A stretch of 64,000 nucleotides of DNA from Streptomyces sp. MST-110588 (lineage in GTDB: Bacteria > Actinomycetota > Actinomycetes > Streptomycetales > Streptomycetaceae), in the NCBI RefSeq assembly GCF_022695595.1, contig NZ_CP074380.1, forward strand, positions 3,608,001-3,672,000, in the 5' to 3' direction. Positions 1-64,000 of this stretch are shown here, piece after piece (positions within the stretch are counted from its first letter, which is position 1; each line of letters begins with the position of its first letter). The translations under genes were made by a program, and so were the position numbers. The notes under the pieces are model-generated. The model had not been told where the DNA came from. It worked only from the letters and a program-made list of their open reading frames with translations, and ran no database searches.

Positions 1-1229
1 ACCGGCAGTTCGACGAAACCTTCCAGCAGCGCCCCTTCCTGGCGGCGCAGCTCGTCCGGCGCGACCGTGAGCCGCAGTCCGGGGAAGCGCCGGAACAGCC
101 GCTCGGTGGCGACCTCCAGCTCCAGCCTGGCCAGGTTCGCGCCGATGCAGAAGTGCGGGCCCGCGCTGAAGGAGAGCTGCTTGGAGGCGTCGCGGGTGAT
201 GTCGAAGACCTCCGGGCGGGGGAAGACGGTCTCGTCCTGGTTGGCCGAGTCGACCGCCGGGATCACGCTGGTGCCCTGCGGAATCGTGTAGCCGTCCATG
301 GGGATGTCGGCGACCGCGTAGCGCAGCATCGACACCGAGGAGCCGACCAGCTTCCACCGCAGCATCTCCTCGATGGCGCCCGGCAGCAGTGACCGGTCGG
401 CCTTGAGGGCGGCCAGTTGCTCCGGGTGGGCCAGCAGCAGCGCCACGCCGCCGCCGAGCTGGGTGGCGGTCGTCTCGTAGCCGACCAGGAGCAGCAGCCG
501 GCACCACCACTGGAGCTCGTACTCGGCCAGTTGGCCGTCCTCCTCGTCCCGGACCCGGGTCATGGCGCTGACCAGGTCCTCACCCGGCTCGCGCCGCTTG
601 GCCTCGATCAGCTCGGCGATGTAGGCGTTCAGCTCGCGCATCGCCGCACCGATCTGCGGGCCGGTGTACCGGCTGACCGACAGGAAGTGGTCGGTCCACG
701 ACCGGAACCGCTCCATGTCGGCGTCGGGCACCCCGAGCAGCTCGCACATCACCCGGATGGGCAGCGGGAAGGCCAGTGTCTCGTTGAGGTCGACCGGACC
801 GCCGCGCCGCTCCATCTCGTCCAGCAGCTCGTCCACGACGCGCTCGACGAACGGGCGCATCGCCTCCACCCGGGCGGGGGTGAACGCCCGCATCACCAGG
901 CGTCGTACGCGGGTGTGCTCCGGCGGGTCGGGGTTGATGCGCGGGTCCTGGAACATCCTGTTGTTCCTGGAGATCCGGGCCGCGCCGGGCCGGTCGATGT
1001 TGCGGCTGAGCCGGTCGTCGGTCAGCAGCCGCCGTACGTCGGCGTACCGGGTGACCAGCACCGCCTCGTCACCACTGGGCAGCGTCACCGGGACCAGCGG
1101 CTCCGCGCGCAGCCCGGCCAGCTCCTCGGGCGGATCGAGCGGGCCCGGGCGCGGGAACGGGTAGGGGCACCGGGCCCGGGCAGATGCCTGCCCCGGCTCC
1201 CGGTCCTGCTCCGGCTCCTGCACTCGCAT
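1..1229 (-). CDS. Cytochrome P450 (3' end cut by window edge)
   Basis: A cytochrome P450 monooxygenase expected to hydroxylate or oxidise the polyketide or its sugars. My translation runs from ATG at 1229 off the left edge, reading ...GFVELPV at the end, so probably only a few residues are missing. The I-helix reads LLLLVGYETTATQ, the K-helix ExxR is EEMLR, and the haem loop is FSAGPHFCIG with the Cys ligand. The N-terminus (MRVQEPEQDREPGQ) is polar with no membrane anchor, as in soluble actinobacterial P450s. It is tandem with the P450 at 1248-2399 (18 bp gap) and clearly paralogous to it (shared EPLVPVTLPSGD and GYETTA blocks). Family assignment is certain; substrate is unknown. Confidence 0.93.
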   Translation of the reverse strand, partial: MRVQEPEQDREPGQASARARCPYPFPRPGPLDPPEELAGLRAEPLVPVTLPSGDEAVLVTRYADVRRLLTDDRLSRNIDRPGAARISRNNRMFQDPRINPDPPEHTRVRRLVMRAFTPARVEAMRPFVERVVDELLDEMERRGGPVDLNETLAFPLPIRVMCELLGVPDADMERFRSWTDHFLSVSRYTGPQIGAAMRELNAYIAELIEAKRREPGEDLVSAMTRVRDEEDGQLAEYELQWWCRLLLLVGYETTATQLGGGVALLLAHPEQLAALKADRSLLPGAIEEMLRWKLVGSSVSMLRYAVADIPMDGYTIPQGTSVIPAVDSANQDETVFPRPEVFDITRDASKQLSFSAGPHFCIGANLARLELEVATERLFRRFPGLRLTVAPDELRRQEGALLEGFVELP

Positions 1230-1247
1230 GCTGTACGCACCTTTCTG

Positions 1248-2399
1248 TCACCAGGTGACGGGAACTTCGGTGAACCCCTGGAAGAACAGGTCCTCTTGAC
1301 GGCTCAGCTCGGCACTGGGCACCGCCAGGCGCAGCCCGGGGAAGCGACGCAGCAGCGAGGACAGGGCGATCTGGAGCTCGGCGCGGGCCAGGGGCGCACC
1401 CACGCAGTAGTGCTGGCCGGTGCTGAAGGTGAGCTGCGGCCGTTCCGTACGGCCGAGTTCGACCTTGTGCGGGCAGCCGAACGCGGCCGGGTCGTGGTTG
1501 CCGACCTCCAGCGCGGGGATGACGCTCGTGCCCGCCGGCACGGTCTCCCCGGCGATCTCGATGTCCTCGGTGACGTAGCGGAGCATCGACAGCGACGAGC
1601 CGACCACCTGGCAGCGCAGCAGCTCCTCGACCGCGGCGGCCACGTCCGTGCCCTCGGCCAGGAACCGCTCCCGCAGCTCGGGGCGCTCCAGCAGCATGAC
1701 CGTACAGCCGGTGACCTGGCTGGCGGTGGTCTCGTACCCGGCGAGCAGCAGCAGTGTGGACCACCAGTGCAGCTCCTCCTCGGCCAGCCGGCCGTCGTCG
1801 GCGTCGCTGACCTCGATGAGGGCGCTGATCAGCGCGTCGTCCGGCTCGGCCCGCTTGCGTTCGATCAGCTCGCGCATGTACTCCCACGGCGGTGCGCTGG
1901 TGTCACCGAACCGCGCCTGCTCCGCCTCGGGCACCCCGAGCAGTTCGCAGATGATCCGGATGGTCAGCGGCCGGGAGAACGCGCGGTGCAGATCGACCGG
2001 AGCCCGGCCGTCGGCCGCGGCCGGGCCGTCGGCCAGCTCCGCCAGCAGGCTGTCGACGATCTCCTGGATACGGGGCCGGAAGCGCTCGACGCGGTGCGCG
2101 GTGAACGCCTTGCCGATCAGCCGCCGCATCCGGGTGTGGCCGGGCGGGTCCATGTCGACCTGGCGGTGGAAGACCTTGGTCTTCTCGGTGGTCATCCGGG
2201 CCACGCCCGGCCGGTTGCGGTTCTTGCTCACCCGGGGGTCGGCCAGTACGGCGCGGATGTCCTCGTACCGGGTGATCAGCAGGGCCTGGTCGCCGCTGGG
2301 CAGGGTGACCGGTACGAGCGGCTCGGCGTGCACGCCGGCCAGTTCCGCGGGCTGTGCGGTGGCCCCCTGCCAGGCGAAGGGGTAGCGCAGCGTCTTCAC
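1248..2399 (-). CDS. Cytochrome P450
   Basis: Soluble class I P450, 383 residues, normal length for the CYP105/107-like group. Visible landmarks are I-helix LLLLAGYETTASQ, K-helix EELLR, the meander, and the haem-binding loop FSTGQHYCVG. The typical acid-alcohol pair of the I-helix (AGxxT) is present as AGYETT. The stop lies 18 bp before the start of the neighbouring P450, and its own start is 13 bp after the stop of the methyltransferase at 2413, so all three are probably co-transcribed. It likely performs a tailoring oxidation. The electron donor could be the ferredoxin at 20528. Which of the three P450s acts on which carbon cannot be read from sequence. Confidence 0.94.
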   Translation of the reverse strand: MKTLRYPFAWQGATAQPAELAGVHAEPLVPVTLPSGDQALLITRYEDIRAVLADPRVSKNRNRPGVARMTTEKTKVFHRQVDMDPPGHTRMRRLIGKAFTAHRVERFRPRIQEIVDSLLAELADGPAAADGRAPVDLHRAFSRPLTIRIICELLGVPEAEQARFGDTSAPPWEYMRELIERKRAEPDDALISALIEVSDADDGRLAEEELHWWSTLLLLAGYETTASQVTGCTVMLLERPELRERFLAEGTDVAAAVEELLRCQVVGSSLSMLRYVTEDIEIAGETVPAGTSVIPALEVGNHDPAAFGCPHKVELGRTERPQLTFSTGQHYCVGAPLARAELQIALSSLLRRFPGLRLAVPSAELSRQEDLFFQGFTEVPVTW

Positions 2400-2412
2400 T
2401 GGATGCCTCCGA

Positions 2413-3480
2413 TCAGACCGGGCGGGCCTCGATGATGTGGTGCGGCGGTACGGTCGGCGTGGTGCCGACCAGCTCGAACCCGGCCTCGGCCAGCAGCCGC
2501 GTCCACTCCTTGCGGTTGCGCTCCTTGCTGCCGAGGCTGACGCCCATGGCGATGTCCATCGCCTTGCTGAAGTGCCAGTCGTTGCCGTCGGGCACCACGG
2601 CCTCGATGACGAACACCCGGCCCTCGGGCTTGCCCTCCAGTGCCTTCTTGATGTTCTTGAGGATCTTCACGCAGTTCTCGTCGTCCCAGTCGTGCATGAT
2701 CGCCTTGAGCAGGTAGGCGTCCGGGCCCTGGGGGATCGAGGCGAAGAAGTCCCCGACCACGCACTCGACGCGGTCCGCCACGCCCTGTGCCTCCAGCACC
2801 GGGGCGGCACCCTGGATCGCCGACGCCTGGTCGAACAGCACACCGCGGGCCTGCGGGTTCTTGGTGAGGACCGCCGAGAGCAACCGCCCCTGGCCGCCCG
2901 CGATGTCGGCGATCGTGGTGAACCGGCCGAAGTCGTACGCCTCGGCGATGGCGGCGGAGATGTCGCTGGTGCCGGTCATCGCCTTGTGGAAGACCTCGGC
3001 GTACTCCGGCCGCTCCTCCATGTACTCGAACCAGCCCTTGCCGCCACGGACCTTGGGCCCGGTGGGGCGGCCGGTGCGCAGGGTCTCCACCGCGTAGCCG
3101 AAGCAGTTCCAGATGCTCTCCTCGCCGTAGAGGTAGGCGAGGTAGCGCAGCGATCCGGGGATGTCGCTGCGCATGTACTGGCCGGTCTCCGTGAGGGTGA
3201 AGCGGCCGTCGGGCAGCTCCTCGTACAGGCCCACCGAGGCCGCGGCCCGCAGGAAGCGGTAGAGCATGCCGGGGTCGGTGCCGGTCGCGGCGGCGAGGTC
3301 GGCGACCTCGCGTGGGCCCTCGGTGAGGTGGTCGGCGACGCCCACCTGGGCGAGCACGCAGATCACCGACGAGATCATCTTTCCGGCCAGCAGCTTGAGT
3401 ACCTGCTGCTGCGGGCTGCCCTCGGGGCCGGTCGCCTGGCCGGTCGCCTGGCCGGCAGGGGCCGGGGTGCTCGTCGTCAT
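2413..3480 (-). CDS. SAM-dependent O-methyltransferase (TcmO/TcmN type)
   Basis: Probable polyketide O-methyltransferase, 355 residues. It has an N-terminal winged-helix dimerisation domain (about 30-110) and a C-terminal Rossmann domain with the SAM motif IADIAGGQGRLLSAVL and the family block LKAIMHDWDDENC, which carries the catalytic His-Asp region of small-molecule O-methyltransferases. I chose ATG at 3480 over an upstream ATG because GAGGAGAA sits just before it. It is transcribed toward the P450 pair and divergently from the DUF1772 gene at 3717, with a possible SARP site between them (3574-3591). A second, distant O-methyltransferase lies at 4214, so at least two hydroxyls or carboxyls are predicted to be methylated. 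Confidence 0.92.
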   Translation of the reverse strand: MTTSTPAPAGQATGQATGPEGSPQQQVLKLLAGKMISSVICVLAQVGVADHLTEGPREVADLAAATGTDPGMLYRFLRAAASVGLYEELPDGRFTLTETGQYMRSDIPGSLRYLAYLYGEESIWNCFGYAVETLRTGRPTGPKVRGGKGWFEYMEERPEYAEVFHKAMTGTSDISAAIAEAYDFGRFTTIADIAGGQGRLLSAVLTKNPQARGVLFDQASAIQGAAPVLEAQGVADRVECVVGDFFASIPQGPDAYLLKAIMHDWDDENCVKILKNIKKALEGKPEGRVFVIEAVVPDGNDWHFSKAMDIAMGVSLGSKERNRKEWTRLLAEAGFELVGTTPTVPPHHIIEARPV

Positions 3481-3573
3481 GGTTCTGGTTCTCCTCAAGG
3501 TCGGATGCGCCGCCAAGGCGCCGCGGTACGGGCTCTTGGGCGAGCAGCGTCGGCGGACCCTTTGGAGCGGCGA

Positions 3574-3591
3574 TCAAGCCCGCGTCGACCC
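3574..3591 (-). promoter_or_regulatory. Candidate SARP heptad direct repeat upstream of methyltransferase/P450 operon
   Basis: On the coding (minus) strand two heptads, TCGACGC and TTGATCG, start exactly 11 bp apart. This is the spacing SARP activators use on direct repeats. The site lies about 94 bp upstream of the ATG at 3480, in the divergent gap before 3717. The same T(T/C)GA-N7-T(T/C)GA layout occurs at 20460 and 38513, and a SARP gene lies at 48073. Functional assignment is inference. Confidence 0.4.
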
Positions 3592-3716
3592 GGTGTCCTC
3601 CTCCGTGGCGGCCCGGTGCCCCGGACCGCACCGGCCCGGTGTCACGTCCGCGTCCGCCCGGTGTCCCGCCAGCGGATCTCGAACCCGGCTCCAACGCACG
3701 GCCCGAGGTTGCTCCC

Positions 3717-4160
3717 ATGACACCTCTGATCAGCATCGCCGTCCTGGTCGGCTGCGGCGTCGTGGCCGGAGTGCTGTTCGCGGTCGCGCTCAGCGTCGTC
3801 CCGGCCTTCCTCGCCATGCCGCCCGCGGACTACGTACGGACGCATCAACTGGTGGGCCGGCACTTCGACAAGGTCATGCCGCCGCTGGTCCTGTGCAGCG
3901 TGGCCGCCGACATCGCCCTGGCCGTGCAGGACGCCGGGACGCGGGGCCTGTACCTGGCCGGCGCGCTGCTGCTGGCCGGGGTGTCGGTGGTCTCCCAGTT
4001 CGGCAACGTACCGATCAACCGCAAGGTCAAGGCGCTGACGCCCACCCGTCTGCCCGACGACTGGCAGGACCCGCGCCCGCGCTGGCGCGGCCTCCACCTC
4101 CTGCGCACCGCACTGGCCGTACTGGCCGCACTGGCCAACGCCTGTGCGGTCGTCCTCTAG
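3717..4160 (+). CDS. DUF1772 / anthrone-oxygenase-like membrane protein
   Basis: Small membrane protein of 147 residues with about four hydrophobic helices (ISIAVLVGCGVVAGVLFAVALS, VVPAFLA, ADIALAV..., LALAVLAALANACAVVL). The DUF1772 family hallmarks are a conserved NVPINRKVKAL block and a C-terminal W-rich segment. Members of DUF1772 in aromatic polyketide clusters have been linked to anthrone/quinone oxidation or spiro-ring chemistry; the role here is inference. I started it at ATG 3717 (GAGG upstream) rather than at the longer in-frame start, because the helix begins right after it. A paralogue sits inside the PKS block at 27220 and shares the NxPxNR motif. It precedes an O-methyltransferase on the same strand. 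Confidence 0.8.
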   Translation: MTPLISIAVLVGCGVVAGVLFAVALSVVPAFLAMPPADYVRTHQLVGRHFDKVMPPLVLCSVAADIALAVQDAGTRGLYLAGALLLAGVSVVSQFGNVPINRKVKALTPTRLPDDWQDPRPRWRGLHLLRTALAVLAALANACAVVL

Positions 4161-4213
4161 GCGCCGACAGGACCGGCCGACCTCCTCCACCCACCCAAGA
4201 GACAGGGGCACAC

Positions 4214-5248
4214 ATGGACTCGACCACCGGCACGGCGCTCACCGCCTCCGCGACGGACGTCAAGCGGCTGAGCAACGCCTTCTGCCACGCCAAACTGCTG
4301 CTCACCGCCGGTGAGCTGGGGCTTTTCGAAGACCTTGAGCAGCACGGGCCCTCCACCCAGGAGGAGCTGTCCGCCCGCGTGGGCCTGCATGCCCGTGCCG
4401 CCCGGGACTTCCTGCACGGCCTGGTCCTGCTCGGCCTCCTGGACCTGGAGGGGGACCGCTACCGCAACAGCCGGGCCGCCTCGGCGACGCTGGTGCCGGG
4501 CGCCCCCGACTACATCGGCGGCTTCCTGCACCGCGCCAACCACATGCTCTACCCGGCCTGGGCCAAGCTCACCGACGCCGTGACCAGCGGCCGGCCGCAG
4601 ACCGCGGGCGCCAAGGACGCCGGCGCGTTCCTGCGCATGCTCGGTGACCCGGCCCAGCGCGGGCAGTACCTCCAGATGATGGACTCCGCCAACGGCCTGG
4701 TCGCCCCGCACCTGGCCGAGGCGTACGACTGGCGACAGGTCGGCGACGTCCTGGACGTCGGGGGCTGCCGGGGCAACCTCGTCTCCCAGCTCCTGCTCCG
4801 CTTCCCCGGCCTGAAGGCATCGGTGTACGACCTGGCGCCGCTGGCCGGGGCGTTCGCGGAGCACACCGAGCGCCTGGGCGTGGCCGACCGGGCCACTTTC
4901 CACGCCGGGGACTTCTTCGCCGAGACGCCGCTGCCGGTCACCGCCGACGTCGTGGTCATGGGACACGTACTGCACAACTGGTCCCCGGAGCAGCGCGCCT
5001 ACCTGGTGAAGAAGGCGTACGCGGCCGTCCGCCCCGGTGGCGCGCTGCTGATCTACGACGCCGTCCTGCCCGAAGAGCCCGCGGACCTGGCGCGGACCCT
5101 GGTCAGCCTCAACATGCTGCTGGTCACCGAGGGCGGCTCGGAGTACACCGCCGCCGAGTGCGGCCGGTGGCTGTCCGAGGCGGGGTGCCAGGACGTCTCC
5201 ACCCGCCCGCTCGGCCCCACCGACACCCTGATCATCGGCCGCCGCTGA
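4214..5248 (+). CDS. SAM-dependent O-methyltransferase
   Basis: Second cluster O-methyltransferase, 344 residues, plant-COMT/bacterial acyl-O-MT fold. It has an N-terminal dimerisation winged helix (AKLLLTAGELGLFEDLEQHGP region) followed by SAM motif VLDVGGCRGNLVSQLL, an acidic VYDLAPLAG end-of-strand-2 residue, and GHVLHNWSPEQR, the usual His/Asn region near the active site. Compared with the methyltransferase at 2413 the aligned motifs differ widely, so they should act on different positions. The start at 4214 follows a GAGACAGGGG Shine-Dalgarno-like stretch. It is preceded by the DUF1772 gene (53 bp gap) and followed by the phosphatase after 47 bp. Confidence 0.92.
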   Translation: MDSTTGTALTASATDVKRLSNAFCHAKLLLTAGELGLFEDLEQHGPSTQEELSARVGLHARAARDFLHGLVLLGLLDLEGDRYRNSRAASATLVPGAPDYIGGFLHRANHMLYPAWAKLTDAVTSGRPQTAGAKDAGAFLRMLGDPAQRGQYLQMMDSANGLVAPHLAEAYDWRQVGDVLDVGGCRGNLVSQLLLRFPGLKASVYDLAPLAGAFAEHTERLGVADRATFHAGDFFAETPLPVTADVVVMGHVLHNWSPEQRAYLVKKAYAAVRPGGALLIYDAVLPEEPADLARTLVSLNMLLVTEGGSEYTAAECGRWLSEAGCQDVSTRPLGPTDTLIIGRR

Positions 5249-5252
5249 CACC

Positions 5253-5273
5253 GAGCCGGCTCACGCCCGGCTC
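5253..5273. other. Short intergenic hairpin
   Basis: A 7-bp inverted repeat, GAGCCGG and CCGGCTC, with a 7-nt loop lies between the methyltransferase stop and the phosphatase start. It is too short and lacks a U-tract, so it may be only an mRNA structural element. Confidence 0.3.
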
Positions 5274-5295
5274 CCGGAACCGACGAGGAAACCAA

Positions 5296-6123
5296 GTGCC
5301 CACTCACATACGCGCGTTCTCCCCCAATCGCCGCCAGGCGCTGGCCGGTATCGGCGCGGCCGTCCTGGGGCTCGCCGTCGGCGCCGCCCCGGCCGCGCGG
5401 GCCGCCCGGCGCCCGGCCACCGCCGCGTTCCCGCCGGACGACCCGCGCGCGCGGTTCGTCGACGTGGACGGCGCCTTCAACGTCCGGGACGTCGGCGGCT
5501 GGAAGGCCGCCTGCGGCGGCACGATCCACCAGCGCACGTTCTTCCGCGGCAGCACGCTCAGCCGGCTCAGTGACACCGGCGTCACCCAGCTCGCCGCCCT
5601 CAAGCTGTCCGTGGACGTCAACTTCCTCAGCCGCGCCGAAGTGGACAAGGGCAAGCCCGACCGGCTGCCCGCGGGCGTACGGACGGTACCGGCGCCGGTC
5701 GAGGACCCGGGTGGCGGTCACACCGGCGGCTTCGACACCACCAAGCCCGACGCGGGGGTGCTGGAGGAGTTCCGCGGCTACGTGACCTCCGCGCAGGCGC
5801 GCGGCTCCTTCGGACTCGCGGTGCGCGAGGTCGCGGCGCTGGACGGCAAGCCGTTCTACCTGCACTGCAACTCCGGTACGTACCGCACCGGCTGGGCCAC
5901 CGCCGTGCTGATGACGGCCCTCGGCGTGGACCGCGCCCAGGTCGACCAGGAATTCCTGCTCAGCAACCTCACCTTCGGCACCACCTACGCCTGGACGGAG
6001 TACCTGGACGCCGCCTTCCAGCAGGCCGATACCTCCTTCGGCTCCTTCGGCGGCTACCTCAGCCGTGGCCTGGGGGTGCGCGACGCCGACCTGCGGCGAC
6101 TGCGCCGGTCGCTGCTGGGCTGA
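5296..6123 (+). CDS. Tat-exported CX5R (tyrosine-phosphatase-like) phosphatase
   Basis: Predicted secreted phosphatase of the Y_phosphatase3 type (PF13350-like), 275 residues from GTG 5296, which follows GAGGAAA. Residues 11-38 look like a Tat signal: twin arginine in NRRQALAG, a hydrophobic run, then an AARAA cleavage region. The N-terminal family signature FNVRDVGGWK and the P-loop HCNSGTYRTG (C191, R197) give the cysteine-arginine catalytic pair. Family members dephosphorylate phosphotyrosine, phosphoinositides or small phosphates. Its presence in a cluster with two PEP-dependent phosphotransferase-like enzymes suggests, as inference, that it removes a protecting phosphate from the exported product, much as StrK does for streptomycin-phosphate. 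A housekeeping role is the alternative. Confidence 0.82.
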   Translation: MPTHIRAFSPNRRQALAGIGAAVLGLAVGAAPAARAARRPATAAFPPDDPRARFVDVDGAFNVRDVGGWKAACGGTIHQRTFFRGSTLSRLSDTGVTQLAALKLSVDVNFLSRAEVDKGKPDRLPAGVRTVPAPVEDPGGGHTGGFDTTKPDAGVLEEFRGYVTSAQARGSFGLAVREVAALDGKPFYLHCNSGTYRTGWATAVLMTALGVDRAQVDQEFLLSNLTFGTTYAWTEYLDAAFQQADTSFGSFGGYLSRGLGVRDADLRRLRRSLLG

Positions 6124-6156
6124 CCGCCGCCGCAGGACAAGCTGCCGCCGTACGGC

Positions 6157-6197
6157 AGAGGGGGGAAGGAGCACCGGCGGTGCTCCTTCCCCCCTCT
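6157..6197. terminator. Perfect 19-bp stem terminator between convergent genes
   Basis: Left arm agaggggggaaggagcacc (6157-6175), loop GGC (6176-6178), and an exact complementary right arm (6179-6197). It lies between the convergent phosphatase (ends 6123) and ketoreductase (ends 6250), so it can serve both strands. There is no U-tract, as is common in Streptomyces. A smaller hairpin, CTGCCG-N5-CGGCAG (6142-6158), abuts it. Confidence 0.88.
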
Positions 6198-6249
6198 GTG
6201 TCCCGCGCTCCAGGCCGGCCCGCGCCCGCGCTGCGCCCGGGTCCGTCGT

Positions 6250-7194
6250 TCAGACCCCGGCCGGTGCCCGCAGCCCGGCGGCCCAGAGGTCGGCCAGGGC
6301 GCCGGACAGCGTGCGCCTCGCCGCCCAGCCCAGCAGCTCACGGGCGGTGGCCGGGTCGACCCGCAGCCACTCGGCGGCGGCGCCGGGAGCGACCGGCCCG
6401 CCCGCCCCGGGTTCCCGCTCGGTGATCCGGGCCGGTACGCCGCTCAGCCGCACCAGGTCCCCGACCAGGTCACGGACCGGGTAGGCGTGTCCGGAGCCGA
6501 TGTTCACCACGCCCCGAGCGGTGGCGGACGCGGCGGCCACCACGGCGTCACCGAGGTCGCGTACGTCCAGGTAGTCGCGCTCGGCACGCAGCGGCGCCAA
6601 GGTGATCTCGGCCCGGGTCCCCGCCTCGCGTGCCTGGTGGAGCGCCTGCGCCACCTTCCCGACCAGGCTCTGCCGGTGCACGCCCGGGCCGACCGAGTTG
6701 GTCAGCCGGAGCACCAGGGCGTCCAGGCCGCTGTCCAGCACGGCCCGCGTGGCGGCCAGTTTGGCACGCCCGTACGCACCGGTCGGGCCGAGCGGGGAGC
6801 GCTCGGTCAGCGCCTGGCCGCGGGGCGTCGGCGCGTGTTCCATGACGGTGCCGAGATGGACGAGGCGGGCCGGCGCCGGGCGGGCGGCCAGGGCGGCCAG
6901 CAGGCGCGCGGTGAGCGTGCCGAACGAGGCGCGCATCCCCTCCTCGTCCAGCCCCCAGTAGCTGCCCGCCGCGTTCACCACCACGTCCGGCCCGTGGTCC
7001 GCCAGCAGGCGGCCGACGTCCGCGGGCGCGGCACGTACCACGTCCAGGGCCACCGCCGTCCGGGCGCCGGACACTTGGGCCGGGCGGCGGGAGACGGCGA
7101 CGACGTCCCAGCCGTGGTGCGCGAAGGCCGCGCAGATGTGCCTCCCTACGAAACCGGTTCCGCCGAACACCATGGCCCGGCCGGCGTTCTCCAT
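6250..7194 (-). CDS. NDP-hexose 4-ketoreductase (extended SDR)
   Basis: NAD(P)-dependent sugar reductase, 314 residues. The nucleotide-binding motif GGTGFVG is at the N-terminus, the NAAGSYWG loop follows, and the catalytic YGRAK (Tyr-x3-Lys) is in the middle. This is the standard architecture of dTDP-4-keto-6-deoxyhexose 4-ketoreductases in polyketide glycoside clusters (UrdR/OleU-like). ATG 7194 is supported by AAAGGAG 8 nt upstream. It is the last gene of a minus-strand sugar operon with the 3-ketoreductase and 2,3-dehydratase. A paralogous 4-ketoreductase lies at 24627, implying two sugars with separately set C4, or C4 reduction of one sugar and amination of another. Confidence 0.85.
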   Translation of the reverse strand: MENAGRAMVFGGTGFVGRHICAAFAHHGWDVVAVSRRPAQVSGARTAVALDVVRAAPADVGRLLADHGPDVVVNAAGSYWGLDEEGMRASFGTLTARLLAALAARPAPARLVHLGTVMEHAPTPRGQALTERSPLGPTGAYGRAKLAATRAVLDSGLDALVLRLTNSVGPGVHRQSLVGKVAQALHQAREAGTRAEITLAPLRAERDYLDVRDLGDAVVAAASATARGVVNIGSGHAYPVRDLVGDLVRLSGVPARITEREPGAGGPVAPGAAAEWLRVDPATARELLGWAARRTLSGALADLWAAGLRAPAGV

Positions 7195-7288
7195 CCGGTG
7201 CGCTCCTTTCCCTTCCCTCGCCCGGCCCCTGCGGGCCCGGTTCTCCTGCCCCACGCCCTGCGGTCCCTTCGCTGGTCCCGCGCCCCGT

Positions 7289-8311
7289 TCAGGCCTTGTG
7301 GGCGCGGGCGTCCTGCCTGATGTGGTCGATCAGCCGCGCCTGGGCCAGGCTCGCGGCCCGGTCCGCGTCACCGCGCACCGTCCCCGCGACCTCCGCGCGG
7401 AAGGCGGCCAGCACCGCCTGGAACTGGTCGTGCGGTGCCGTTTCGCTCTCCTCCGTACGGCCGTTGCGGGTGTGGCGCAGCACCGGCCTGTGGTCGGGGG
7501 GCGGGGTGAACGCCCGCTCGGCCCGCAGCTCACCGTCCGTACCGACGATCTCGTAGTGACAGCGGTACGGACGCCCGAAACCCCACTCCAACTGCGCCGT
7601 CACCCCCTGCGGGGACACCAGCAGGGCGCTTCCGCCGGTGTCCGTACCGTTCTCGTGACGCAGTACCGCCCCGGCCACCTCCAGGCCGTGGCCCAGGTGC
7701 AGCAGCGCGGCACGTACCGGATAGACCGCGGCGTCCAGCAGCGCTCCGCCGCCCAGGCCGGGGTCCAGGCGGATGTCCCCCTGGGGGCGGGCGGGCACGG
7801 TGAAGGCGGCGGAGAAGGACAGGGGTGTGCCGACGGCGCCTTCGGCGACCAGCCGCCGCACCTCAGCGTGCCGGCGGTGGTGCGCGAACATCATGCTCTC
7901 GCGCAGGACCAGGCCACGGCGGCGGGCCAGCTCCTGGAGCCGGACGACCGTGGCGGCGTCGGTGGCCAGGGGCTTTTCGACGAGTACGTGTTTCCCGGCG
8001 GCCAGCGCCCGTTCGGCCCAGGGCGCGTGCAGGGCGTTGGGCAGCGGGATGTAGACGGCGTCAACGCCGGGGCGGGCCAGCGCCGTTTCGTAATCCGGTG
8101 CGGTGTCCGCGCCGAAGCGCTCGGCGAACCGGGCGGCCCGCTGAGGGCTCCTGCTGGCCACCACGGCGATCTCCGTACCGGCGAACGCCTCCATGGCCGG
8201 CAGCATGCGGCGCCAGGCGATGTCGGCGGCGCCCAGGACCGCGAAGCGCAGCGCGACGTCCGGCGACGGTGACGCAGCACGCCGTGCGATGTGGGGTACG
8301 GGGCCGCTCAT
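7289..8311 (-). CDS. NDP-hexose 3-ketoreductase (Gfo/Idh/MocA family)
   Basis: Oxidoreductase of the GFO_IDH_MocA family, 340 residues. It has an N-terminal Rossmann fold (AVLGAADIAWRRMLPAM) and the family EKP motif in HVLVEKPLATDA, with a C-terminal alpha/beta domain. In deoxysugar pathways this enzyme reduces the 3-keto group produced by the 2,3-dehydratase, giving 2,6-dideoxy-4-ketohexose (OleW/SpnN/UrdT type). Start ATG 8311 overlaps the dehydratase stop by four bases (ATGA), which fixes the start and indicates translational coupling. The adjacent 2,3-dehydratase makes the function quite secure; axial versus equatorial outcome is not readable. Confidence 0.9.
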   Translation of the reverse strand: MSGPVPHIARRAASPSPDVALRFAVLGAADIAWRRMLPAMEAFAGTEIAVVASRSPQRAARFAERFGADTAPDYETALARPGVDAVYIPLPNALHAPWAERALAAGKHVLVEKPLATDAATVVRLQELARRRGLVLRESMMFAHHRRHAEVRRLVAEGAVGTPLSFSAAFTVPARPQGDIRLDPGLGGGALLDAAVYPVRAALLHLGHGLEVAGAVLRHENGTDTGGSALLVSPQGVTAQLEWGFGRPYRCHYEIVGTDGELRAERAFTPPPDHRPVLRHTRNGRTEESETAPHDQFQAVLAAFRAEVAGTVRGDADRAASLAQARLIDHIRQDARAHKA

Positions 8312-9771
8312 GCCAGCGACAGGAGGGCGGCGAACAGGCTGCGGGCCTGGACGTTCAGGTAGTAGCCGTGCCGCAGCAGGCCCGTCATCTGCCGGGGCGT
8401 CACCCACATGAAGTCCTCGGGCACCTCCAGCTCGTGCCCCTCCCCCAGCTCGGCGATGCGGTAGCGGTTCTGGGCGTTCATGAACCGGCCGCCCTCCTCC
8501 GACTGCAGGGCGTCATAGACCAGGCGATCGCCCGCGGCGGCCTCGCGGCTGAAGCGCGGCGGGCGGCCCGGGTGGTTGCACGGCTGGTACTGCACCGTCG
8601 GGGCGAGTTCCAGCACGTCCGTACAGCCCGCCTCCGGCCGGGCGTGCAGCAGGACGTGCAGTACGCCGTTGACGCGGCGGGTGAGGAAGGCCACGACGCC
8701 CGGCCCGGCCGGTTCGACCAGGGGCTGGGTCCAGCCGGGGACCTCCCGGTTGCCGGCGGTGACCTCGGCCGCGATCACCCGGAAGTAGCGGCCCGTCGGA
8801 TGGGAGATCGTCGCATGGTCCCGCCGCCACGGCGCGACCTCGCTCAATGGGATGCGCTCCTGCGTGAGTTGACGCCGCGCCTTCTGCCCCGTGATCCAGT
8901 GCAGTATCTCGGCGTCGCTGTGCAACGACCACGACCCCGGCCGCAGGCCCTGGTGGAGGGCGTGGCCGAAGGCGCCCGGGGACGGCTCGTCGGGCAGCCG
9001 CGGGAGGCAGGCCAGGACGGACCTGGCGTCCATGTTGACCACGTTGTCCCGGTGCAGCAGCCGGTCCACTTGACCGAGCGTCAGCCAGCGGAAGTCCGGG
9101 TGCGCCGGCACGTCCTCGTCCTGGTCCACCTCGACCAGCATGTTGCGGTTGCGCTTGCGCAGGAACCACGCGCCCTGCTCGGACTGGAGCACGTCCGCGA
9201 TCACCCGCGTACGGGAACGTGCAAGCGCGCGGGAGCCGGACCCGTCACCAGAACCGTCATCGGAACCGGAACCGGTCCGATCGGTGAAGTACTCCAGATA
9301 CGGAACGGCGCGCCCGCCGTGCACCCCGCTGTGGTTGCTCCTGGTGGCCTGCACGGTCGGTGACAACTGGACGGTGTTGACGTTGCCCGGCTCCATCTTG
9401 GCCTGCATCAGCAGATGCGGTACGCCGTCGAACTCCTTGACCAGGATGCCCAGGACGCCGATCTCCCGCTGGTTGATGACCGGCTGGGACCACTCGCCGA
9501 GGTCGCCGGTGACCCGCAGCCCCTCGATCCGGAAGAACCCTCCGCTGTCGTGGGCCAGATCGCCGGTGTCGGTCCGGAACCGCCAGCCGCGCAGCCGGCT
9601 GAACGGGACCGGGGTGACCTCGAACCGGTTGGCCAGGCGCTGCCGCGCGAACCAGGCGTCGAACTCGGCGTTGGTGCACAGCACTCCGTCACGGGCGCGC
9701 CCCGACCGGGCGAACCGGCGGGCGGTGTCGGAATCGGAGGCGGAGTGCGGCACGGACGTGGCGATGCTCAT
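8308..9771 (-). CDS. NDP-hexose 2,3-dehydratase
   Basis: Removes the C2 hydroxyl of dTDP-4-keto-6-deoxyglucose, giving a 3,4-diketo intermediate; the committed step to 2-deoxysugars (TylX3/SpnO/UrdS family). It is 487 residues, the family length. The sequence shows the expected internal duplication: block MQAKMEPGNVNTVQLSPTVQ in the first half matches LHARPEAGCTDVLELAPTVQ in the second, and both halves end in QSEEG/QSEQG-type segments. A low-complexity insertion (GSGSDDGSGDGSGS) interrupts the first repeat between the TDR and ARSRTRV segments. Its stop overlaps the 3-ketoreductase start. It is divergent from the epimerase at 9923. Confidence 0.95.
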   Translation of the reverse strand: MSIATSVPHSASDSDTARRFARSGRARDGVLCTNAEFDAWFARQRLANRFEVTPVPFSRLRGWRFRTDTGDLAHDSGGFFRIEGLRVTGDLGEWSQPVINQREIGVLGILVKEFDGVPHLLMQAKMEPGNVNTVQLSPTVQATRSNHSGVHGGRAVPYLEYFTDRTGSGSDDGSGDGSGSRALARSRTRVIADVLQSEQGAWFLRKRNRNMLVEVDQDEDVPAHPDFRWLTLGQVDRLLHRDNVVNMDARSVLACLPRLPDEPSPGAFGHALHQGLRPGSWSLHSDAEILHWITGQKARRQLTQERIPLSEVAPWRRDHATISHPTGRYFRVIAAEVTAGNREVPGWTQPLVEPAGPGVVAFLTRRVNGVLHVLLHARPEAGCTDVLELAPTVQYQPCNHPGRPPRFSREAAAGDRLVYDALQSEEGGRFMNAQNRYRIAELGEGHELEVPEDFMWVTPRQMTGLLRHGYYLNVQARSLFAALLSLA

Positions 9772-9922
9772 ACACGGAAACCTGGCCGCAGCGGTTCAAG
9801 AACCGATCGCAGGCGTTTGGTCGCCCCCGCCGGGTCGCACGCGCCGCGCGCCCTCGTCGCACCCCCGCGATCGCCTGCCCTCCCACCAACCCGGCTCGAC
9901 CGCGCCCGGCCATGGTGGCGGC

Positions 9923-10534
9923 ATGGAACTCGTCAGCACGCGAAGCATGCAGGTCAGGTCCTTGGGCATCCCGGACGTCCTGCTGGTCACCTCGACGTCC
10001 TTCGACGACGAACGGGGGCAGTTCTTCGAGACGTACCGGGAAGACGCCTTGTCGGAGGCGGTGGGCCGTCCGGTCCGGATCGTACAGACCAATGTCTCGG
10101 TGTCCCGGCGGGGCGTCCTGCGGGGCATCCACGGTACGGCGGTGCCGCCCGGCCAGGCCAAGCTGGTGAGCTGTCTGCGCGGGGCCGTCCTGGACTTCGC
10201 GGTCGATCTGCGCGTCGGCTCGCCCACCTTCGGCGCGTACGAGATGACCGTACTGGACGCCCGGTCCGCCGCGGCGGTGTACCTGGGCGAGGGCCTGGGC
10301 CACGCCTTCTACGCCATGGAGGACGACACCTGCGTCCAGTACCAGTGCACGGCGGGGTACGTGCCGCAGGACGTCATCACCGTGGACGCCTTCGACCCCG
10401 ACATCGGCCTGCCGCTGCGGCTGCCCCGTCCGCCGGTCATGTCACCGGGCGACACCGACGCCCCGTCGCTGCGCGCCCTGCTCGACGCCGGCCGGCTCCC
10501 CTCGTACGAGGACTGCCGCCCCCCTGCCCGCTGA
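9923..10534 (+). CDS. dTDP-4-keto-6-deoxyhexose 3,5- (or 5-) epimerase
   Basis: RmlC-like cupin epimerase, 203 residues. It contains the family signatures DERGQFFETYRED near residue 30, QTNVSVSRRGVLRGIHG with the catalytic His, VDLRVGSPTFG, and YLGEGLGHAFYAMEDD. It converts D- to L-configured sugars by C5 (or C3/C5) epimerisation, so at least one sugar is probably L. The start MELVSTR at ATG 9923 is the usual N-terminus; the ribosome site is weak. It lies alone on the plus strand, divergent from the 2,3-dehydratase with a 151-bp gap containing the imperfect palindrome ggttcaagaacc. Confidence 0.92.
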   Translation: MELVSTRSMQVRSLGIPDVLLVTSTSFDDERGQFFETYREDALSEAVGRPVRIVQTNVSVSRRGVLRGIHGTAVPPGQAKLVSCLRGAVLDFAVDLRVGSPTFGAYEMTVLDARSAAAVYLGEGLGHAFYAMEDDTCVQYQCTAGYVPQDVITVDAFDPDIGLPLRLPRPPVMSPGDTDAPSLRALLDAGRLPSYEDCRPPAR

Positions 10535-10590
10535 GGCCCGGGGCCGCGCGTACAGTGACGTGGCCCCGAGGCGTGAGAGAGGTCCCTGAC

Positions 10591-11019
10591 GTGGGAGCTG
10601 GTGCGGTATTCATCCCCATCCTGGCGTTCGTGCTGTTCATCCCGCTGGGGCTGCTGTCCTACGCCGTCGGCAAAAGGACCTCGTCGCGGATGGGCTGGTC
10701 GTTTGCCGCACTCCTGATCGGCCTGCCTGCCGCCTTGCTCGTCGTCGAGTTCGGCCCCTTCGGCGGGCCGGATGCCCCGGAGCCCACGACCAGGATCGTG
10801 CACGGCAATCCGTACCAGCACGGCTCGGCCGAACACGCCCAGTTCAACCGCGGCAAGGACCTCGCCGCTGCTCTCGTCGATCAAGGCAAAGGCCCTGGCC
10901 CCGGCATGGCGGACGATTTCTACCTACGGTGGTGCAGGGACCGGCTGACCCCAGCCGTGGGCAGCAGGGACAGGATTCCCCATGCGATGACGGAAGGGTG
11001 CATCAACGGGGCCAGGTAA
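10591..11019 (+). CDS. Small membrane protein of unknown function
   Basis: I do not recognise a family. From GTG 10591 (GAGAGAGG upstream) it encodes 142 residues with two hydrophobic segments near the N-terminus (VFIPILAFVLFIPLGLLSY and WSFAALLIGLPAALLVV) and a soluble C-terminus containing two cysteines (WCRD and EGCING), which may form a disulfide. It lies 56 bp after the epimerase on the same strand and converges on the ABC transporter. It may be unrelated to biosynthesis. Confidence 0.6.
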   Translation: MGAGAVFIPILAFVLFIPLGLLSYAVGKRTSSRMGWSFAALLIGLPAALLVVEFGPFGGPDAPEPTTRIVHGNPYQHGSAEHAQFNRGKDLAAALVDQGKGPGPGMADDFYLRWCRDRLTPAVGSRDRIPHAMTEGCINGAR

Positions 11020-11129
11020 CCAGGTAGCTGTTCGCCGAGCCCCGGCGCGGCCACGGCTACCTCGGCACAGCGACCGGGGCGCCCGGCACGCTGCGGACGC
11101 CCCCTTCGTGATGCCTGGGACTCGATCGT

Positions 11130-14100
11130 CTAGTGGACGGGCGAGCCCCACAGTTCGGCGTACGGGCCGTTGGCGGCCAGGAGTTCTTCGTGGCGGCCGG
11201 TTTCGGCGAGGCGGCCGTCGGCCAGTACGGCGACCCGGTCGGCGTGGGCGGCGTCGGACGGGCGGTGGGTGATCATGATGGTGGTACGGCCCCGGGCGGC
11301 GCGCAGCACGGCTTCCAGGAGGGTCGCGTCCCCGTGCGAGGTGGCCTCGTCGAGCAGCAGCAGGGCCGGGTCGGCGAGCAGTGCGCGGGCCAGGCACAGC
11401 AGTTGGCGGCGGCCCGCGGAGAGCGTGGAGGTCCGCTCGTCCAGGACGTGGCCGTAGCCGCCGGGGAGGGCGATGACGGCCTCGTGGACGCCGGCGAGTG
11501 CGGCGGCGGCCTCGATCTCCTCGTCGGTGGCGTCCGGTCGGCCGTAGGCGATGTTCTCCCTGATGCTGACGGGCAGCAGGAACGGCTCCTGGGGTACGTA
11601 GCCCACGAGCGCCCGGCCGTCCGCGGGCCACGCCGAGCGCAGTTCGATGCCGTCCAGCAGGACCCGGCCCTCGGTGGGCGGGTGGAGTCCGGCGATCAGC
11701 TTGACCAGGGTGGACTTGCCCGCTCCCGAGGCGCCGACCACTGCCAGCGTCTCCCCCGGTGCCACTTCCAGGTCCACGCCGCGCAGGATCTGCGGGCCGT
11801 CCTGGTAGCGGAAACCGACTTCCTCCAGTCGCAGGCGCGCTCCGGACGGGTGGGACGGTGTCCACGTCGTCGTGGTGCGGGCGCCGGTGCCGGTGTCGGT
11901 GTCGGGCCTGGCCGCGAAGACCCGGCCCACGCGGTCCATGGAGACCCGCAGTTGCTGCCAGGAGTCGAAGAGCCCGAACATCTGCTGGAGCGCCGGGTAC
12001 ATCAGGCCCAGGCACAGCACGCACACGACCAGCCCGGACGGGGCGATCCGGTGACCTTGGACCAGTACGGCGCCGACGCCGAGCAGTGCCACCGTCCCGA
12101 GGTCGAAGACCAGGTCGATGAGCGGGAAGTAGGTCGCCACCAGGCGCTGGGTGCGCATCCTGGCCTCGGCGTAGCCGCGGGCCGCGGCGCGGAAGACTTC
12201 CTGGCGCTGCCCGTCCGCCCCGTACGCCTGGGACTCCCGGGCCCCCGAAAGGCTCTCCTCCAGGCTGCCGGTCAGCTCCGTGACCCGCTGCCGGGTGAGC
12301 CGGTACTGCCGGGCGGAGAGCCGTTGGCAGACCAGTGCGAGCACGGCCAGCGGCACCAGTGTCGCCAGCACCACGCCCGCCAGTGCCACGCTGACGCCGG
12401 TGATCACGACCAGTGCCACCAGGAACGCGCAGAGCGCCACCACGATGCTCGCCGGCCCGGAGGAGAGCATCTCGGACACCGCGTCGGCGTCGGTCGCCAC
12501 GACCGTGAGCAGGTCGCCACCCCGGTGGCGCTCGATGCGGTCCACAGGCAGCCGCAGCAGGTGGGACCACACCCGGGTCCGCAGTTCGTGCACGACGCGC
12601 TGGCCCATGGTGTTCGCCAGCACCGCCAGCGCCCGCAGGCCCGCGTACTGGAGGGCGACCACCGCGGCGAACGCCAGGCCGTACCCGGCCAGCGCCCATC
12701 GGTCACCGCCCGGGCCCAGGTCGATCACTCCTTGGGCGAGCACCGGGCGGACGGCGCCGCCCACGGCGTCGAGCAGTACGAGCAGGGCCACGCCCAGCAG
12801 GGCCCGGCGGTGCGCCCGCAGCAGCTCCGGCCAGCGGAACCGGCCGCCGTCCTCGGAGGGCGGGGCGGGCAGCGGCCGGGGGCCGGAGTTCTTGACGGGG
12901 TGCTTCGCGGGGTGCTTCGTGAGGCCCGGGGCGGAGTTCTGGACGAGGTCGCGGGTGGCGTTCCCGGCGGGGTGCGGTACGGCTTTCCGGCCTACCGTTC
13001 CCGCAGGTGGCGCGGGCTTTACCGGCGGTACGGCAGCGGACAGCAGCGCCCGGTAGGCGGGGTGGCCGCGCCACAGCTCCTCGTGGGTGCCCTCCGCCGC
13101 GACGGCCCCGTCGGCGAGCAGTACGACCCGGTCGGCCAGGGCGATCAGGGCCGGCCGGTTGCCGACGATCAGGGTGGTGCGGCCGGCCACCGCCTCCCGG
13201 AGGGTGTCGGCGATCTCCTGTTCCAGCGCGGGGTGCACCGAGCTGGTGACGTCGTCCAGGACCAGTACGCGCGGGTCGCCCAGCAGCGCGCGGGCCAGCG
13301 CGATCCGCTGCCGCTGGCCGCCGGACAGGCCCAGGCCCCGCGGCCCCACTGTGGTGTCGTACCCGTCGGGCAGACCGGCGACGAACCGGGCCAGGCCCGC
13401 GCGGGCCGCGGCGCCCTCGACCTGTGCGTCGGTGGCGTCCGGGCGGCCGTAGGTGATGTTGTCGCGGATCGTGCCGGAGAACAGGAAAGGGTCCTCGAAC
13501 GCCACGGTGGCCTGCGCGCGCAGGGAAGCCGGCGTCACCGAGGCCACGTCGGCCCCGTCGAGCAGCACCCGCCCGCGCGTGGGGTCGTGGAAGCGCGCGG
13601 GCAGCATCGCCGCCGTGGTCTTGCCCGAGCCGGACGCGCCGACCAGGGCCACCGTCTCGCCGGGCGCGACACGCAGGGTGAAGCCGTCGAGCACCGGGCG
13701 GTCCGGGTGGTACGCGAAGGACACCCCTTCGAAGATCAGCTCGCCGGGGCCGTCCGGGAGCGGCCGGGCGTCCGGGCGCTCGGCCACGGCGGGTGCGGCG
13801 TCCAGCACTTCGAAGACGCGGTCCGCCGAGGCCCGGGCCCGGTTGAGTGTGGTGACGGTGGTGGCCAGGACGGCGGTCGGGCCGACCAGCATGGCCAGGA
13901 AGCCCGTCGCCGCCAGGAAGGCGCCGACACCGACCTCACCGCGCAGCGCCAGCCAGCCGCCGGCCAGCAGCACGACGAGCTGCCCGGCCGCGGGCGCCGT
14001 GGTCAGCAGCGCCTCTTTGCGTGCCTGGAGCCGTGCCGCGCCCAGCCGGGCCCGCAGCAGCCCGGCCGACTCGTCCTGGACGCGCCGGGCCTCGCGGTGT

Positions 14101-14762
14101 TCCTGCCGGTACGCCTTGACCACGCGGATCCCGGCGAGTGCCTGGGAGACGGTCTGGGTCAGCTCGCCCTGCCGCTGCTGCGCGTACGTGGTGGCCTGAC
14201 TCAGCTCCCGGCCGCCCCGGTGGGCGAGGTAGATCATGACCGGGATCAGCAGGGCGGTGCAGCCCGCCAGCGGTGGGCTGATCAGCACCATCGTGCCCAG
14301 GCCCGCGACCGTGAAGAGCAGCGCGCCGAAGGCGCCCGGCAGTTTGGCCAGGGCCCGTACCAGCGTGCCGGTGTCCGAGGTGACGCGGGAGATGATCTGC
14401 CCGGTCGACAGGTCGTGCCGGGCCGGGCCGTCCAGCCGCTGGCCGTGCCGGTGCAGCAGGTCGCGCATCTGGTACTGCGCCTCGGTGACGATCTTCGCCT
14501 GGCGGTACAGGCAGCTCCGCTTGGCCACCAGGACGACCACCGCGACCGCGACGAACAGCGCCACCCAGCGCGCCGCCTGCCCGGGCTGTCCCCGGACCGC
14601 GGCGTCGACGATCCGCTGCTGGGCCAGCGGCACGACCGCCGAGAGCAGGGAGCCCGTACAGGCGCCCACGAACGCCAGCACCAGGTCCAGGCGGTTGCGG
14701 CCCAGGAACCGCCACAGCCGCCGCACCCACCAGACGCGCGGTCCCGTGCCCCGGTCAGCCAC
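11130..14762 (-). CDS. Fused ABC exporter (TMD-NBD-TMD-NBD)
   Basis: A 1210-residue full-length exporter made of two fused half-transporters of the MsbA/multidrug type, presumably exporting the cluster product. Each half has about six membrane segments and an ATPase domain. NBD1 has Walker A GASGSGKTT, signature LSGGQRQRIALARALL and Walker B VLVLDD; NBD2 has GASGAGKST, LSAGRRQLLCLARALL and LLLLDEATS. In NBD1 the catalytic glutamate after Walker B is Asp, so one ATP site is likely degenerate, as in heterodimeric exporters. GTG 14762 overlaps the upstream stop by 8 bp and follows GGAGG; an in-frame start further upstream would overlap by about 100 bp. Low-complexity linkers (DTDTGTGARTTTTW) are present. 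Confidence 0.93.
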   Translation of the reverse strand: MADRGTGPRVWWVRRLWRFLGRNRLDLVLAFVGACTGSLLSAVVPLAQQRIVDAAVRGQPGQAARWVALFVAVAVVVLVAKRSCLYRQAKIVTEAQYQMRDLLHRHGQRLDGPARHDLSTGQIISRVTSDTGTLVRALAKLPGAFGALLFTVAGLGTMVLISPPLAGCTALLIPVMIYLAHRGGRELSQATTYAQQRQGELTQTVSQALAGIRVVKAYRQEHREARRVQDESAGLLRARLGAARLQARKEALLTTAPAAGQLVVLLAGGWLALRGEVGVGAFLAATGFLAMLVGPTAVLATTVTTLNRARASADRVFEVLDAAPAVAERPDARPLPDGPGELIFEGVSFAYHPDRPVLDGFTLRVAPGETVALVGASGSGKTTAAMLPARFHDPTRGRVLLDGADVASVTPASLRAQATVAFEDPFLFSGTIRDNITYGRPDATDAQVEGAAARAGLARFVAGLPDGYDTTVGPRGLGLSGGQRQRIALARALLGDPRVLVLDDVTSSVHPALEQEIADTLREAVAGRTTLIVGNRPALIALADRVVLLADGAVAAEGTHEELWRGHPAYRALLSAAVPPVKPAPPAGTVGRKAVPHPAGNATRDLVQNSAPGLTKHPAKHPVKNSGPRPLPAPPSEDGGRFRWPELLRAHRRALLGVALLVLLDAVGGAVRPVLAQGVIDLGPGGDRWALAGYGLAFAAVVALQYAGLRALAVLANTMGQRVVHELRTRVWSHLLRLPVDRIERHRGGDLLTVVATDADAVSEMLSSGPASIVVALCAFLVALVVITGVSVALAGVVLATLVPLAVLALVCQRLSARQYRLTRQRVTELTGSLEESLSGARESQAYGADGQRQEVFRAAARGYAEARMRTQRLVATYFPLIDLVFDLGTVALLGVGAVLVQGHRIAPSGLVVCVLCLGLMYPALQQMFGLFDSWQQLRVSMDRVGRVFAARPDTDTGTGARTTTTWTPSHPSGARLRLEEVGFRYQDGPQILRGVDLEVAPGETLAVVGASGAGKSTLVKLIAGLHPPTEGRVLLDGIELRSAWPADGRALVGYVPQEPFLLPVSIRENIAYGRPDATDEEIEAAAALAGVHEAVIALPGGYGHVLDERTSTLSAGRRQLLCLARALLADPALLLLDEATSHGDATLLEAVLRAARGRTTIMITHRPSDAAHADRVAVLADGRLAETGRHEELLAANGPYAELWGSPVH

Positions 14763-15516
14763 CGACCGCGACCTCCGCCCTGAGCGGGGCCCGCCCGGCC
14801 CGGACGGCGGCGCGGGCCCGTACGGTGGCGCGGGCGCGGGCGGCGGCCCGGGCACGGGCGCGCATCGTGGCCAGCAGCGGCTTGCCGAGCACCTTGCTGG
14901 CCAGGGCGAGGCCGGCCAGCGCGACCAGGGTCGGCAGCGGGGAGACCACGACCGCCACGCTCAGCGGCGTGGTGTAGACGATCACCACCCGCAGCGCTGC
15001 CGCGACGATGAAGCCGGCCCCCCACAGCACGTTGAGCAGCCGGAACCGGCGTACGAACGCCGGGTCCTGCGCCCATGCGGCGTCCCAGGCGGCGGTCAGC
15101 CGCGGGTCGCCCTTGGTGATGAAGGGGGTCACCACGTCGTTGATGACGGTCCGTCCGAGGAACGTGGTGACCAGGCCGTAGACGCCGCCCAGCGCGGGCA
15201 CCACGGCCGACTTGGCCAGCACCAGCCGGGCGTCGCCCGTGACGAAGGTCAGGACCAGGCTGCCGGCCAGCGTGACCAGCATCATCAGCGGGAAGGCGTT
15301 GAGCCGGCGCGAGCGCACGGCGCCGATGACGGTACGCACCCCGGCCGCGGCGGCCCCGACGCTCAGCGCGAGCACCGGCCCGGCGCCGAAGAGGAAGTGC
15401 AGGACGAAGAAACTGGCGGCGGGCGCCGCCATGTCGAGCAGCAGCGGGTAGACGGTACGCGCGGCGGGGCCGCGCAGCACGGACAAGCGCGTCGACAAGG
15501 ACATCGACAGGGACAT
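14755..15516 (-). CDS. VC0807-like polytopic membrane protein (copy 1)
   Basis: 253-residue multi-pass membrane protein with about six hydrophobic segments, then a basic Ala/Arg-rich tail (RARARAAARARATVRARAAV). It resembles the VC0807/DUF3159-like family; no enzyme motif is recognised. Internal landmarks are VRSRRLNAFPLMM, FVTGDARLVLAKSA and FITKGDPRLTAAWDAAWAQDP. A homologue with the same landmarks (TRRRRMDF-like loop, FVTDDPRVVAVKPS, MATKGDPAREIAYDRAWVES) lies at 52806, again directly after an FAD monooxygenase. ATG 15516 follows GGAAGGAAG. The conserved pairing suggests the membrane protein and monooxygenase work together, for example holding a lipophilic substrate at the membrane or in transport; this is inference. 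Confidence 0.78.
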   Translation of the reverse strand: MSLSMSLSTRLSVLRGPAARTVYPLLLDMAAPAASFFVLHFLFGAGPVLALSVGAAAAGVRTVIGAVRSRRLNAFPLMMLVTLAGSLVLTFVTGDARLVLAKSAVVPALGGVYGLVTTFLGRTVINDVVTPFITKGDPRLTAAWDAAWAQDPAFVRRFRLLNVLWGAGFIVAAALRVVIVYTTPLSVAVVVSPLPTLVALAGLALASKVLGKPLLATMRARARAAARARATVRARAAVRAGRAPLRAEVAVGG

Positions 15517-15566
15517 CAGGGGTTCTTCCTTCCAGGCGGTGCCGCCCGCTCGGTCCCGGCGGGGGT

Positions 15567-16787
15567 TCAGACCCCGGCGAGCCGGCGGGCGCGGAATACG
15601 GTCTCGGCGCCGCGCAGCGAGCCCTGCACCGCTTGGTGGGCGTAGCCGCGCATGGCGTCCTCGTACGCGGCGATCGCCGCCACGGGGTGGGTGCCGCGCT
15701 CCGCGGCGGTGGCCAGGTGGGAGGACAGCAGGGCGGCGTCGCGCAGCGCCGTGTTGGCTCCCACGCCGCCCACCGGGGTCGTGGCGTGGATGCAGTCGCC
15801 GAGCAGGGTGATCCGGCTCGGCTCCCAGCGTTCGGGCAGGGGGACGGCCCGGATCGACAGGGCGAAGGTGCTCTCGCGGTGGGCCCGCGCCACCATCCGG
15901 CGCAGGACCGGGTGCCAGCCCTCGGTCATCTCCGTGGCCAGGGCGTGCAGTTGGAGCGGCCCGGCGGCGAACAGCTCGTCCTCCGGCACCGGGTAGCCCT
16001 CGGCCGGGGCGACCAGGGTCCACTTGAGGTAGTCGCCGACGGGGTCCAGTTCGGCCTCGGGCGCGTGGCGGCGTACCGCCTCGGGGATGGGCGTACGCGG
16101 CCGGAAGACGCCCAGCGCCAGGGTGCGGCGGTCGGGGCCGAGGACCGGCCGGGAGCCGCCGAGCAGCTCCGGCGGGATCCACGACAGCGCCTCGGCGTCC
16201 AGGGCCATGTGCCCGTAGACGCCGCGCAGTCCGGTGTCCAGCACCTGCGCGTGCGGCAGCCGCTGCTGCCGGGCCAGGGAGTTGATGCCGTCGGCGATGA
16301 CGAACACCTCGGCGGCCTCGCTCGCCCCGTCCGCGAAGCGTACGTGCACCGTGTCGCCGGCCGCCTCGTAGCCGACGACCGTACGGCCGAAGTGCACCAC
16401 CTCGCGCAGGCCCGTCAGCAGGACCTGCCGCAGGGTGCGCCGGTTGACCACCATGCTGGCCCGGGCCGGGTCGAGCGGCGTGCCGGCGGGCCGGTGGGCG
16501 CCCAGTTCGTTGAGCTGTTCGTCGTAGGTGACCCCGCGCGGCATGTACAGCCGGTTGGAGGTCGCTTCCAGGAGCGCGTAGAGGCGCTCGGGCAGGCAGG
16601 CGGCGAGCGCCGCGCGGCCGAACTCGTCGATCCGCAGCCGGTAGCCCTGCAACCGCGAGTCCGCGGTGCGGTCGGCCTCGTACACCGCCACGTCGATGCC
16701 ATGGGCGCGCAGGCCCTGGGCCAGGCACAGGCCGCCGACCCCGGCGCCCGAGATCACCACGCGCGGCGCTCTGGTGGGCTTGTTCAT
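15567..16787 (-). CDS. FAD-dependent aromatic monooxygenase (copy 1)
   Basis: Class A flavoprotein monooxygenase, 406 residues. It has N-terminal VVISGAGVGGLCLAQGL (GxGxxG for FAD), a middle DGINSLARQQ segment, and the GD motif LLGDCIHATTPVGGVGANTA that binds the FAD ribityl. The family includes TetX, rifampin monooxygenase and polyketide hydroxylases. It could hydroxylate, epoxidise or Baeyer-Villiger oxidise the aromatic core. Its closest visible relative is copy 2 at 51487, with long shared stretches (MALDAEALSWIPPELLGGSR vs MPLDAEALDWVPPELLGGSR). Unlike copy 2 it lacks the 30-residue polar insertion near residue 105. ATG 16787 follows GGAGGA. Downstream is the VC0807-like membrane gene; upstream is the amidohydrolase. 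Confidence 0.92.
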   Translation of the reverse strand: MNKPTRAPRVVISGAGVGGLCLAQGLRAHGIDVAVYEADRTADSRLQGYRLRIDEFGRAALAACLPERLYALLEATSNRLYMPRGVTYDEQLNELGAHRPAGTPLDPARASMVVNRRTLRQVLLTGLREVVHFGRTVVGYEAAGDTVHVRFADGASEAAEVFVIADGINSLARQQRLPHAQVLDTGLRGVYGHMALDAEALSWIPPELLGGSRPVLGPDRRTLALGVFRPRTPIPEAVRRHAPEAELDPVGDYLKWTLVAPAEGYPVPEDELFAAGPLQLHALATEMTEGWHPVLRRMVARAHRESTFALSIRAVPLPERWEPSRITLLGDCIHATTPVGGVGANTALRDAALLSSHLATAAERGTHPVAAIAAYEDAMRGYAHQAVQGSLRGAETVFRARRLAGV

Positions 16788-16826
16788 CCGTCCTCCGTGC
16801 GTTCTCCGTCGGTCCTCATCGAGGTC

Positions 16827-17804
16827 TCAGCTCACCGGCGCGGCGGTCGCGGCTCCGGCCCCGGCCCGGGTTCCGGCTCCGGCTCCGGTTCCGGCGAAGC
16901 GGGGGAAGAGCGCCAGCGCGTTCTCGCGGTCGATCAGGCGCCGCTGGTCTTCGGTGAGCGGTGCGGCGTCCAGGCCGCGTACGCAGTCGGTCACGGCGTC
17001 GGCGGGCGCGGCACACCAGTCGGTGCCGAACAGGATCCGCTGCGGCGGTACGGCCTTCAGCAGGCTCGGCAGCGCGTTGGGGCCGGTCAGCGCCGTGTCG
17101 TAGTAGAGCCGGTGCAGGCCCTCGGCGATCCGCTTCGGGTCGTGGCCGAAGAAGGCCGGGCCCAGCCAGCGCACCCGGTCGGCGGCGTACGGCAGGAAGC
17201 CGCCGCCGTGCGACAGGATGAACCTGATGTCCGGGTACTTCTCCAGCGCGCCGGACAGGATCAGGCTCAGCCCGCCGCGAGTGGTGTCGAGCAGGAAGTC
17301 GGCCAGGACGTACGGAACGTTCATCGGCGCGGTGTCCGGCAGGGCCATGGGGTGCACCAGCACCACCGCGGCGCGCCGGTTCAGCTCCTCCAGCAGCGGC
17401 TCGTAGAGCGCGTCGCCCAGGTAGGCGCGGCCGGCGTGCGGGATCAGCACCACCCCGTCGGCCTTCAACTCCTCGTACGCGTACGCCACTTCCTCCAGCG
17501 CGGCGTCCACGTGCGGCATCGGCAGCCCGGCCAGCAGGCCGAAGGTATCCCGGCGGTCCGCGGCGAACTGCGCGACGCACTCGTTGGCGGCCCGGTTGAA
17601 CCGGGCGGCGGTGGCGGCGTCGGTGAAGAAGTCCCCGGGGATCGCGTTGGAGATCAGCGCGGCCCCGATGCCGTTCGCCGCCATCAGCCGCTCGGTCCCG
17701 GCGAGCGACCAGGGGATCTTGAAGGGGGCGCCCACCTCCCGCATCAGCTCGGCGATCCCCGGGAGGATGGCGTGGTGGTGGACGTCGATCCGGCGTGCGG
17801 TCAT
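16827..17804 (-). CDS. Amidohydrolase-2 family (ACMSD-like) hydrolase or decarboxylase
   Basis: TIM-barrel metal enzyme of the Amidohydro_2 family (PF04909-like), 325 residues. Ligands visible are HxH in IDVHHHAILPG, His in VVLVHPMALPD, His in FILSHGGGFLPY and Asp in LFGTDWCAAPADA, so the active site is complete. This family contains non-oxidative decarboxylases (ACMSD, gamma-resorcylate type) and C-C or ester hydrolases, so loss of a carboxyl from the polyketide is a reasonable inference. The C-terminus is a low-complexity tail (GTGAGAGTRAGAGAA). Its ATG overlaps the stop of the PEP-utilising enzyme (ATGA). The second PEP/FMO cassette at 49-53 kb lacks this gene. Confidence 0.83.
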   Translation of the reverse strand: MTARRIDVHHHAILPGIAELMREVGAPFKIPWSLAGTERLMAANGIGAALISNAIPGDFFTDAATAARFNRAANECVAQFAADRRDTFGLLAGLPMPHVDAALEEVAYAYEELKADGVVLIPHAGRAYLGDALYEPLLEELNRRAAVVLVHPMALPDTAPMNVPYVLADFLLDTTRGGLSLILSGALEKYPDIRFILSHGGGFLPYAADRVRWLGPAFFGHDPKRIAEGLHRLYYDTALTGPNALPSLLKAVPPQRILFGTDWCAAPADAVTDCVRGLDAAPLTEDQRRLIDRENALALFPRFAGTGAGAGTRAGAGAATAAPVS

Positions 17805-20383
17805 GTTCCTCTCCTGGAGTCGGCGGGCGGCGGCCCGGCGCTGTCGGCGGACCGGCGTACGGGGCTGTCGGCGGCCCGGCGTACGGTGCCCCGGGAGCCG
17901 TCCACCACGAGCCGGTCGCCGTCGCGGAAGTCCCGCGTCGCGGTGCCGGTGGCCACCACCGCGGGCACCCCGTACTCACGGGCGAGGGTCGCCGGGTGGG
18001 ACAGCAGGCTGCCCCGGTCGGTGACCAGCGCGCCCACCGACGGGAACAGCACGGCCCACTGGGCGGTGGTGTGCGGGCACACGAGTACGTCTCCGGCGCG
18101 CAGCCGGCCGAATCCGGCCGCGTCCGTGATCACCCGCGCGGTGCCGGTGTACCGGCCGGGGGACGCGGCCACGCCGTGCAGCGTCTCCCGCGCGTCCGCG
18201 CGGCCCGCCACGGCTCCCGCGCCGAAGACGCCCATCGTCCAGCGGGCGGCGTCCATGACGGCGCGGGCAGCGGGGGACGGTTCGGGGTCCCCGGGCTCCG
18301 GTTCGGCCGGGCGCGGGGGCGGGCCGTACACGGGCGGGCCGGGGTGGGCCAGGGCCCAGGCGTGCCCGCCGCGGCGGGGCGCCACCACGCCCACGGCGGG
18401 CGGTGTTCCTTCCAGGGCCGCCAGGACCTCCTCGTACTCCAGGAAGAGCACGTCGTCAGGGGTGGCCAGGGCTCCGCGGGCCGCGAGGCGGGAGCCTGCC
18501 TCCAGCACCGCGTAGCGCATGAGCGCCCACAGCGACACCGCGTGGAAGGACTTCTCGTCCCGGACCGGGCTGCTGAGGTCGGAGTCGGCCAGCGCCGTCT
18601 CGAACCGTTCGCGGTCGGCGGCGGGGCGGGCGGCGAGCGCCGCGCGGGCCCTGGCCACCGCGGCGGCACGGCGGGCGGCGAGCCGCTCCCGCTCGGCGTC
18701 GACGTCGTACGGCTCCGCCACCTGCGCGCGGACCAGCCCGAGCACCACCTCGGGCTGCTCGGCCAGGGTCGGCTCGGTCAGGGTGAAGCCGGGCGTACGG
18801 TGCCCGTACTCGGCGAGGTACGCGGTCAGGGCCGCCTGGAAGCCGGGGTCCGCGGGTTGTTCACCCGCCTCCAGCGCCTGCCGTACCCCCGGCGTGGCGG
18901 CGGCGAGCCGGGCCAGGTCGCCGATGCGCGCGGTGGCCGGTACGTGGTCACCGGCCAGGCCACCGCGCAGTTCCAGGGTCTGGGCGGGCTCCCAGCCCAG
19001 CAGCTCGGAGCAGATGTGGCCGAGCCGCCCGAGCAGGAAGGACGAGGCGCCGCTGAGCCGGAAGTAGCGGTCGTGCAGGACGGTGAACGCCTCGCGCAGC
19101 GCGTCCAGATGCCCGGCGAGGGCCTGGTCGCTCAGCGGAGGCAGGGCGACGGACCGCAGGCCGGCGATCCGCCCGGCGGTCTCGGCCTTCCACTGGCCGT
19201 GCCAGCGCTCGACCACCCGCCGCGGCTCGCCGTCGGCGACCCGCACAGCGATCTCCTCGATCCGCCGGAGGAGCTCGGCGGCGGTGTCGGGCCGGTAGTT
19301 GGCGTACGGCCAGCCGCCGATCTCCACGGGGCGGGGCCGCAGGCCCGTACTGAAGGCGAACAGGTGCGGCGAGGCCGCGGTGAGGACCGGCAGCAGCAGC
19401 GAGCGGACGAACGGCACCCAGGGCCGGTCGAAGCTGGGGTCGCGCATGGAAGTGCCCGGGGGCGCCTCTATGGGCACGGGGAGGTGGGGGACCAGCGCGT
19501 CCGGTACGCCGGTGACGGGCCGGGCCTGCAACAGCCACAGCCGCCCGCCGCCAAAGGCCCACTCGACGTCCTGGGGGCGGCCGAACCGCGCGGCGACCGA
19601 CCGGGCCAGCTCGGCGACCTGCCGGATCTGCTCGGGCGTGGCGATCCCGTCGGCGCCGTCCGTGCTGTCCGTACCGTCCCCACTGCCCGTGCTGTCCGTG
19701 CCGTTCGGACCGTCCACGTCGTGCGTGGCGTGTGCGCCGGAGGTACGGCGGGGCCGCCCGTCGCGGACCGCCCATTCCTCGGCGGTGACCTCCCCGGCCA
19801 GCAGCCGCTCGCCGAGGCCGCGCACCACGCTCACCACGGCTTCCTCGGGGTCGAGGGTGACGACGTTGACGGTGAAGGCGGCGCCGGCCAGTTCGGCGTC
19901 CACCATGACCTGGATCAGTACGCCGACCCCGCCGCCCTGCGCGTCGGCTTCCCGGGCGTCCCGGGCGTCCGTGCCCCCGGCGCCCTTCGCCGTACCGCGG
20001 TAGGCGCGGACGCGCTCGCCGGACCCCGAGGACCAGCAGGCACGGACCGCCTCGAACACCGCGTCCGTCCCGCGCACGTTCAGGAACGACTCGTACTGTC
20101 CCGCGTACGACAGCCCCGTAAGGTCTTCGGCGACGCCGGAGGAGCGCACCGCCACGGCGCGGTCGCCGAGGGCGGCCAGCACCTCGCGGAGCCGTTCGAG
20201 CAGCTCATCCCCCTGGTACGGCCCGGCGTCCCGGCCGAACACCGCGTCCAGCGTCCGCGCGCCGATGACCCAGCCTTCCGGCACCTCGTAGCCGGCGCCG
20301 CGCAGCTCACCGAGCACGGCCGCCTTGCGGCCGACGCGTGGTGCGTCGTCGAGCCCGACCTCGGACAGGGACAGGACGTCCAT
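17801..20383 (-). CDS. PEP-synthase / rifampin-phosphotransferase-like enzyme (copy 1)
   Basis: An 860-residue enzyme of the PPDK/PEP-synthase superfamily. The N-terminal ATP-grasp part starts with VGRKAAVLGELRGAGYEVPEGW and has SSGVAEDLTGLSYAGQYES. A large middle domain (about 300-700) has no PEP synthase match that I recognise. The C-terminal swivelling domain carries the phosphohistidine in GSLLSHPATLAREYGVPAVV (His796). No classical C-terminal PEP/pyruvate barrel follows. This ATP-grasp/middle/His order is that of rifampin phosphotransferase, which phosphorylates an antibiotic hydroxyl. It may therefore phosphorylate the product (self-protection) or an intermediate (activation for elimination); both are inference. 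Two Gly/Asp/Thr-rich insertions (around 180 and 225-245) are absent from copy 2. A candidate SARP site lies upstream. Confidence 0.87.
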   Translation of the reverse strand: MDVLSLSEVGLDDAPRVGRKAAVLGELRGAGYEVPEGWVIGARTLDAVFGRDAGPYQGDELLERLREVLAALGDRAVAVRSSGVAEDLTGLSYAGQYESFLNVRGTDAVFEAVRACWSSGSGERVRAYRGTAKGAGGTDARDAREADAQGGGVGVLIQVMVDAELAGAAFTVNVVTLDPEEAVVSVVRGLGERLLAGEVTAEEWAVRDGRPRRTSGAHATHDVDGPNGTDSTGSGDGTDSTDGADGIATPEQIRQVAELARSVAARFGRPQDVEWAFGGGRLWLLQARPVTGVPDALVPHLPVPIEAPPGTSMRDPSFDRPWVPFVRSLLLPVLTAASPHLFAFSTGLRPRPVEIGGWPYANYRPDTAAELLRRIEEIAVRVADGEPRRVVERWHGQWKAETAGRIAGLRSVALPPLSDQALAGHLDALREAFTVLHDRYFRLSGASSFLLGRLGHICSELLGWEPAQTLELRGGLAGDHVPATARIGDLARLAAATPGVRQALEAGEQPADPGFQAALTAYLAEYGHRTPGFTLTEPTLAEQPEVVLGLVRAQVAEPYDVDAERERLAARRAAAVARARAALAARPAADRERFETALADSDLSSPVRDEKSFHAVSLWALMRYAVLEAGSRLAARGALATPDDVLFLEYEEVLAALEGTPPAVGVVAPRRGGHAWALAHPGPPVYGPPPRPAEPEPGDPEPSPAARAVMDAARWTMGVFGAGAVAGRADARETLHGVAASPGRYTGTARVITDAAGFGRLRAGDVLVCPHTTAQWAVLFPSVGALVTDRGSLLSHPATLAREYGVPAVVATGTATRDFRDGDRLVVDGSRGTVRRAADSPVRRSADSAGPPPADSRRGT

Positions 20384-20459
20384 TCTTCGTGCGCTCCTCA
20401 GAAGTGCGTACGGGCGTAATCGCCCGGACCGAGTCCATCCGGCGGTGATCCGGTTTCGT

Positions 20460-20477
20460 TCGACCCGCGTTCAAGGG
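20460..20477 (-). promoter_or_regulatory. Candidate SARP heptad direct repeat upstream of the PEP-enzyme operon
   Basis: On the coding strand heptads TTGAACG and TCGAACG (6 of 7 identical) are spaced 11 bp start to start. They sit about 77 bp upstream of the ATG at 20383, in the 144-bp gap after the ferredoxin gene. This is the best-matched of three such sites in the window. It implies a separate promoter for the PEP enzyme-to-ABC exporter operon. Confidence 0.45.
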
Positions 20478-20527
20478 GGCACCCGGCGCGACCCGTCATT
20501 CCGGCCCGCGCGCCCCCGCCGTGGACG

Positions 20528-20719
20528 TCACTCGATGCCGATGGCGCGCACCGGGCAGCCCTCGGCGGCGGCCCGCACGGCAGCCGCCAGGTGCGAGGCG
20601 GGGTTCTCCTCGATCAGCACCACGAAGCCCTCCTCGTCGTCCTGGCGGAACACCCCGGGCTGGACCAGGACGCATTCGCCGGACCCGATGCACCGGCTCT
20701 GGTCAACGGACACCCGCAC
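20528..20719 (-). CDS. [3Fe-4S]-type ferredoxin
   Basis: 63-residue ferredoxin, the electron donor expected for the P450 immediately upstream and possibly for the other two P450s. It starts VRVSVDQSRCIGSGEC and has a later GCPVRAI: three cysteines in the CxxxxxC...CP arrangement typical of single-cluster Streptomyces P450 ferredoxins. GTG 20719 overlaps the P450 end by 17 bp and is preceded by GGAGGAGG. The longer in-frame start only adds a repeat-encoded Pro/Thr stretch. It could also supply electrons to the iron-sulfur 3-dehydratase at 23247, since no dedicated reductase is in the window. Confidence 0.9.
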   Translation of the reverse strand: MRVSVDQSRCIGSGECVLVQPGVFRQDDEEGFVVLIEENPASHLAAAVRAAAEGCPVRAIGIE

Positions 20720-22082
20720 CGGGGGCCTCCTCCCGCTCCACGACGTCACCCGGGACGTCGGCGTCGGCGTCGGCGCAGGCATCGGCGTCGGCGTCGGCAT
20801 CCCAGGTGACGGGCAGCCGGTCCGCCCCGAACAGCACCGACTCGTGCCGCAGCGGAATCTCCTGCGGCGGCACCGCCGTCCGCAGCCCCGGGAACCGCCT
20901 CAGCAGGGCGGTGAAGACCACCTCCAGCTCCAGCCGGGCCAGATGCGCGCCCAGGCACTGGTGCGGCCCGTGGCCGAACGCCAGGTGGCGCGGGCCCTTG
21001 CGGAACGGGTCGAACCGGTCCGGGTCGGGGAAGGCCGCCGGGTCGCGGTCCGCCGCGGCGGCCAGCGGGATGACTCCTTCCCCGGCGCGGATCACCACCC
21101 CGCCGATCTCGATGTCCTCGCGCGCGGTGCGGCAGGTGGCCAGCTCGGCGACGGTGAGGTAGCGGAACATCTCCTCCACGACCTGGGGCATCAGCGACGG
21201 GTCGGCGCTCACCCGCTCCCGTACCTCGTCCTCGCGCAGCAGCAGCAACGTGCCCAGCGAGATCATGTTCGCGGTGGTCTCGTACCCGGCCAGCAGCAGG
21301 AGCAGCGAGATCAGCGTCAGTTCGTGTGCGGGCATCTCCCCGGACGCCACCTGGGAGCCGGCGACCCGGCCCAGGAGGTCGGGGGTGGGCCGGGCGGTCT
21401 TCTCGGCGACCAGGGTCCGCATGAAGCCGACCAGTTCACGGAAGGTGTTCTCGCCGGACGCCTCGCCGGGGTGCATCAGGTCCGCGGTCAGCTCGTGGAA
21501 GCGCTCCATGCGCTGCGCCGGTACGCCCAGCAGCTCGCCGATCGCCCGGGTCGGCACCGGCAGCGCCAGTTCGGTGACCAGGTCCACGACGCCGTCGGCC
21601 GCGTGCACCGCCGCCATCCGGTCCAGGCACTCCTCGACGTACGCCTCGATGGCCGGACGCAGCCGCCGGATGCGGGCGGCGGTGAACTCCGGGACGAACA
21701 CCCGGCGGTGCGGGCCGTGTTCCGGCGGGTCCATGCCGACGAAGACCTTGACGTGCCGCAGGTACTCCAGCTCCTCGGAGAGGAAGGGGTATCCGGGCCG
21801 GGAGCGGTCGGAGCTGATGCGCGGGTCGCCGAGGAGGGCTCGTACGTCCTCGTAGCGGGAGACGACCCAGGCGCTCTGCCCGGAGGGCAGCCGTACCCGC
21901 GCCACCGGCTCCTCCTCGCGCAGCCTGGCGTACTGCGGGGGCGGGTCGTACGGGCAGGTGCGGCGCATCGGGAACGCCGGGAGGCCGGGCTCTGCGGCGG
22001 ACGGCGGGTGCGCCCCGGTCGAAGGCTCGTCGGCGGGACGGCGCTCGCCGGTGGTGGTCGTGGTCGTGCCGGTCGTGGTCAT
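20703..22082 (-). CDS. Cytochrome P450
   Basis: 459-residue P450, longer than the pair at the left edge because of an N-terminal extension (MTTTGTTTTTGERRP..., about 35 residues) and a C-terminal tail made of Asp-Ala repeats (DADADADACADADADV). Core motifs are I-helix LLLLAGYETTANM, K-helix EEMFR and haem loop FGHGPHQCLG. The tail is encoded by a ggcgtc hexamer repeat (20758-20800) and looks like repeat slippage rather than a functional domain. It is coupled to the ferredoxin gene and separated by 16 bp from the aminotransferase. Probably a tailoring hydroxylase. Confidence 0.93.
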   Translation of the reverse strand: MTTTGTTTTTTGERRPADEPSTGAHPPSAAEPGLPAFPMRRTCPYDPPPQYARLREEEPVARVRLPSGQSAWVVSRYEDVRALLGDPRISSDRSRPGYPFLSEELEYLRHVKVFVGMDPPEHGPHRRVFVPEFTAARIRRLRPAIEAYVEECLDRMAAVHAADGVVDLVTELALPVPTRAIGELLGVPAQRMERFHELTADLMHPGEASGENTFRELVGFMRTLVAEKTARPTPDLLGRVAGSQVASGEMPAHELTLISLLLLLAGYETTANMISLGTLLLLREDEVRERVSADPSLMPQVVEEMFRYLTVAELATCRTAREDIEIGGVVIRAGEGVIPLAAAADRDPAAFPDPDRFDPFRKGPRHLAFGHGPHQCLGAHLARLELEVVFTALLRRFPGLRTAVPPQEIPLRHESVLFGADRLPVTWDADADADACADADADVPGDVVEREEAPGAGVR

Positions 22083-22098
22083 GGTGGGCCCTTCGTCC

Positions 22099-23250
22099 TC
22101 ACTCCGCCGTGCACGCGGGCACCGCGGCCCGCACGATCCGGCAGATCTCGCTGATTCCGGCCTCGCCGACCTGCGTCCCGGTGGGCAGCGCCAGCACCCG
22201 GGCCGCGAGCCGCTCGGCGTGCGGCAGGCGGGCCGGACCGCGGTAGGGGGTCATCTGGTGGCAGGCCGGGTGGAAGTACTTGCGGGCCAGTACGTTCTCG
22301 CTCCTCAGTACGGCGAGCAGCTCGTCCCGGCCGGTCCCGGCCACCGTCTCGTCCACTTCGAGGATCACGTACTGGTAGTTGTGGCGCTCCCCCTCGGGGA
22401 AGGGCAGCAGCCGCAGCCCGGGCACCCCCGCCAGACCGCGTTCGTAGGCGCGCAGGTTCGCCAGGTTGCGGGCGACGAAGCGGTCCAGGGAGTCCAGGGA
22501 GGTCAGCCCCATGGCGGCGGCGGCCTCGCTCATCTTGGCGTTGATCCCGACGTCCTCGACCAGGTCCTCACCGGCGATGCCGAAGTTGCGCATCCGCAGC
22601 GCCCGTTCGGCCAGCGCGTCGTCGTCGGTGACCAGCGCCCCGCCCTCGAAGGCGTTGACGAACTTCGTGGAGTGGAAGCTGAAGATCTCGCCGTTGCCAG
22701 CCCGGCCGACCGGCTGTCCGGCGTGGGTGCAGGCGTAGGCGTGCGAGGCGTCGAAGAACAGCGCCAGGCCGTGGGCCGCGGCCAGCTTCTCCAGTTGTTC
22801 CACGGGCGCGGTCCGGCCCCACAGGTGGACGGCCAGGATGCCGCTGGTCGCCGGGCCGATGAGGGATTCGGCGTGCGCCGGGTCGAGCTGGCCGGTGTCC
22901 GGGTCGACGTCGCAGAAGACCGGGGTCAGGCCGATCCAGGCGACCGCGTGGGCGGTGGCGGCGAACGTCAGGGCCGGCACGATCACCTCGCCGGTCAGCC
23001 CGGCGGCCCGCAGGGCGAGCTGGAGCGCCGCGGTGGCGTTGCAGGTGGCCACGGCGTGCCGGGTCCCGGACTGCTCCGCGATGCGCTGTTCGAACTCCCG
23101 CATCAGCGGGCCGCCGTTGGACAGCCAGCCGCGGTCCAGCGCGCCGTTCAGCCGGGCCCAGAACCGCTCCCGGTCGCCGATGTTCGGGGTGCCCACCCGC
23201 AGCGGTGTGGCGAAGGCGGGGGGCCGCCCGGTCCCGGTCGTGGGCTTCAT
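22099..23250 (-). CDS. PLP-dependent sugar aminotransferase (DegT/DnrJ/EryC1)
   Basis: 383-residue aminotransferase of the DegT/DnrJ/EryC1 family. The PLP lysine lies in FSFHSTKFVNAFEGG, with substrate-cofactor segments TCNATAALQLALRAAG and FFDASHAYACTHAG. It overlaps the 3-dehydratase stop by four bases, so both act in one pathway. Together with the 2,3-dehydratase, 3-ketoreductase and 3-dehydratase this reproduces the SpnO-SpnN-SpnQ-SpnR set, which predicts transamination at C4 of a 2,3,6-trideoxy-4-ketohexose. Amination at another position is possible. No sugar N-methyltransferase was found in the window. Confidence 0.9.
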   Translation of the reverse strand: MKPTTGTGRPPAFATPLRVGTPNIGDRERFWARLNGALDRGWLSNGGPLMREFEQRIAEQSGTRHAVATCNATAALQLALRAAGLTGEVIVPALTFAATAHAVAWIGLTPVFCDVDPDTGQLDPAHAESLIGPATSGILAVHLWGRTAPVEQLEKLAAAHGLALFFDASHAYACTHAGQPVGRAGNGEIFSFHSTKFVNAFEGGALVTDDDALAERALRMRNFGIAGEDLVEDVGINAKMSEAAAAMGLTSLDSLDRFVARNLANLRAYERGLAGVPGLRLLPFPEGERHNYQYVILEVDETVAGTGRDELLAVLRSENVLARKYFHPACHQMTPYRGPARLPHAERLAARVLALPTGTQVGEAGISEICRIVRAAVPACTAE

Positions 23251-24557
23251 CGTCCGGCCCCCGCGACGAACTCCCGGATGGAGGCGACCATGTAGTCGGT
23301 CATCTCTTCCGTGATGCCGGGGTAGACACCGATCCAGAAGGTCTGTTCGGTGATGATGTCGCTGTTGGTGAGGTCGCCGACGACCCGGTAGTTCTGGTCC
23401 TGGTAGGCGGGCTGGCGGGCCAGGTTGCCCGCGAACAGCAGCCGGGTGGCGATCTTCCGGCCCTCCAGGAAGGCGACCAGCTCCCGCCGGGTGAAGGGCG
23501 CGTCGGGCTCGACGGTGATGACGAACCCGAACCAGCTCGGGTCGCTGCCCGGCGTGGGCCGGGGCAGCAGCAGCCCGGGGACGCCCTCCAGGCCGTCGTG
23601 CAGCCGCTGCCAGTTGCGGCGCCGGGCCGCCACGAACCGGTCGATCTTGGCGAGCTGGGTCAGGCCCAGCGCGGCGGCGACGTCGGTGGTCTTCAGGTTG
23701 TAACCGACGTGGGAGAAGATGTACTTGTGGTCGTAGCCGGCTGGCAGCGACCCCATCGAGTGGGTGAAGCGGCGCAGGCACTTGTTGTCCTCGCCCGGCT
23801 CGCACCAGCAGTCCCGGCCCCAGTCGCGCAGCGACTCCACGATCCGCGCCAGCGCCAGGTTGTCGGTCAGGACACAGCCGCCCTCGCCCATCGCGATGTG
23901 GTGGGCCGGGTAGAAGCTGACGGTCGCCAGGTCCCCGAAGGTCCCGGTGGTGCGCCCCTGATAGGTGGAGAGTACCGCGTCGCAGTTGTCCTCCACCAGG
24001 AACAGGCCGCGCTCCTGGGCGAACTCGGCGATCTCGGCGGCCGGGAAGGGGTTGCCGAGCGTGTGGGCCATCATGATCGCCCGGGTTCTGGGGGTGACCG
24101 CGGCGGCGATCCGCTCCAGCGTGGTGTTGTACGTCCCCAGGTCCACGTCGACGAAGACGGGGACCAGCCCGTGCTGGAGCAGCGGGTTGACGGTGGTCGG
24201 GAAGCTGGCGGCGACCGTGATGACCTCGTCGCCGGGCTGCAGCCGGCGCTCCTCCAGCTCCGGCTGGCACAGGGCGGCCACGGCCAGCAGGTTGGCCGAC
24301 GATCCGGAGTTGGTCAGATGGGCCTTGCGCAGCCCCAGCTTCCGGGCGAAGAGGCGTTCGAAGCGGATCGCCGACGGGCCCGAGGCGATCCGCATCGACA
24401 GGGCCTGCTCCACCAGTGCCGCGCAGTCGTCCTCGTCCAGCACGGCGCCGGACGTCTGGATCATCGTTTGGCCCGGGACGAAGCCGGCGTCCGCTTCACG
24501 GTCGCGATGGAGCTTGCGGGCCTGCTCCAGGATGAGTTGCTTGACCGGCTCGGTCAC
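23247..24557 (-). CDS. NDP-4-keto-6-deoxyhexose 3-dehydratase (E1, Fe-S/PMP enzyme)
   Basis: 436-residue PMP- and [2Fe-2S]-dependent C3 dehydratase of the E1/RfbH/SpnQ group. Two diagnostic features are visible. The usual PLP lysine is replaced by histidine (SFYPAHHIAMGEGG, H220). The iron-sulfur cysteines follow C-X57-C-X1-C-X7-C exactly (C192, C250, C252, C260, ending CWCEPGEDNKC). It removes the C3 hydroxyl to give a 3-deoxy sugar after reduction. E1 enzymes need a reductase (E3, or ferredoxin/flavodoxin systems); no E3 gene is present, so a host reductase or the ferredoxin at 20528 must serve. It is coupled to the aminotransferase. Confidence 0.96.
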   Translation of the reverse strand: MTEPVKQLILEQARKLHRDREADAGFVPGQTMIQTSGAVLDEDDCAALVEQALSMRIASGPSAIRFERLFARKLGLRKAHLTNSGSSANLLAVAALCQPELEERRLQPGDEVITVAASFPTTVNPLLQHGLVPVFVDVDLGTYNTTLERIAAAVTPRTRAIMMAHTLGNPFPAAEIAEFAQERGLFLVEDNCDAVLSTYQGRTTGTFGDLATVSFYPAHHIAMGEGGCVLTDNLALARIVESLRDWGRDCWCEPGEDNKCLRRFTHSMGSLPAGYDHKYIFSHVGYNLKTTDVAAALGLTQLAKIDRFVAARRRNWQRLHDGLEGVPGLLLPRPTPGSDPSWFGFVITVEPDAPFTRRELVAFLEGRKIATRLLFAGNLARQPAYQDQNYRVVGDLTNSDIITEQTFWIGVYPGITEEMTDYMVASIREFVAGAGR

Positions 24558-24626
24558 GGTCGCGGCCTTTCGTTCGGCTGACGGTGCTCACGGGGTGCTG
24601 ACGGACTCACAGGGTGCTGACGGGGG

Positions 24627-25580
24627 TCAGAGCAGCGATGGGACCTCGTTGGAGCCCTCCCAGAGGGCGGCCAGGGAGTCGTGGAGGGTGCGGCGGGGCG
24701 TCCAGCCCAGAGCGCGCCGGGCGGCCTCGATGCCGATCGGCCGGCTGTCACCGCCGGGGCCGCGGCGCGGTGCCCGGCGCGGCTGCGGCACGCACTCCAC
24801 CGGGACCCCGCTGATCCGCACCAGGTCCCGGACCGCCCGCTCCAGCGGTACGAGGCGGCCGGCGGCGATGTTCAGGACGGGCGTACGGTCGCGGGTGCGG
24901 GCGGCGGCCAGCACCGCGTCGACGACGTCCCGCAGGTCCACCAGGTCCCGCCGGCCCTCCAGTTCCGGGACGCCCAGCACGTCGGGCCGGGCGCGCAGGC
25001 GCGCCGCGAGCATCCCGAACAGGCTGCCGCGCGGGGCGTGCGGCCCGATCACCGTGGACAGGCGCAGTACGCGGGCGTCGATCCGGCCCGCCGCGACGGC
25101 TTCCGTCACGATGCGGGTCCCGGCCAGTTTGGTCCTGCCGTACGGAGTCGTGGGGCGTTCCGGGGTGTTCTCGTCCACGGCCGCGCGGCCCGCGTCCGGT
25201 GTCCCGTACTCGTACACCGTGCCGAGGTGGACCAGGCGCGGCCGGCGGCCGGGCACCTCCCCCAGCGCGCCGACCAGGCGCCGGACCGCCTCGGTGTTGG
25301 CCCGCTCCATGTCGCGGTCGGTGACCTCCCACAGCGCCCCGGCGGCATTGACCACCAGCGACGGCCGGAACCGGGCCAGCAGCCCGCGCAGTTCAGGGGT
25401 GGTGGCCGCCGACAGGTCGACCGGTACGGCCGTACAGTCGGCGGGCACCGGGCCGGCGCGGCGGGCGAGGGCCACGACCCGGTGGCCCGTGTCCCGCAGC
25501 CCGGCGCAGACCGCCCGGCCCAGGTAGCCGGTGCCGCCCAGGACCAGGGCCGCCGGCCCGCCGGGGCCGGGGCCGCTCAC
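24627..25580 (-). CDS. NDP-hexose 4-ketoreductase / epimerase-family SDR (second copy)
   Basis: 317-residue extended SDR beginning VSGPGPGGPAALVLGGTGYLGR. Catalytic YGRTK and the NAAGALWEV loop mirror the enzyme at 6250 (YGRAK, NAAGSYWG), so the two are paralogues. GTG 25580 forms a GTGA overlap with the ABM gene stop, which supports this start over longer in-frame ones. Role: C4 reduction of a deoxysugar nucleotide. With the 2,3-dehydratase, 3-ketoreductase and 3-dehydratase it could also make a rhodinose/amicetose-type 2,3,6-trideoxyhexose. Its position between the sugar genes and the PKS block does not settle which sugar. Confidence 0.83.
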   Translation of the reverse strand: MSGPGPGGPAALVLGGTGYLGRAVCAGLRDTGHRVVALARRAGPVPADCTAVPVDLSAATTPELRGLLARFRPSLVVNAAGALWEVTDRDMERANTEAVRRLVGALGEVPGRRPRLVHLGTVYEYGTPDAGRAAVDENTPERPTTPYGRTKLAGTRIVTEAVAAGRIDARVLRLSTVIGPHAPRGSLFGMLAARLRARPDVLGVPELEGRRDLVDLRDVVDAVLAAARTRDRTPVLNIAAGRLVPLERAVRDLVRISGVPVECVPQPRRAPRRGPGGDSRPIGIEAARRALGWTPRRTLHDSLAALWEGSNEVPSLL

Positions 25581-25972
25581 GCCGCGGCCCCCCGCGCCTC
25601 CCCGGATTCCCGCGCCTCCTCGGCTTCCTGCGCCTCCCCGGCGTTTCCGCCCGGCCCGTCGCCGTACGCGGCGATGACCTCGTAGATCCCGAACGCCCCG
25701 TCGGCAGCGCTCTGGTAGGGCCGCAGCGGCGCGGTCGCCGTACGGTGCCCGGCGCCCTCCTCCCACGCCCGGAACTCCCGGGCGCCGGACCAGTAGCTCA
25801 CCACCGCGTACTCGCGCGGCCGGGCGAGGCTGCGCAGCAGCTCGTTGCCGAGCAGTCCCGGGGTGCCCGCCAGTTCACCGCTGATCCGGTGGTAGGCGGC
25901 CGTGACGGCCGCCGGATCGCTCTCCGGAGCCGAGGCGTACAGCACCACCCGGAGCTGTCCCCGCGCGCCCAT
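25577..25972 (-). CDS. ABM-type small monooxygenase (first of two)
   Basis: 131-residue protein of the antibiotic biosynthesis monooxygenase (ABM) family, the cofactor-free oxygenases that turn anthrone-type intermediates into quinones. Visible: LRVVLYASAPESDP start strand, SGELAGTPGLLGNELL, and YAVVSYWSGAREFRAWEEG, the conserved W/F segment of the ferredoxin-like barrel. The C-terminal 20 residues are Glu/Ala-rich low complexity. ATG 25972 overlaps the previous stop in TGATG. It pairs with the ABM gene upstream, as in pentangular polyphenol clusters, which often carry two. Confidence 0.85.
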   Translation of the reverse strand: MGARGQLRVVLYASAPESDPAAVTAAYHRISGELAGTPGLLGNELLRSLARPREYAVVSYWSGAREFRAWEEGAGHRTATAPLRPYQSAADGAFGIYEVIAAYGDGPGGNAGEAQEAEEARESGEARGAAA

Positions 25973-26316
25973 CAGGCGCCCGCCGCAGCGCCGGTCATCG
26001 AGCGGATCACGGTCATCACCGACATCGAGCCGCTCTTGCGGTAGGGGTGCAGCCGCTTGCGGTGCTCCAGGTGGGTCTCGCTCAGCTCGTACTCCCGGAA
26101 GCCCGCCTCGTCGGTCCAGTCGCTGACGATGTAGTAGACCGACGGCTCCTCGGTGCTCGCGGCGAGCCACTGGCCGAGGTTGGCGGGCTGGGAGGTGATG
26201 ACGTCCGCGCCGGCCGTCCACGCCTCCTCGAACTCCTTCTCCCGGCCCGGGTGCAGCTCCATGCGCAGCAGCACCCGGAAGCAGGTGCCGGTCGTGTTCC
26301 CGGTGGTGGTGGTCAT
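25972..26316 (-). CDS. ABM-type small monooxygenase (second of two)
   Basis: 114-residue ABM-family protein, ferredoxin-like fold, expected to act as a dimer. Landmarks: FRVLLRMELHPGREKEFEEAW, YYIVSDWTDEAGFREYELS and HLEHRKRLHPYRK. It is close in layout to PdmH/GrhU-like oxygenases that oxidise the anthrone in pentangular polyphenol biosynthesis; that assignment is by context. ATG 26316 has GGAGGA upstream and overlaps the ketoreductase stop as TGATG, so the KR, both ABMs and the sugar SDR form one coupled unit. Confidence 0.87.
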   Translation of the reverse strand: MTTTTGNTTGTCFRVLLRMELHPGREKEFEEAWTAGADVITSQPANLGQWLAASTEEPSVYYIVSDWTDEAGFREYELSETHLEHRKRLHPYRKSGSMSVMTVIRSMTGAAAGA

Positions 26317-27053
26317 CAGATTCCTCCGTCGACGTGCAGGGTCTCGCCGGTGATGTACGACGAGAGATCGCTGAGCAGGAACGCGGCGGCGTGCGCGATC
26401 TCCTCGGTACGGCCCAGCCGGCCGACCGCCGTGAGGCCGCTGTACTTGTCCACGACCGCCTGCGGCAGCTCCGCCTCGGTCGCAATCACGCCGGGGGCCA
26501 CCACGTTGACCCGTACGCCCCGGCCGCCCAGCTCCTTGGCCAGCGAGCGGGTCAGCCCGATCAGTCCGGCCTTGGCCGCGGTGTAGTGGCCGCGCAGCGG
26601 GATGCCGACGGTGGCGGCCCGGGAGCCGATGTTCACCACCGAGGCGCGCTCGCCGAACAGCGGCAGCGCCTGCTGGGTGAGCCGGAAGACCGCGCCCAGG
26701 TTGGTGTCCAGGACCCGGCTCCACTCCTCGTAGGGCAGCTCCTCGAACGGGATGTGGCTGATCACACCGGCGTTGTTGACCAGTCCGTCGAGGCCGCCGA
26801 AGCGCGTACGGGCCTCCTCCAGGAGCCGCTGGACGTCCTCGGCGTCGGTGACGTCGGCCTGGATCAGGTGGTGGTCCCCGGGGGTCTCCTTCAGCCGTAC
26901 GGCGAGCGAGTCGATGTGCTCGCCGCCGCCGCGGTAGCAGGCCAGCACGTGCGCGCCGGAGGCGGCGAGCGTCAGGGCGAGGCCGCGGCCGATGCCCCGG
27001 CCGGCGCCGGTGACCAGGACGCGTTTGCCGCCCAGGGGGATCAGGTCGGTCAT
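26316..27053 (-). CDS. FabG-like SDR ketoreductase (PKS KR)
   Basis: 245-residue short-chain dehydrogenase. It has VTGAGRGIGRG, NNAGVISHIP, the Ser of NIGSRAATVG and the Tyr/Lys of HYTAAK, then the PG-motif APGVIATEA. In this setting it is the polyketide ketoreductase. The combination with ABM oxygenases and cupin/TcmI cyclases resembles the KR of pentangular systems (C19-type reduction) rather than an ActIII C9 reductase, but this cannot be proven from sequence. GAGAGGAAAAG precedes the start. Upstream is a 166-bp repetitive gap separating it from the DUF1772 gene. Confidence 0.9.
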   Translation of the reverse strand: MTDLIPLGGKRVLVTGAGRGIGRGLALTLAASGAHVLACYRGGGEHIDSLAVRLKETPGDHHLIQADVTDAEDVQRLLEEARTRFGGLDGLVNNAGVISHIPFEELPYEEWSRVLDTNLGAVFRLTQQALPLFGERASVVNIGSRAATVGIPLRGHYTAAKAGLIGLTRSLAKELGGRGVRVNVVAPGVIATEAELPQAVVDKYSGLTAVGRLGRTEEIAHAAAFLLSDLSSYITGETLHVDGGI

Positions 27054-27067
27054 GTCTTTTCCTCTCG

Positions 27068-27215
27068 TTGTGGGGTGGGGCGTTGAGGCGTGGGGCGTTG
27101 CTGCGTTGGGCGTTGAGGCGTGGAACGTTGCTCCGTGCCGCGTTGTGGCGTAGGAGCACTGCTCCGTGCCGCGTTGCGCCGTGGTGACGTTGTCCCGTGA
27201 CGCGTCGCGCCGTGG
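27068..27215. repeat. Degenerate GC-rich tandem repeat in the KR leader
   Basis: The 166-bp gap 27054-27219 is filled with imperfect copies of units such as GGCGTTGAGGCGTGG, GGCGTTGCTGCG and CTCCGTGCCGCGTTG. I see no coding signal or clear terminator. It interrupts an otherwise tightly packed operon. Confidence 0.7.
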
Positions 27216-27219
27216 GGCG

Positions 27220-28444
<1,225 letters not shown>

Positions 28445-28557
28445 AGCGTGTCTCCTCTCAGATGTTTCGTCCGGTGGTGCCGGGGACCGGGGGTCGGGGG
28501 CCAGGGACCGGAAGCCGTGCGGGCCGGGAGCGGTGCGGGCCGGGAGCCGGGGCCGGG

Positions 28558-29784
28558 TCAGACGGCCTGGACGACCAGGGCCGAGGTGAACCCGCCGGCA
28601 CCGCGCGCGACCACGACCGCGGTCCGCACCCGGGCCTCCCGCGGCTGCCCGCACACCAGGTCCAGGCGGTGGGCCGGGTCGGGCTCGACGGCCGCGGCGG
28701 TCGGCGGGATGACGGAGTCCCGTACCGCCAGCAGGGCCGCGGCCGTGTCGACGGCGCCGCCGCCCGCGTACAGCCGGCCGATCAGCGTCTTGGGGGCGGT
28801 CACCGGCACGCCGTACGGGCCGAAGACCCCCGCCAGCGCGGTGGCCTCCTGACGGTCCAGTTCGGGGACCCCGGCGGCGTCGGCGAAGACCACGTCCACC
28901 TCCTCCGGCGCCACCCCGGCGTCGGTGAGGGCGGTGGTGATCACCCGGGCCAGCGCGGGCGGCCGGCCGCTGCCGGGGCGGGGGTCGAAGCCCGCCGCGT
29001 ACCCGGTGATCCGGCCGTACGGGGTGACGCCACGGGCCGCCGCGGACCCGGCCGTCTCCGTCACGAGCATCGCGCCGCCCTCCCCCGGCACATGTCCCGC
29101 GGCGCGGGCGTCGAAGGGCAGGTACGCGGTGTCCGGGTCCTCGCCGGCGGACAGCCGGCCGCCGGCGATCTGGCAGACCAGCGCGTACGGGCTCAAGGGA
29201 GCCTCCGTACCGCCGCTGATCACGATGCCGCCGTCCTCCCGCAGGGTGCGCCGGGCCTGGCCGAGCGCGTCCAGGGCGCCCGCCTGCTCGGCGACCAGGA
29301 CCCCGCACCGGCCGCGGGCGCGCTGGGCGATGGACACCTGGCCCGTGGTGGCGGCGTAGAACCAGGCCACCGACTGGTACACCCCGACCGCCTCGGGGCC
29401 CTTGGACCAGAGCTGTTCGATCTCGCGCTGGCCGAACGCGTTGCCGCCGGAGGAACTGGCGGTGATCACGCCCAGCCCGTACTCGGGCAGCTCGGACGGG
29501 TCCACCTGTGCGTCGCGCAGCGCCCAGTCCGCCACCGCGAGACCGAGCTGCGTCCAGCGGTCGGTCTGCACCATCAGCTTGCCGCGTACGTGCTCGGCGG
29601 CCACGAACCCCTCGGCCGCCCCGGCCAGCTTCACCGAGTAGCCGCTCGGGTCGAAGGACCGGATCCGGTCGATGCCGTTCTTCCCGGCCAGGGTGGCCGC
29701 CCAGTACTCCTCGGTGCCCACGCCGTTGGCGGCCACCACGCCCAGCCCGGTCACCACCGGGGCGTTGTCGGTCGACTCACTCAT
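28558..29784 (-). CDS. Type II PKS chain length factor (KS-beta)
   Basis: 408-residue KS-beta. The KS active-site Cys is replaced by Gln in VAEQAGALDAL (about Q167), the hallmark of CLFs, which decarboxylate malonyl-ACP and set chain length. KS-like start VVTGLGVVAANGVG and C-terminal GGAVDTAAALLA segments are present. The ATG 29784 overlaps the KS-alpha stop (ATGA), indicating heterodimer stoichiometric synthesis. Chain length cannot be read by eye; the gene context suggests a long (C24-C28 type) chain. Confidence 0.96.
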   Translation of the reverse strand: MSESTDNAPVVTGLGVVAANGVGTEEYWAATLAGKNGIDRIRSFDPSGYSVKLAGAAEGFVAAEHVRGKLMVQTDRWTQLGLAVADWALRDAQVDPSELPEYGLGVITASSSGGNAFGQREIEQLWSKGPEAVGVYQSVAWFYAATTGQVSIAQRARGRCGVLVAEQAGALDALGQARRTLREDGGIVISGGTEAPLSPYALVCQIAGGRLSAGEDPDTAYLPFDARAAGHVPGEGGAMLVTETAGSAAARGVTPYGRITGYAAGFDPRPGSGRPPALARVITTALTDAGVAPEEVDVVFADAAGVPELDRQEATALAGVFGPYGVPVTAPKTLIGRLYAGGGAVDTAAALLAVRDSVIPPTAAAVEPDPAHRLDLVCGQPREARVRTAVVVARGAGGFTSALVVQAV

Positions 29785-31055
29785 TTCGGCTCCGGTCGCT
29801 TGAGCAACATCGCTGATTGGAAGCCCCCGAAGCCGCTGCCCACCGTCAGCGCCACGTCCACCGGCGTGCGGCGGGCGACCCGCGGCACGTAGTCCAGGTC
29901 GCAGTCGGGGTCGCTCTCGGTCAGGTTGGCCGTCGGGGGGACGACGCCGTGCTCGATGGCCAGCGCGCACGCGGCGATCTCGATCGAGCCGATGGCGCCG
30001 AGGGAGTGGCCGACCATCGACTTGATGGAGCTGACCGGGACCTCGTGGGCCCGCTGCCCCAGCGCCCGCTTGAACGCGGCGGTCTCGTGCCGGTCGTTCT
30101 GCTTGGTGCCCGAGCCGTGGGCGTTGATGTAGTCGACGTCCTCGGGGCGCAGCCCGGACCGGTCCAGCGCCACGGTGATCGCCTCGGCCATCTCCTTGCC
30201 GTCCAGCCGCAGGCCCGTCATGTGGTAGGCGTTGCCGCGGTTGGCGTAGCCGGCGATCTCCGCGTAGCGGTGCGCGCCACGCCGCGCCGCGGCCCCGGCC
30301 TCCTCCAGGACGAACACCGCCGCGCCCTCGCCCATGACGAATCCGTCACGGCGCCGGTCGAACGGGCGGGAGGCGGTGGCGGCCTCGTCGTTGTTGCGGG
30401 AGGTCGCCTTGATCGCGTCGAAGCAGGCCATGGAGATCGGGGAGATCGGGGCGTCGGTGGCGCCCGCGATGACGATGTCCGCGCTGCCCTCCTCGATGAG
30501 CCGGGCCGCGTGGCCGACCGCGTCGATCCCGGACGTACAGCCCGTGGAGATCATCACGACCGGGCCCTCGGCGCCCCAGCGCCAGGCGACGTCGCGCGGG
30601 ATGCTGCTGGGGACCAGGTGGTCGTACAGCTCCGGTACGGCCTCGGACTCGTCGATCACCCAGCCGCGCTCACCGCCGTGGCTGACCTTGAGGTAGCCCT
30701 CCTCCAGCCGGGTGGTGCAGCCCACCGCGCTGCCGATCACCACACCGGTCCGTTCGGGGACCAGGGCGTTTTCGTCCAGGCCGCTGTCGGCGACCGCCTG
30801 GCCCGCCGCGGCCAGCGCGAACTGGGCGGCGCGGTCCAGGACTTCGCCCTCGCGCTCGGTGAGCCCGGCCGCGGCCGGGTCGAAGTCGGCCTCGGCCGCG
30901 ATCCGCGACTTGAAGCCGGAGACGTCGAAGTGGGTCACCCCGCGCGTGGCGGTGGTGCCGGAGGTGAGCGCCGACCAGAACGCCTCGGTGGTGGTGCCGC
31001 CGGGGGCGACCACCCCGATGCCGGTGATCGCCGCGGTACGGTTGCGGGTGCCCAT
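29781..31055 (-). CDS. Type II PKS ketosynthase alpha
   Basis: KS-alpha of the minimal PKS, 424 residues from ATG 31055 (a GTG at 31058, one codon earlier, is equally possible). The catalytic Cys is in VMISTGCTSGIDAVGHA (C173); the two catalytic His are in NAHGSGTKQNDRHE and KSMVGHSLGAIGSIE. It extends malonyl units on the ACP at 28151 with the CLF. The start overlaps the cupin cyclase stop. Complete and intact. Confidence 0.97.
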   Translation of the reverse strand: MGTRNRTAAITGIGVVAPGGTTTEAFWSALTSGTTATRGVTHFDVSGFKSRIAAEADFDPAAAGLTEREGEVLDRAAQFALAAAGQAVADSGLDENALVPERTGVVIGSAVGCTTRLEEGYLKVSHGGERGWVIDESEAVPELYDHLVPSSIPRDVAWRWGAEGPVVMISTGCTSGIDAVGHAARLIEEGSADIVIAGATDAPISPISMACFDAIKATSRNNDEAATASRPFDRRRDGFVMGEGAAVFVLEEAGAAARRGAHRYAEIAGYANRGNAYHMTGLRLDGKEMAEAITVALDRSGLRPEDVDYINAHGSGTKQNDRHETAAFKRALGQRAHEVPVSSIKSMVGHSLGAIGSIEIAACALAIEHGVVPPTANLTESDPDCDLDYVPRVARRTPVDVALTVGSGFGGFQSAMLLKRPEPK

Positions 31056-31510
31056 CACCGGGCCGCAATCTCGGGGTGCGGGGCGTCTATCTCGGGGTGC
31101 GGGGCGTCCGGGTGCGGCAGCTCCTCGGTGTCCACGTGGCCCAGGCGCGGTTCGGGCGCCAGCGGGCTCAGGTGGAAGACGGCGGTGGCCGGGGCGTCCG
31201 AGTTGTTGACCACCCGGTGCCGGGCCTTGACCGGCACCAGTACGCCCTCCTCGGCTGCCACCTCCACCGGCTCCCCGTCGACGGTGACCGTCATCGAGCC
31301 GGAGGTGACGTACAAGAACTCCTCGGAGTACGGGTGGTAGTGCTCGGAGACGTACTCACCGGGCGCCAGCGTCAGCACGCCGAGGAACCCGGAGGTCGCC
31401 CCGGCCGTCTTCGGGCCCAGCACGACCCGGATGTCGCCGCCGCGGCGCCGGTTGGCCGCCACGTCCTTCAGCGCGACCCTGCGCGCCACGGCCTGACAGG
31501 TCTCGTTCAT
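31055..31510 (-). CDS. Zinc cupin polyketide cyclase (TcmJ/RemF/PdmL-like)
   Basis: 151-residue single cupin. Metal ligands are visible in SEHYHPYSEEFLYV (H57, H59, E63) and the later KARHRVVNNS histidine, matching the zinc-type cupin cyclases of aromatic polyketide clusters. Such proteins help close later rings in tetracenomycin, resistomycin and pradimicin pathways. The coding sequence starts at ATG 31510; the longer open frame upstream overlaps the TcmI gene and is not needed. It lies between KS-alpha and TcmI as in pentangular clusters. Confidence 0.9.
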   Translation of the reverse strand: MNETCQAVARRVALKDVAANRRRGGDIRVVLGPKTAGATSGFLGVLTLAPGEYVSEHYHPYSEEFLYVTSGSMTVTVDGEPVEVAAEEGVLVPVKARHRVVNNSDAPATAVFHLSPLAPEPRLGHVDTEELPHPDAPHPEIDAPHPEIAAR

Positions 31511-31538
31511 CAACACTCCTCGCTGGGGACGGGCACCC

Positions 31539-31862
31539 TCAGGCACGACGCCACTGGTAGAACGGCGCGGCCAGGGCGTCCTTGGGCTCACGCCAGGACG
31601 GGTGGTAGGGCTTGACGTAGGGGGCGAGGCCCTCGTCGATCTCGCGGAACAAGGGGTGCTTGCGCACTTCGGAGAGCTGCGGCTGCAAGTCCTCGTCGGT
31701 CTCCACCAGATGGAAGTAGAGATCGTGGAAGGTGAACAGCGTGCGGCGCCGCACCCCCAGCATCTCGGGCAGCTCCGACTCGTCGGACCTGGCGAACAGC
31801 TCGGCCACACGGTCGCGGTGGCCTGCGTCCAGCCGGGCGACGATCAGGTTTCGGGTGGTCAT
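31539..31862 (-). CDS. TcmI-family polyketide cyclase
   Basis: 107-residue TcmI/PdmK-type cyclase, ferredoxin-like fold dimer. Signatures: IVARLDAGHRDRVAELFARSDESELPE, then a FHDLYFHLVE block and the C-terminal PYVKPYHPSWREPKDA. It catalyses late ring closure (for example the fourth ring in tetracenomycin F2 to F1). The start forms an ATGA overlap with the NRPS stop, so the NRPS and PKS operons are translationally linked. That overlap is good evidence that the NRPS product is part of the same metabolite. Confidence 0.93.
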   Translation of the reverse strand: MTTRNLIVARLDAGHRDRVAELFARSDESELPEMLGVRRRTLFTFHDLYFHLVETDEDLQPQLSEVRKHPLFREIDEGLAPYVKPYHPSWREPKDALAAPFYQWRRA

Positions 31863-34800
31863 GTGGCAAGCGTCGTCCCGCCGGGTAGAGACGGCTTCAA
31901 GAATCGATCATCGGCCGGCGGCTCCCCCGCCGGCTCCCCCGCCGGCGAGGTCAGGGCGCTCAGTTCGGCCCGCCACAGCCCGGCCAGTTCGCGCGCCGAG
32001 CGCTCCGTGAGGACGTCGGTGCGGTACCACAGGCGGGCGGTGGGCGCGGCCCGGCCCGGCGTGAGTTCCAAGGTGATCTCGAAGCTGGACCGGGTACGGG
32101 CCCGGCGCCGCTCGGCCGCCCGCACCCCGGGCAGGTCCAGCACGGCGGCCCGGTTGTTCTGTACGACGAAACCGGCCTGGCAGAACGGGTTACGGGTACG
32201 GTCGCGGGGGACCTCGGAGCGCAGCACCAGCTCGGTCGGCATGAACTGGAATCTCAGCGCAAGGCCCAACTCCCGCTGGGCCGCGGCCAGGTCCGTCTCG
32301 GGGCGCTGTCCGGGGCCGCCCGGGAACCGGCAGGCCACCGCGTTGGCGAAACAGCCCACCACCTGCTCGGACTCCGGCAGGGTGCGCCCGGCGACGGGGA
32401 TGCCGATCGCCAGGTCCTGGCTGCCGGTGTGCCGGCGCAGGGCCCGCGCCCACGCCGCCAGCAGGACGGCCTGCGCGGTGCCGCCGCGCCCGGCCGCCAC
32501 CGCCTCGGCGGCGGCGTACAGCGGCGCCGGCAGCTCGACGTCCAGCTCCTGGACCGGGGCGTACGGCGCCAGTTCCCCCTTCCCGGCCACCGGCAGGTCC
32601 GGTACGCCGAGCAGGGCGTGCCCCCACTCCGTCAGCCCCGCCCGGTCCGCCGCGCTCTCCGCGAGGTCCTGCCGCAGCCAGCTCTCGGCATAGCGGGTCG
32701 GCGCGGTCCACGGCAGGGGCCTGCCCGAGGCGATCGCCCGGTAGGCGTCCGACAGATCGCGGCACAGCAGATCGGCCGACCAGCCGTCGAACGCGGTGTG
32801 GTGGATGTTCAGGGCCAGGGTGTGCCGGGTGGGCGAGAGGGAAACCAGTACGGCCCGGACCGGGATCTGCCGCGCCAGGTCGAAGGGCTCGGCCAGCAGG
32901 TCCGCGACGGTCCTTTCGGCCTCCTGCGCGTCGGACGCCGTGCGCAGCCGCAGGACGTCCGGGACGTCGTCGGCGGCCAGTACCTCGGTCCGTACGCCGC
33001 GCCGGCCTTCCCGGTGCAGCAGCGTCCGCAGCGCCTCGTGGCGGCCGGTGACCGCCCGGAGCGCGGCGGCCAGCACCGGGCCGTCGACGGCGCCGTCGAG
33101 ATGGAACTCCAGCGGGCAGTGCGCGTCACCGCTGCCGGGGTTGGTGACCGCCAGGTACCAGAACCGCCACTGCGGCACCGGGAGGCCCGCCAGCCAGCGG
33201 TGCCCGGACGGCTCCGATGACAGGGCTGCGGGCAGTACTGCGGGGTGTTCTGCGGGGTGTTCTGCGGCTTTGCCGGCGGCGGGCCCGTCCAGCAGGGCCG
33301 CGATCGCACGCGGCGTCTGAGAGGCCATGACCTGCGCGGCGGTGACCGCGCCGCCGGTCCGTTCCGTCAGCCAGTGCGCGATCCGGATCGCCGTGATGGA
33401 CGTACCGCCCGACGCGAAGATGTCCTCGTCGGGCCCGACCGGGGCGTCCAGCAGCCCGGTCACCAGGGACATCACCTCCCGTACGGCCTCCGGCAGCGCT
33501 TGGACGCGAGCCGCCCCGGCGCGCTCGGCGGCCCCCGCGGCACGGTGCTGTGCCACGAGCGCGGCCAGCGCCGCCGCGTCGACCTTGCCGTTGGCGTTCA
33601 GCGGCAGGTCCGCCACGGCGACCACGAAGTCGGGGACGAACGCCGACGGCAGCGCGCGGCGGACCGCCTCCTTGACCGCCGCCGCCAGGCCGGGCCCGAC
33701 CGGGCCGGCGGGCACCACACACGCGGCCAGGTGGGTCTTGACCGGCGCGCCGTGCGGCAGCGCCACTACGGCGGCCCGCCGCACCTCCGGCAGCGCCGTG
33801 ACGGCGGCCTCCACCTCGGCGGGCTCCACCCGCATTCCGCGGATCTTCACCTGGCGGTCCCGGCGGCCCAGCATGACCAGCCCGTCCGCCGGGTCGATCC
33901 GGCCGATGTCCCCGGTGAGGTAGACGCGGACCGGGCCGCCGCCGGGCTCGGGCTCCAGTACGGGGAAGGCGCGGGCGGTCAGCTCCGGGGCGCCCGCGTA
34001 ACGCAGGGCCAGGCCCTCCCCGGCCACGGCGATCTCGCCCGTCTCCCCCTCGTCCAGGACGCCGCGGTCCGGGCCCAGGACGTAGACCGTGGTGTCGGCC
34101 AGCGGCCGGCCGACCGGGACGTCCTCGGGGATGCCGGTGGCGGGCACCTCGTAGGCGTTGGTGTAGACGCAGCTCTCCACCGGGCCGTAGACGTGCAGGA
34201 CGCGCACCCCGGGGACGGCGGCGCGTACGCGTGCGAAGTGGCGGGCGCAGGCCCGCTCGCCGCCGGTCATCAGGACGTCCAGTCCGGCGAACGCGCCCGG
34301 GTCGGTCTCGGCGACCACCCCGAACAGCGCGGTGGTCAGGAAGAGGTGGCTGACCCCGGACGCCACGGCGGCACGTACGTCGTGCGGCTGTACGTGGCCG
34401 TGCCCACCCGGCCGGTGCACCACGACCGTGCCGCCGTGCACCAGCGGCGACCACAGCTCCATCGCGAAGGCGTCCCAGGGGCTGGGCGCCGCCTGCAGCA
34501 TGCGCAGGGCGGAGCCGGCCCGGCCGAAACCGAGCAGCGGGTCGCGGGCGACGCGCAGCACCGAGCGGTGCCGTACCAGCGCGGCCTTGGGCGTGCCGCT
34601 GCTGCCGGAGGTGAAGAAGACGCACGCCGGGGTCTCGAAGTCACCGTCGAACGGGTGGAATTCCGCCTCGCAGGAGCGCAGCGCCTCGAAGTCCAGCGGG
34701 CGGGTGCCCGCGACGGGCCCGTCCGGCTCCGCGCCGGGGCCGCCGCCGGCTACGGCACCGCGCCCGTCTCCGCCGCCGACCGACCAGCGGGCCCCGGTGT

Positions 34801-35131
34801 ACGCGGCGAGCTGGGCGCAGCGGGCGGCGGGCCAGGACGGCTCGGGAGCGGCGTAGACCGCGCCGCACTTCAGGACGGCCAGCAGCGCCTGGTACAGCTC
34901 CGGGCCGCGGGGCATCCGCACCACCACCACGTCACCGGGCCGTACCCCCGCGGCACTCAGTCCGGCCGCCACCCGGGTCGCCCCGTGGACCAGTTCCCGG
35001 TAGTCCGTCACCGTGCCGTCGTGCCGGACCGCCGGGGCGTCGGGGGTGGTGGCGGCCCAGTGGTCCAGGAGCTGGTCGATGCGACGGCGGTCGTCCTCGC
35101 CGAGCGCCGGTCCGCGCAGGATCGAAGTCAT
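31859..35131 (-). CDS. NRPS, A-T-C architecture with C-terminal condensation domain
   Basis: 1090-residue NRPS. The adenylation domain (about 20-520) is intact: A3 FTSGSSGTPK (K182), TGD at 406-408, A8 RGMRVEPAEVE, A10 LNANGKVD (K516). The carrier domain has GGTSITAI (S578). The condensation domain (about 650-1060) has an intact HHTAFDG (H777, H778, D782). There is no thioesterase, epimerase or downstream module. A final C domain working on an amino acid loaded just before it suggests ester or amide transfer of one aminoacyl group to a separate acceptor: a polyketide hydroxyl, a sugar amine or the carrier of the neighbouring protein. I do not assign the amino acid. ATG 35131 follows GGAAGG. 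Confidence 0.94.
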   Translation of the reverse strand: MTSILRGPALGEDDRRRIDQLLDHWAATTPDAPAVRHDGTVTDYRELVHGATRVAAGLSAAGVRPGDVVVVRMPRGPELYQALLAVLKCGAVYAAPEPSWPAARCAQLAAYTGARWSVGGGDGRGAVAGGGPGAEPDGPVAGTRPLDFEALRSCEAEFHPFDGDFETPACVFFTSGSSGTPKAALVRHRSVLRVARDPLLGFGRAGSALRMLQAAPSPWDAFAMELWSPLVHGGTVVVHRPGGHGHVQPHDVRAAVASGVSHLFLTTALFGVVAETDPGAFAGLDVLMTGGERACARHFARVRAAVPGVRVLHVYGPVESCVYTNAYEVPATGIPEDVPVGRPLADTTVYVLGPDRGVLDEGETGEIAVAGEGLALRYAGAPELTARAFPVLEPEPGGGPVRVYLTGDIGRIDPADGLVMLGRRDRQVKIRGMRVEPAEVEAAVTALPEVRRAAVVALPHGAPVKTHLAACVVPAGPVGPGLAAAVKEAVRRALPSAFVPDFVVAVADLPLNANGKVDAAALAALVAQHRAAGAAERAGAARVQALPEAVREVMSLVTGLLDAPVGPDEDIFASGGTSITAIRIAHWLTERTGGAVTAAQVMASQTPRAIAALLDGPAAGKAAEHPAEHPAVLPAALSSEPSGHRWLAGLPVPQWRFWYLAVTNPGSGDAHCPLEFHLDGAVDGPVLAAALRAVTGRHEALRTLLHREGRRGVRTEVLAADDVPDVLRLRTASDAQEAERTVADLLAEPFDLARQIPVRAVLVSLSPTRHTLALNIHHTAFDGWSADLLCRDLSDAYRAIASGRPLPWTAPTRYAESWLRQDLAESAADRAGLTEWGHALLGVPDLPVAGKGELAPYAPVQELDVELPAPLYAAAEAVAAGRGGTAQAVLLAAWARALRRHTGSQDLAIGIPVAGRTLPESEQVVGCFANAVACRFPGGPGQRPETDLAAAQRELGLALRFQFMPTELVLRSEVPRDRTRNPFCQAGFVVQNNRAAVLDLPGVRAAERRRARTRSSFEITLELTPGRAAPTARLWYRTDVLTERSARELAGLWRAELSALTSPAGEPAGEPPADDRFLKPSLPGGTTLAT

Positions 35132-35218
35132 GGCACCTTCCGCTTGTGTGACTGCTGGTACGCGTCGTGCACGTGTACGTGGCTGCTTGTACGCGGCGGG
35201 CCGCTCGCGCACGGCTTT

Positions 35219-38200
35219 TCACAGATGGGGGTTGGCGGGCACGGCCAGCGTCTGGAGCCGTGCCAGGTCCGGCCGGCCGTACGGCGTCAGCGGGATCTCC
35301 TCCACCACCGCCCACAGTTCGGGCATCATCGGGCGCCGCAGCCCCTCGCCGGCGAACCGCCGGAGCTCGTCCAGCGGGTCCGCCAGCGGCCTGCGCAGCA
35401 CCACGGCGGCCAGCAGCCGGCGGGCCCGCGGCCCGGGACCGACCGCCGCCACCACCACGTCCGCCACGGCCGGGTGGGCCGCGATCCGGGCGCGTACCTC
35501 CTGCGGATCCACCCGGTATCCGCCCACCGTGACCTGGGCGTCCAGGCGTCCCAGGAAGCGCAGCCGCCCCTCGCCGTCCCAGCGCGCCAGGTCTCCCGTC
35601 CGGTGGTACCGCTCGCCCTCGAACGTGCCGAAAGCGTGCCGGGCGTGGTGCTCGTCCCCGTTCTCGTCCCGGTCCTCGGCGCGGTTCTCGTCCCGGTCCT
35701 CGGCGCGGACCGTACCTCCGCCCAGGTATCCGGCCACCGCGCCGTCCCCCAGGACACACAGCTCCCCGGCCCCGCCCGGCGGGACCGCGCCGCCCCGTTC
35801 GTCCAGCACGAGCAGCCGCGTCCCGGCGACCGGGCGGCCCAGCGGCAGCGGGCCACCGGCCTCGCACGCGTCGCTCAGGTCGTGCCGGGCGACGGCCGTG
35901 CCGCCGGCGGTGGGGAGGTGGACGTGGGAGACGGTCAGGCCGGGGTGGCGCCGCAGCAGGGCCCGTACCGGCTCCGGGGCCGGTTCGCCGTCGCCGACCA
36001 GCACCCGCCGTACGGCCGTGAACGCATCGGGCCGGTGCTCGACCAGCGTGCGGAAGACCGCGGACGGCAGGACCGCGACGCTGGTGCCGTACGTCTGGAA
36101 GAACGCCGCCAGCGCCCGGGGGCGCGGCGGGCCGTCGGGAAAGACGTCCACCGTGCCGCCGTTGAGCAGCGGGCCGAACAGCTCCAGTACGGACAGGCCG
36201 GAGCCCAGCGGGGCCAGCCGGGGCACCCGGTCACCGGCGCGGTGTCCGGCGATCCCGCCGTCCAGGGCGAGCCGGAGCAGTGCGCGCTGCCGTATCAGCA
36301 CGCCCTCCGGCCGGCCCGGCGCCACGTGGTCCCCGGGGGCGGGCAGGACGCAGGCGAGGCGGTCGGAGTCGTCGGGCACCGGCGGGACCAGGGCCGGTAT
36401 CCGCGGCGCCGCTCCCCGGGGCAGCAGCGGTACGCATCCCGGGGGCAGCAGCGGGCGGACCGTACGCAGGCTCTCCCCGGTGCCGACGAGTGCGACCGGC
36501 CGGGCCGCGCCGAGGATCCGGCCGAGCCGCCCGGGCGGGCTCTGCGGGTCCAGCGGCAGGTAGGCCGCGCCCAGCCGCAGGGCCGCCAGTACGGTGATCA
36601 CCTCGTCGGCGGAGCGGGGCAGCGCGACCGCCACGGTGTCACCCTCGCCGACGCCGCCGGCCGCCAGGACGCCGGCCTGGCCGGCGGCGGCCTGGACCAG
36701 CTCGCCGTAGGTGAGGGTCAGGTCGCGCGCGGGGTCGTTGACGGCGGGCTGGTCCCACTGCTCGAGGGCGCGGCGTTCCAGGTGGTGCCAGATCCCCGGC
36801 AGGCCGGCCGGCGGCACGGGCTCTGCCGGTGCGTCGCAGCCGCCCAGCTCCGTCAGCCGCTGCCGCTGCCTGGGGGACATCCCCCGTACGCGCCCCAGCG
36901 GTTCGCCGTAGTGGGCGTCCAGTTCCAGCAGGGTCGCCTCGACGGCCTCGGCCAGAGCGGCGGCCTCACGCGCCGTCATGACCCCGGTGGCGTACTCGAC
37001 GGCCAGCTCCGGCTCGGTCCCCCAGCGCAGGACGAGGAGGGTCACATCGGCCCCGGTGTGGCCGTTGAAGACCTGCCGCACCCTGACGCGCAGCCCCCCG
37101 GCGTCCAGTTCCCCGGGCAGGGCGCCGTCCTGTCCGCTGAAGGCGACCTGGATCAGCGGCATCCGGCGTCCGTCGGCGTGGGCGCGCAGCCCCCGGCTCA
37201 GCGCGCCGAAGGGCACCGAGGCGGCGCTGACGCCCTCGGCGACGGCGGCGGAGGTGCCGCGCAGATGGTCCTCGACGGTCCGGGTGTCCTCCAGGTCGCA
37301 GCGGACCGGGACCAGGGCCGCGCAGGGGCCGACCAGGCGCCGGGTGGCGGCCCCGGCCCGCCGGGCGATGTGCACGCCGACCAGGAACCGGTTCAGCGCG
37401 GCCCGCCGCGCGATGACCACCTGCCAGGCGGCCAGCAGGACGGAATGCGGGGTGATGCAGGCCCGCGCGGCGAGGCGCTCGGCCGCCTCGCGGGCGCGCG
37501 GTGTGAGCCCGAAGGGGATACGGGCGCCCTGGAAGTCGAACCGGGCCGGGCGGGGCACGTCGGAGGGCAGCTCCACGACCGTGGGGCAGTCGCCCAGTTC
37601 GGCGATCCGCCGCCGTCCCAGCTCCTCCAGCCGCCCGGCGTCCCGGTCGTGCCGCTCCTGGAGCACGTCGGGGGTGGGCGCGGGCGGCAGGCCGGCCGCG
37701 GTCCCGGCGCGCTCGGCGGCGTAGCAGGCGGCCAGTTCCTCCCAGAGCACGCCCGCCGAGCGCAGGTCGGCGACCGCGGAGTGGCAGATCAGCGTCAGCA
37801 GGTGGTGCGTGGCGCCGAAGCGGGTCAGTACGAAGGCGTGGGCGGGGCGGCCGAGGGCGGACACCAGGTGGGCGGCGTCCTTGACCAGCGCGCTCTGTAC
37901 GGTACGGACCGGGTCGGCGCCGGGGGCGGGGCGCAGCTCCTGGCGGACCAGGCCGGGCCGCCAGGTGGGCAGCACCCGGCGGCGGTACCCCTCGGGGGTC
38001 TCCTCGAATACCGTACGCAGCGCCTCGTGCCGGTCGGTCAGCCGCTCCACGGCCGCCGTGAGCGCCTGCTCGTCCAGGGGGCCGTGCAGCTCGCCGCCGA
38101 CGATCTGGTGCTGGGCGGTGCCGCCGGTCAGCCGGGCCGCGTTGAGGTAGCCGTCCTGTTCGGGGACCACCGGGCGGCTCGGCTCCAGCAGCGGCCCGTC

Positions 38201-38464
38201 GCCCGCCGGGGCGGGGTCCGCGGCGCCGGGGAGGGCGTCGGCCAGCACGTTGGCCAGCGGCGCCAGGCCGATGAGCCGGCCCACGTCGATGATCTGCCCG
38301 AACTCCTCCTCCATGGTGGCGGAGAAGTCCATGGCGGACACCGAGTCACCGCCCAGGCCCAGGAACGATTCCTCGGCGGCCCGCTCGGCGATCTCCTCCG
38401 GCGGGAGACCGAGTACGGACGCCAGCACCTCCCAGACCGGCCCGGTGGTGGTGTCAACGTTCAT
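35219..38464 (-). CDS. NRPS-like T-C-A protein with degenerate C and A motifs
   Basis: 1081 residues. The N-terminal carrier domain is intact (GLGGDS, S41). The condensation-like domain (100-530) has HSAVADL at 228-234 in place of HHxxxDG, so the catalytic second His is Ser and Gly is Leu. The adenylation-like domain (555-1070) lacks the A3 loop (704-721 reads ACVLPAPGDHVAPGRPEG), lacks YGPTE (HVHLPTAGG) and has YGRPD for NGKVD, losing the A10 Lys (R1064). Only the TGD and A8 regions survive. It is therefore probably a carrier protein with a dead scaffold rather than a working module. Residues 921-937 carry a repeated RAEDRDEN octapeptide. First gene of the main minus-strand operon. Confidence 0.93.
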   Translation of the reverse strand: MNVDTTTGPVWEVLASVLGLPPEEIAERAAEESFLGLGGDSVSAMDFSATMEEEFGQIIDVGRLIGLAPLANVLADALPGAADPAPAGDGPLLEPSRPVVPEQDGYLNAARLTGGTAQHQIVGGELHGPLDEQALTAAVERLTDRHEALRTVFEETPEGYRRRVLPTWRPGLVRQELRPAPGADPVRTVQSALVKDAAHLVSALGRPAHAFVLTRFGATHHLLTLICHSAVADLRSAGVLWEELAACYAAERAGTAAGLPPAPTPDVLQERHDRDAGRLEELGRRRIAELGDCPTVVELPSDVPRPARFDFQGARIPFGLTPRAREAAERLAARACITPHSVLLAAWQVVIARRAALNRFLVGVHIARRAGAATRRLVGPCAALVPVRCDLEDTRTVEDHLRGTSAAVAEGVSAASVPFGALSRGLRAHADGRRMPLIQVAFSGQDGALPGELDAGGLRVRVRQVFNGHTGADVTLLVLRWGTEPELAVEYATGVMTAREAAALAEAVEATLLELDAHYGEPLGRVRGMSPRQRQRLTELGGCDAPAEPVPPAGLPGIWHHLERRALEQWDQPAVNDPARDLTLTYGELVQAAAGQAGVLAAGGVGEGDTVAVALPRSADEVITVLAALRLGAAYLPLDPQSPPGRLGRILGAARPVALVGTGESLRTVRPLLPPGCVPLLPRGAAPRIPALVPPVPDDSDRLACVLPAPGDHVAPGRPEGVLIRQRALLRLALDGGIAGHRAGDRVPRLAPLGSGLSVLELFGPLLNGGTVDVFPDGPPRPRALAAFFQTYGTSVAVLPSAVFRTLVEHRPDAFTAVRRVLVGDGEPAPEPVRALLRRHPGLTVSHVHLPTAGGTAVARHDLSDACEAGGPLPLGRPVAGTRLLVLDERGGAVPPGGAGELCVLGDGAVAGYLGGGTVRAEDRDENRAEDRDENGDEHHARHAFGTFEGERYHRTGDLARWDGEGRLRFLGRLDAQVTVGGYRVDPQEVRARIAAHPAVADVVVAAVGPGPRARRLLAAVVLRRPLADPLDELRRFAGEGLRRPMMPELWAVVEEIPLTPYGRPDLARLQTLAVPANPHL
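35661..35708. repeat. Perfect 24-bp direct repeat inside the T-C-A gene
   Basis: Two exact, adjacent 24-bp copies (35661-35684 and 35685-35708) encode the octapeptide RAEDRDEN twice in the adenylation-like domain. In-frame slippage is the likely origin. Confidence 0.95.
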
Positions 38465-38512
38465 CGTTTGCCTCCCCATCCCTGGTCACCCCCGCAGGGT
38501 GCGGGCCGTGCT

Positions 38513-38530
38513 TCGAATGCGGCTCAAGGC
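38513..38530 (-). promoter_or_regulatory. Candidate SARP heptad direct repeat upstream of the NRPS/PKS operon
   Basis: On the coding strand heptads TTGAGCC and TCGAAGC begin 11 bp apart, about 49 bp upstream of the ATG at 38464. This would be the main promoter of the NRPS/PKS operon. The divergent glycosyltransferase starts at 38685. Same layout as the sites at 20460 and 3574. Confidence 0.42.
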
Positions 38531-38557
38531 GCCGTCGGCGGGCGGCGGGCCCGGGAC

Positions 38558-38603
38558 GGGGCGCGGCACGGGGGCTTGGCGGGGCGCGGTACGGGGACTT
38601 GGC
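38558..38603. repeat. 23-bp tandem direct repeat in the divergent NRPS/glycosyltransferase promoter region
   Basis: Two adjacent copies (38558-38580 and 38581-38603) of a G-rich 23-mer ending in cttggc differ at two positions. The period of about two helical turns would place equivalent faces of a DNA-binding protein side by side. It could also be simple slippage. Confidence 0.75.
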
Positions 38604-38684
38604 GGGGTCCTGTCCGGGCGAACCGTTCTGGATCGCGGCTCGATGGGGCGGCCCGACGGTGACGCAGAAGATTGGGAGGTCGCG

Positions 38685-39854
38685 ATGCGTGTCTTGTTCG
38701 TCACGTGGGCCTGGCCGTCGCACTTCTTCCCGTGCGTTCAGCTCGGCTGGGCGCTGCGGGCAGGCGGGCACGAGGTCCTGGTCGCCAGTCAGCCGTCGCT
38801 CACCGACGGCATCACCCGGGCGGGGCTGCCCGCCGCCGCCGTGGGCGAGGACGTGGACGTGGGCGCCCTGGCCGGCCGGTACTTCTCCTGGCTGGTACGG
38901 CAGGAGCGGCCGGTGGAGTGGGAGGAGATGCGGGCCTGGGGCGCCGGCAACGTCATCACCTACAAGCGGATCGCCGAGGCGATGTTGGAGGACACCCTGT
39001 CCCTGGCCCGGGACTGGCGGCCCGACCTGGTCGTCTTCGACCCGACGACGTACGCGGGTCCGCTGGTCGCGGCCCGGCTGGGGGTACCGGCGGTCCGCCA
39101 CATCTGGGGCATGGACTACACCCTGCGCACCCGCGAGTTCGAGCCGGAGGCACTGGCCGACCTGTGCGGGCGTCTGGGGATACCCGGGGTGGAGACCCTC
39201 GGTGACCTCACCGTGGACCCCTGCCCGCCGTCCTTGCAGGTCCAGGCGCCCGTCGACCGGCTCACCATGCGCTTCGTGCCGTACAACGGCCCGGCGGTGG
39301 TGCCGGACTGGCTGGTACGGCCCCCCGAGCGGCCCCGGATCTGTGTGGTGGAGAGCAGTGCGGTCACGCAGTGGGGCGGGCCCGAGGCCGCCCTGTCGCC
39401 CGTCGCGCTGGAGGCGCTCGCCGGCACCGACGCCGAGGTCGTCGTGGTGGGCGCCACGGCTCTGCCGGACGGGCCGCTGCCGCCCCGTACCCGCGTGGCC
39501 GGCCGGATCGCGCTGCACCTGCTGCTGCCCACCTGTGACCTGCTCGTCCACCAGGGCGGGGGCGGCGCGGTGATGACGGCGTTGGCGGCCGGGGTGCCGC
39601 AGCTCGTCCTGCCGCGCTTCGCCGACCACCTCTTCAACGGGCGCCGGATAGCGCAGGCGGGCGCCGGCCGCGAGGTGTTCGCGGGCCGGGCCACCGCCGA
39701 GCTGGTCCGCGCCGAGGCCGAGCTGCTCCGGAAGGACGACAAGTACCGCGTGCGCGCACAGGAGTTGAGGGACGAGATGGCGCAGCAGCCGTCGGCGGCC
39801 GAGGTGACCGGCCGACTGGCCGGGCTCGTGGCGGAGCGGGGGCGGCGGTCATGA
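38685..39854 (+). CDS. Glycosyltransferase (GT1, macrolide/aromatic type)
   Basis: 389-residue GT-B glycosyltransferase that would transfer one of the cluster deoxysugars from its dTDP form. N-terminus MRVLFVTWAWPSHFFPCVQLGWAL and the donor-binding segment LLVHQGGGGAVMTALAAGVPQLVLP are typical of the DesVII/UrdGT group. ATG 38685 follows GGGAGGT. No partner auxiliary (DesVIII-like) protein is seen. It is coupled to a second, unrelated-looking GT1 gene by an ATGA overlap, so two sugar attachments are predicted. Confidence 0.93.
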   Translation: MRVLFVTWAWPSHFFPCVQLGWALRAGGHEVLVASQPSLTDGITRAGLPAAAVGEDVDVGALAGRYFSWLVRQERPVEWEEMRAWGAGNVITYKRIAEAMLEDTLSLARDWRPDLVVFDPTTYAGPLVAARLGVPAVRHIWGMDYTLRTREFEPEALADLCGRLGIPGVETLGDLTVDPCPPSLQVQAPVDRLTMRFVPYNGPAVVPDWLVRPPERPRICVVESSAVTQWGGPEAALSPVALEALAGTDAEVVVVGATALPDGPLPPRTRVAGRIALHLLLPTCDLLVHQGGGGAVMTALAAGVPQLVLPRFADHLFNGRRIAQAGAGREVFAGRATAELVRAEAELLRKDDKYRVRAQELRDEMAQQPSAAEVTGRLAGLVAERGRRS

Positions 39855-41035
39855 GCCGGATCCTGTTCACCACCCAGCCCGCCGGCGGGCATCTGCGCCC
39901 GCTGGTGCCGATCGCGCAGGCAGCCCTGCTGCGCGGCCACACCGTGGCCGTCTCGGCCCCCGCCTGCATGGCCGAGGAGCTGGCCGGGTACCGGCTGCCG
40001 CACCTGGTCGGCGGCTACGACTGGCGCTACGACGTCTACCGCATGCTGCCCAAGGGGTACGACCGGCAGGACTTCGCGGCGGCGGCCGACACCTTCCGCG
40101 CGCTGGGCGAGCCCCTGACCCGGGCCTTCGCCGGCCATGTCGCCCGGCGCACCGCCGCCGACATCCTGGGCCACGACTGGCGGCCCGACCTGGTCGTACG
40201 GGAACTGGACGAGTTCGGCGGCTACCTGGCCGCCGAGGCGCTCGGTGTCCCGCACGCGGCGGTCATCTCCTTCGGCGGGCTCGACGGCGTCACCGGCCCC
40301 GTACTGGGCCCGGTCCTGGACGAGGGCCGCCGGGAGCTGGGCCTGCCCGCCGACCCCCGGGGCGAACGGCTCTACCGGCATCTGACGGCCGGGTTCCTGC
40401 CGCCCGAGCTGGGCGCCTCGGAGCTGATGCTGCCCGCCACCCGCTGCTACCGGCACATCAACGCCGAGCGGGCCGCCGACCGGCTGCCGTCCTGGCTGGC
40501 CGGCCTGGACCTGTCCCGGCCGCTGGTCTTCGCCGCCTTCGGCACGGTGGTCTACGGGCTGCCCGGCTCGTCCCGGTTCGTCGAGGAGGCCATCGCCGCG
40601 CTCGGGGACGTGGACTGCACCGCCGTACTGGCCCTGGGCGCCGGCGCCGACACCCACGACGCCGCCCGGAAGGTCCCCGGCAACGTCCGCCTCGTCGACT
40701 TCGTCGACCAGGCGCTGATGCTGGAGGGCTGCGATCTCTTCGTCACCCATGGAGGACTCAACAGCATGAAGGAAGCCCTGCGCCTGGGGGTGCCCATGGT
40801 GACGGTCCCGGTGCTGGACGACCACCGGCACAACGCCGGCCTGTTCGCCGCGGCCGGCCTCTCCCGTACGGTCCCGCTCGCCACCGCCAACCGGCGGACG
40901 ATGGCGCACGAGATCGGGCGGGCGCTCGCGGACCCGGCCTTGCGGACCGCCGCCCGCCGGGCGCAGCGGCACCTCCACGCGCTGCCCGCCCTGGACACGC
41001 TCGTCGATGACCTGGAAGCGCTGATCACACGATGA
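39851..41035 (+). CDS. Glycosyltransferase (GT1, second)
   Basis: 394-residue GT-B enzyme of the MGT/UGT type: start SRILFTTQPAGGHLRPLVPIA, donor-site motif DLFVTHGGLNSMKEALRLGVPMV with the catalytic-region HGG and the later DDHRHNA. It differs strongly from the upstream GT, so it should use another donor or acceptor, for example the second sugar of a disaccharide. Its start overlaps the previous stop (ATGA) and its stop overlaps the PPTase start (ATGA). Confidence 0.94.
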   Translation: MSRILFTTQPAGGHLRPLVPIAQAALLRGHTVAVSAPACMAEELAGYRLPHLVGGYDWRYDVYRMLPKGYDRQDFAAAADTFRALGEPLTRAFAGHVARRTAADILGHDWRPDLVVRELDEFGGYLAAEALGVPHAAVISFGGLDGVTGPVLGPVLDEGRRELGLPADPRGERLYRHLTAGFLPPELGASELMLPATRCYRHINAERAADRLPSWLAGLDLSRPLVFAAFGTVVYGLPGSSRFVEEAIAALGDVDCTAVLALGAGADTHDAARKVPGNVRLVDFVDQALMLEGCDLFVTHGGLNSMKEALRLGVPMVTVPVLDDHRHNAGLFAAAGLSRTVPLATANRRTMAHEIGRALADPALRTAARRAQRHLHALPALDTLVDDLEALITR

Positions 41036-41781
41036 CCACCTCGGCCGTGCCGGCCCCGGCCCCCGTGCGCTGTGAGGTGTGGTGGGCGCGCCTGGACCAC
41101 CAGCACGAACGGCTGCTGTCCCTGCTGGACGCCGTGGAGCTGTGGCGGCGCGCCAACTACCGGCGCAGCCAGGACCGGGCGCGCTTCACCGTGGGCGCCG
41201 CCCTGCTGCGGCTGGCGTCCGCGCGGATGCTGGGCCGGGCCCCGCACCTGCTCACGTTCGGCCGTGAGTGCCCCGACTGCAAGCTCCCGCACGGCCGCCC
41301 GCGGCTGCGCGACGGGCACCTGCACGTGTCGGTGTCGCACTCGGGGGACCTGATCGCGGTCGCGGTGTCCACCGGCGCCGAGATGGGCGTGGACGTGGAG
41401 ACGGTGGACGAGTCCAAGCCCGCGCGGCTGGCCAGGCGGGTGCTGGACCCGGCGGAACTGGCCCGGTTCCAGGAGCTGCCCGAAAGCGAGCGGGCCCAGG
41501 ACTTCTTCCGCGTGTGGACCCGTAAGGAAGCGGTGCTCAAGGCCACCGGTGAGGGCCTGCGGCTGCCGATGAACGCGGTCGGCTTCGACCGCGGGGGCCG
41601 GCTGACCGCCTACCCCGGGCGGCCCGACCTGCCGGGCGCCACCCACATGTTCGACCTCCATCCCCGCCCGTGCCTGGACGACGTCCCGGACGGCGAGTAC
41701 CGGGCCGCGCTCGCCGTCCTGTCGCCGTCCGAGGTACGGGTCGAGCAGTTCAACGCCCGCGGGCTCCTGCACACCTGGTAG
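41032..41781 (+). CDS. Sfp-type 4'-phosphopantetheinyl transferase
   Basis: Transfers phosphopantetheine from CoA to carrier proteins. 249 residues, Sfp class, with signatures HVSVSHSGDLIAVAVS, MGVDVETVD (Mg-binding DxE) and FFRVWTRKEAVLKATGEGL (WxxKEA). Its targets here should be the ACP (28151) and the two PCPs (NRPS S578 and S41). Presence of a dedicated PPTase supports in-cluster activation of both PKS and NRPS carriers. It is coupled to the GT genes and followed after 55 bp by RmlA. Confidence 0.95.
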   Translation: MTTSAVPAPAPVRCEVWWARLDHQHERLLSLLDAVELWRRANYRRSQDRARFTVGAALLRLASARMLGRAPHLLTFGRECPDCKLPHGRPRLRDGHLHVSVSHSGDLIAVAVSTGAEMGVDVETVDESKPARLARRVLDPAELARFQELPESERAQDFFRVWTRKEAVLKATGEGLRLPMNAVGFDRGGRLTAYPGRPDLPGATHMFDLHPRPCLDDVPDGEYRAALAVLSPSEVRVEQFNARGLLHTW

Positions 41782-41836
41782 GCCCCCGGAGCACCCCGGG
41801 CCCAAGGACACATCCGACGACATGGAAGGTAGGACC

Positions 41837-42895
41837 ATGAAAGCTCTGGTTCTGGCAGGCGGTTCCGGAACGCGCCTGCGCCCGCTGAGCCACACCATGG
41901 CCAAGCAGCTCATCCCGGTGGCCGGGCGCCCGGTGCTCATGCACTGCCTGGCCGACCTCGCGGAGATCGGCGTCACCGAGGTCGGCATGATCATCGGTGC
42001 CCGGGGCGAGGAGACGAAGAAGGCGGTCGGCGACGGCGCCGACTTCGGCCTGAAGGTCACCTACATACCGCAGCCCGCCCCGCTCGGCCTGGCCCACTGC
42101 GTGAAGCTGGCCCGCGGCTTCCTGGGCGAGGACGACTTCGTGATGTACCTCGGCGACAACATCCTCGCCGACGGCATCGCCGACGCCGCCGCCGAGTTCG
42201 CCCGGAACCGGCCCGACGCGCAGATCGTGCTCACCCGGGTCGCCAACCCGCGCGAGTTCGGCGTCGCCGAACTCGACGCCGACGGCAGGATCGTCGCACT
42301 GGCCGAGAAGCCCGACCGGCCGCGCAGCGACCTGGCCATGACCGGCGTCTACTTCTTCACCCCGGCCGTCCACGAGGCGGTCGAGGCCATCCGGCCCAGC
42401 GCCCGCGGCGAGCTGGAGATCACCGACGCGCTGTCGTGGATGCTCGACCACGGCCGGGACGTGCGGGCCACGGAGTTCCTGGGCTACTGGAAGGACACCG
42501 GGCGCGTCGATGACGTACTGGAGGTCAACCGGGTCCTGATGGAACGGCTCAAGGGCAGCGTCCGGGGCGAGGTCGACGCGGCCAGCACCCTGCGCGGCGA
42601 GGTGGTGGTGGAACCCGGCGCGCGCATCACCGCCTCCACCGTGGTCGGCCCGGCGGTGATCGGCGCGGGCACCCAGGTCAGCGGCAGCCACATCGGCCCG
42701 TACACCACGCTCGGCCGCGACTGCACCCTGCTCGGCGCCGGCATCGAGTACTCGATCGTGCTGGACGGGGTGTCGGTACGGCACGTCGAGGGCCTGCACG
42801 GATCGATGATCGGCCGGGAGGCGGACATCACCGCCGCCACGGCCCGTACCCGCCGGCTCGTCATCGGCGACCACGCCAAGGTGGAGGTGCTGTGA
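41837..42895 (+). CDS. rmlA: Glucose-1-phosphate thymidylyltransferase
   Basis: First step of dTDP-deoxysugar supply: glucose-1-P + dTTP to dTDP-glucose. 352 residues, the longer StrD-like class with a C-terminal left-handed beta-helix (repeats such as VDAASTLRGEVVVEPGARI). N-terminal KALVLAGGSGTRLRPLSHT with KQLIPVAGRPVL is the nucleotidyltransferase signature. I started at ATG 41837 (AGGTAGGA upstream) rather than the in-frame ATG at 41822, since the motif begins directly after it. Its TGA overlaps the RmlB GTG. Confidence 0.94.
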   Translation: MKALVLAGGSGTRLRPLSHTMAKQLIPVAGRPVLMHCLADLAEIGVTEVGMIIGARGEETKKAVGDGADFGLKVTYIPQPAPLGLAHCVKLARGFLGEDDFVMYLGDNILADGIADAAAEFARNRPDAQIVLTRVANPREFGVAELDADGRIVALAEKPDRPRSDLAMTGVYFFTPAVHEAVEAIRPSARGELEITDALSWMLDHGRDVRATEFLGYWKDTGRVDDVLEVNRVLMERLKGSVRGEVDAASTLRGEVVVEPGARITASTVVGPAVIGAGTQVSGSHIGPYTTLGRDCTLLGAGIEYSIVLDGVSVRHVEGLHGSMIGREADITAATARTRRLVIGDHAKVEVL

Positions 42896-43863
42896 AACTC
42901 CTGGTGACCGGGGGAGCCGGCTTCATCGGATCGCACTACGTACGGACCCTGCTGGAGGACGGGTACCCCGGCTGGGAGGGCGCCCACGTCACCGTGCTGG
43001 ACGCCCTCACCTACGCGGGCAACCGCGCCAACCTGCCGGCGAGCCATCCGAGGCTGGAGTTCGTCCACGGTGACATCCGCGACCGGGCGCTGCTGGCGGA
43101 GCTGCTGCCGGGGCACGACGCCGTGGTGCACTTCGCCGCCGAGTCGCACGTGGACCGCTCGGTGTGCGGCGGTCCGGAGTTCGTGGAGACCAACGTGGTC
43201 GGCACCCACGCCCTGCTGGAGGCCGTACGGCAGGCGAAGGTGGAGCGGATCGTGTGCGTGTCGACCGACGAGGTGTACGGCACCATCGACGAGGGCTCGT
43301 GGACCGAGGACTTCCCGCTGCTGCCCAACTCGCCCTACGCCGCCGCCAAGGCCGGCTCCGACCTGATCGCCCGGGCGTACTGGCGCACCCACGGTCTGGA
43401 CGTCGTCATCACCCGCTGCTGCAACAACTACGGGCCCTACCAGCACACGGAGAAGCTCATCCCGCGCTTCGTGACCACGTTGCTGTCGGGCGGCAGGGTC
43501 CCGCTCTACGGTGACGGCGGCAACGTACGCGAATGGCTGCACGTCGAGGACCACTGCCGGGCCGTGCACAGCGCCCTGGCGCACGGGCGCTCCGGGGAGA
43601 TCTACAACATCGGCAGCACGGAGGAGCTGACCAACCTCGAACTGACCCGCCGCCTGCTGGAGTTGTGCGGCGCGGACGAGCGCAGCGTGGAGCGGGTCGC
43701 CGACCGGCCCGGCCACGACCGCCGCTACTCCCTGGACGCCGGCAAGATCCGTACGGAACTGGGCTGGCAGCCCCGCGTCTCCCTGGAACAGGGGCTGGCC
43801 GACACCGTCGACTGGTACCGGAAGGAGACCTGGTGGTGGCAGCGGCCGACGAACCGGGACTAG
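42892..43863 (+). CDS. rmlB: dTDP-glucose 4,6-dehydratase
   Basis: 323-residue extended SDR making dTDP-4-keto-6-deoxyglucose, the common precursor for all cluster sugars. Motifs: KLLVTGGAGFIGSHYVRTLLE, STDEVYGTIDEGSWTEDFPL, catalytic YAAAK, and YNIGSTEELTN. GTG 42892 (GTGA overlap with RmlA stop) sets the start. It converges on the response regulator gene 15 bp later without an obvious terminator. Confidence 0.96.
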   Translation: MKLLVTGGAGFIGSHYVRTLLEDGYPGWEGAHVTVLDALTYAGNRANLPASHPRLEFVHGDIRDRALLAELLPGHDAVVHFAAESHVDRSVCGGPEFVETNVVGTHALLEAVRQAKVERIVCVSTDEVYGTIDEGSWTEDFPLLPNSPYAAAKAGSDLIARAYWRTHGLDVVITRCCNNYGPYQHTEKLIPRFVTTLLSGGRVPLYGDGGNVREWLHVEDHCRAVHSALAHGRSGEIYNIGSTEELTNLELTRRLLELCGADERSVERVADRPGHDRRYSLDAGKIRTELGWQPRVSLEQGLADTVDWYRKETWWWQRPTNRD

Positions 43864-43878
43864 GACCCCGCACCGCCG

Positions 43879-44535
43879 TCAGTGGCGCGGTACGGACGGG
43901 CCGGACGGGATCAGCCGCAGCTCCTTGGCCCGGTTGACGGCGTCGAGCCGGGAGGAGGCGCCGAGCTTGCCGAAGACGTTGTGCAGATGGCGCTTGACCG
44001 TCGCCTCCGTCAGCCCCAGCTTGTTGCCGATCTGGATGTTGCTCAGCCCGACCGCCGTCAGCATGAGGATCTCGGTCTCCCGCTTGGAGAGCGCGCCGCT
44101 CTTCGGGGCGGCGGCCAGCTCGGCGTACTCCATCAGGCTGCGGCGGGAGATGGACAGCATCAGCCGGTCGTCGTGGCCGCGCGGCATCCGTACGGCGGTC
44201 AGCAGCTCCTCCCAGCTCGCGCTCTTCAGCAGATAGCCGGAGATGCCCAGCGCGATCAGCTCGGTGACCAGCCGGGCGTCGTCCTGCATGCTCAGCACCA
44301 CGATCCGGGTCTGCGGCGAGATCCTGCGGACCGCCGCCACGGTCTCGGTGACCGGCGCGCCGACGATGGAGACGTCCAGCAGCAGGACGTTGGGCCGGGT
44401 CTCGCCCACGATAGCCAGCGCCGACGTGCTGTCCCCGGCGGTGCCGACGACCTCGATGTCCTTCTGGGCCTCGAACATGCCCCGCAGGCCGTCCAGCAGC
44501 AGGACGTGGTCGTCGACGAGCACCAGGCGGATCAC
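43879..44535 (-). CDS. NarL/LuxR-family response regulator
   Basis: 218-residue response regulator: receiver domain with DD at 8-9, phosphorylated Asp at 54 (NVLLLDVSIV) and K in GYLLKSA, then a LuxR HTH (LSKRETEILMLTAVGLSNIQI...TVKRHLHNVFGKLG). Coupled to the sensor kinase (ATGA). It probably controls the cluster or responds to it. Confidence 0.95.
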   Translation of the reverse strand: MIRLVLVDDHVLLLDGLRGMFEAQKDIEVVGTAGDSTSALAIVGETRPNVLLLDVSIVGAPVTETVAAVRRISPQTRIVVLSMQDDARLVTELIALGISGYLLKSASWEELLTAVRMPRGHDDRLMLSISRRSLMEYAELAAAPKSGALSKRETEILMLTAVGLSNIQIGNKLGLTEATVKRHLHNVFGKLGASSRLDAVNRAKELRLIPSGPSVPRH

Positions 44536-45692
44536 CGCTGTGCCCCCGCGGCCAGCGGGAGACGCAGCGTCACCCGCGTGCCTTCGCCGGGGCGGGAGAC
44601 GAGGGACAGGCTGCCGCCCAGCAGGGCCGCGCGCTCGTGCATCCCGGTGATCCCGTAACCGCCGGGCCCGGCCCGGCCGTTGTGCGGACCGCGCCGGTCC
44701 TGGCGGCCGATCCGGCCCCGCCGGCGGGACGCACCGATGCCGCGCCCGTCGTCGTCGACCGTCGCGGTGAGCCAGTGCGGACCCACGTCGACCAGCACGT
44801 CGATCGAGGTGGCCGCGGCGTGCCGTACGGCGTTGAGCACGGCCTCGCGCAGGATCAGGAACACCTCGGTGCGCTCCTCTTCCGGCAGCAGGCTCTGGTC
44901 GCCGCCGACCTCGACGCCGACCGCGATCTCCTCCGGCACCCAGTCGGCGGCCAGCGCGTGCAGCGCCTGGCGCAGGTCGGGCACCTGCGACCGCAGGTCC
45001 GCGATCAGGTCCCGGATCACCGCGAGCGAGGTGTCCAGCATCTCCCCGACCCGGGCGATCTCGCCTTCCGCCCGGCCGGGGTCGCTCTCGCGCAGCGCCA
45101 GGTAGGAGCCGAGCCGCAGCTTGCTTTCGAGCACGCCGTGGCTGACCCGGTCGTGCAGGTCACCGGCCAGCCGCGCCCGTTCGTTGCGCTGGGCGTGGGT
45201 GATCTCGTTGCGCAGATAGCCCGCGTACCAGGTCTGCGCCTCGGTCACCCGGGTGATGACCGAGGTGTTCAGTTCGGTGAAGAACCCGCTCAGGGAGTGG
45301 CCGTGCAGCCGCTCGTCCTCGGCGGCCTGCCGCATCGCCCAGTCGGTCACGGTACGGAACAGCAGCCGGGCGGCGGCCAGCGACTCGGCCTGCGGGATCT
45401 GCTGCCGGGCCCGGTCCAGGCCGATCTCCCAGCTCAGCTCGATCCCGGGCGGCTGCGTGCGAAGCCGTCCCTCCAGTACGTCGGCGGTGTCGCCGACGGC
45501 CTGTATGAGCTGTCCCTGTGCCTGTCGCCGGGCTTCTTCGGAGGAGGCGAACACGCCTCCCAGGCCATGGATCGCCCGCCCGAACTCCTCGGACAGTTCC
45601 CCGGTCGCCTCGCGCAGCAGGGAAGCGAGCAGCGCGTCCCGGTGATCCGGCCCCGGGCCGAAGTGCTCTAACGTCATACGTCCGGTCGCCAC
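44532..45692 (-). CDS. Two-component sensor histidine kinase (HisKA_3), TTA-containing
   Basis: 386-residue NarL-partner sensor kinase. An N-terminal helical region without obvious membrane segments (about 1-170) suggests a soluble or peripheral sensor. The HisKA_3 phosphoacceptor is RLAGDLHDRVSHG, and the ATPase domain ends with GYGITGMHERAALLGGSLSL. Codon 8 is TTA (45671-45669 on the minus strand), so translation should depend on the bldA tRNA. GTG 45692 follows a run of G at -8 to -13; ATG 45677 is an alternative start and keeps the TTA. It is downstream of an inverted repeat (45696-45716). Confidence 0.92.
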   Translation of the reverse strand: MATGRMTLEHFGPGPDHRDALLASLLREATGELSEEFGRAIHGLGGVFASSEEARRQAQGQLIQAVGDTADVLEGRLRTQPPGIELSWEIGLDRARQQIPQAESLAAARLLFRTVTDWAMRQAAEDERLHGHSLSGFFTELNTSVITRVTEAQTWYAGYLRNEITHAQRNERARLAGDLHDRVSHGVLESKLRLGSYLALRESDPGRAEGEIARVGEMLDTSLAVIRDLIADLRSQVPDLRQALHALAADWVPEEIAVGVEVGGDQSLLPEEERTEVFLILREAVLNAVRHAAATSIDVLVDVGPHWLTATVDDDGRGIGASRRRGRIGRQDRRGPHNGRAGPGGYGITGMHERAALLGGSLSLVSRPGEGTRVTLRLPLAAGAQR

Positions 45693-45695
45693 CGA

Positions 45696-45716
45696 TTAGC
45701 CCCCCGTTTCGGCTAA
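45696..45716. promoter_or_regulatory. Inverted repeat upstream of the two-component operon
   Basis: TTAGCC (45696-45701) and GGCTAA (45711-45716), spacer 9, lie 4 to 24 bp upstream of the GTG at 45692. AT-containing arms in this GC-rich DNA suggest an operator, possibly for autoregulation, rather than chance. Confidence 0.4.
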
Positions 45717-45816
45717 GGCGTCAAATGCTACTCCCGTTCGGATCGTAGATCACCAGTTGGCGGCTGTCGAAAGGTCATGCTTTTCCCAAGCGGAAACCAA
45801 GGGTTTTCCTGCCGGG

Positions 45817-46758
45817 TCATCCATCGGCGCCCCCGGACCCGGAAATAACGGCGGGAGCCGCGGAATTGGCACCACCCGGCGAATCGGCCCGGCCCCGGCC
45901 GCTGCCGGGCACCCCGTGCACCTCGGCCCGGTCCTCGTTACCGGCGAGCCAGGTACGCACCGCCTGGGAACGGTGGACGGGGTGCCGGCCGGTGATCACA
46001 TGCACCTTCCGCCCGGCCTGACGGGCGAGCCGGTCCAGGAAGGTGGTGAACACCTCCGCGGTGAGACGGCCTTCGTAGACCATGAACCACAGGGCTCCGC
46101 GCGGGGCGACGGCGCAAAGGACGTTCAGACGTGCCGGCCTGCCCTCCTGCCCCGCCTTCAAGGCGCGGTCTCCCGGCTCCCCGGTGCGTACGTACGCGGA
46201 CCGGTCCGCGCGCAGCCCGTACCGGTCCGTCCACACCACCACGGCCCGCTCCGCCTTCGCCCGGGCGGCCAGGGCCGGGTACTCCCGCCGGAACCACACG
46301 GCCGCCTCGCCGCCCTCCCGCTCATGCGTCCGGCGGTCGGCACGCGGCGTGATCACCCCGTGCCGGTGCAGCCACTTGCCCACCCCCTGCTCGGTCATGA
46401 CCACCCCGAGGACCACCCGGAACAGCTCGGCGACCTGGCCCCGGGTCCACAGCGGAGTGCCGTTGAGCAGTTCCTCGGGGGTGTGGTCGGCCATGATCCG
46501 GCACAGCAGCGCCCGGTCCGCCGCGCCGATCGCCTCCCGGGCACCGGTCCGGGAACCGGCCGGCGCCGCCAGGGCCGCGCGCCCCAGCGCCCGGTGTTTG
46601 CGCCACCAGGTGCCCACCGACCGCTCCGATACCCCGAACATCCCGGCCGCCTGCCGGTAGGTCCGGGCCCGCCCCGACTCCAGCGCGGCCACCACCCGCA
46701 GCCGCACCGCCTCTTGGGCCGCGGGCGGCAGCCGCCGCGCGTCCGCCGGCCGGTTCAC
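45817..46758 (-). CDS. IS630-like transposase homologue with lost catalytic residues
   Basis: 313 residues from GTG 46758, which overlaps the UbiA stop as GTGA. It starts VNRPADARRLPPAAQEAVRL, has two helix-turn-helix units (RTYRQAAGMFGVSERSVGTWWRK and WTRGQVAELFRVVLG...), and a DDE_3-like region with the first Asp in VVVWTDRYGLRAD. The second catalytic position reads HVITGRHPVHRS instead of WDNxxxH, so the Asp is gone. The third block reads EVHGVPGSGRGRADSP instead of a PxYSPxLNPxE motif, so the Glu is absent. It should not transpose. No terminal repeats were found. Either a decayed element or a domesticated DNA-binding protein. Confidence 0.8.
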   Translation of the reverse strand: MNRPADARRLPPAAQEAVRLRVVAALESGRARTYRQAAGMFGVSERSVGTWWRKHRALGRAALAAPAGSRTGAREAIGAADRALLCRIMADHTPEELLNGTPLWTRGQVAELFRVVLGVVMTEQGVGKWLHRHGVITPRADRRTHEREGGEAAVWFRREYPALAARAKAERAVVVWTDRYGLRADRSAYVRTGEPGDRALKAGQEGRPARLNVLCAVAPRGALWFMVYEGRLTAEVFTTFLDRLARQAGRKVHVITGRHPVHRSQAVRTWLAGNEDRAEVHGVPGSGRGRADSPGGANSAAPAVISGSGGADG

Positions 46759-47723
46759 CCGGCCTCGATGACGGTCGCGGGCACCCAGACCACAAGGAGC
46801 AGACAGAGGTGTACGGCGTACTGGGTCACCATGAAGACCCGGTACGGAAGGCGGCGCAGCGTACGCGGGTCCAGGTGCGGCAGCCGCCCGGCGGTCCAGC
46901 GGGTCAGGCCGGGCACCAGGCAGTACAGGGCGACCACCACGCCCCCGGCGCAGGCCAGGGCGGCGGCCGGCCACACCTCGGGGGCCAGGGCGAGGGCGGC
47001 GGCCAGGAAGCCGGCGCCCACCGCCGTCGCGCCCACCGCGCCGGCCCGGCGGGCCGAACGTCCCGAACCGCGCGCGTACATGGTGCGGCGCCCGTCGGCC
47101 AGGTCGCCGGCCAGGTCACCGAAGTCCTTGACCACCGCTCCGACCAGACCCATCCACAGCGACATCGACACCGCCACGATCACCAGCGGCCACGACACGT
47201 GCCCGTCCGCGACGCAGAAGCAGCCGTCGGTGTAGGCCAGCAGGCCCATGAGGAAGACGCAGGTTCCGGCGCCGCGGGTGGTGTTCTTCCACGCGATGCC
47301 CCGGGCCGAGTAGAGCCAGCCGAGCAGCAGCATCCCGGCGGTCGCCAACGTGCAGACCGGCCCGTCGAACGCCGCCAGGACGAGCGCCGCGCCACCGTAG
47401 GCGGCGACGAGCCGGCGGGCGGTACCCACCGCCAGAAGCCCCCGGGCGATGGGCCGGGGCGAGCCGTTGACCCGGTCGCCGTCGACGTCGCAGACGCCGT
47501 TGTAGACGTAGGCGCTGACCGTCGCCAGGTGCCAGGACAGGGCACCGGCCATGATCCGGAGCACTCCGCCCGCCCCGCCCGCCAGGAGCACGCCCGTCGA
47601 GAAGCGCAGCATGAAGATCAGTTGGACCAGGGGCCGCGACTCGGTGTGGGCCAGCAGGACCGGACGCAGACCGGCACCGAAGGCGGAACGGGCACGTATG
47701 GCGGTGGGCTGAGCTGTGGACAT
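46755..47723 (-). CDS. UbiA-family membrane prenyltransferase
   Basis: 322-residue integral membrane prenyltransferase with about eight hydrophobic helices. Both Asp-rich motifs are present: YNGVCDVDGDRVNG and VVKDFGDLAGDLADG (Mg-diphosphate binding). It attaches an isoprenoid to an aromatic or quinone acceptor. In a type II PKS cluster this could prenylate the aglycone or a small aromatic. The ATG 47723 is divergent from the SARP gene with a 349-bp gap. The dead transposase gene is coupled to its stop, so both are transcribed together. No terpene precursor genes are in the window. Confidence 0.9.
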   Translation of the reverse strand: MSTAQPTAIRARSAFGAGLRPVLLAHTESRPLVQLIFMLRFSTGVLLAGGAGGVLRIMAGALSWHLATVSAYVYNGVCDVDGDRVNGSPRPIARGLLAVGTARRLVAAYGGAALVLAAFDGPVCTLATAGMLLLGWLYSARGIAWKNTTRGAGTCVFLMGLLAYTDGCFCVADGHVSWPLVIVAVSMSLWMGLVGAVVKDFGDLAGDLADGRRTMYARGSGRSARRAGAVGATAVGAGFLAAALALAPEVWPAAALACAGGVVVALYCLVPGLTRWTAGRLPHLDPRTLRRLPYRVFMVTQYAVHLCLLLVVWVPATVIEAG

Positions 47724-48072
47724 GTCCGAGAACCCAAGCAGTCGGGCGGACCCCTGGGAACAGAACTACATCTAAAGTGCGCCTCGGCTACATCCAACGG
47801 CCGGTCCGTTGATCCATCAACCGTGACATCCCACGGGTACGACGGCCCGCCGCGCGCCGCGCCCGGTACCCGCCAACACCGCGGCTCGCAGGGGCCGCTG
47901 CTCAACGGCGTACGGGAGTACGCGGCGCCCTACAACCTTCGGTGCACCCGGCATATCGATGGAATTATTCATCTGGAAACAGCCGGAGTTCCGCGCATAG
48001 TTTTATGGCCGGTTCCCGACCCAGGAACAACCGGCCGGGAGGGAAAAGCCGGAAATAAAACTTGGAGAGACA
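47724..48072. promoter_or_regulatory. Divergent control region between UbiA and SARP, with three inverted repeats
   Basis: The only non-coding gap above 300 bp (349 bp). Two overlapping palindromes lie at 47795-47821: CAACGG-N5-CCGTTG (47795-47811) and GTTGAT-CC-ATCAAC (47808-47821), 72 to 98 bp from the UbiA start. A third, GGCCGGTT-N14-AACCGGCC (48007-48014 and 48029-48036), lies 37 bp before the SARP ATG. The 48 bp before the SARP gene are unusually AT-rich (about 47945-48062), as expected of a promoter. No open frame of merit. Confidence 0.6.
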
Positions 48073-48840
48073 ATGCCGGAATACAAGGTGCTCGGGACCA
48101 CTCAGGTCCGCTCTGCTGGCCGCGACCGCACCCCGACGCCCGCCAAGGTGCGCCAGGTACTCGCCCTGCTCCTGCTCCGCGGCAATCAGGTCGTGCACAT
48201 CGACGCGTTCATCGACGAGCTGTGGGGGGACGACTCGCCGCGCACCGCGGTCACCACCGCTCAGACGTACATCTACCAACTGCGCAAGTCCTTCGCCCGG
48301 GACGGGGTGATGAAGCCGGGACAGCGCTGGCTGCTCACCCGCCCGCCGGGCTACATGCTCCTGCTGGAGCCCGGCGAACTGGACGCCGAGGTCTTCGAGT
48401 CGACCGTCCACAGCGCCCGGAAGCTGATGGACGACGGCCGGGCGGCCCAGGCCGAGCCGATGCTCCGCCGGGCGCTGGAGATGTGGACCGGCCCGGCCCT
48501 GGCCGATGTCACCAAGGGCCGGCAGCTCAGCGCCCACGCCGTCCACCTGGAGGAACAGCGGATGCGCGCGCTGGAGCTGTGCGTCCAGGCCGGCTTCGCG
48601 CTCGGCCGTACCAGGGAACTGGTCGGCGAGCTGCGGTCGCTGACGGTCCGCTACCCGCTCAACGAGTGGTTCCACGGACAGCTCATGGCGGCGCTGGCCG
48701 ACTGTGGACGGCGCAGCGAGGCCCTGGGCGTCTACCACAACCTGCGCATGATGCTGGACGAGGAACTCGGCCTGACCCCCTCGGAAGAGATCAAGCGCAT
48801 GCAGCACCGCATCCTCAACGAGCAGCCAGTGCTGGCCTGA
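48073..48840 (+). CDS. SARP-family pathway activator
   Basis: 255-residue Streptomyces antibiotic regulatory protein. It has an N-terminal OmpR-like winged helix (YKVLGTTQVRSAGRDRTPTPAKVRQVLALLLLRGNQVVHIDAFIDELWG) and a bacterial transcriptional activation domain (AEVFESTVHSARKLMDDG..., LNEWFHGQLMAALADCGRRSEALGVYHNLRMMLDEELGL). ATG 48073 follows GGAGAGA. No C-terminal ATPase, so it is a small SARP (ActII-ORF4/DnrI class). It is the obvious candidate to bind the 11-bp spaced heptad repeats at 3574, 20460 and 38513. Confidence 0.95.
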   Translation: MPEYKVLGTTQVRSAGRDRTPTPAKVRQVLALLLLRGNQVVHIDAFIDELWGDDSPRTAVTTAQTYIYQLRKSFARDGVMKPGQRWLLTRPPGYMLLLEPGELDAEVFESTVHSARKLMDDGRAAQAEPMLRRALEMWTGPALADVTKGRQLSAHAVHLEEQRMRALELCVQAGFALGRTRELVGELRSLTVRYPLNEWFHGQLMAALADCGRRSEALGVYHNLRMMLDEELGLTPSEEIKRMQHRILNEQPVLA

Positions 48841-48953
48841 GCGGCCCCGCGCGGACACGGGCGAGCCGGAACGGCCCGATCAGGCCGGCCGGGCTTGAAC
48901 GAGACTCCAAGTGGAACCCAACGTACGGATGTGGGCTGAATCCCCACACAAGA

Positions 48954-49001
48954 CACACGACACACAGCACACGACACACAGCACACGACACACAGCACAC
49001 G
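48954..49001. repeat. 14-bp tandem repeat (3.4 copies) in the leader of PEP-enzyme copy 2
   Basis: Three perfect copies of cacacgacacacag at 48954-48995, then a partial copy to 49001, ending 27 bp before the start codon at 49029. The sequence is CA-rich and would be unstructured in mRNA. The number of copies may vary between isolates. GGAGGAG follows between it and the start codon. Confidence 0.93.
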
Positions 49002-49028
49002 TCACCGCTGCGGAGGAGCGAGCGATCC

Positions 49029-51419
49029 ATGGGTGTTCCGGATCTGTCACAGATCGGCCTGGCGGACGCACCGGCCGCCGGACGCAAGGCCGCCGTACTG
49101 GGCGAGCTGGCCCGGGCCGGGTTCGACGTCCCGGCCGGCTGGGTCCTGAGCACGGACCTGATGGCCGGGGCGTTCGGCCCGGGCGGTGACCTCACCAGGC
49201 TGCGGGAGAGCGTCGCCGCGATCCTCGCCGAGGCGGGCGACGTCCCGCTCGCGGTGCGCTCCTCCGGCGTCGCCGAGGACCTGGAGGGCATGTCCTACGC
49301 GGGCCAGTACGAGTCGGTGCTCAACTGCCGCGGCGCGCAGGAGGTGCTCGACGCGGTCCGTACGTGCTGGGAGTCCGGGTCCAGCGAACGGCTGGCCGCC
49401 TACCAGGGCGACGCCCCGGCCGGCGGGGTGGCGGTCCTGGTCCAGGAGATGGTGGACGCCGATGTCGCCGGGGTCGCCTTCAGCGTCAACGCGCTGACCG
49501 CCGACCCCGACGAGGTCGTGGTCAGCGCCGTGCGCGGGCTCGGCGATCGGCTGATGTCCGGTGAGGCGACGGCCGAGGAATGGGCCGTACGCGACGGTGC
49601 CGCGCGCCGCACCTCCGGCGAGGAGCAGGTGGCCGACGAGGCGCTGGTCCTGCGGGTGGCCGAGCTGGCCCGCGCGGTCGCCGACCGGTTCGGCGCGCCC
49701 CAGGACGTCGAGTGGGCCGTGTCCGGCGGCCGGCTGCGGCTGCTCCAGGCCCGTCCGGTCACCGGGCTCCCGGACGAGCTGGTGCCGCATGTACCCGTCC
49801 CGGTGGATGTGCCGCCGGGCACCTCGATGCGCGACCCGAACTTCGACCGGCCTTGGACCCCGTTCGTACGGTCGGTGTTCCTGCCGGTCTTCACCCGGGC
49901 CGCACCGCACGTGTTCGCCTTCACCACCGGCGCCACCCCGCGCCCCACGGTCATCGGCGGCTGGCCGTACGTCAACGTCCTGCCCGACACCATGCCCGAG
50001 CTGGTCGCCAGGCTGGAGAAGATCGCCGAGCGGTTCGCCGCGGGCGACCCCCTGGAGCTGGTGCGCCGCTGGGAGGGCGGCTGGAAGGCCGAGACCGCCG
50101 CGGCCGTCGCCGAGCTGCGCGCGGTCGACCCGGCGGCCCTGGACGACTCCGCGCTGACCGCCCACCTCGAACGTCTCCTGGACGCCTTCGCCACCCTGCA
50201 CGACCGCTATTTCCAGCTCAGCGGCGCCTCGGCGGGCCTGCTGGGGCGGCTCGGCGCGACCTGCGCCGAACTCCTCGGCTGGGACGCCGCCAAGACGCTG
50301 CTGCTGCGCGGCGGCCTGGTCGGCGACCACGTACCGGCCACCGCCGGGGTCGGGGACATGGCGCGCTACGCCGCCGGCCGCCCGGAGGTACGGGCCGCGC
50401 TGGAGGCGGGCGAGCGCCCCGCCGACCCGGGCTTCACGGCCCTGCTGACCGCCTATCTCGCCGACTACGGCCACCGCACCGCCGGGTTCACCCTGACCGA
50501 ACCGACCCTGGCCGAGCAGCCCGAGGTGGTGCTCGGGATGGTCCGCGCCCAGCTCGACGCGCCCTACGACCTGGACGCCGAACGGGCCAGGCTGGAGGAG
50601 CGCCGCGCCGCCACGGCCGCCGAGGCCCGCGCCGCGCTCGCCGACCGCCCCGAGGCCGACCGGGAGCGCTTCGAGCGCGCCCTGCTCGGCTCCGACCTCA
50701 GCGCACCGATCCGCGACGAGAAGTCCTTCTACGCCGTGTCGCTGTGGGCACTGCTGCGCTACGCCGCGCTGGAGGCCGGGGCCCGGCTGGCCGCCGCCGG
50801 AACGCTCACCGCCCGCGAGGACGTGCTGTTCCTGGAGTACGAGGAGGTGACCGCCGCCCTCGCCGGACGGACCCCCGCCGAGGGCCTGGTGCGCCACCGC
50901 CGTGGCGAGCACGCCTGGGCGCTGGCCCACCCCGGCCCGCCGGTGCTCGGCGAGCCGCCCGCACCGCCGCGGCCCGTACCGGACATGACACCGCCGTCCC
51001 CGGCCGCCCAGGAGGTCATGCGGGGCGCCGAGTGGTCGATGGGCGTCTTCGGCGCGGGCGCCGCCGCGGCCCGCCAGGAGGAGGACACCCTGCACGGCGT
51101 CGCCGCCTCCCCCGGCCGCCGCACCGGCACCGTACGCGTCATCAACGGCGTCGCCGAGTTCGGGCGGCTGCGCGCCGGCGAGGTGCTGGTCTGCCCGGAG
51201 ACGACCGCGCAGTGGGCGATCCTCTTCCCGGCGGTCGGCGCCCTGGTCACCGACCGCGGCAGCCTGCTCTCGCACCCGGCGATCATCGCCCGCGAGTACG
51301 GCGTCCCGGCGGTCGTCGCCACCCGTACCGCCACCGCGTTCCTGCGCGACGGCGACCTGGTCACCGTGGACGGCAGCACCGGCACCGTACGCCGTGAACG
51401 CGCGGGCGGCCCGACGTGA
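49029..51419 (+). CDS. PEP-synthase / rifampin-phosphotransferase-like enzyme (copy 2)
   Basis: 796 residues, clear paralogue of copy 1 at 17801. Start MGVPDLSQIGLADAPAAGRK at ATG 49029 is supported by GGAGGAG; the very long upstream open frame is not coding. ATP-grasp region has SSGVAEDLEGMSYAGQYES; the swivelling domain has GSLLSHPAIIAREYGVPAVV (His749). Shared middle-domain stretches such as SMRDPNFDRPWTPFVRS and TPRPTVIGGWPYVN mark the two as duplicates. Copy 2 lacks the low-complexity insertions of copy 1. An exact 39-bp stretch of this gene (50562-50600) recurs inverted at 51440-51478. Function as for copy 1: phosphorylation of a product or intermediate hydroxyl. Confidence 0.87.
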   Translation: MGVPDLSQIGLADAPAAGRKAAVLGELARAGFDVPAGWVLSTDLMAGAFGPGGDLTRLRESVAAILAEAGDVPLAVRSSGVAEDLEGMSYAGQYESVLNCRGAQEVLDAVRTCWESGSSERLAAYQGDAPAGGVAVLVQEMVDADVAGVAFSVNALTADPDEVVVSAVRGLGDRLMSGEATAEEWAVRDGAARRTSGEEQVADEALVLRVAELARAVADRFGAPQDVEWAVSGGRLRLLQARPVTGLPDELVPHVPVPVDVPPGTSMRDPNFDRPWTPFVRSVFLPVFTRAAPHVFAFTTGATPRPTVIGGWPYVNVLPDTMPELVARLEKIAERFAAGDPLELVRRWEGGWKAETAAAVAELRAVDPAALDDSALTAHLERLLDAFATLHDRYFQLSGASAGLLGRLGATCAELLGWDAAKTLLLRGGLVGDHVPATAGVGDMARYAAGRPEVRAALEAGERPADPGFTALLTAYLADYGHRTAGFTLTEPTLAEQPEVVLGMVRAQLDAPYDLDAERARLEERRAATAAEARAALADRPEADRERFERALLGSDLSAPIRDEKSFYAVSLWALLRYAALEAGARLAAAGTLTAREDVLFLEYEEVTAALAGRTPAEGLVRHRRGEHAWALAHPGPPVLGEPPAPPRPVPDMTPPSPAAQEVMRGAEWSMGVFGAGAAAARQEEDTLHGVAASPGRRTGTVRVINGVAEFGRLRAGEVLVCPETTAQWAILFPAVGALVTDRGSLLSHPAIIAREYGVPAVVATRTATAFLRDGDLVTVDGSTGTVRRERAGGPT
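50562..50600 (+). repeat. Left arm of 39-bp inverted repeat (within PEP-enzyme copy 2)
   Basis: Exact reverse-complement match to 51440-51478, 839 bp apart. This arm is coding (residues around 512-524, PYDLDAERARLEE). Matching continues imperfectly for about 19 bp beyond (four or five mismatches). Confidence 0.96.
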
Positions 51420-51439
51420 CCAGCCGTCCCGGCGCGGCA

Positions 51440-51478
51440 CTCCTCCAGCCTGGCCCGTTCGGCGTCCAGGTCGTAGGG
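51440..51478 (-). repeat. Right arm of 39-bp inverted repeat (intergenic, before FMO copy 2)
   Basis: The 67-bp gap between PEP-enzyme copy 2 and FMO copy 2 consists mostly of an inverted fragment of the PEP-enzyme gene. Its end (TAGGG) contributes to the TAGGGAG ribosome site of the FMO gene. Confidence 0.96.
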
Positions 51479-51486
51479 AGCGGCGC

Positions 51487-52782
51487 ATGAGCGCGCTGCG
51501 TGTCGCGGTGTCCGGCGCCGGCATCGGCGGTCTGGCCCTGGCCCAGGGCCTGCGCCGGCGCGGCGTGGAGGTGACGGTCTATGAGAGCGACGGCTCCGCC
51601 CTCTCCCGGGATCAGGGGTTCCGGCTGCGGATCGACGCGCAGGGCCGCGCCGCCCTGGCCGACTGCCTGCCCGCCCGGCTCCACCGGCTGGCCGAGGACA
51701 CCGCCGGCCGGCCCTACACCTCGCGCGGCCTGTGCTTCGACCACCGGCTGACCCGGCTCGGCGCGCACCGGCCGGCCGCGGCGCCGGATGGCACCGACGG
51801 CCGGGACAACCGGGACAACCTGGACGACCGGAAGGGCCGGACCGACCCGAACGACCCGAACGACCGGGCCGGCCTGGACGATCCGGGCGCCGCCAGCATG
51901 GTCGCCGACCGCCGGGTCCTGCGGCAGATCCTGCTGACCGGGCTCGGCGACGCGGTGCGGTTCGGCCACCGGGTCACCGGCTACCGGCCCGCCGGCGAGG
52001 GCGTGTTCCTCGACTTCGCCGACGGCACCGCCGCCGCGGCGGACGTCCTGGTCCTCGCCGACGGCATCAACTCCCGGGCCCGGCGCCACCTCCTGCCCCG
52101 CGCCCAGGTCCTGGACACCGGCCTGCGCGCCGTCCAAGGGCACATGCCGCTGGACGCCGAGGCTTTGGACTGGGTACCGCCGGAGCTGCTCGGCGGGTCA
52201 CGCCCGGTGCTCGGCCCCCACCGGACGACCCTGGTGGTCGGGGCGTACCAGCCGCGCCGGCCGGTGGCCGAGGCCGTCGCCGAGCACGCTCCCGGCGCGG
52301 ACATCGAGGCGGTCCGCGCCTACTTCAAGTGGACCCTGGTCGCCCCGGCCGGCCAATTCCCGTACGCCGGAGCAGGCTTGAGCGCTGCCGGTCCGCTCGG
52401 CCTGCATGCCGCCGCCACGCGTATGACGAAGGGCTGGCACCCGCTGCTGCGCCGCGTACTCGCACGCTCCGACCGCGCCGCCACCTTCGCGCTGTCCATC
52501 AGGGCCGTACCCGTGCCGGACGCCTGGCCGCCCGGCCGGGTCACGGCGCTGGGCGACTGCGTGCACGCCCCCACCCCGGTCGGCGGCCTCGGCGCCAACA
52601 CGGCGCTGCGCGACGCAGCCCTGCTGTCCGGGCGGCTGGCCGACGCCCGCGCCGGACGCCTGGACGTGACCGGGGCCATCGGCCTCTACGAGGAGGAGAT
52701 GCGCGGGTACGCCCGCGCGGCGGTGGACGGCTCGTTACGGGGTGCCGAGACCGTCTTCCGCGCCGACCCCCTCCCCGTCTGA
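51487..52782 (+). CDS. FAD-dependent aromatic monooxygenase (copy 2), TTA-containing
   Basis: 431 residues, paralogue of copy 1 at 15567. FAD motif RVAVSGAGIGGLALAQGL, GD motif ALGDCVHAPTPVGGLGANTA, and shared MPLDAEALDWVPPELLGGSR. It differs by a ~30-residue Asp/Arg/Asn-rich insertion (residues about 101-137) and by a TTA leucine codon at 52735-52737 (codon 417), where copy 1 uses CTG. It is thus expected to be bldA-dependent. ATG 51487 follows AGGGAG. It is followed 23 bp later by its membrane partner, as in cassette 1. Role: hydroxylation or ring oxidation of the polyketide. Confidence 0.92.
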   Translation: MSALRVAVSGAGIGGLALAQGLRRRGVEVTVYESDGSALSRDQGFRLRIDAQGRAALADCLPARLHRLAEDTAGRPYTSRGLCFDHRLTRLGAHRPAAAPDGTDGRDNRDNLDDRKGRTDPNDPNDRAGLDDPGAASMVADRRVLRQILLTGLGDAVRFGHRVTGYRPAGEGVFLDFADGTAAAADVLVLADGINSRARRHLLPRAQVLDTGLRAVQGHMPLDAEALDWVPPELLGGSRPVLGPHRTTLVVGAYQPRRPVAEAVAEHAPGADIEAVRAYFKWTLVAPAGQFPYAGAGLSAAGPLGLHAAATRMTKGWHPLLRRVLARSDRAATFALSIRAVPVPDAWPPGRVTALGDCVHAPTPVGGLGANTALRDAALLSGRLADARAGRLDVTGAIGLYEEEMRGYARAAVDGSLRGAETVFRADPLPV

Positions 52783-52805
52783 TCCCCCCATACAAAGGAG
52801 TGACC

Positions 52806-53507
52806 ATGCAGAAGACCGGCCCCCTCACCCGTGTGCGGCCGTTTGTTCCCATCCTGCTCGACATCGTCGTCCCGGCGGTGCTGTACCTGGGCCTCAAACG
52901 GCTGGGGGTGTCGGACTTCTGGGCGCTGACCGTCGCCGGTGTCTCCACCGGCGTCACCACCCTGATCAACACGATCCGCCGGCGCCGGATGGACTTCGTC
53001 GGCATCCTGGTCGTGCTGGAGATCGCCCTGACGGTGGCCCTGCTGTTCGTCACCGACGACCCGCGGGTGGTGGCGGTCAAGCCGTCCTTCTACACCGCCT
53101 TCACCGGTGTCTTCCTGTGGGTCACCTGCTTCGTCGGCCGGCCCGTCGTCTACCAGGCCGCCGCCCCGATGGCGACCAAGGGCGACCCGGCTCGCGAGAT
53201 CGCATACGACCGCGCGTGGGTGGAGTCCAGGGAATTCCGCTCCCGGGAACGGGTGATGACCGCCGCGTTCGGCGCGATGCTGATCGCCGAGGCCGCGCTG
53301 CGCGTGTTCGTGGTCTACCGCTACTCGGTGCAGGACCTGGAGAAGTCCTTCCTGCTGTCCCAGCTCCCCGGCATCGTGCTGCTCGTGGCGGTGCTCGGCT
53401 TCTTCCGTATGAACGTGCCCGCCCTGACCCGCATCGTCGACGGCATCCAGGAGCGGGTCACCGCCTCGGAGCTGAGCGAGTACCGGACCGCGGGGAAGGG
53501 CCGGTGA
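52806..53507 (+). CDS. VC0807-like polytopic membrane protein (copy 2)
   Basis: 233-residue membrane protein with about six helices, homologue of 14755-15516. Landmarks shared: INTIRRRRMDFVGI (copy 1 VRSRRLNAFPLMM), FVTDDPRVVAVKPS and MATKGDPAREIAYDRAWVES. No catalytic motif recognised. ATG 52806 has AAAGGAGTG upstream. Together with FMO copy 2 it repeats the order seen in cassette 1. A strong hairpin follows at 53521. Confidence 0.8.
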   Translation: MQKTGPLTRVRPFVPILLDIVVPAVLYLGLKRLGVSDFWALTVAGVSTGVTTLINTIRRRRMDFVGILVVLEIALTVALLFVTDDPRVVAVKPSFYTAFTGVFLWVTCFVGRPVVYQAAAPMATKGDPAREIAYDRAWVESREFRSRERVMTAAFGAMLIAEAALRVFVVYRYSVQDLEKSFLLSQLPGIVLLVAVLGFFRMNVPALTRIVDGIQERVTASELSEYRTAGKGR

Positions 53508-53520
53508 CGCGGTGCCGTCC

Positions 53521-53545
53521 GGCGGGCCGCACCCCGCGGCCCGCC
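53521..53545. terminator. 10-bp perfect hairpin after membrane protein copy 2
   Basis: GGCGGGCCGC (53521-53530), 5-nt loop, GCGGCCCGCC (53536-53545). It starts 13 bp after the stop at 53507 and 40 bp before the nitroreductase start, so it may be an attenuator or terminator within the plus-strand operon. Confidence 0.65.
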
Positions 53546-53585
53546 GTACCGCCGTCCCCGCGCCCCGCGCCATAAGGGGCGGCCG

Positions 53586-54203
53586 ATGGCCCACCTGACC
53601 ACCACCGGCACGGGCCGGCCGCGGCTGTCCTCCCAGGCGCTGGACCTGCTGTTCCGGCAGGCCCGTACCCCCGGCGGATTCACCGACGAGCCCGTCGGCC
53701 CCGAGGACCTGCGCGCCCTGTACGAGCTGATCCGCCACGGCCCGACGTCCTTCAACCAGCAGCCGCTGCGCGTCCTGGAGATCCGCAGCACCGGGGCCCG
53801 GCAGCGGCTGCTGCGCCATCTGACCGACCGCAACCGCGACAAGGCCCGCGGCGCGCCGCTGACCCTGCTGCTGGCGGTGGACCTGAACTACCACGAGCAT
53901 CTGCCCGTGGTCTTCCCGCACGCCCCGCACCTGTACGAGTGGCTGGCAAACGCCCCGGAGGTACGCCGGGAGCGGGGCCGCTTCGACGCCCTGCTCCAGA
54001 CCGGCTACCTCATCGTGGCGGCCCGCGCCCTGGGCCTGGCCGCCCTGCCCATGCTCGGCTTCGACGAGGCGGGCCTGAACGCCGAGTTCTTCCCCGCCGG
54101 GGACCGGGAGGCGCTGCTGGTGCTGAACCTGGGGCGGCCGGCGCCCGTACGGCGGGAACGGCTGCCCCGCCTGACGTACGACCAGGTCGTCACCACCCTG
54201 TGA
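53586..54203 (+). CDS. Nitroreductase-family FMN oxidoreductase (RutE/HadB-like)
   Basis: 205-residue flavin reductase of the nitroreductase superfamily: LSSQALDLLFRQARTPGGFTDE, RHGPTSFNQQPLRVLEI, and LGLAALPMLGFDEAGLNAEFF. The RutE-like subfamily reduces malonic semialdehyde or acts as ene/quinone reductase. In this setting it may reduce a quinone or unsaturated intermediate. ATG follows AAGGGGC. Last-but-one gene of the plus-strand tail of the cluster. Confidence 0.86.
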   Translation: MAHLTTTGTGRPRLSSQALDLLFRQARTPGGFTDEPVGPEDLRALYELIRHGPTSFNQQPLRVLEIRSTGARQRLLRHLTDRNRDKARGAPLTLLLAVDLNYHEHLPVVFPHAPHLYEWLANAPEVRRERGRFDALLQTGYLIVAARALGLAALPMLGFDEAGLNAEFFPAGDREALLVLNLGRPAPVRRERLPRLTYDQVVTTL

Positions 54204-54273
54204 GTCGGCGACTCCCCGATCCACCCCCTGTCCTGGCCCCCCTTGATGAGTCACCACCCTCCGAGGAGCACCC

Positions 54274-55284
54274 GTGTTCGCCGTCTACGCCGCCGCCCCC
54301 GACTTCGACGATCCGCTGTCGGGGCTGGTGACCGGGGAGCGGCCCGAGCCGCAGGTACCGCCCGGGTGGGCGGCGGTCTCGGTGCGCGCCGCCAGCCTGA
54401 ACATGCACGACATCTCCACCCTGCGCGGCTGGGGCATGCCACCCGAGCGCTATCCGATGATCCTGGGCTGTGACGGGGCGGGCGTGCTGGCCGACGGCAC
54501 GGAGGTGGTGGTGCACGCCCTGATCGGCTCGCCCGGCTGGACCGGCCCCGAGACCCTCGATCCGGGCCGCACCGTGCTCAGCGAGCAGCACCAGGGCAGC
54601 TTCGCCGACACCGTCGTGGTGCCGGCGCGCAACCTGGTGCCCAAACCGGCCGGGATCTCCTTCAGTGAGGCCGCCTGTCTGCCGACCGCCTGGCTGACCG
54701 CCTACCGCATGCTGTTCAACGGTGCGGGGGTGCGGCCCGGCCAGACCGTACTGGTGCAGGGCCGCGAGCGGATCGGCAGCATCGCGACCGCCGCGATCGC
54801 GCTGGCGGTGACCGCCGGGCTGGAGGTGTGGGTCACCGCCGAGGGCCGTGGCCGCGACCTGGCCGCCGAACTCGGCGCACACCGGGTCCTGGGCCCCGGG
54901 GAGAAGGCGCCCGGCCTGGTCGACGCGGTCCTGGACGGCGGCGTGGATGAGACCGGCTGGGCCCGCTCGCTGGAACTGCTGCGGCCGGGCGGCGCGGTCG
55001 TGTGCGCCGGCTACCGGGCGGGCCGCCCCGCAGAACCGGCCCCGGCGCACGCCCTGCACCGACTGATCTTCGGCGAGCGGCGACTGGTCGGCTCGGCCAT
55101 GGGCACCGCCGGGGAGCTGGCCGATCTGCTGGCCTTCCTCGACCGCACCGGTCTGCGCCCGCGTATCGCCCGCGAACTGCCGCTGCGCGAGGCGGCGGAG
55201 GGCTTCCGGGCGATGCTCACCGGCGAGACCGACGGCAAGATCGTCTTCAGCCATGGTCCGGCGGCCGGTGACGGCTGCGGGTAA
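54274..55284 (+). CDS. Zinc-independent MDR oxidoreductase (quinone-oxidoreductase-like)
   Basis: 336-residue NADPH-dependent medium-chain reductase: N-domain NMHDISTLRGWGMPPERYPMILGCDGAG, cofactor-region FSEAACLPTAWLTAYRMLF and QTVLVQGRERIGSIATAAIA, which is an atypical (GRERIGS instead of AxGGVG) nucleotide loop. C-terminal MLTGETDGKIVFS. No structural zinc cysteines. GTG 54274 follows CGAGGAG. It may reduce an enone or quinone in tailoring. Probable right end of the cluster. Confidence 0.87.
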   Translation: MFAVYAAAPDFDDPLSGLVTGERPEPQVPPGWAAVSVRAASLNMHDISTLRGWGMPPERYPMILGCDGAGVLADGTEVVVHALIGSPGWTGPETLDPGRTVLSEQHQGSFADTVVVPARNLVPKPAGISFSEAACLPTAWLTAYRMLFNGAGVRPGQTVLVQGRERIGSIATAAIALAVTAGLEVWVTAEGRGRDLAAELGAHRVLGPGEKAPGLVDAVLDGGVDETGWARSLELLRPGGAVVCAGYRAGRPAEPAPAHALHRLIFGERRLVGSAMGTAGELADLLAFLDRTGLRPRIARELPLREAAEGFRAMLTGETDGKIVFSHGPAAGDGCG

Positions 55285-55391
55285 CGGGTCGGGATACGGC
55301 CGTTCGGGTTTCGTATCCAGGGTGGTGAGGGACAGAAGGGGTGAGGTTAAAGTCAGGGGCAACGGGTGGAGTCGCGAGGGGAGCGGGGCCG

Positions 55392-55616
55392 GTGGTGCCG
55401 GATGAAGCGGTGATCGGCTGTGTGGGAGAGCTGGTCATCGGCACCCGCGGTACCGGCGGTCCCGGGGAGGTACTGGTCCGGGTCCGAGGGGGTTCGGAGA
55501 CCTTCCTCGCCTGGTCGGAGGAGCCCTTGCCGCACCGGGCGACCGTGCTCGTAGTGGAATCCCGGGGCCCGCGCGAGGTCGAGGTCATCGACTGGACCGG
55601 GCCGTCGGACCGTTGA
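55392..55616 (+). CDS. Small NfeD-like protein
   Basis: 74 residues from GTG 55392 (GAGGGGAG just upstream), beta-rich: VPDEAVIGCVGELVIGTRGTGGPGEVLVRV...THRATVLVVESRGPREVEVIDW-like. It fits the OB-fold NfeD C-terminal domain, which commonly precedes flotillin. A longer reading from GTG 55341 would include a TTA codon, but lacks a good ribosome site. 37 bp before flotillin. Confidence 0.6.
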   Translation: MVPDEAVIGCVGELVIGTRGTGGPGEVLVRVRGGSETFLAWSEEPLPHRATVLVVESRGPREVEVIDWTGPSDR

Positions 55617-55653
55617 CCGGCGAGGCCGGCGACGCAGCTTGAGGAGACTGGAA

Positions 55654-56892
55654 ATGTTCGGTTACCGCGTTCCCGCCCCCGACGAGGCGATGCTGATCTC
55701 CGGTGGCAGACGGGGGCTGGGTGGTGCGCCGTTCCGCGTCGTGACCGGGCACGGCAAGTTCGTCCTGCCGGTCTTCCGCAAGACCCGCTTCCTGACGCTG
55801 GCGATGTGTGAGGCGGAGGTCGTCGAGACCTGCGTGACCCGGCAGGGCATCGCGCTGACGGTGCGTGCCGTCATCGCCTTCAAGGTCGGCAACGACACCG
55901 AGAGCATCATCAACGCCGGTCAGCGCTTCCTCTCCGACCAGGACCAGATGTCGGTACTGACCGGCCGGATATTCGCCGGCCATCTGCGGTCCATCATCGG
56001 CTCCATGACGGTCGAGGAGATCGTCACCGAGCGGCAGAAGCTCGCCACCGAGGTACTGGACACCTCCAAGACCGAGATGGCGAAGATCGGTCTGCATGTG
56101 GACTCGCTCCAGATCCAGTCCATAGACGACGGGGACACCGGCTACATCGAGGCGATGTCCGCGCCCCACAAGGCGGCCATCCAGCGGCAGGCCCAGATCG
56201 CCCAGGCGCAGGCCACCCAGGCCGCGGCCGAGGCCGAGCAGGAGGCGGAGCGCAAGAAGGCCGAGTACGCCCGGCAGACCGCCGTGGTGCAGGCGCAGTA
56301 CACCGCCGAGGTCGACCGCGCCCAGGCCCAGGCCGCGCAGGCGGGTCCGCTGGCGGAGGCGCACGCCCAGCAGGAGGTCCTCGCCGCCCAGACCGAGCTG
56401 GCCGAACGCGCGGCCCGGCTGCGGCAGCAGCAGTTGGTGGCCGAGGTCGTCAAGCCCGCCGAGGCCGACGCCGAGCGCATCCGGGTCCTGGCGACGGCCG
56501 AGGCCGAGCGGATGAAGATCCAGGCCGAGGCCGCCGCCTCGTACGACCGGGTGGCGCTGGACCGGATGCTCATCGACCAGCTCCCGCTGATCGTCAAGGA
56601 GGCCGCGTCCGGCCTGTCGGGCGCCAACGTCAATGTGCTCAACGGTGCGGACGGGCTGGGCGAGATCGCCGCGGGTCTCGTCGGCCAGGGCCTGACGATC
56701 CTGGACTCGGTACGGCGCAACCTCGGTACGCCGGAGGGCGGGAGCGAGAACGGGAGCGCAAACGGGAGCGCGGGCAAGGGCTCCGGGAGCAAGGACTCCG
56801 GGAACGCGGACAACAGCGGCGCGGTGGGCGAGTTCCAGCGGCTGCTGGGCGTGCCGTCGGGCCGTACAGGCAGCCCGGTCGAGATCGAGTAG
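55654..56892 (+). CDS. Flotillin / SPFH-domain protein
   Basis: 412-residue SPFH membrane-scaffold protein. The SPFH domain (about 1-170) starts MFGYRVPAPDEAMLISGG, with KFVLPVFRKTRFLTLAMCEAEV. Then a long coiled coil rich in Ala, Gln and Glu (170-310; QAQIAQAQATQAAAEAEQ), then a hydrophobic-leaning C-terminus and a Gly/Ser/Asn-rich tail (SENGSANGSAGKGSGSKDSG). It organises membrane microdomains. Start ATG 55654 is preceded by GAGGAG. Pairs with the NfeD-like gene. Ordinary chromosomal gene. Confidence 0.93.
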   Translation: MFGYRVPAPDEAMLISGGRRGLGGAPFRVVTGHGKFVLPVFRKTRFLTLAMCEAEVVETCVTRQGIALTVRAVIAFKVGNDTESIINAGQRFLSDQDQMSVLTGRIFAGHLRSIIGSMTVEEIVTERQKLATEVLDTSKTEMAKIGLHVDSLQIQSIDDGDTGYIEAMSAPHKAAIQRQAQIAQAQATQAAAEAEQEAERKKAEYARQTAVVQAQYTAEVDRAQAQAAQAGPLAEAHAQQEVLAAQTELAERAARLRQQQLVAEVVKPAEADAERIRVLATAEAERMKIQAEAAASYDRVALDRMLIDQLPLIVKEAASGLSGANVNVLNGADGLGEIAAGLVGQGLTILDSVRRNLGTPEGGSENGSANGSAGKGSGSKDSGNADNSGAVGEFQRLLGVPSGRTGSPVEIE

Positions 56893-56910
56893 GTGCCGCG
56901 CACGCGCCGT

Positions 56911-58365
56911 TCAGAGGGCCGGTGCCGAGGTGTCACGGTTGCCGCTGCGGTCGCAGTCGCGGTCACCGTCCCGGTACCGGTCGTGGGCGAGCCTGCCCGC
57001 CACGTACGTGGCCCGGACGGCGCGGTCGTCCCCCAGCAGGGCCAGGGCGAAGAGCAGGTCCTCGACGCCCTGCGCACGTGACGCGCGCCGGGACAGGAGC
57101 GGGGTGGCCTTCGGGTCCAGGACGACGAAGTCCGCCTCGTGTCCCGGCTCCAGAGAGCCGATCCTGTCCTGGAGGCCCATCGCCTGCGCGCCGCCACGGG
57201 TCGCGAGGTGGAAGGCCCGCACGCCGTCGAGCGGGTAGCCGGTCAGCCGTGCGACCTTGTGCGCCTCGTTCATGGTGCGCAGCAGGGAGAAGCTGGTGCC
57301 CGCGCCGATGTCGGTGCCCAGCCCCACCTTCAGCGGGTCCGTACGTTCCTTGGCGTCGGCCAGGCGGAACAGGCCGCTGCCGAGGAAGAGGTTCGAGGAC
57401 GGGCAGTGGGCGAGCGCCGTACCCGTACGCGCACAGCGGTCCCGCTCGTCCGGTGTCAGATGCACGCCGTGCGCCAGGACGGCGCCGGGGCCCAGCAGAC
57501 CGTAATGGCCGTAGACGTCGAGGTAGCCCCGCCGGCCGGGGAAGAGGGAGCGGACCCAGGGGATCTCGTCGGCCTGCTCCGAGACATGGGTGTGCAGGAG
57601 CGTCCCGGGGTGCTCGCGCCACAACGCGCCCGCCGCCTCGAGCTGTTCGGGCGTGCTGCTGGGGGCGAACCGCGGGGTGACGGCGTACAGATTGCGCCCC
57701 TTTCCGTGCCAGCGCTCGATGAGCGCCTTGGACTCCTCGTACCCGCGCTGCGCGGTGTCCAGGAGGTCGTCGGGCGCGTTGCGGTCCATCAGCACCTTCC
57801 CCGCCGCGATCCGCAGGTTCCGCGCCGACGCCTCCTCGAACAGCGCGTCGGCCGAGCCCGGGAACACGGCGGCGAAGGTCAGCGCGGTCGTGGTGCCGTT
57901 GCGCAGCAGCTCCTCGCAGAAGGAGGCGGCGACCCGGCGCGCGTACGGGGTGTCGCCAAAACGCCGCTCCTCGGCGAAGGTGTGGTGGCCGAGCCAGTCG
58001 GACATCTCCGACGCGAAGGTGGCGACCATGCCGCTTTGCACGTAGTGGGTGTGGGTGTCCACGAATCCGGCGCTGATGAGGTGGTCCGGGTAGTGCACCG
58101 GCTCGGTCCCGGCGGGCAGCCGGCCACGCAGGGACGTGTGGTCGCCCACCGCGGTGATCCGCCCGTCCTCACAGATCAGCAGGCCGTCGCTCTCGTACGC
58201 GAGGGCTTCTTCCGGGCCGGTGCGGAACGGGTCGTCCCGGAAGCGGAGGAGGGGCCCGCGCACCGCGGAGACGGCGTGCGGCCGGTGTCCGCGGGGGCGT
58301 TCGGAGGGGGGTTCAGGGGAGCGTTCGGAGGGGGGTTCGGGGGAGCGTTCGCGGGGGTGCGTCAT
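56911..58365 (-). CDS. Guanine deaminase (amidohydrolase)
   Basis: 484-residue purine-recycling amidohydrolase, guanine to xanthine. Zinc site is visible in FVDTHTHYVQSG (HxH), HTHVSEQADEIPW, AHGVHLTPDE and the DIGAG Asp. The GLGTDIGAGTSFSLLRTMNEA block is diagnostic. The N-terminus carries repeats of RSPEPPSE encoded by a 24-bp tandem repeat (58297-58344), and the C-terminus has a YRDGDRDCDRSGNRD stretch. ATG 58365 gives the full repeat; a later start is possible. Divergent from the AraC gene. Confidence 0.9.
   Translation of the reverse strand: MTHPRERSPEPPSERSPEPPSERPRGHRPHAVSAVRGPLLRFRDDPFRTGPEEALAYESDGLLICEDGRITAVGDHTSLRGRLPAGTEPVHYPDHLISAGFVDTHTHYVQSGMVATFASEMSDWLGHHTFAEERRFGDTPYARRVAASFCEELLRNGTTTALTFAAVFPGSADALFEEASARNLRIAAGKVLMDRNAPDDLLDTAQRGYEESKALIERWHGKGRNLYAVTPRFAPSSTPEQLEAAGALWREHPGTLLHTHVSEQADEIPWVRSLFPGRRGYLDVYGHYGLLGPGAVLAHGVHLTPDERDRCARTGTALAHCPSSNLFLGSGLFRLADAKERTDPLKVGLGTDIGAGTSFSLLRTMNEAHKVARLTGYPLDGVRAFHLATRGGAQAMGLQDRIGSLEPGHEADFVVLDPKATPLLSRRASRAQGVEDLLFALALLGDDRAVRATYVAGRLAHDRYRDGDRDCDRSGNRDTSAPAL
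58297..58344. repeat. 24-bp tandem repeat at the guanine deaminase N-terminus
   Basis: Two near-perfect 24-bp units (58297-58320, 58321-58344) plus a partial third, encoding SERSPEPP-type peptides on the minus strand. Confidence 0.9.
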
Positions 58366-58477
58366 GGCGGGGTGGCTCTCCTCCCGGGGCTATGTGCTGT
58401 GCGTCCTTCTCCCGGCGCCTTCCTCCCCGGTGAACGACAAAACCGCCCCTGTGTGACGGATGGGTAGGGTGCGCAGG

Positions 58478-59377
58478 ATGACGGAGCACGCACGGCTGTG
58501 GACGGCACCGGGCAGCCCGCAGGTGGAGCTGTTCAAGGCGCGCTTCGAGCACTTCTCCTTCGACCGGCACAGCCACGAGCAGCTCTCCGTCGGCGTGATC
58601 GAGAGCGGTGCCGAGGGGCTGCACCTGGGCGGGGGCCGGGTGGTGATCCCGGCGGGGCACCTGGTGGTCCTCAATCCCGGTGAGGTGCACACCGGTTTCG
58701 CCGCCGACGAGGCAGGCTGGCGCTACCGGATGTTCTATTTCGACACCGCGCTGGTCGACGAGATCGTCCGTGATCAGCTCGGTGCGTCCGGCGCCTGGTT
58801 CACCGAGCACTCCGTACGCGATCCGGCGCTCTTCAGGCTGCTGCGCCACGTCCACCGTACGCAGGAGCAGGCGCAGGGACTGGGGCAGGCGCCCGAGCAG
58901 GTGCAGAGGCAGCCGCCGCAGGGACCGGAGCGGAAACGGTTCACCGATCCGCTCACCGCCGAGTCCGCCCTGCTGACGGGCCTCGGCGCGGTCGTACGGC
59001 GCCATGCCCGTACCCACGGCGTACGCGGCGTACGCGGTGTGCCCGGTATACCGGGAAGCACCGGGACGCGCCGGACCGCACCGGAGCTGGCCCGTCAGAT
59101 GCTCCACGACCGCTGGGACGAGCCGGTGACCCTCGCGGACCTCACCACGGCCACCGGCTGGAACCGCTCCACACTCATCAGCGCGTTCCGCCGCGCCTAT
59201 GGGCTGCCGCCGCACGCCTATCTGATGCGGCTGCGCGCCAACCGGGCCCGTCGGCTGCTGCTGTCCGGTCAGGCGCCCGCCGAGGTCGCCGCCGCCACCG
59301 GCTTCGCCGACCAGGCCCACCTCACCCGCGTCTGCAAGCGCTATTTCGGGGTCACACCCGCCGCCATGCGGCCCTGA
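58478..59377 (+). CDS. AraC-family transcriptional regulator
   Basis: 299 residues. Cupin-like ligand-binding N-domain (FSFDRHSHEQLSVGVIESG, GHLVVLNPGEVHTG) and two C-terminal AraC HTH units (LADLTTATGWNRSTLISAFRRAYGL..., AAATGFADQAHLTRVCKRYFGVTPAAMRP). A low-complexity Gln/Pro linker lies around residues 140-160. ATG 58478 is preferred over an ATG six codons earlier. Possibly regulates the divergent guanine deaminase or the following permease. Confidence 0.92.
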   Translation: MTEHARLWTAPGSPQVELFKARFEHFSFDRHSHEQLSVGVIESGAEGLHLGGGRVVIPAGHLVVLNPGEVHTGFAADEAGWRYRMFYFDTALVDEIVRDQLGASGAWFTEHSVRDPALFRLLRHVHRTQEQAQGLGQAPEQVQRQPPQGPERKRFTDPLTAESALLTGLGAVVRRHARTHGVRGVRGVPGIPGSTGTRRTAPELARQMLHDRWDEPVTLADLTTATGWNRSTLISAFRRAYGLPPHAYLMRLRANRARRLLLSGQAPAEVAAATGFADQAHLTRVCKRYFGVTPAAMRP

Positions 59378-59551
59378 CCGGCCACGACGCGACTTTTGTT
59401 CAAGACCGGCAGCCCGGCCCACGGCCACGCTGCCCATGTCCGTACGCAGAACGCGACACGCAACGCGCGGCACACAACGCACGGCACGCGACAAGCCACG
59501 CGCAGCACGCGACAAGCAACGCGCAACGCATGACATGGGAGGCGGCCCCGA
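59378..59551. repeat. Low-complexity ACGCG-type repeat between AraC and lactate permease genes
   Basis: Degenerate short units (ACGCGACACGCA, GCACGCGACAAGC, ACGCAACGCG) fill 59440-59535. No gene or hairpin seen. GGGAGG precedes the permease start. Confidence 0.7.
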
Positions 59552-60976
59552 ATGGTGTGGGCAGTGGCGGTGTCACCGCTGGTCATGGTGCTGGGTCTGA
59601 TCACGGGCCTGCGGCGCCCCGCGCACTGGGCGGCGGCGGCCGGCACACTGACGGCCGCCCTCCTGGTCTGGTGGCTCCCCGACTTCTCGCTGAGCGGCGC
59701 CGAGGTGGCCGCGGGCGCCGGCGCCGGCGGGCTGCTCGTACTGAACGCCGCCGCGGTGATGCTCCCCGGCGTCTATCTGAGTCAGGTCCTCACCCGCCGC
59801 GAAGTGCACCGCTCGCTCCAGGAGTGGGTACGTCAACTCCCGCTCTCCCGGCCGGTGAAGACCGCCCTGGTGGTCGTAGGAATCGGTCCCACGGTCGAGT
59901 CGCTGACCGGTTTCGGGGTCTCGCTGCTGGTCACCGTGCCGGTGCTGCTCGCTTTGGCGCCGCCGGCCACCGCCCTGCGGCAGTCCCTGCTCGGCATGAA
60001 CATCATGCCGTGGGGCACCCTCGGCCTGGCCACCGTGGTCGGCGGCTCGCTCGCGGGGGCCGGCACCGCCGCGCTCGGCGCGACCACCGCCGTCACCAGC
60101 GCCCTGGTCTTCCCCGTACTGGCGGTGGGCGCGGCGCTGCTGTGCCGGCCCGCGCGGCGGCTGCGGGCGGCCGGTGCCGCCGCGGCGCTGGGCGCGGTGC
60201 TCTCCCTGGCCCTGATCGCCCTGAACCGGCTGGGTGTGGTGGAGGTGGCCGGCGTCGTGGCCGGGCTGTGCACCGCGCTCCTGGGCGTGCTCGCCTTCGC
60301 CGCCCGGCGCGACCGGGCCCTGCTGCCGCCCCGGCCCGTACTCCTCGCGTACGGAACGGTCCTCGGCCTCGTCGCCCTCATCCGCGTCGCCTGCGCCCTC
60401 GGCCTGCCCGACTTCACCTGGCAGGCGGGCGGCGCGAGTTTCCACCCGCTGACCTCCCCCGGCCTCCCGCTGCTGCTCACCGCGCTGATCCTGGACCGCG
60501 GACGGGTGCACGGCACCGACGCGCGGGCGGCCCTGCGGCGGGTGGCCCGTCCGCTGCTCGCCCTGACGGGCTTTGTCGCCCTGGGCCAGGTGATGGCGCG
60601 CGGCGGCATGATCGACGCCCTCGGTACGGCCGTGTCCGGGGCCCACCCGCTGCTGCTCGCACCGGCCGTCGCCGCGCTCGGGATGCTGGGCGGCTTCATC
60701 ACCGGCTCGAACGTCGGCGGCAACGCCCTGCTGATGCAACTCCAGGCCGGATCGGCGCCGGACGCACATCTGGAGCTGTGGTTCGCCGCGCTCCAGAACA
60801 GCGCCGCCGGGCACGCCGTCTTCACCTCCCTGCCCATGATCATGCTGACCCTGGCGGTGGCCGGCCCCGCCGCCAAGGTCTCCGAACACGGGCTGCTGCG
60901 CTTCGGCCTGCGCATGGCCTCACTGGTCTACGCGGCACTCGCCGTGGTGGCCGTGGCGGGCGTACTGATCCTGTGA
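59552..60976 (+). CDS. L-lactate permease (LctP family)
   Basis: 474-residue membrane carrier with about 12 hydrophobic helices. LctP signatures: VGIGPTVESLTGFGVSLLVTVPVLLAL, LLGMNIMPWGTLGLATVVGG and MLGGFITGSNVGGNALLMQLQ. It is shorter than the usual 530-560 residues. Imports lactate/glycolate by proton symport. Preceded by GGGAGGC. Not part of the cluster. Confidence 0.92.
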   Translation: MVWAVAVSPLVMVLGLITGLRRPAHWAAAAGTLTAALLVWWLPDFSLSGAEVAAGAGAGGLLVLNAAAVMLPGVYLSQVLTRREVHRSLQEWVRQLPLSRPVKTALVVVGIGPTVESLTGFGVSLLVTVPVLLALAPPATALRQSLLGMNIMPWGTLGLATVVGGSLAGAGTAALGATTAVTSALVFPVLAVGAALLCRPARRLRAAGAAAALGAVLSLALIALNRLGVVEVAGVVAGLCTALLGVLAFAARRDRALLPPRPVLLAYGTVLGLVALIRVACALGLPDFTWQAGGASFHPLTSPGLPLLLTALILDRGRVHGTDARAALRRVARPLLALTGFVALGQVMARGGMIDALGTAVSGAHPLLLAPAVAALGMLGGFITGSNVGGNALLMQLQAGSAPDAHLELWFAALQNSAAGHAVFTSLPMIMLTLAVAGPAAKVSEHGLLRFGLRMASLVYAALAVVAVAGVLIL

Positions 60977-61028
60977 GCACCGCGGCCGGGCGGGACGGGG
61001 ACGCCTGTCGCCACGGCCGGCGACGGAT

Positions 61029-61119
61029 CGGACGAACCAACCGGACGAACCAACCGGACGAGCCGACCGGAGGACCCAACCGGACGAACCAACCGGTTGA
61101 ACTAATCAGCCGAACTAGA
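61029..61119. repeat. Seven-unit 13-bp tandem repeat between convergent genes
   Basis: Seven contiguous 13-mers (61029-61041 ... 61107-61119): units 1, 2 and 5 are exactly cggacgaaccaac; the others carry one to several changes, and the last overlaps the stop of the minus-strand gene at 61115. Not a CRISPR (no spacers). Confidence 0.95.
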
Positions 61120-61657
61120 CGACGGCCTTTGCTGTGGTGAAGTGGGCGGCGGACCCACGTGTCCACAGCAGTGCCACCGCAGCCAGGCCGGCAAGGCTCG
61201 GCAGCATACCGGCCAGGCTCATCGGGAGGGGGTGCGGCTGAGTGAAGTTGTAGCCGCAGATCAGGGTTGCGACGGCGAAGACGCCCGTGGCCACGGTGCG
61301 GGCCCATCGCTTCCCCGCCTTGACCGCCCGCGACACCCCCAGCCACAAGACGAGGCCGGTCGCGGCCAGCGTGAAGAGGTACGTGAGGATGCCGGCCTGA
61401 GCCATCTCGGCCCTGCCGGGGGCGGAGGCGTACAGCACCCGGAGCCGGCTGCCGAGATCCGCGCGGGTGGCGATGGTGACGACCACGGTGACGAGGGTCA
61501 ACGCCGCCCCCGCGTACATCGCCCGGACCGCGTGACGGACCGGGGCCGGCGGCGCCGCTCGCCACCCCCTCCGACGGCCTCCCAGGCCCTCATCGGTTCC
61601 CTGAATTCCCCGGTCCCCCTGAGCCGCCGGGTGACCGTACTGCCGCTGTGCTGACAC
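61115..61657 (-). CDS. Small polytopic membrane protein
   Basis: 180 residues from GTG 61657 (AGGGAGAC upstream). About 50 N-terminal polar residues (QYGHPAAQGDRG...), then four hydrophobic helices (AVRAMYAGAALTLVTVVVTI, ILTYLFTLAATGLVLWLGV, ATGVFAVATLICGYNF, LAGLAAVALLWT). Common Streptomyces membrane protein of unknown function. Convergent with the permease; divergent from TetR. Confidence 0.7.
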   Translation of the reverse strand: MSAQRQYGHPAAQGDRGIQGTDEGLGGRRRGWRAAPPAPVRHAVRAMYAGAALTLVTVVVTIATRADLGSRLRVLYASAPGRAEMAQAGILTYLFTLAATGLVLWLGVSRAVKAGKRWARTVATGVFAVATLICGYNFTQPHPLPMSLAGMLPSLAGLAAVALLWTRGSAAHFTTAKAVV

Positions 61658-61836
61658 GGATGTCTCCCTAGGTGTGCGCTGCGCCGCCTTCGCACCTGTG
61701 ACGGCCACCGGTTCCGTACCGGGCCGTACAGGCGGAGTAATCTGACGCCACGGTAACAGACATGAAACTTGAAACATCATGTCCCATAGTTTTCGTCCAA
61801 GGACGACGCCGCGCCCCAGGAAAGCGAGAGAACAAG

Positions 61837-62727
61837 GTGAAGGACACCCCGCAGGCCCCCACCGGGCTCGCCAGACGCCGCCGTCGGCTGTCCGACGAGG
61901 AGACCGGGCAGCGGATGCTGGCAGCCGCCCTGGCCATGGTCAACGCGACCGGACTGACGGTGAGCCTGGATCACATCAGCTTCGAGGACGTCATCCGGGA
62001 CGCCGGAGTCTCCCGTAGCGCGGTCTACCGCCGCTGGCCGTACAAGGACCTGTTCTTCAGCGATCTGCTGCGCGAGCTGGCCGGGGCCGCCGCCCCCGCC
62101 GCCATCGCGGACGAGGCCGCGACCGAGCAGCTCAGGCGCTTCGCGCTGGAGCACCTGGACGGGTTCGAAACACCCGAGGCACGGCACGACCTCTTCGTCG
62201 AACTGCTGCGCCGGGGCGCACAGCAGGACTTCGAGACGATCTACCGCTCCAAGGAATGGCGTACCTACCTGGCGCTGCACGCCACCTTCCTCGGACTGCC
62301 GGACGGCGAGCTGCGTACCGACGTACAGCACGGCCTCGCCGCGTCCGAGCGCGCCTTCATCCACCGGATCGCCAGGTCGTACGAGGAGCTGGCGGCCCTT
62401 CTGGGCTACCGGCTGCGCCCCGGGGCGGGCGCCACATTCGAGACCCTTGCCGGGCTGGTCAGCGCCACCATGCGCGGACTGGTGCTCACGGCGCTGTCCA
62501 CACCCGACGTCGCGACCCGGACCACACCGGCCGGCCCCTTCGGCGCCCGGCACACGGACCGGTGGTCACAGCCCGCGCTGGGCATCGCCGGCCTCGCCTG
62601 CGCGTTCCTGGAGCCCGATCTCACGATCGAGTGGAACCAGGAGCGGTTCGCGAAGGTCCGCGCCGCGCTGGAGGGCGGAAGCCGGCCGGCGACCGGGGCG
62701 GGACGCAGGCGCGCAGCCGACGGCTGA
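61837..62727 (+). CDS. TetR-family regulator
   Basis: 296 residues from GTG 61837. N-terminal TetR HTH: GQRMLAAALAMVNATG..., then ISFEDVIRDAGVSRSAVYRRWPYKDLFFSDLL. Long C-terminal ligand domain. Its 3' end overlaps the convergent membrane gene by 107 bp. Confidence 0.9.
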   Translation: MKDTPQAPTGLARRRRRLSDEETGQRMLAAALAMVNATGLTVSLDHISFEDVIRDAGVSRSAVYRRWPYKDLFFSDLLRELAGAAAPAAIADEAATEQLRRFALEHLDGFETPEARHDLFVELLRRGAQQDFETIYRSKEWRTYLALHATFLGLPDGELRTDVQHGLAASERAFIHRIARSYEELAALLGYRLRPGAGATFETLAGLVSATMRGLVLTALSTPDVATRTTPAGPFGARHTDRWSQPALGIAGLACAFLEPDLTIEWNQERFAKVRAALEGGSRPATGAGRRRAADG

Positions 62728-63331
62728 CGGCGGCGGCGTGGACGCTCGCCACGACCAGGCACACGACGGTGACGGCCACGGCCGCGCCGATCGCCACGGC
62801 GGTCCGCGCGGGGCTCGCCGGGCCCCCGGCCAGCAGCACAGTCACCGCCGTACCGCCTGCCAGGGCGACCCCGCACAGCACCCAGAGGAGGAAGACGTAC
62901 TGCGCACGGCGGGGGCCCGGACCCGCGCCCGGTACGTGTCCTTGTACGGGACCGGCTCCCCGTACCACCGGGCCGCGGGCGGGGGCGCGGGCGGGGTCAG
63001 GGGCCGGCGCCTTGCCGTACAGCGCCGCCCAGCGCCGCTCCTCCTCCCGCTGTTCGCGCACGCGGCGGTCCAGGGCCAGTACGAGCAGTACCCCGGCCGC
63101 CACCGCGCCCGCCCCCGCCACGGCGCCGACGGCACTCCAGGGCACCGGCAGGAGCAGCACCACGGCGACCAGCGCGAGCGTTCCCCAGCCGGTCAGACAG
63201 GCAAGGGCCGTCAGCCGCCGGGAGAGGGGCCGGTCGGCCCCGGCGCGTACGTCCAGTGCCGCGGGCAGGTACCAGACACAGCCGGACGCGCACAGCACCC
63301 CGGCCCCCAGGGCGAAGACCGCGTGGGACAT
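62621..63331 (-). CDS. Polytopic membrane protein
   Basis: 236 residues with about four helices (ALGAGVLCASGCVWYLPA, GTLALVAVVLLLPVP, VLLVLALDRR..., VFLLWVLCGVALAGG, AVAIGAAVAVTVVCLVVAS) and a Pro/Gly-rich loop. It overlaps the TetR 3' end by 107 bp convergently, so the C-terminal tail is uncertain. Immediately downstream of the cytochrome oxidase subunit gene. No function assigned. Confidence 0.65.
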   Translation of the reverse strand: MSHAVFALGAGVLCASGCVWYLPAALDVRAGADRPLSRRLTALACLTGWGTLALVAVVLLLPVPWSAVGAVAGAGAVAAGVLLVLALDRRVREQREEERRWAALYGKAPAPDPARAPARGPVVRGAGPVQGHVPGAGPGPRRAQYVFLLWVLCGVALAGGTAVTVLLAGGPASPARTAVAIGAAVAVTVVCLVVASVHAAAVSRRLRACVPPRSPAGFRPPARRGPSRTAPGSTRS

Positions 63332-63391
63332 GGCTTCCTCCTCGTACTTCTCGTGCTTCTCGTACTCCCCGTGCTTCCCGTGCTCCTGGTC

Positions 63392-64000
63392 TCAGCGGTC
63401 CGTCGCCGCCGCGAGCTCCCGGTCGGCCGGGCCCGCCGGCGCCGCCTCGATGGCGGCGATCTCCGGGTAGTGCAGGTCGAAGGCCGGGGATTCGCTGCGT
63501 ATACGGGGCAGCGAGACGAAGTTGTGCCGGGGCGGCGGGCAGGAGGTAGCCCACTCCAGCGATCGCCCGTACCCCCACGGGTCGTCGGCCTGGACGGTCT
63601 CGCCGTACTTGGCGGTCTTCCAGACGTTGTAGAAGAACGGCAGGAAGGACATGCCCAGGAGGAATGAGCCCATGGTGGAGAGGGTGTTGAGCGTGGTGAA
63701 GCCGTCGGCGGCCAGATAGTCGGGGATGCGCCGGACCATGCCCTGCGCACCCAGCCAGTGCTGTACGAGGAAGGTCAGGTGGAAACCGACTGTCAGCGTC
63801 CAGAACGTGATCTTGCCGAGCCGTTCGTCCAGCATCTTGCCGGTGAACTTCGGCCACCAGAAGTGGAAGCCGGCGAACATCGCGTAAACGACCGTACCGA
63901 AGAGCGTGTAGTGGAAGTGCGCGACGACGAAGTAGGAATCGGAGGTGTGGAAGTCCATCGGCGGCGAGGCCAGGATCACGCCGGTCAGACCGCCGAAGAC
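63392..64000 (-). CDS. ctaD: Cytochrome c oxidase subunit I (C-terminal part, cut by window edge)
   Basis: C-terminal 202 residues of an aa3-type haem-copper oxidase subunit I; the N-terminus lies beyond the right edge. It reads [36 protein letters not shown]: the HFH pair supplies haem a/a3 ligands. Helices include [17 protein letters not shown] and [19 protein letters not shown]. Housekeeping respiratory gene, possibly one of two ctaD copies in the genome. Confidence 0.95.

What the first reader, a model, noticed from the sequence alone, without database searches (positions are those of the whole stretch)
5296..51419. Possible phospho-prodrug self-protection: two RPH-like phosphotransferases, an exporter and a Tat-secreted phosphatase
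The cluster holds two enzymes with rifampin-phosphotransferase-like layout (ATP-grasp, large middle domain, swivelling His domain), both with the catalytic His in SLLSHP(A). It also holds a full-length ABC exporter in the copy-1 operon and, at 5296, a CX5R phosphatase with a twin-arginine signal. Antibiotic phosphorylation inside and dephosphorylation outside is established for streptomycin (StrK). A PEP-superfamily version within a type II PKS cluster would be new to me. The alternative is phosphorylation as activation for a dehydration step.
Basis: partly seen in the sequence, partly recalled or inferred. Interest (0 to 1): 0.78.

Follow-up and report, generated by a model that had tools for sequence, protein, structure and literature searches.

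The report
Kinase–membrane-protein module in polyketide cluster
A bacterial gene cluster predicted to make a sugar-decorated aromatic polyketide carries two kinase-like enzymes, each grouped with a small membrane protein, that would likely add phosphate to the compound before export; its phosphatase-like protein with a predicted export signal has lost catalytic residues in some related clusters, so the proposed removal of that phosphate outside the cell remains doubtful.

Summary
The parts exist. Two full-length dikinase-like proteins (17801-20383 -, 49029-51419 +; 64% identical) keep the catalytic His; the model of copy 2 matches rifampin phosphotransferase (RPH) over most of its length. An ABC exporter lies in the copy-1 operon; at 5296 is a CX5R PTP-fold protein with a twin-arginine N-terminus. 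New here: (1) the dikinases fall in a clade apart from RPH and prodigiosin ligases; 14 of 19 related loci show a type II PKS. (3) The PTP gene lies within 60 kb in 10 of 13 KSα-plus-dikinase clusters and 0 of 11 other type II PKS loci of the same genomes, so 'absent from homologous clusters' does not hold. (4) But the 13 PTPs aligned all lack the P-loop Lys-Asp of MptpB-type phosphatases; two have Asp for Cys, and the two Nocardia copies have Val for Arg yet are under purifying selection. Phosphorylation coupled to export is the best reading (0.42); on-pathway activation is nearly as likely. The outside-phosphatase step is unproven.

The parts
17801..20383 (-). Dikinase copy 1 (PEP1, 860 aa): ATP-grasp, middle domain, swivelling His domain
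   Evidence: Pfam PF01326 + PF00391; GSLLSHPA and RDEK stretch; tree
49029..51419 (+). Dikinase copy 2 (PEP2, 796 aa)
   Evidence: 64% identical to copy 1; AF2 model pLDDT 92.2 matches LmRPH 5hv1 over 715 residues
16827..17804 (-). Amidohydro_2 (ACMSD / carboxyvanillate-decarboxylase-like), adjoining copy 1
   Evidence: found in 10 of 11 clusters with the RDEK-type dikinase, window included
15567..16787 (-). FAD monooxygenase 1 of the copy-1 unit
   Evidence: 59% identical to FMO2
14755..15516 (-). MEMb: small multi-TM protein (253 aa) after FMO1, no Pfam family over its cut-off
   Evidence: TM count by simple hydropathy
11130..14855 (-). Full-length ABC exporter (2 membrane + 2 ATPase stretches); ORF bounds, true start probably slightly later
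   Evidence: 43-53% identical gene follows the MEM pair in L008, L009, L010, L014
20703..22082 (-). Cytochrome P450 (P450b) upstream of copy 1
51394..52782 (+). FAD monooxygenase 2 of the copy-2 unit (ORF bounds)
52806..53507 (+). MEMa: small multi-TM protein (233 aa) after FMO2, 37% identical to MEMb over 175 residues
5296..6123 (+). PTP-fold protein (275 aa) with twin-arginine N-terminus and HCNSGTYRTG loop
3639..4160 (+). Anthrone-oxygenase-like PF08592 protein, hydrophobic segments, same direction upstream of the PTP gene
4214..5248 (+). O-methyltransferase-like gene (OMTb), 47 bases before the PTP gene; start approximate
   Evidence: named through its relatives (the Umezawaea homologue, 43% identical, is Methyltransf_2)
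25972..31862 (-). Type II PKS core: ABM (25972-), KR 26316-27053, PF08592 (27220-), aromatase 27684-28154, ACP (28151-), KSβ 28558-29970, KSα 29781-31058, cupin (31055-), cyclase 31539-31862
31859..38479 (-). NRPS pair A-T-C (31859-35212) and T-C-A (35219-38479)
38250..41035 (+). Two EryCIII-like glycosyltransferases

Best explanation
The two dikinases would likely transfer phosphate from ATP through the conserved histidine to a hydroxyl of the aromatic polyketide inside the cell, and the charged compound would likely leave through the neighbouring predicted ABC exporter with help from the small membrane proteins. Shown from sequence: intact ATP-grasp and His motifs, an RPH-like predicted fold, a recurrent run of dikinase, (amidohydrolase, flavin monooxygenase,) small membrane protein and, in four relatives, exporter, and a PTP-fold gene with a twin-arginine N-terminus that recurs in such clusters. 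Inferred: that the substrate is the cluster's polyketide (a phenol is the likeliest site, since RPH-fold dikinases such as HpeHI phosphorylate phenols), that phosphorylation is a mask rather than a leaving group, and that the exporter carries the phosphorylated form. In this lineage, where the PTP loop keeps Cys and Arg, the PTP-fold protein is predicted to remove the phosphate outside; in Nocardia, Crossiella and one Amycolatopsis it cannot work by the ordinary Cys-Arg chemistry, so either generic phosphatases do that job there or the protein does something else. Copies 1 and 2 look like one ancestral unit duplicated, with reciprocal loss of the small membrane proteins and loss of the amidohydrolase from unit 2.
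Against: PTP catalytic residues are not conserved and the Arg-less pair is under purifying selection. G007 (Umezawaea) and G014 (Actinoallomurus) keep the dikinase with no PTP match in the genome; no PTP hit appeared on contigs of the lengths that hold the two closest copy-1 relatives. In several clusters the dikinase lies in the PKS core operon (after KSβ in L015, L017; next to KR in L012, L016, L018), which suits an early biosynthetic step. In the window, G001, G002, G003 and G009 the PTP gene runs with PF08592-like and OMTb genes, not the dikinase. A clear ABC homologue (43-53%) next to the unit was seen only in L008, L009, L010, L014; L023, L040 and L048 show 27-31% ABC matches 7-11 kb or less away. 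No product or phosphorylated congener is known.
Confidence: 0.42

Rival explanations
1. On-pathway activation: the dikinase phosphorylates a phenol, enol or alcohol of the growing polyketide so that phosphate can leave in a cytosolic deoxygenation, elimination or ring-forming step; the PTP-fold protein has an unrelated role.
For: Dikinase in or beside the PKS core operon in several clusters; kept where PTP matches are missing (G007, G014); a second SDR gene within about 4 kb in G010 and G013; runs with Amidohydro_2 (decarboxylase-like) and FMO in many; two copies in one cluster is easier for a biosynthetic enzyme than for a mask.
Against: Membrane protein behind the dikinase, ABC exporter and a PTP with an export signal point outwards; no partner enzyme is universal to the clade apart from PKS core genes.
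Confidence: 0.36
2. Condensing ligase, as for RedH/PigC: phosphate activates a carbonyl oxygen so that two building blocks are joined.
For: NCBIfam RedH is the best hit of copy 2 (275.6 bits) and the second of copy 1 (252.5), above RPH in both.
Against: Far below the RedH cut-off of 1350 bits; not next to RedH in the tree; no prodigiosin-type partner genes among the window ORFs scanned.
Confidence: 0.08
3. The PTP-fold protein acts on cell-envelope phospho-targets or binds ligand, and the dikinase is an unrelated tailoring enzyme; co-occurrence only reflects shared descent of the cluster.
For: Y_phosphatase3 paralogues with signal-like N-termini occur elsewhere in the same genomes (L103-L105); remodelled loop; co-occurrence is not corrected for ancestry.
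Against: PTP is kept in the divergent G010, G013, G016 clusters, which show no AmHyd2 or FMO1 hit but keep the dikinase; in 60 relatives only 12 have a match, at 32-38% identity (their loops were not read).
Confidence: 0.14

Closest known systems
Rifampin phosphotransferase (RPH, LmRPH 5hv1/5fbt; NF041857)
   Same: Domain order ATP-grasp, substrate domain, His domain; catalytic His; Arg at the phosphate site; fold match over 715 residues
   Different: About a quarter of the curated score; separate clade; Arg-Asp-Glu-Lys in place of Arg-Glu..Lys; inside a biosynthetic cluster, and no true RPH was found in this genome at E<=1e-150
RedH / PigC prodigiosin ligases
   Same: Similar or better score; biosynthetic setting (recalled)
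   Different: Separate clade, under a quarter of the cut-off
HpeHI / PpsAB / CreHI phenol dikinases
   Same: RPH-like small-molecule dikinases that phosphorylate aromatic substrates (PMC12167813, abstract and passages)
   Different: Two separate chains there, one chain here; catabolic role
MptpB-type atypical lipid phosphatases (PF13350; PMC3091653, passages)
   Different: P-loop Lys-Asp replaced by Thr-Tyr here; Cys or Arg lost in 4 of 13 aligned homologues
Streptomycin 6-phosphate / StrK self-protection (recalled)
   Same: Kinase inside, candidate hydrolase outside, in one cluster
   Different: Different enzyme families; hydrolase activity doubtful; aromatic polyketide

Membership tests
RPH (rifamycin-inactivating phosphotransferase) | Score over NF041857 cut-off (999 bits) | tested here: not met
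   PEP1 235.8, PEP2 223.7 bits
RPH (rifamycin-inactivating phosphotransferase) | Groups in a tree with proteins over the RPH cut-off | tested here: not met
   RPH rows L159-L162 lie on the other side of a branch of 0.78, support 100 (quick tree, no bootstrap)
RPH (rifamycin-inactivating phosphotransferase) | Three-domain order and swivelling His fold | tested here: met
   (fold from the copy-2 model)
RPH (rifamycin-inactivating phosphotransferase) | Arg-Glu..Lys at the drug-phosphate site | tested here: inconclusive
   Arg kept, Glu667 position Asp; RDEK here, RDDS/RDDT/RDDK in other clade members
RPH (rifamycin-inactivating phosphotransferase) | Phosphorylates rifamycin | not testable with these tools
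   needs enzyme assay
RedH/PigC ligase | Score over NF052632 / NF052631 cut-off (1350 / 1300) | tested here: not met
   252.5 and 275.6; 236.1 and 243.3 bits
RedH/PigC ligase | Groups with RedH in a tree | tested here: not met
   (RedH rows L155, L156; no PigC row)
MptpB-type PTP / atypical lipid phosphatase | PTP fold and CX5R | tested here: met
MptpB-type PTP / atypical lipid phosphatase | P-loop Lys and Asp (Asp as general acid in PMC3091653) | tested here: not met
   HCNSGTYRTG against HCxxGKDRTG; PMC7822160 names Asp82 instead as general acid
StrK-type phosphate mask and release | Exported hydrolase | tested here: inconclusive
   Twin-arginine N-terminus by inspection; no signal-peptide predictor was on hand
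StrK-type phosphate mask and release | Hydrolase gene conserved with the kinase gene | tested here: met
   10 of 13 against 0 of 11 within 60 kb, not corrected for ancestry; G007 and G014 lack it
StrK-type phosphate mask and release | Hydrolase catalytic residues conserved | tested here: not met
   Cys or Arg lost in 4 of 13 aligned homologues
StrK-type phosphate mask and release | Phosphorylated product is inactive and found in cells | not testable with these tools
   needs LC-MS and bioassay

The most novel reading that the evidence does not exclude
A new phosphate-handling export module for aromatic polyketides: a dedicated dikinase clade, a flavin monooxygenase and small membrane proteins phosphorylate and pass out the compound, and the exported PTP-fold partner has been re-tooled (Lys-Asp lost, Cys to Asp or Arg to Val in some lineages) into a non-hydrolytic, phosphate-steered maturation enzyme that finishes the molecule outside the cell with phosphate as leaving group.
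Probability: 0.13. Interest if true: 0.85.

Novelty: new variant of a known kind. Interest (0 to 1): 0.58.

Why it matters
If the dikinases phosphorylate the polyketide, this is phosphate chemistry in type II PKS assembly or self-protection; my ten literature searches (open PubMed Central papers only, judged from listings and a few passages) listed no such enzyme in a type II PKS cluster. It gives a testable genetic handle, a dikinase plus small-membrane-protein marker, for finding such clusters, and it warns against reading an RPH-like layout as antibiotic resistance. PTP-fold proteins with altered P-loops under purifying selection raise a clear enzymology question.

Tried and rejected
Calling the enzymes RPH: rejected on score and tree. 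Calling them RedH/PigC ligases: same. Naming the product: the core gene set suits pentangular polyphenols (recalled family knowledge), but no named cluster was matched; brasiliquinone was considered for Nocardia brasiliensis, but that genome has two KSα loci at 60% identity or more, so the link is open (passages only of PMC11762266, PMC7290108, PMC11766693, PMC12671133). A-domain specificity of the NRPSs was tried by eye and dropped as unreliable. Replacement phosphatases where the PTP looks dead: 20 locus ORFs sent to Pfam, two of them the PTP genes themselves, gave no other phosphatase family at E<=1e-3; they were a chosen subset of the ORFs of G005, G007, G009 and G016 listed. Neighbour genes of Actinomadura macrotermitis and Streptomyces NPDC056411, which hold the closest copy-1 relatives, could not be reached; among 55 PTP homologues none was on a contig of those lengths, which may count against the PTP link. 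For four other dikinases a PTP homologue is listed on a contig of the same length (P0007/P0124, P0042/P0125, P0039/P0126, P0012/P0142), which I take as the same contig. PTP fragments in G008 (canonical HCSAGKDRTG at a contig edge) were not counted. Searches found no paper.
Full report
WHAT IS THERE. The window is G000:C1:3608001-3672000 of a 7.9-Mb genome whose name is not given, 73% G+C. Pfam scans show one large cluster: a type II PKS core with KR, aromatase, cupin and PF04673 cyclase (25972-31862 -), two NRPS proteins, two EryCIII-like glycosyltransferases, deoxysugar genes, two DegT aminotransferases, P450s, methyltransferases and two PF08592 proteins. The cyclase set is that of pentangular polyphenols (recalled, not a tool result). 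The copies are 64% identical. Real bounds of copy 2 are 49029-51419.

I treat 19 as related: 15 placed in the 24-row clade (L008-L010, L012, L013, L015-L018, L023, L035, L037, L048, L064, L083) and four added by motif and similarity (L011, L014, L040, L042). Of the other 61, 14 were placed outside the clade in the tree and 47 were not placed. A type II PKS KSα is seen in the locus or its wider cluster in 14 of the 19: Streptosporangium, Nonomuraea, Winogradskya, Crossiella, Nocardia (two), Amycolatopsis (two), Saccharothrix, Umezawaea, Micromonospora, Streptomyces (two), Actinoallomurus. In L011, L013, L014 and L035 none was in the stretch held, and for L040 (G015) none was found in the genome at E<=1e-60. 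Two kinds of dikinase: RDEK type (window, L008-L012, L014, L018, L037, L040, L042) and RDD type (L013, L015-L017, L023, L035, L048, L064, L083). The window block P450b, dikinase, Amidohydro_2, FMO, membrane protein, ABC, sugar genes is syntenic with G002 and G003.

SMALL MEMBRANE PROTEINS. Each window dikinase-FMO pair is followed by a small multi-TM protein: MEMb 14755-15516 (-), MEMa 52806-53507 (+), 37% identical, no Pfam family over cut-off (TM count by simple hydropathy). L008-L010 and L014 have both in a row behind one dikinase-amidohydrolase-FMO set. A MEM gene lies within about 3 kb downstream of the dikinase in 11 of the 19 loci (L008-L011, L013, L014, L018, L035, L040, L042, L064); for L012 and L037 MEM genes are elsewhere in the cluster; L015-L017, L023, L048 and L083 gave no hit, nor did any of the other 61 loci at E<=1e-6, some of which have short flanks. 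In L013, L035, L040 and L064 the MEM follows the dikinase with no FMO1 or Amidohydro_2 hit. I read the window as a duplicated unit with reciprocal losses; that is inference.

THE LOOP IS REMODELLED. MptpB-type phosphatases have HCxxGKDR; the Asp is reported as general acid and its mutants are impaired (passages of PMC3091653), though PMC7822160 names Asp82 instead (passages). Paralogues elsewhere in these genomes (L103-L105) keep HCTAGKDRT. I aligned 13 homologues: 11 within 30 kb of a dikinase, L089 (88 kb) and L097 (other contig). Window, L088-L090 HCNSGTYRTG; L095-L097 GCDSGSARSG; L098, L099 HCTGGNHRTG; Crossiella L091 HDSAGVFRTG; Amycolatopsis A133 L092 HDSAGAHRSG; two Nocardia (L093, L094) HCNSGTYVTG. 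So 9 of 13 keep Cys and Arg, 2 lack Cys, 2 lack Arg, none has Lys-Asp. Among 55 database homologues, 33 have HC[NDS]SGTYRTG, 26 of these with an RR pattern near the N-terminus (one, P0150, is a fragment where it is probably spurious), so the Cys-Arg form is common and stable, which favours an active enzyme; 18 have the canonical GKDR; P0154 and P0156 have Val for Arg, P0155 has Asp for Cys. The Nocardia pair has dN/dS 0.19 over 220 codons (dikinase 0.11, KSα 0.10): kept by selection without the Arg. The dikinase His motif is intact in those lineages.

JUDGEMENT. Against it stand the unconserved phosphatase residues, clusters with the dikinase and no PTP, and dikinase genes in the PKS core operon. 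I commit to phosphorylation coupled to export at 0.42, with on-pathway activation at 0.36. StrK as the parallel is recalled, not tested. Corramycin's kinase ComG, whose cluster has no suitable phosphatase gene (one passage of PMC10996006), shows that a proposed mask need not have its own phosphatase.

Noticed in passing
window 35219-38479 (-): NRPS T-C-A has a degenerate condensation motif (CHSAVADL) and an unusual A3-like stretch, so parts of it may be inactive; seen by eye.
   Followed up: no
window 46755-47723 (-): UbiA-family prenyltransferase between the two-component regulators and the SARP; no hit to it in the homologous-cluster maps.
   Followed up: no
window 53586-54203 and 54274-55284 (+): RutE-like nitroreductase (malonic semialdehyde reductase model, over cut-off) and zinc-type dehydrogenase pair recur together in L010, L011, L012, L014.
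   Followed up: partly
L040 (Actinoplanes subtropicus) 10001-12466: Dikinase followed by MEMa with no KSα match in the genome at E<=1e-60: the dikinase-MEM pair may exist outside type II PKS clusters.
   Followed up: no
L079, L082, L086, L158: Another dikinase group (His motif GSPLTHVA in L079, L082, L086), with a P450 hit nearby in L079 and L082; L158, L079 and L082 group together, apart from RPH and RedH.
   Followed up: no
L013 (Crossiella SN42): Second dikinase of the clade with a MEM directly behind it, 172 kb from a KSα on the same contig; setting unknown.
   Followed up: no
L134:5378-6682 (-): A sulfotransferase gene about 2 kb from the dikinase in the Amycolatopsis A133 cluster, whose PTP has Asp for Cys.
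   Followed up: no
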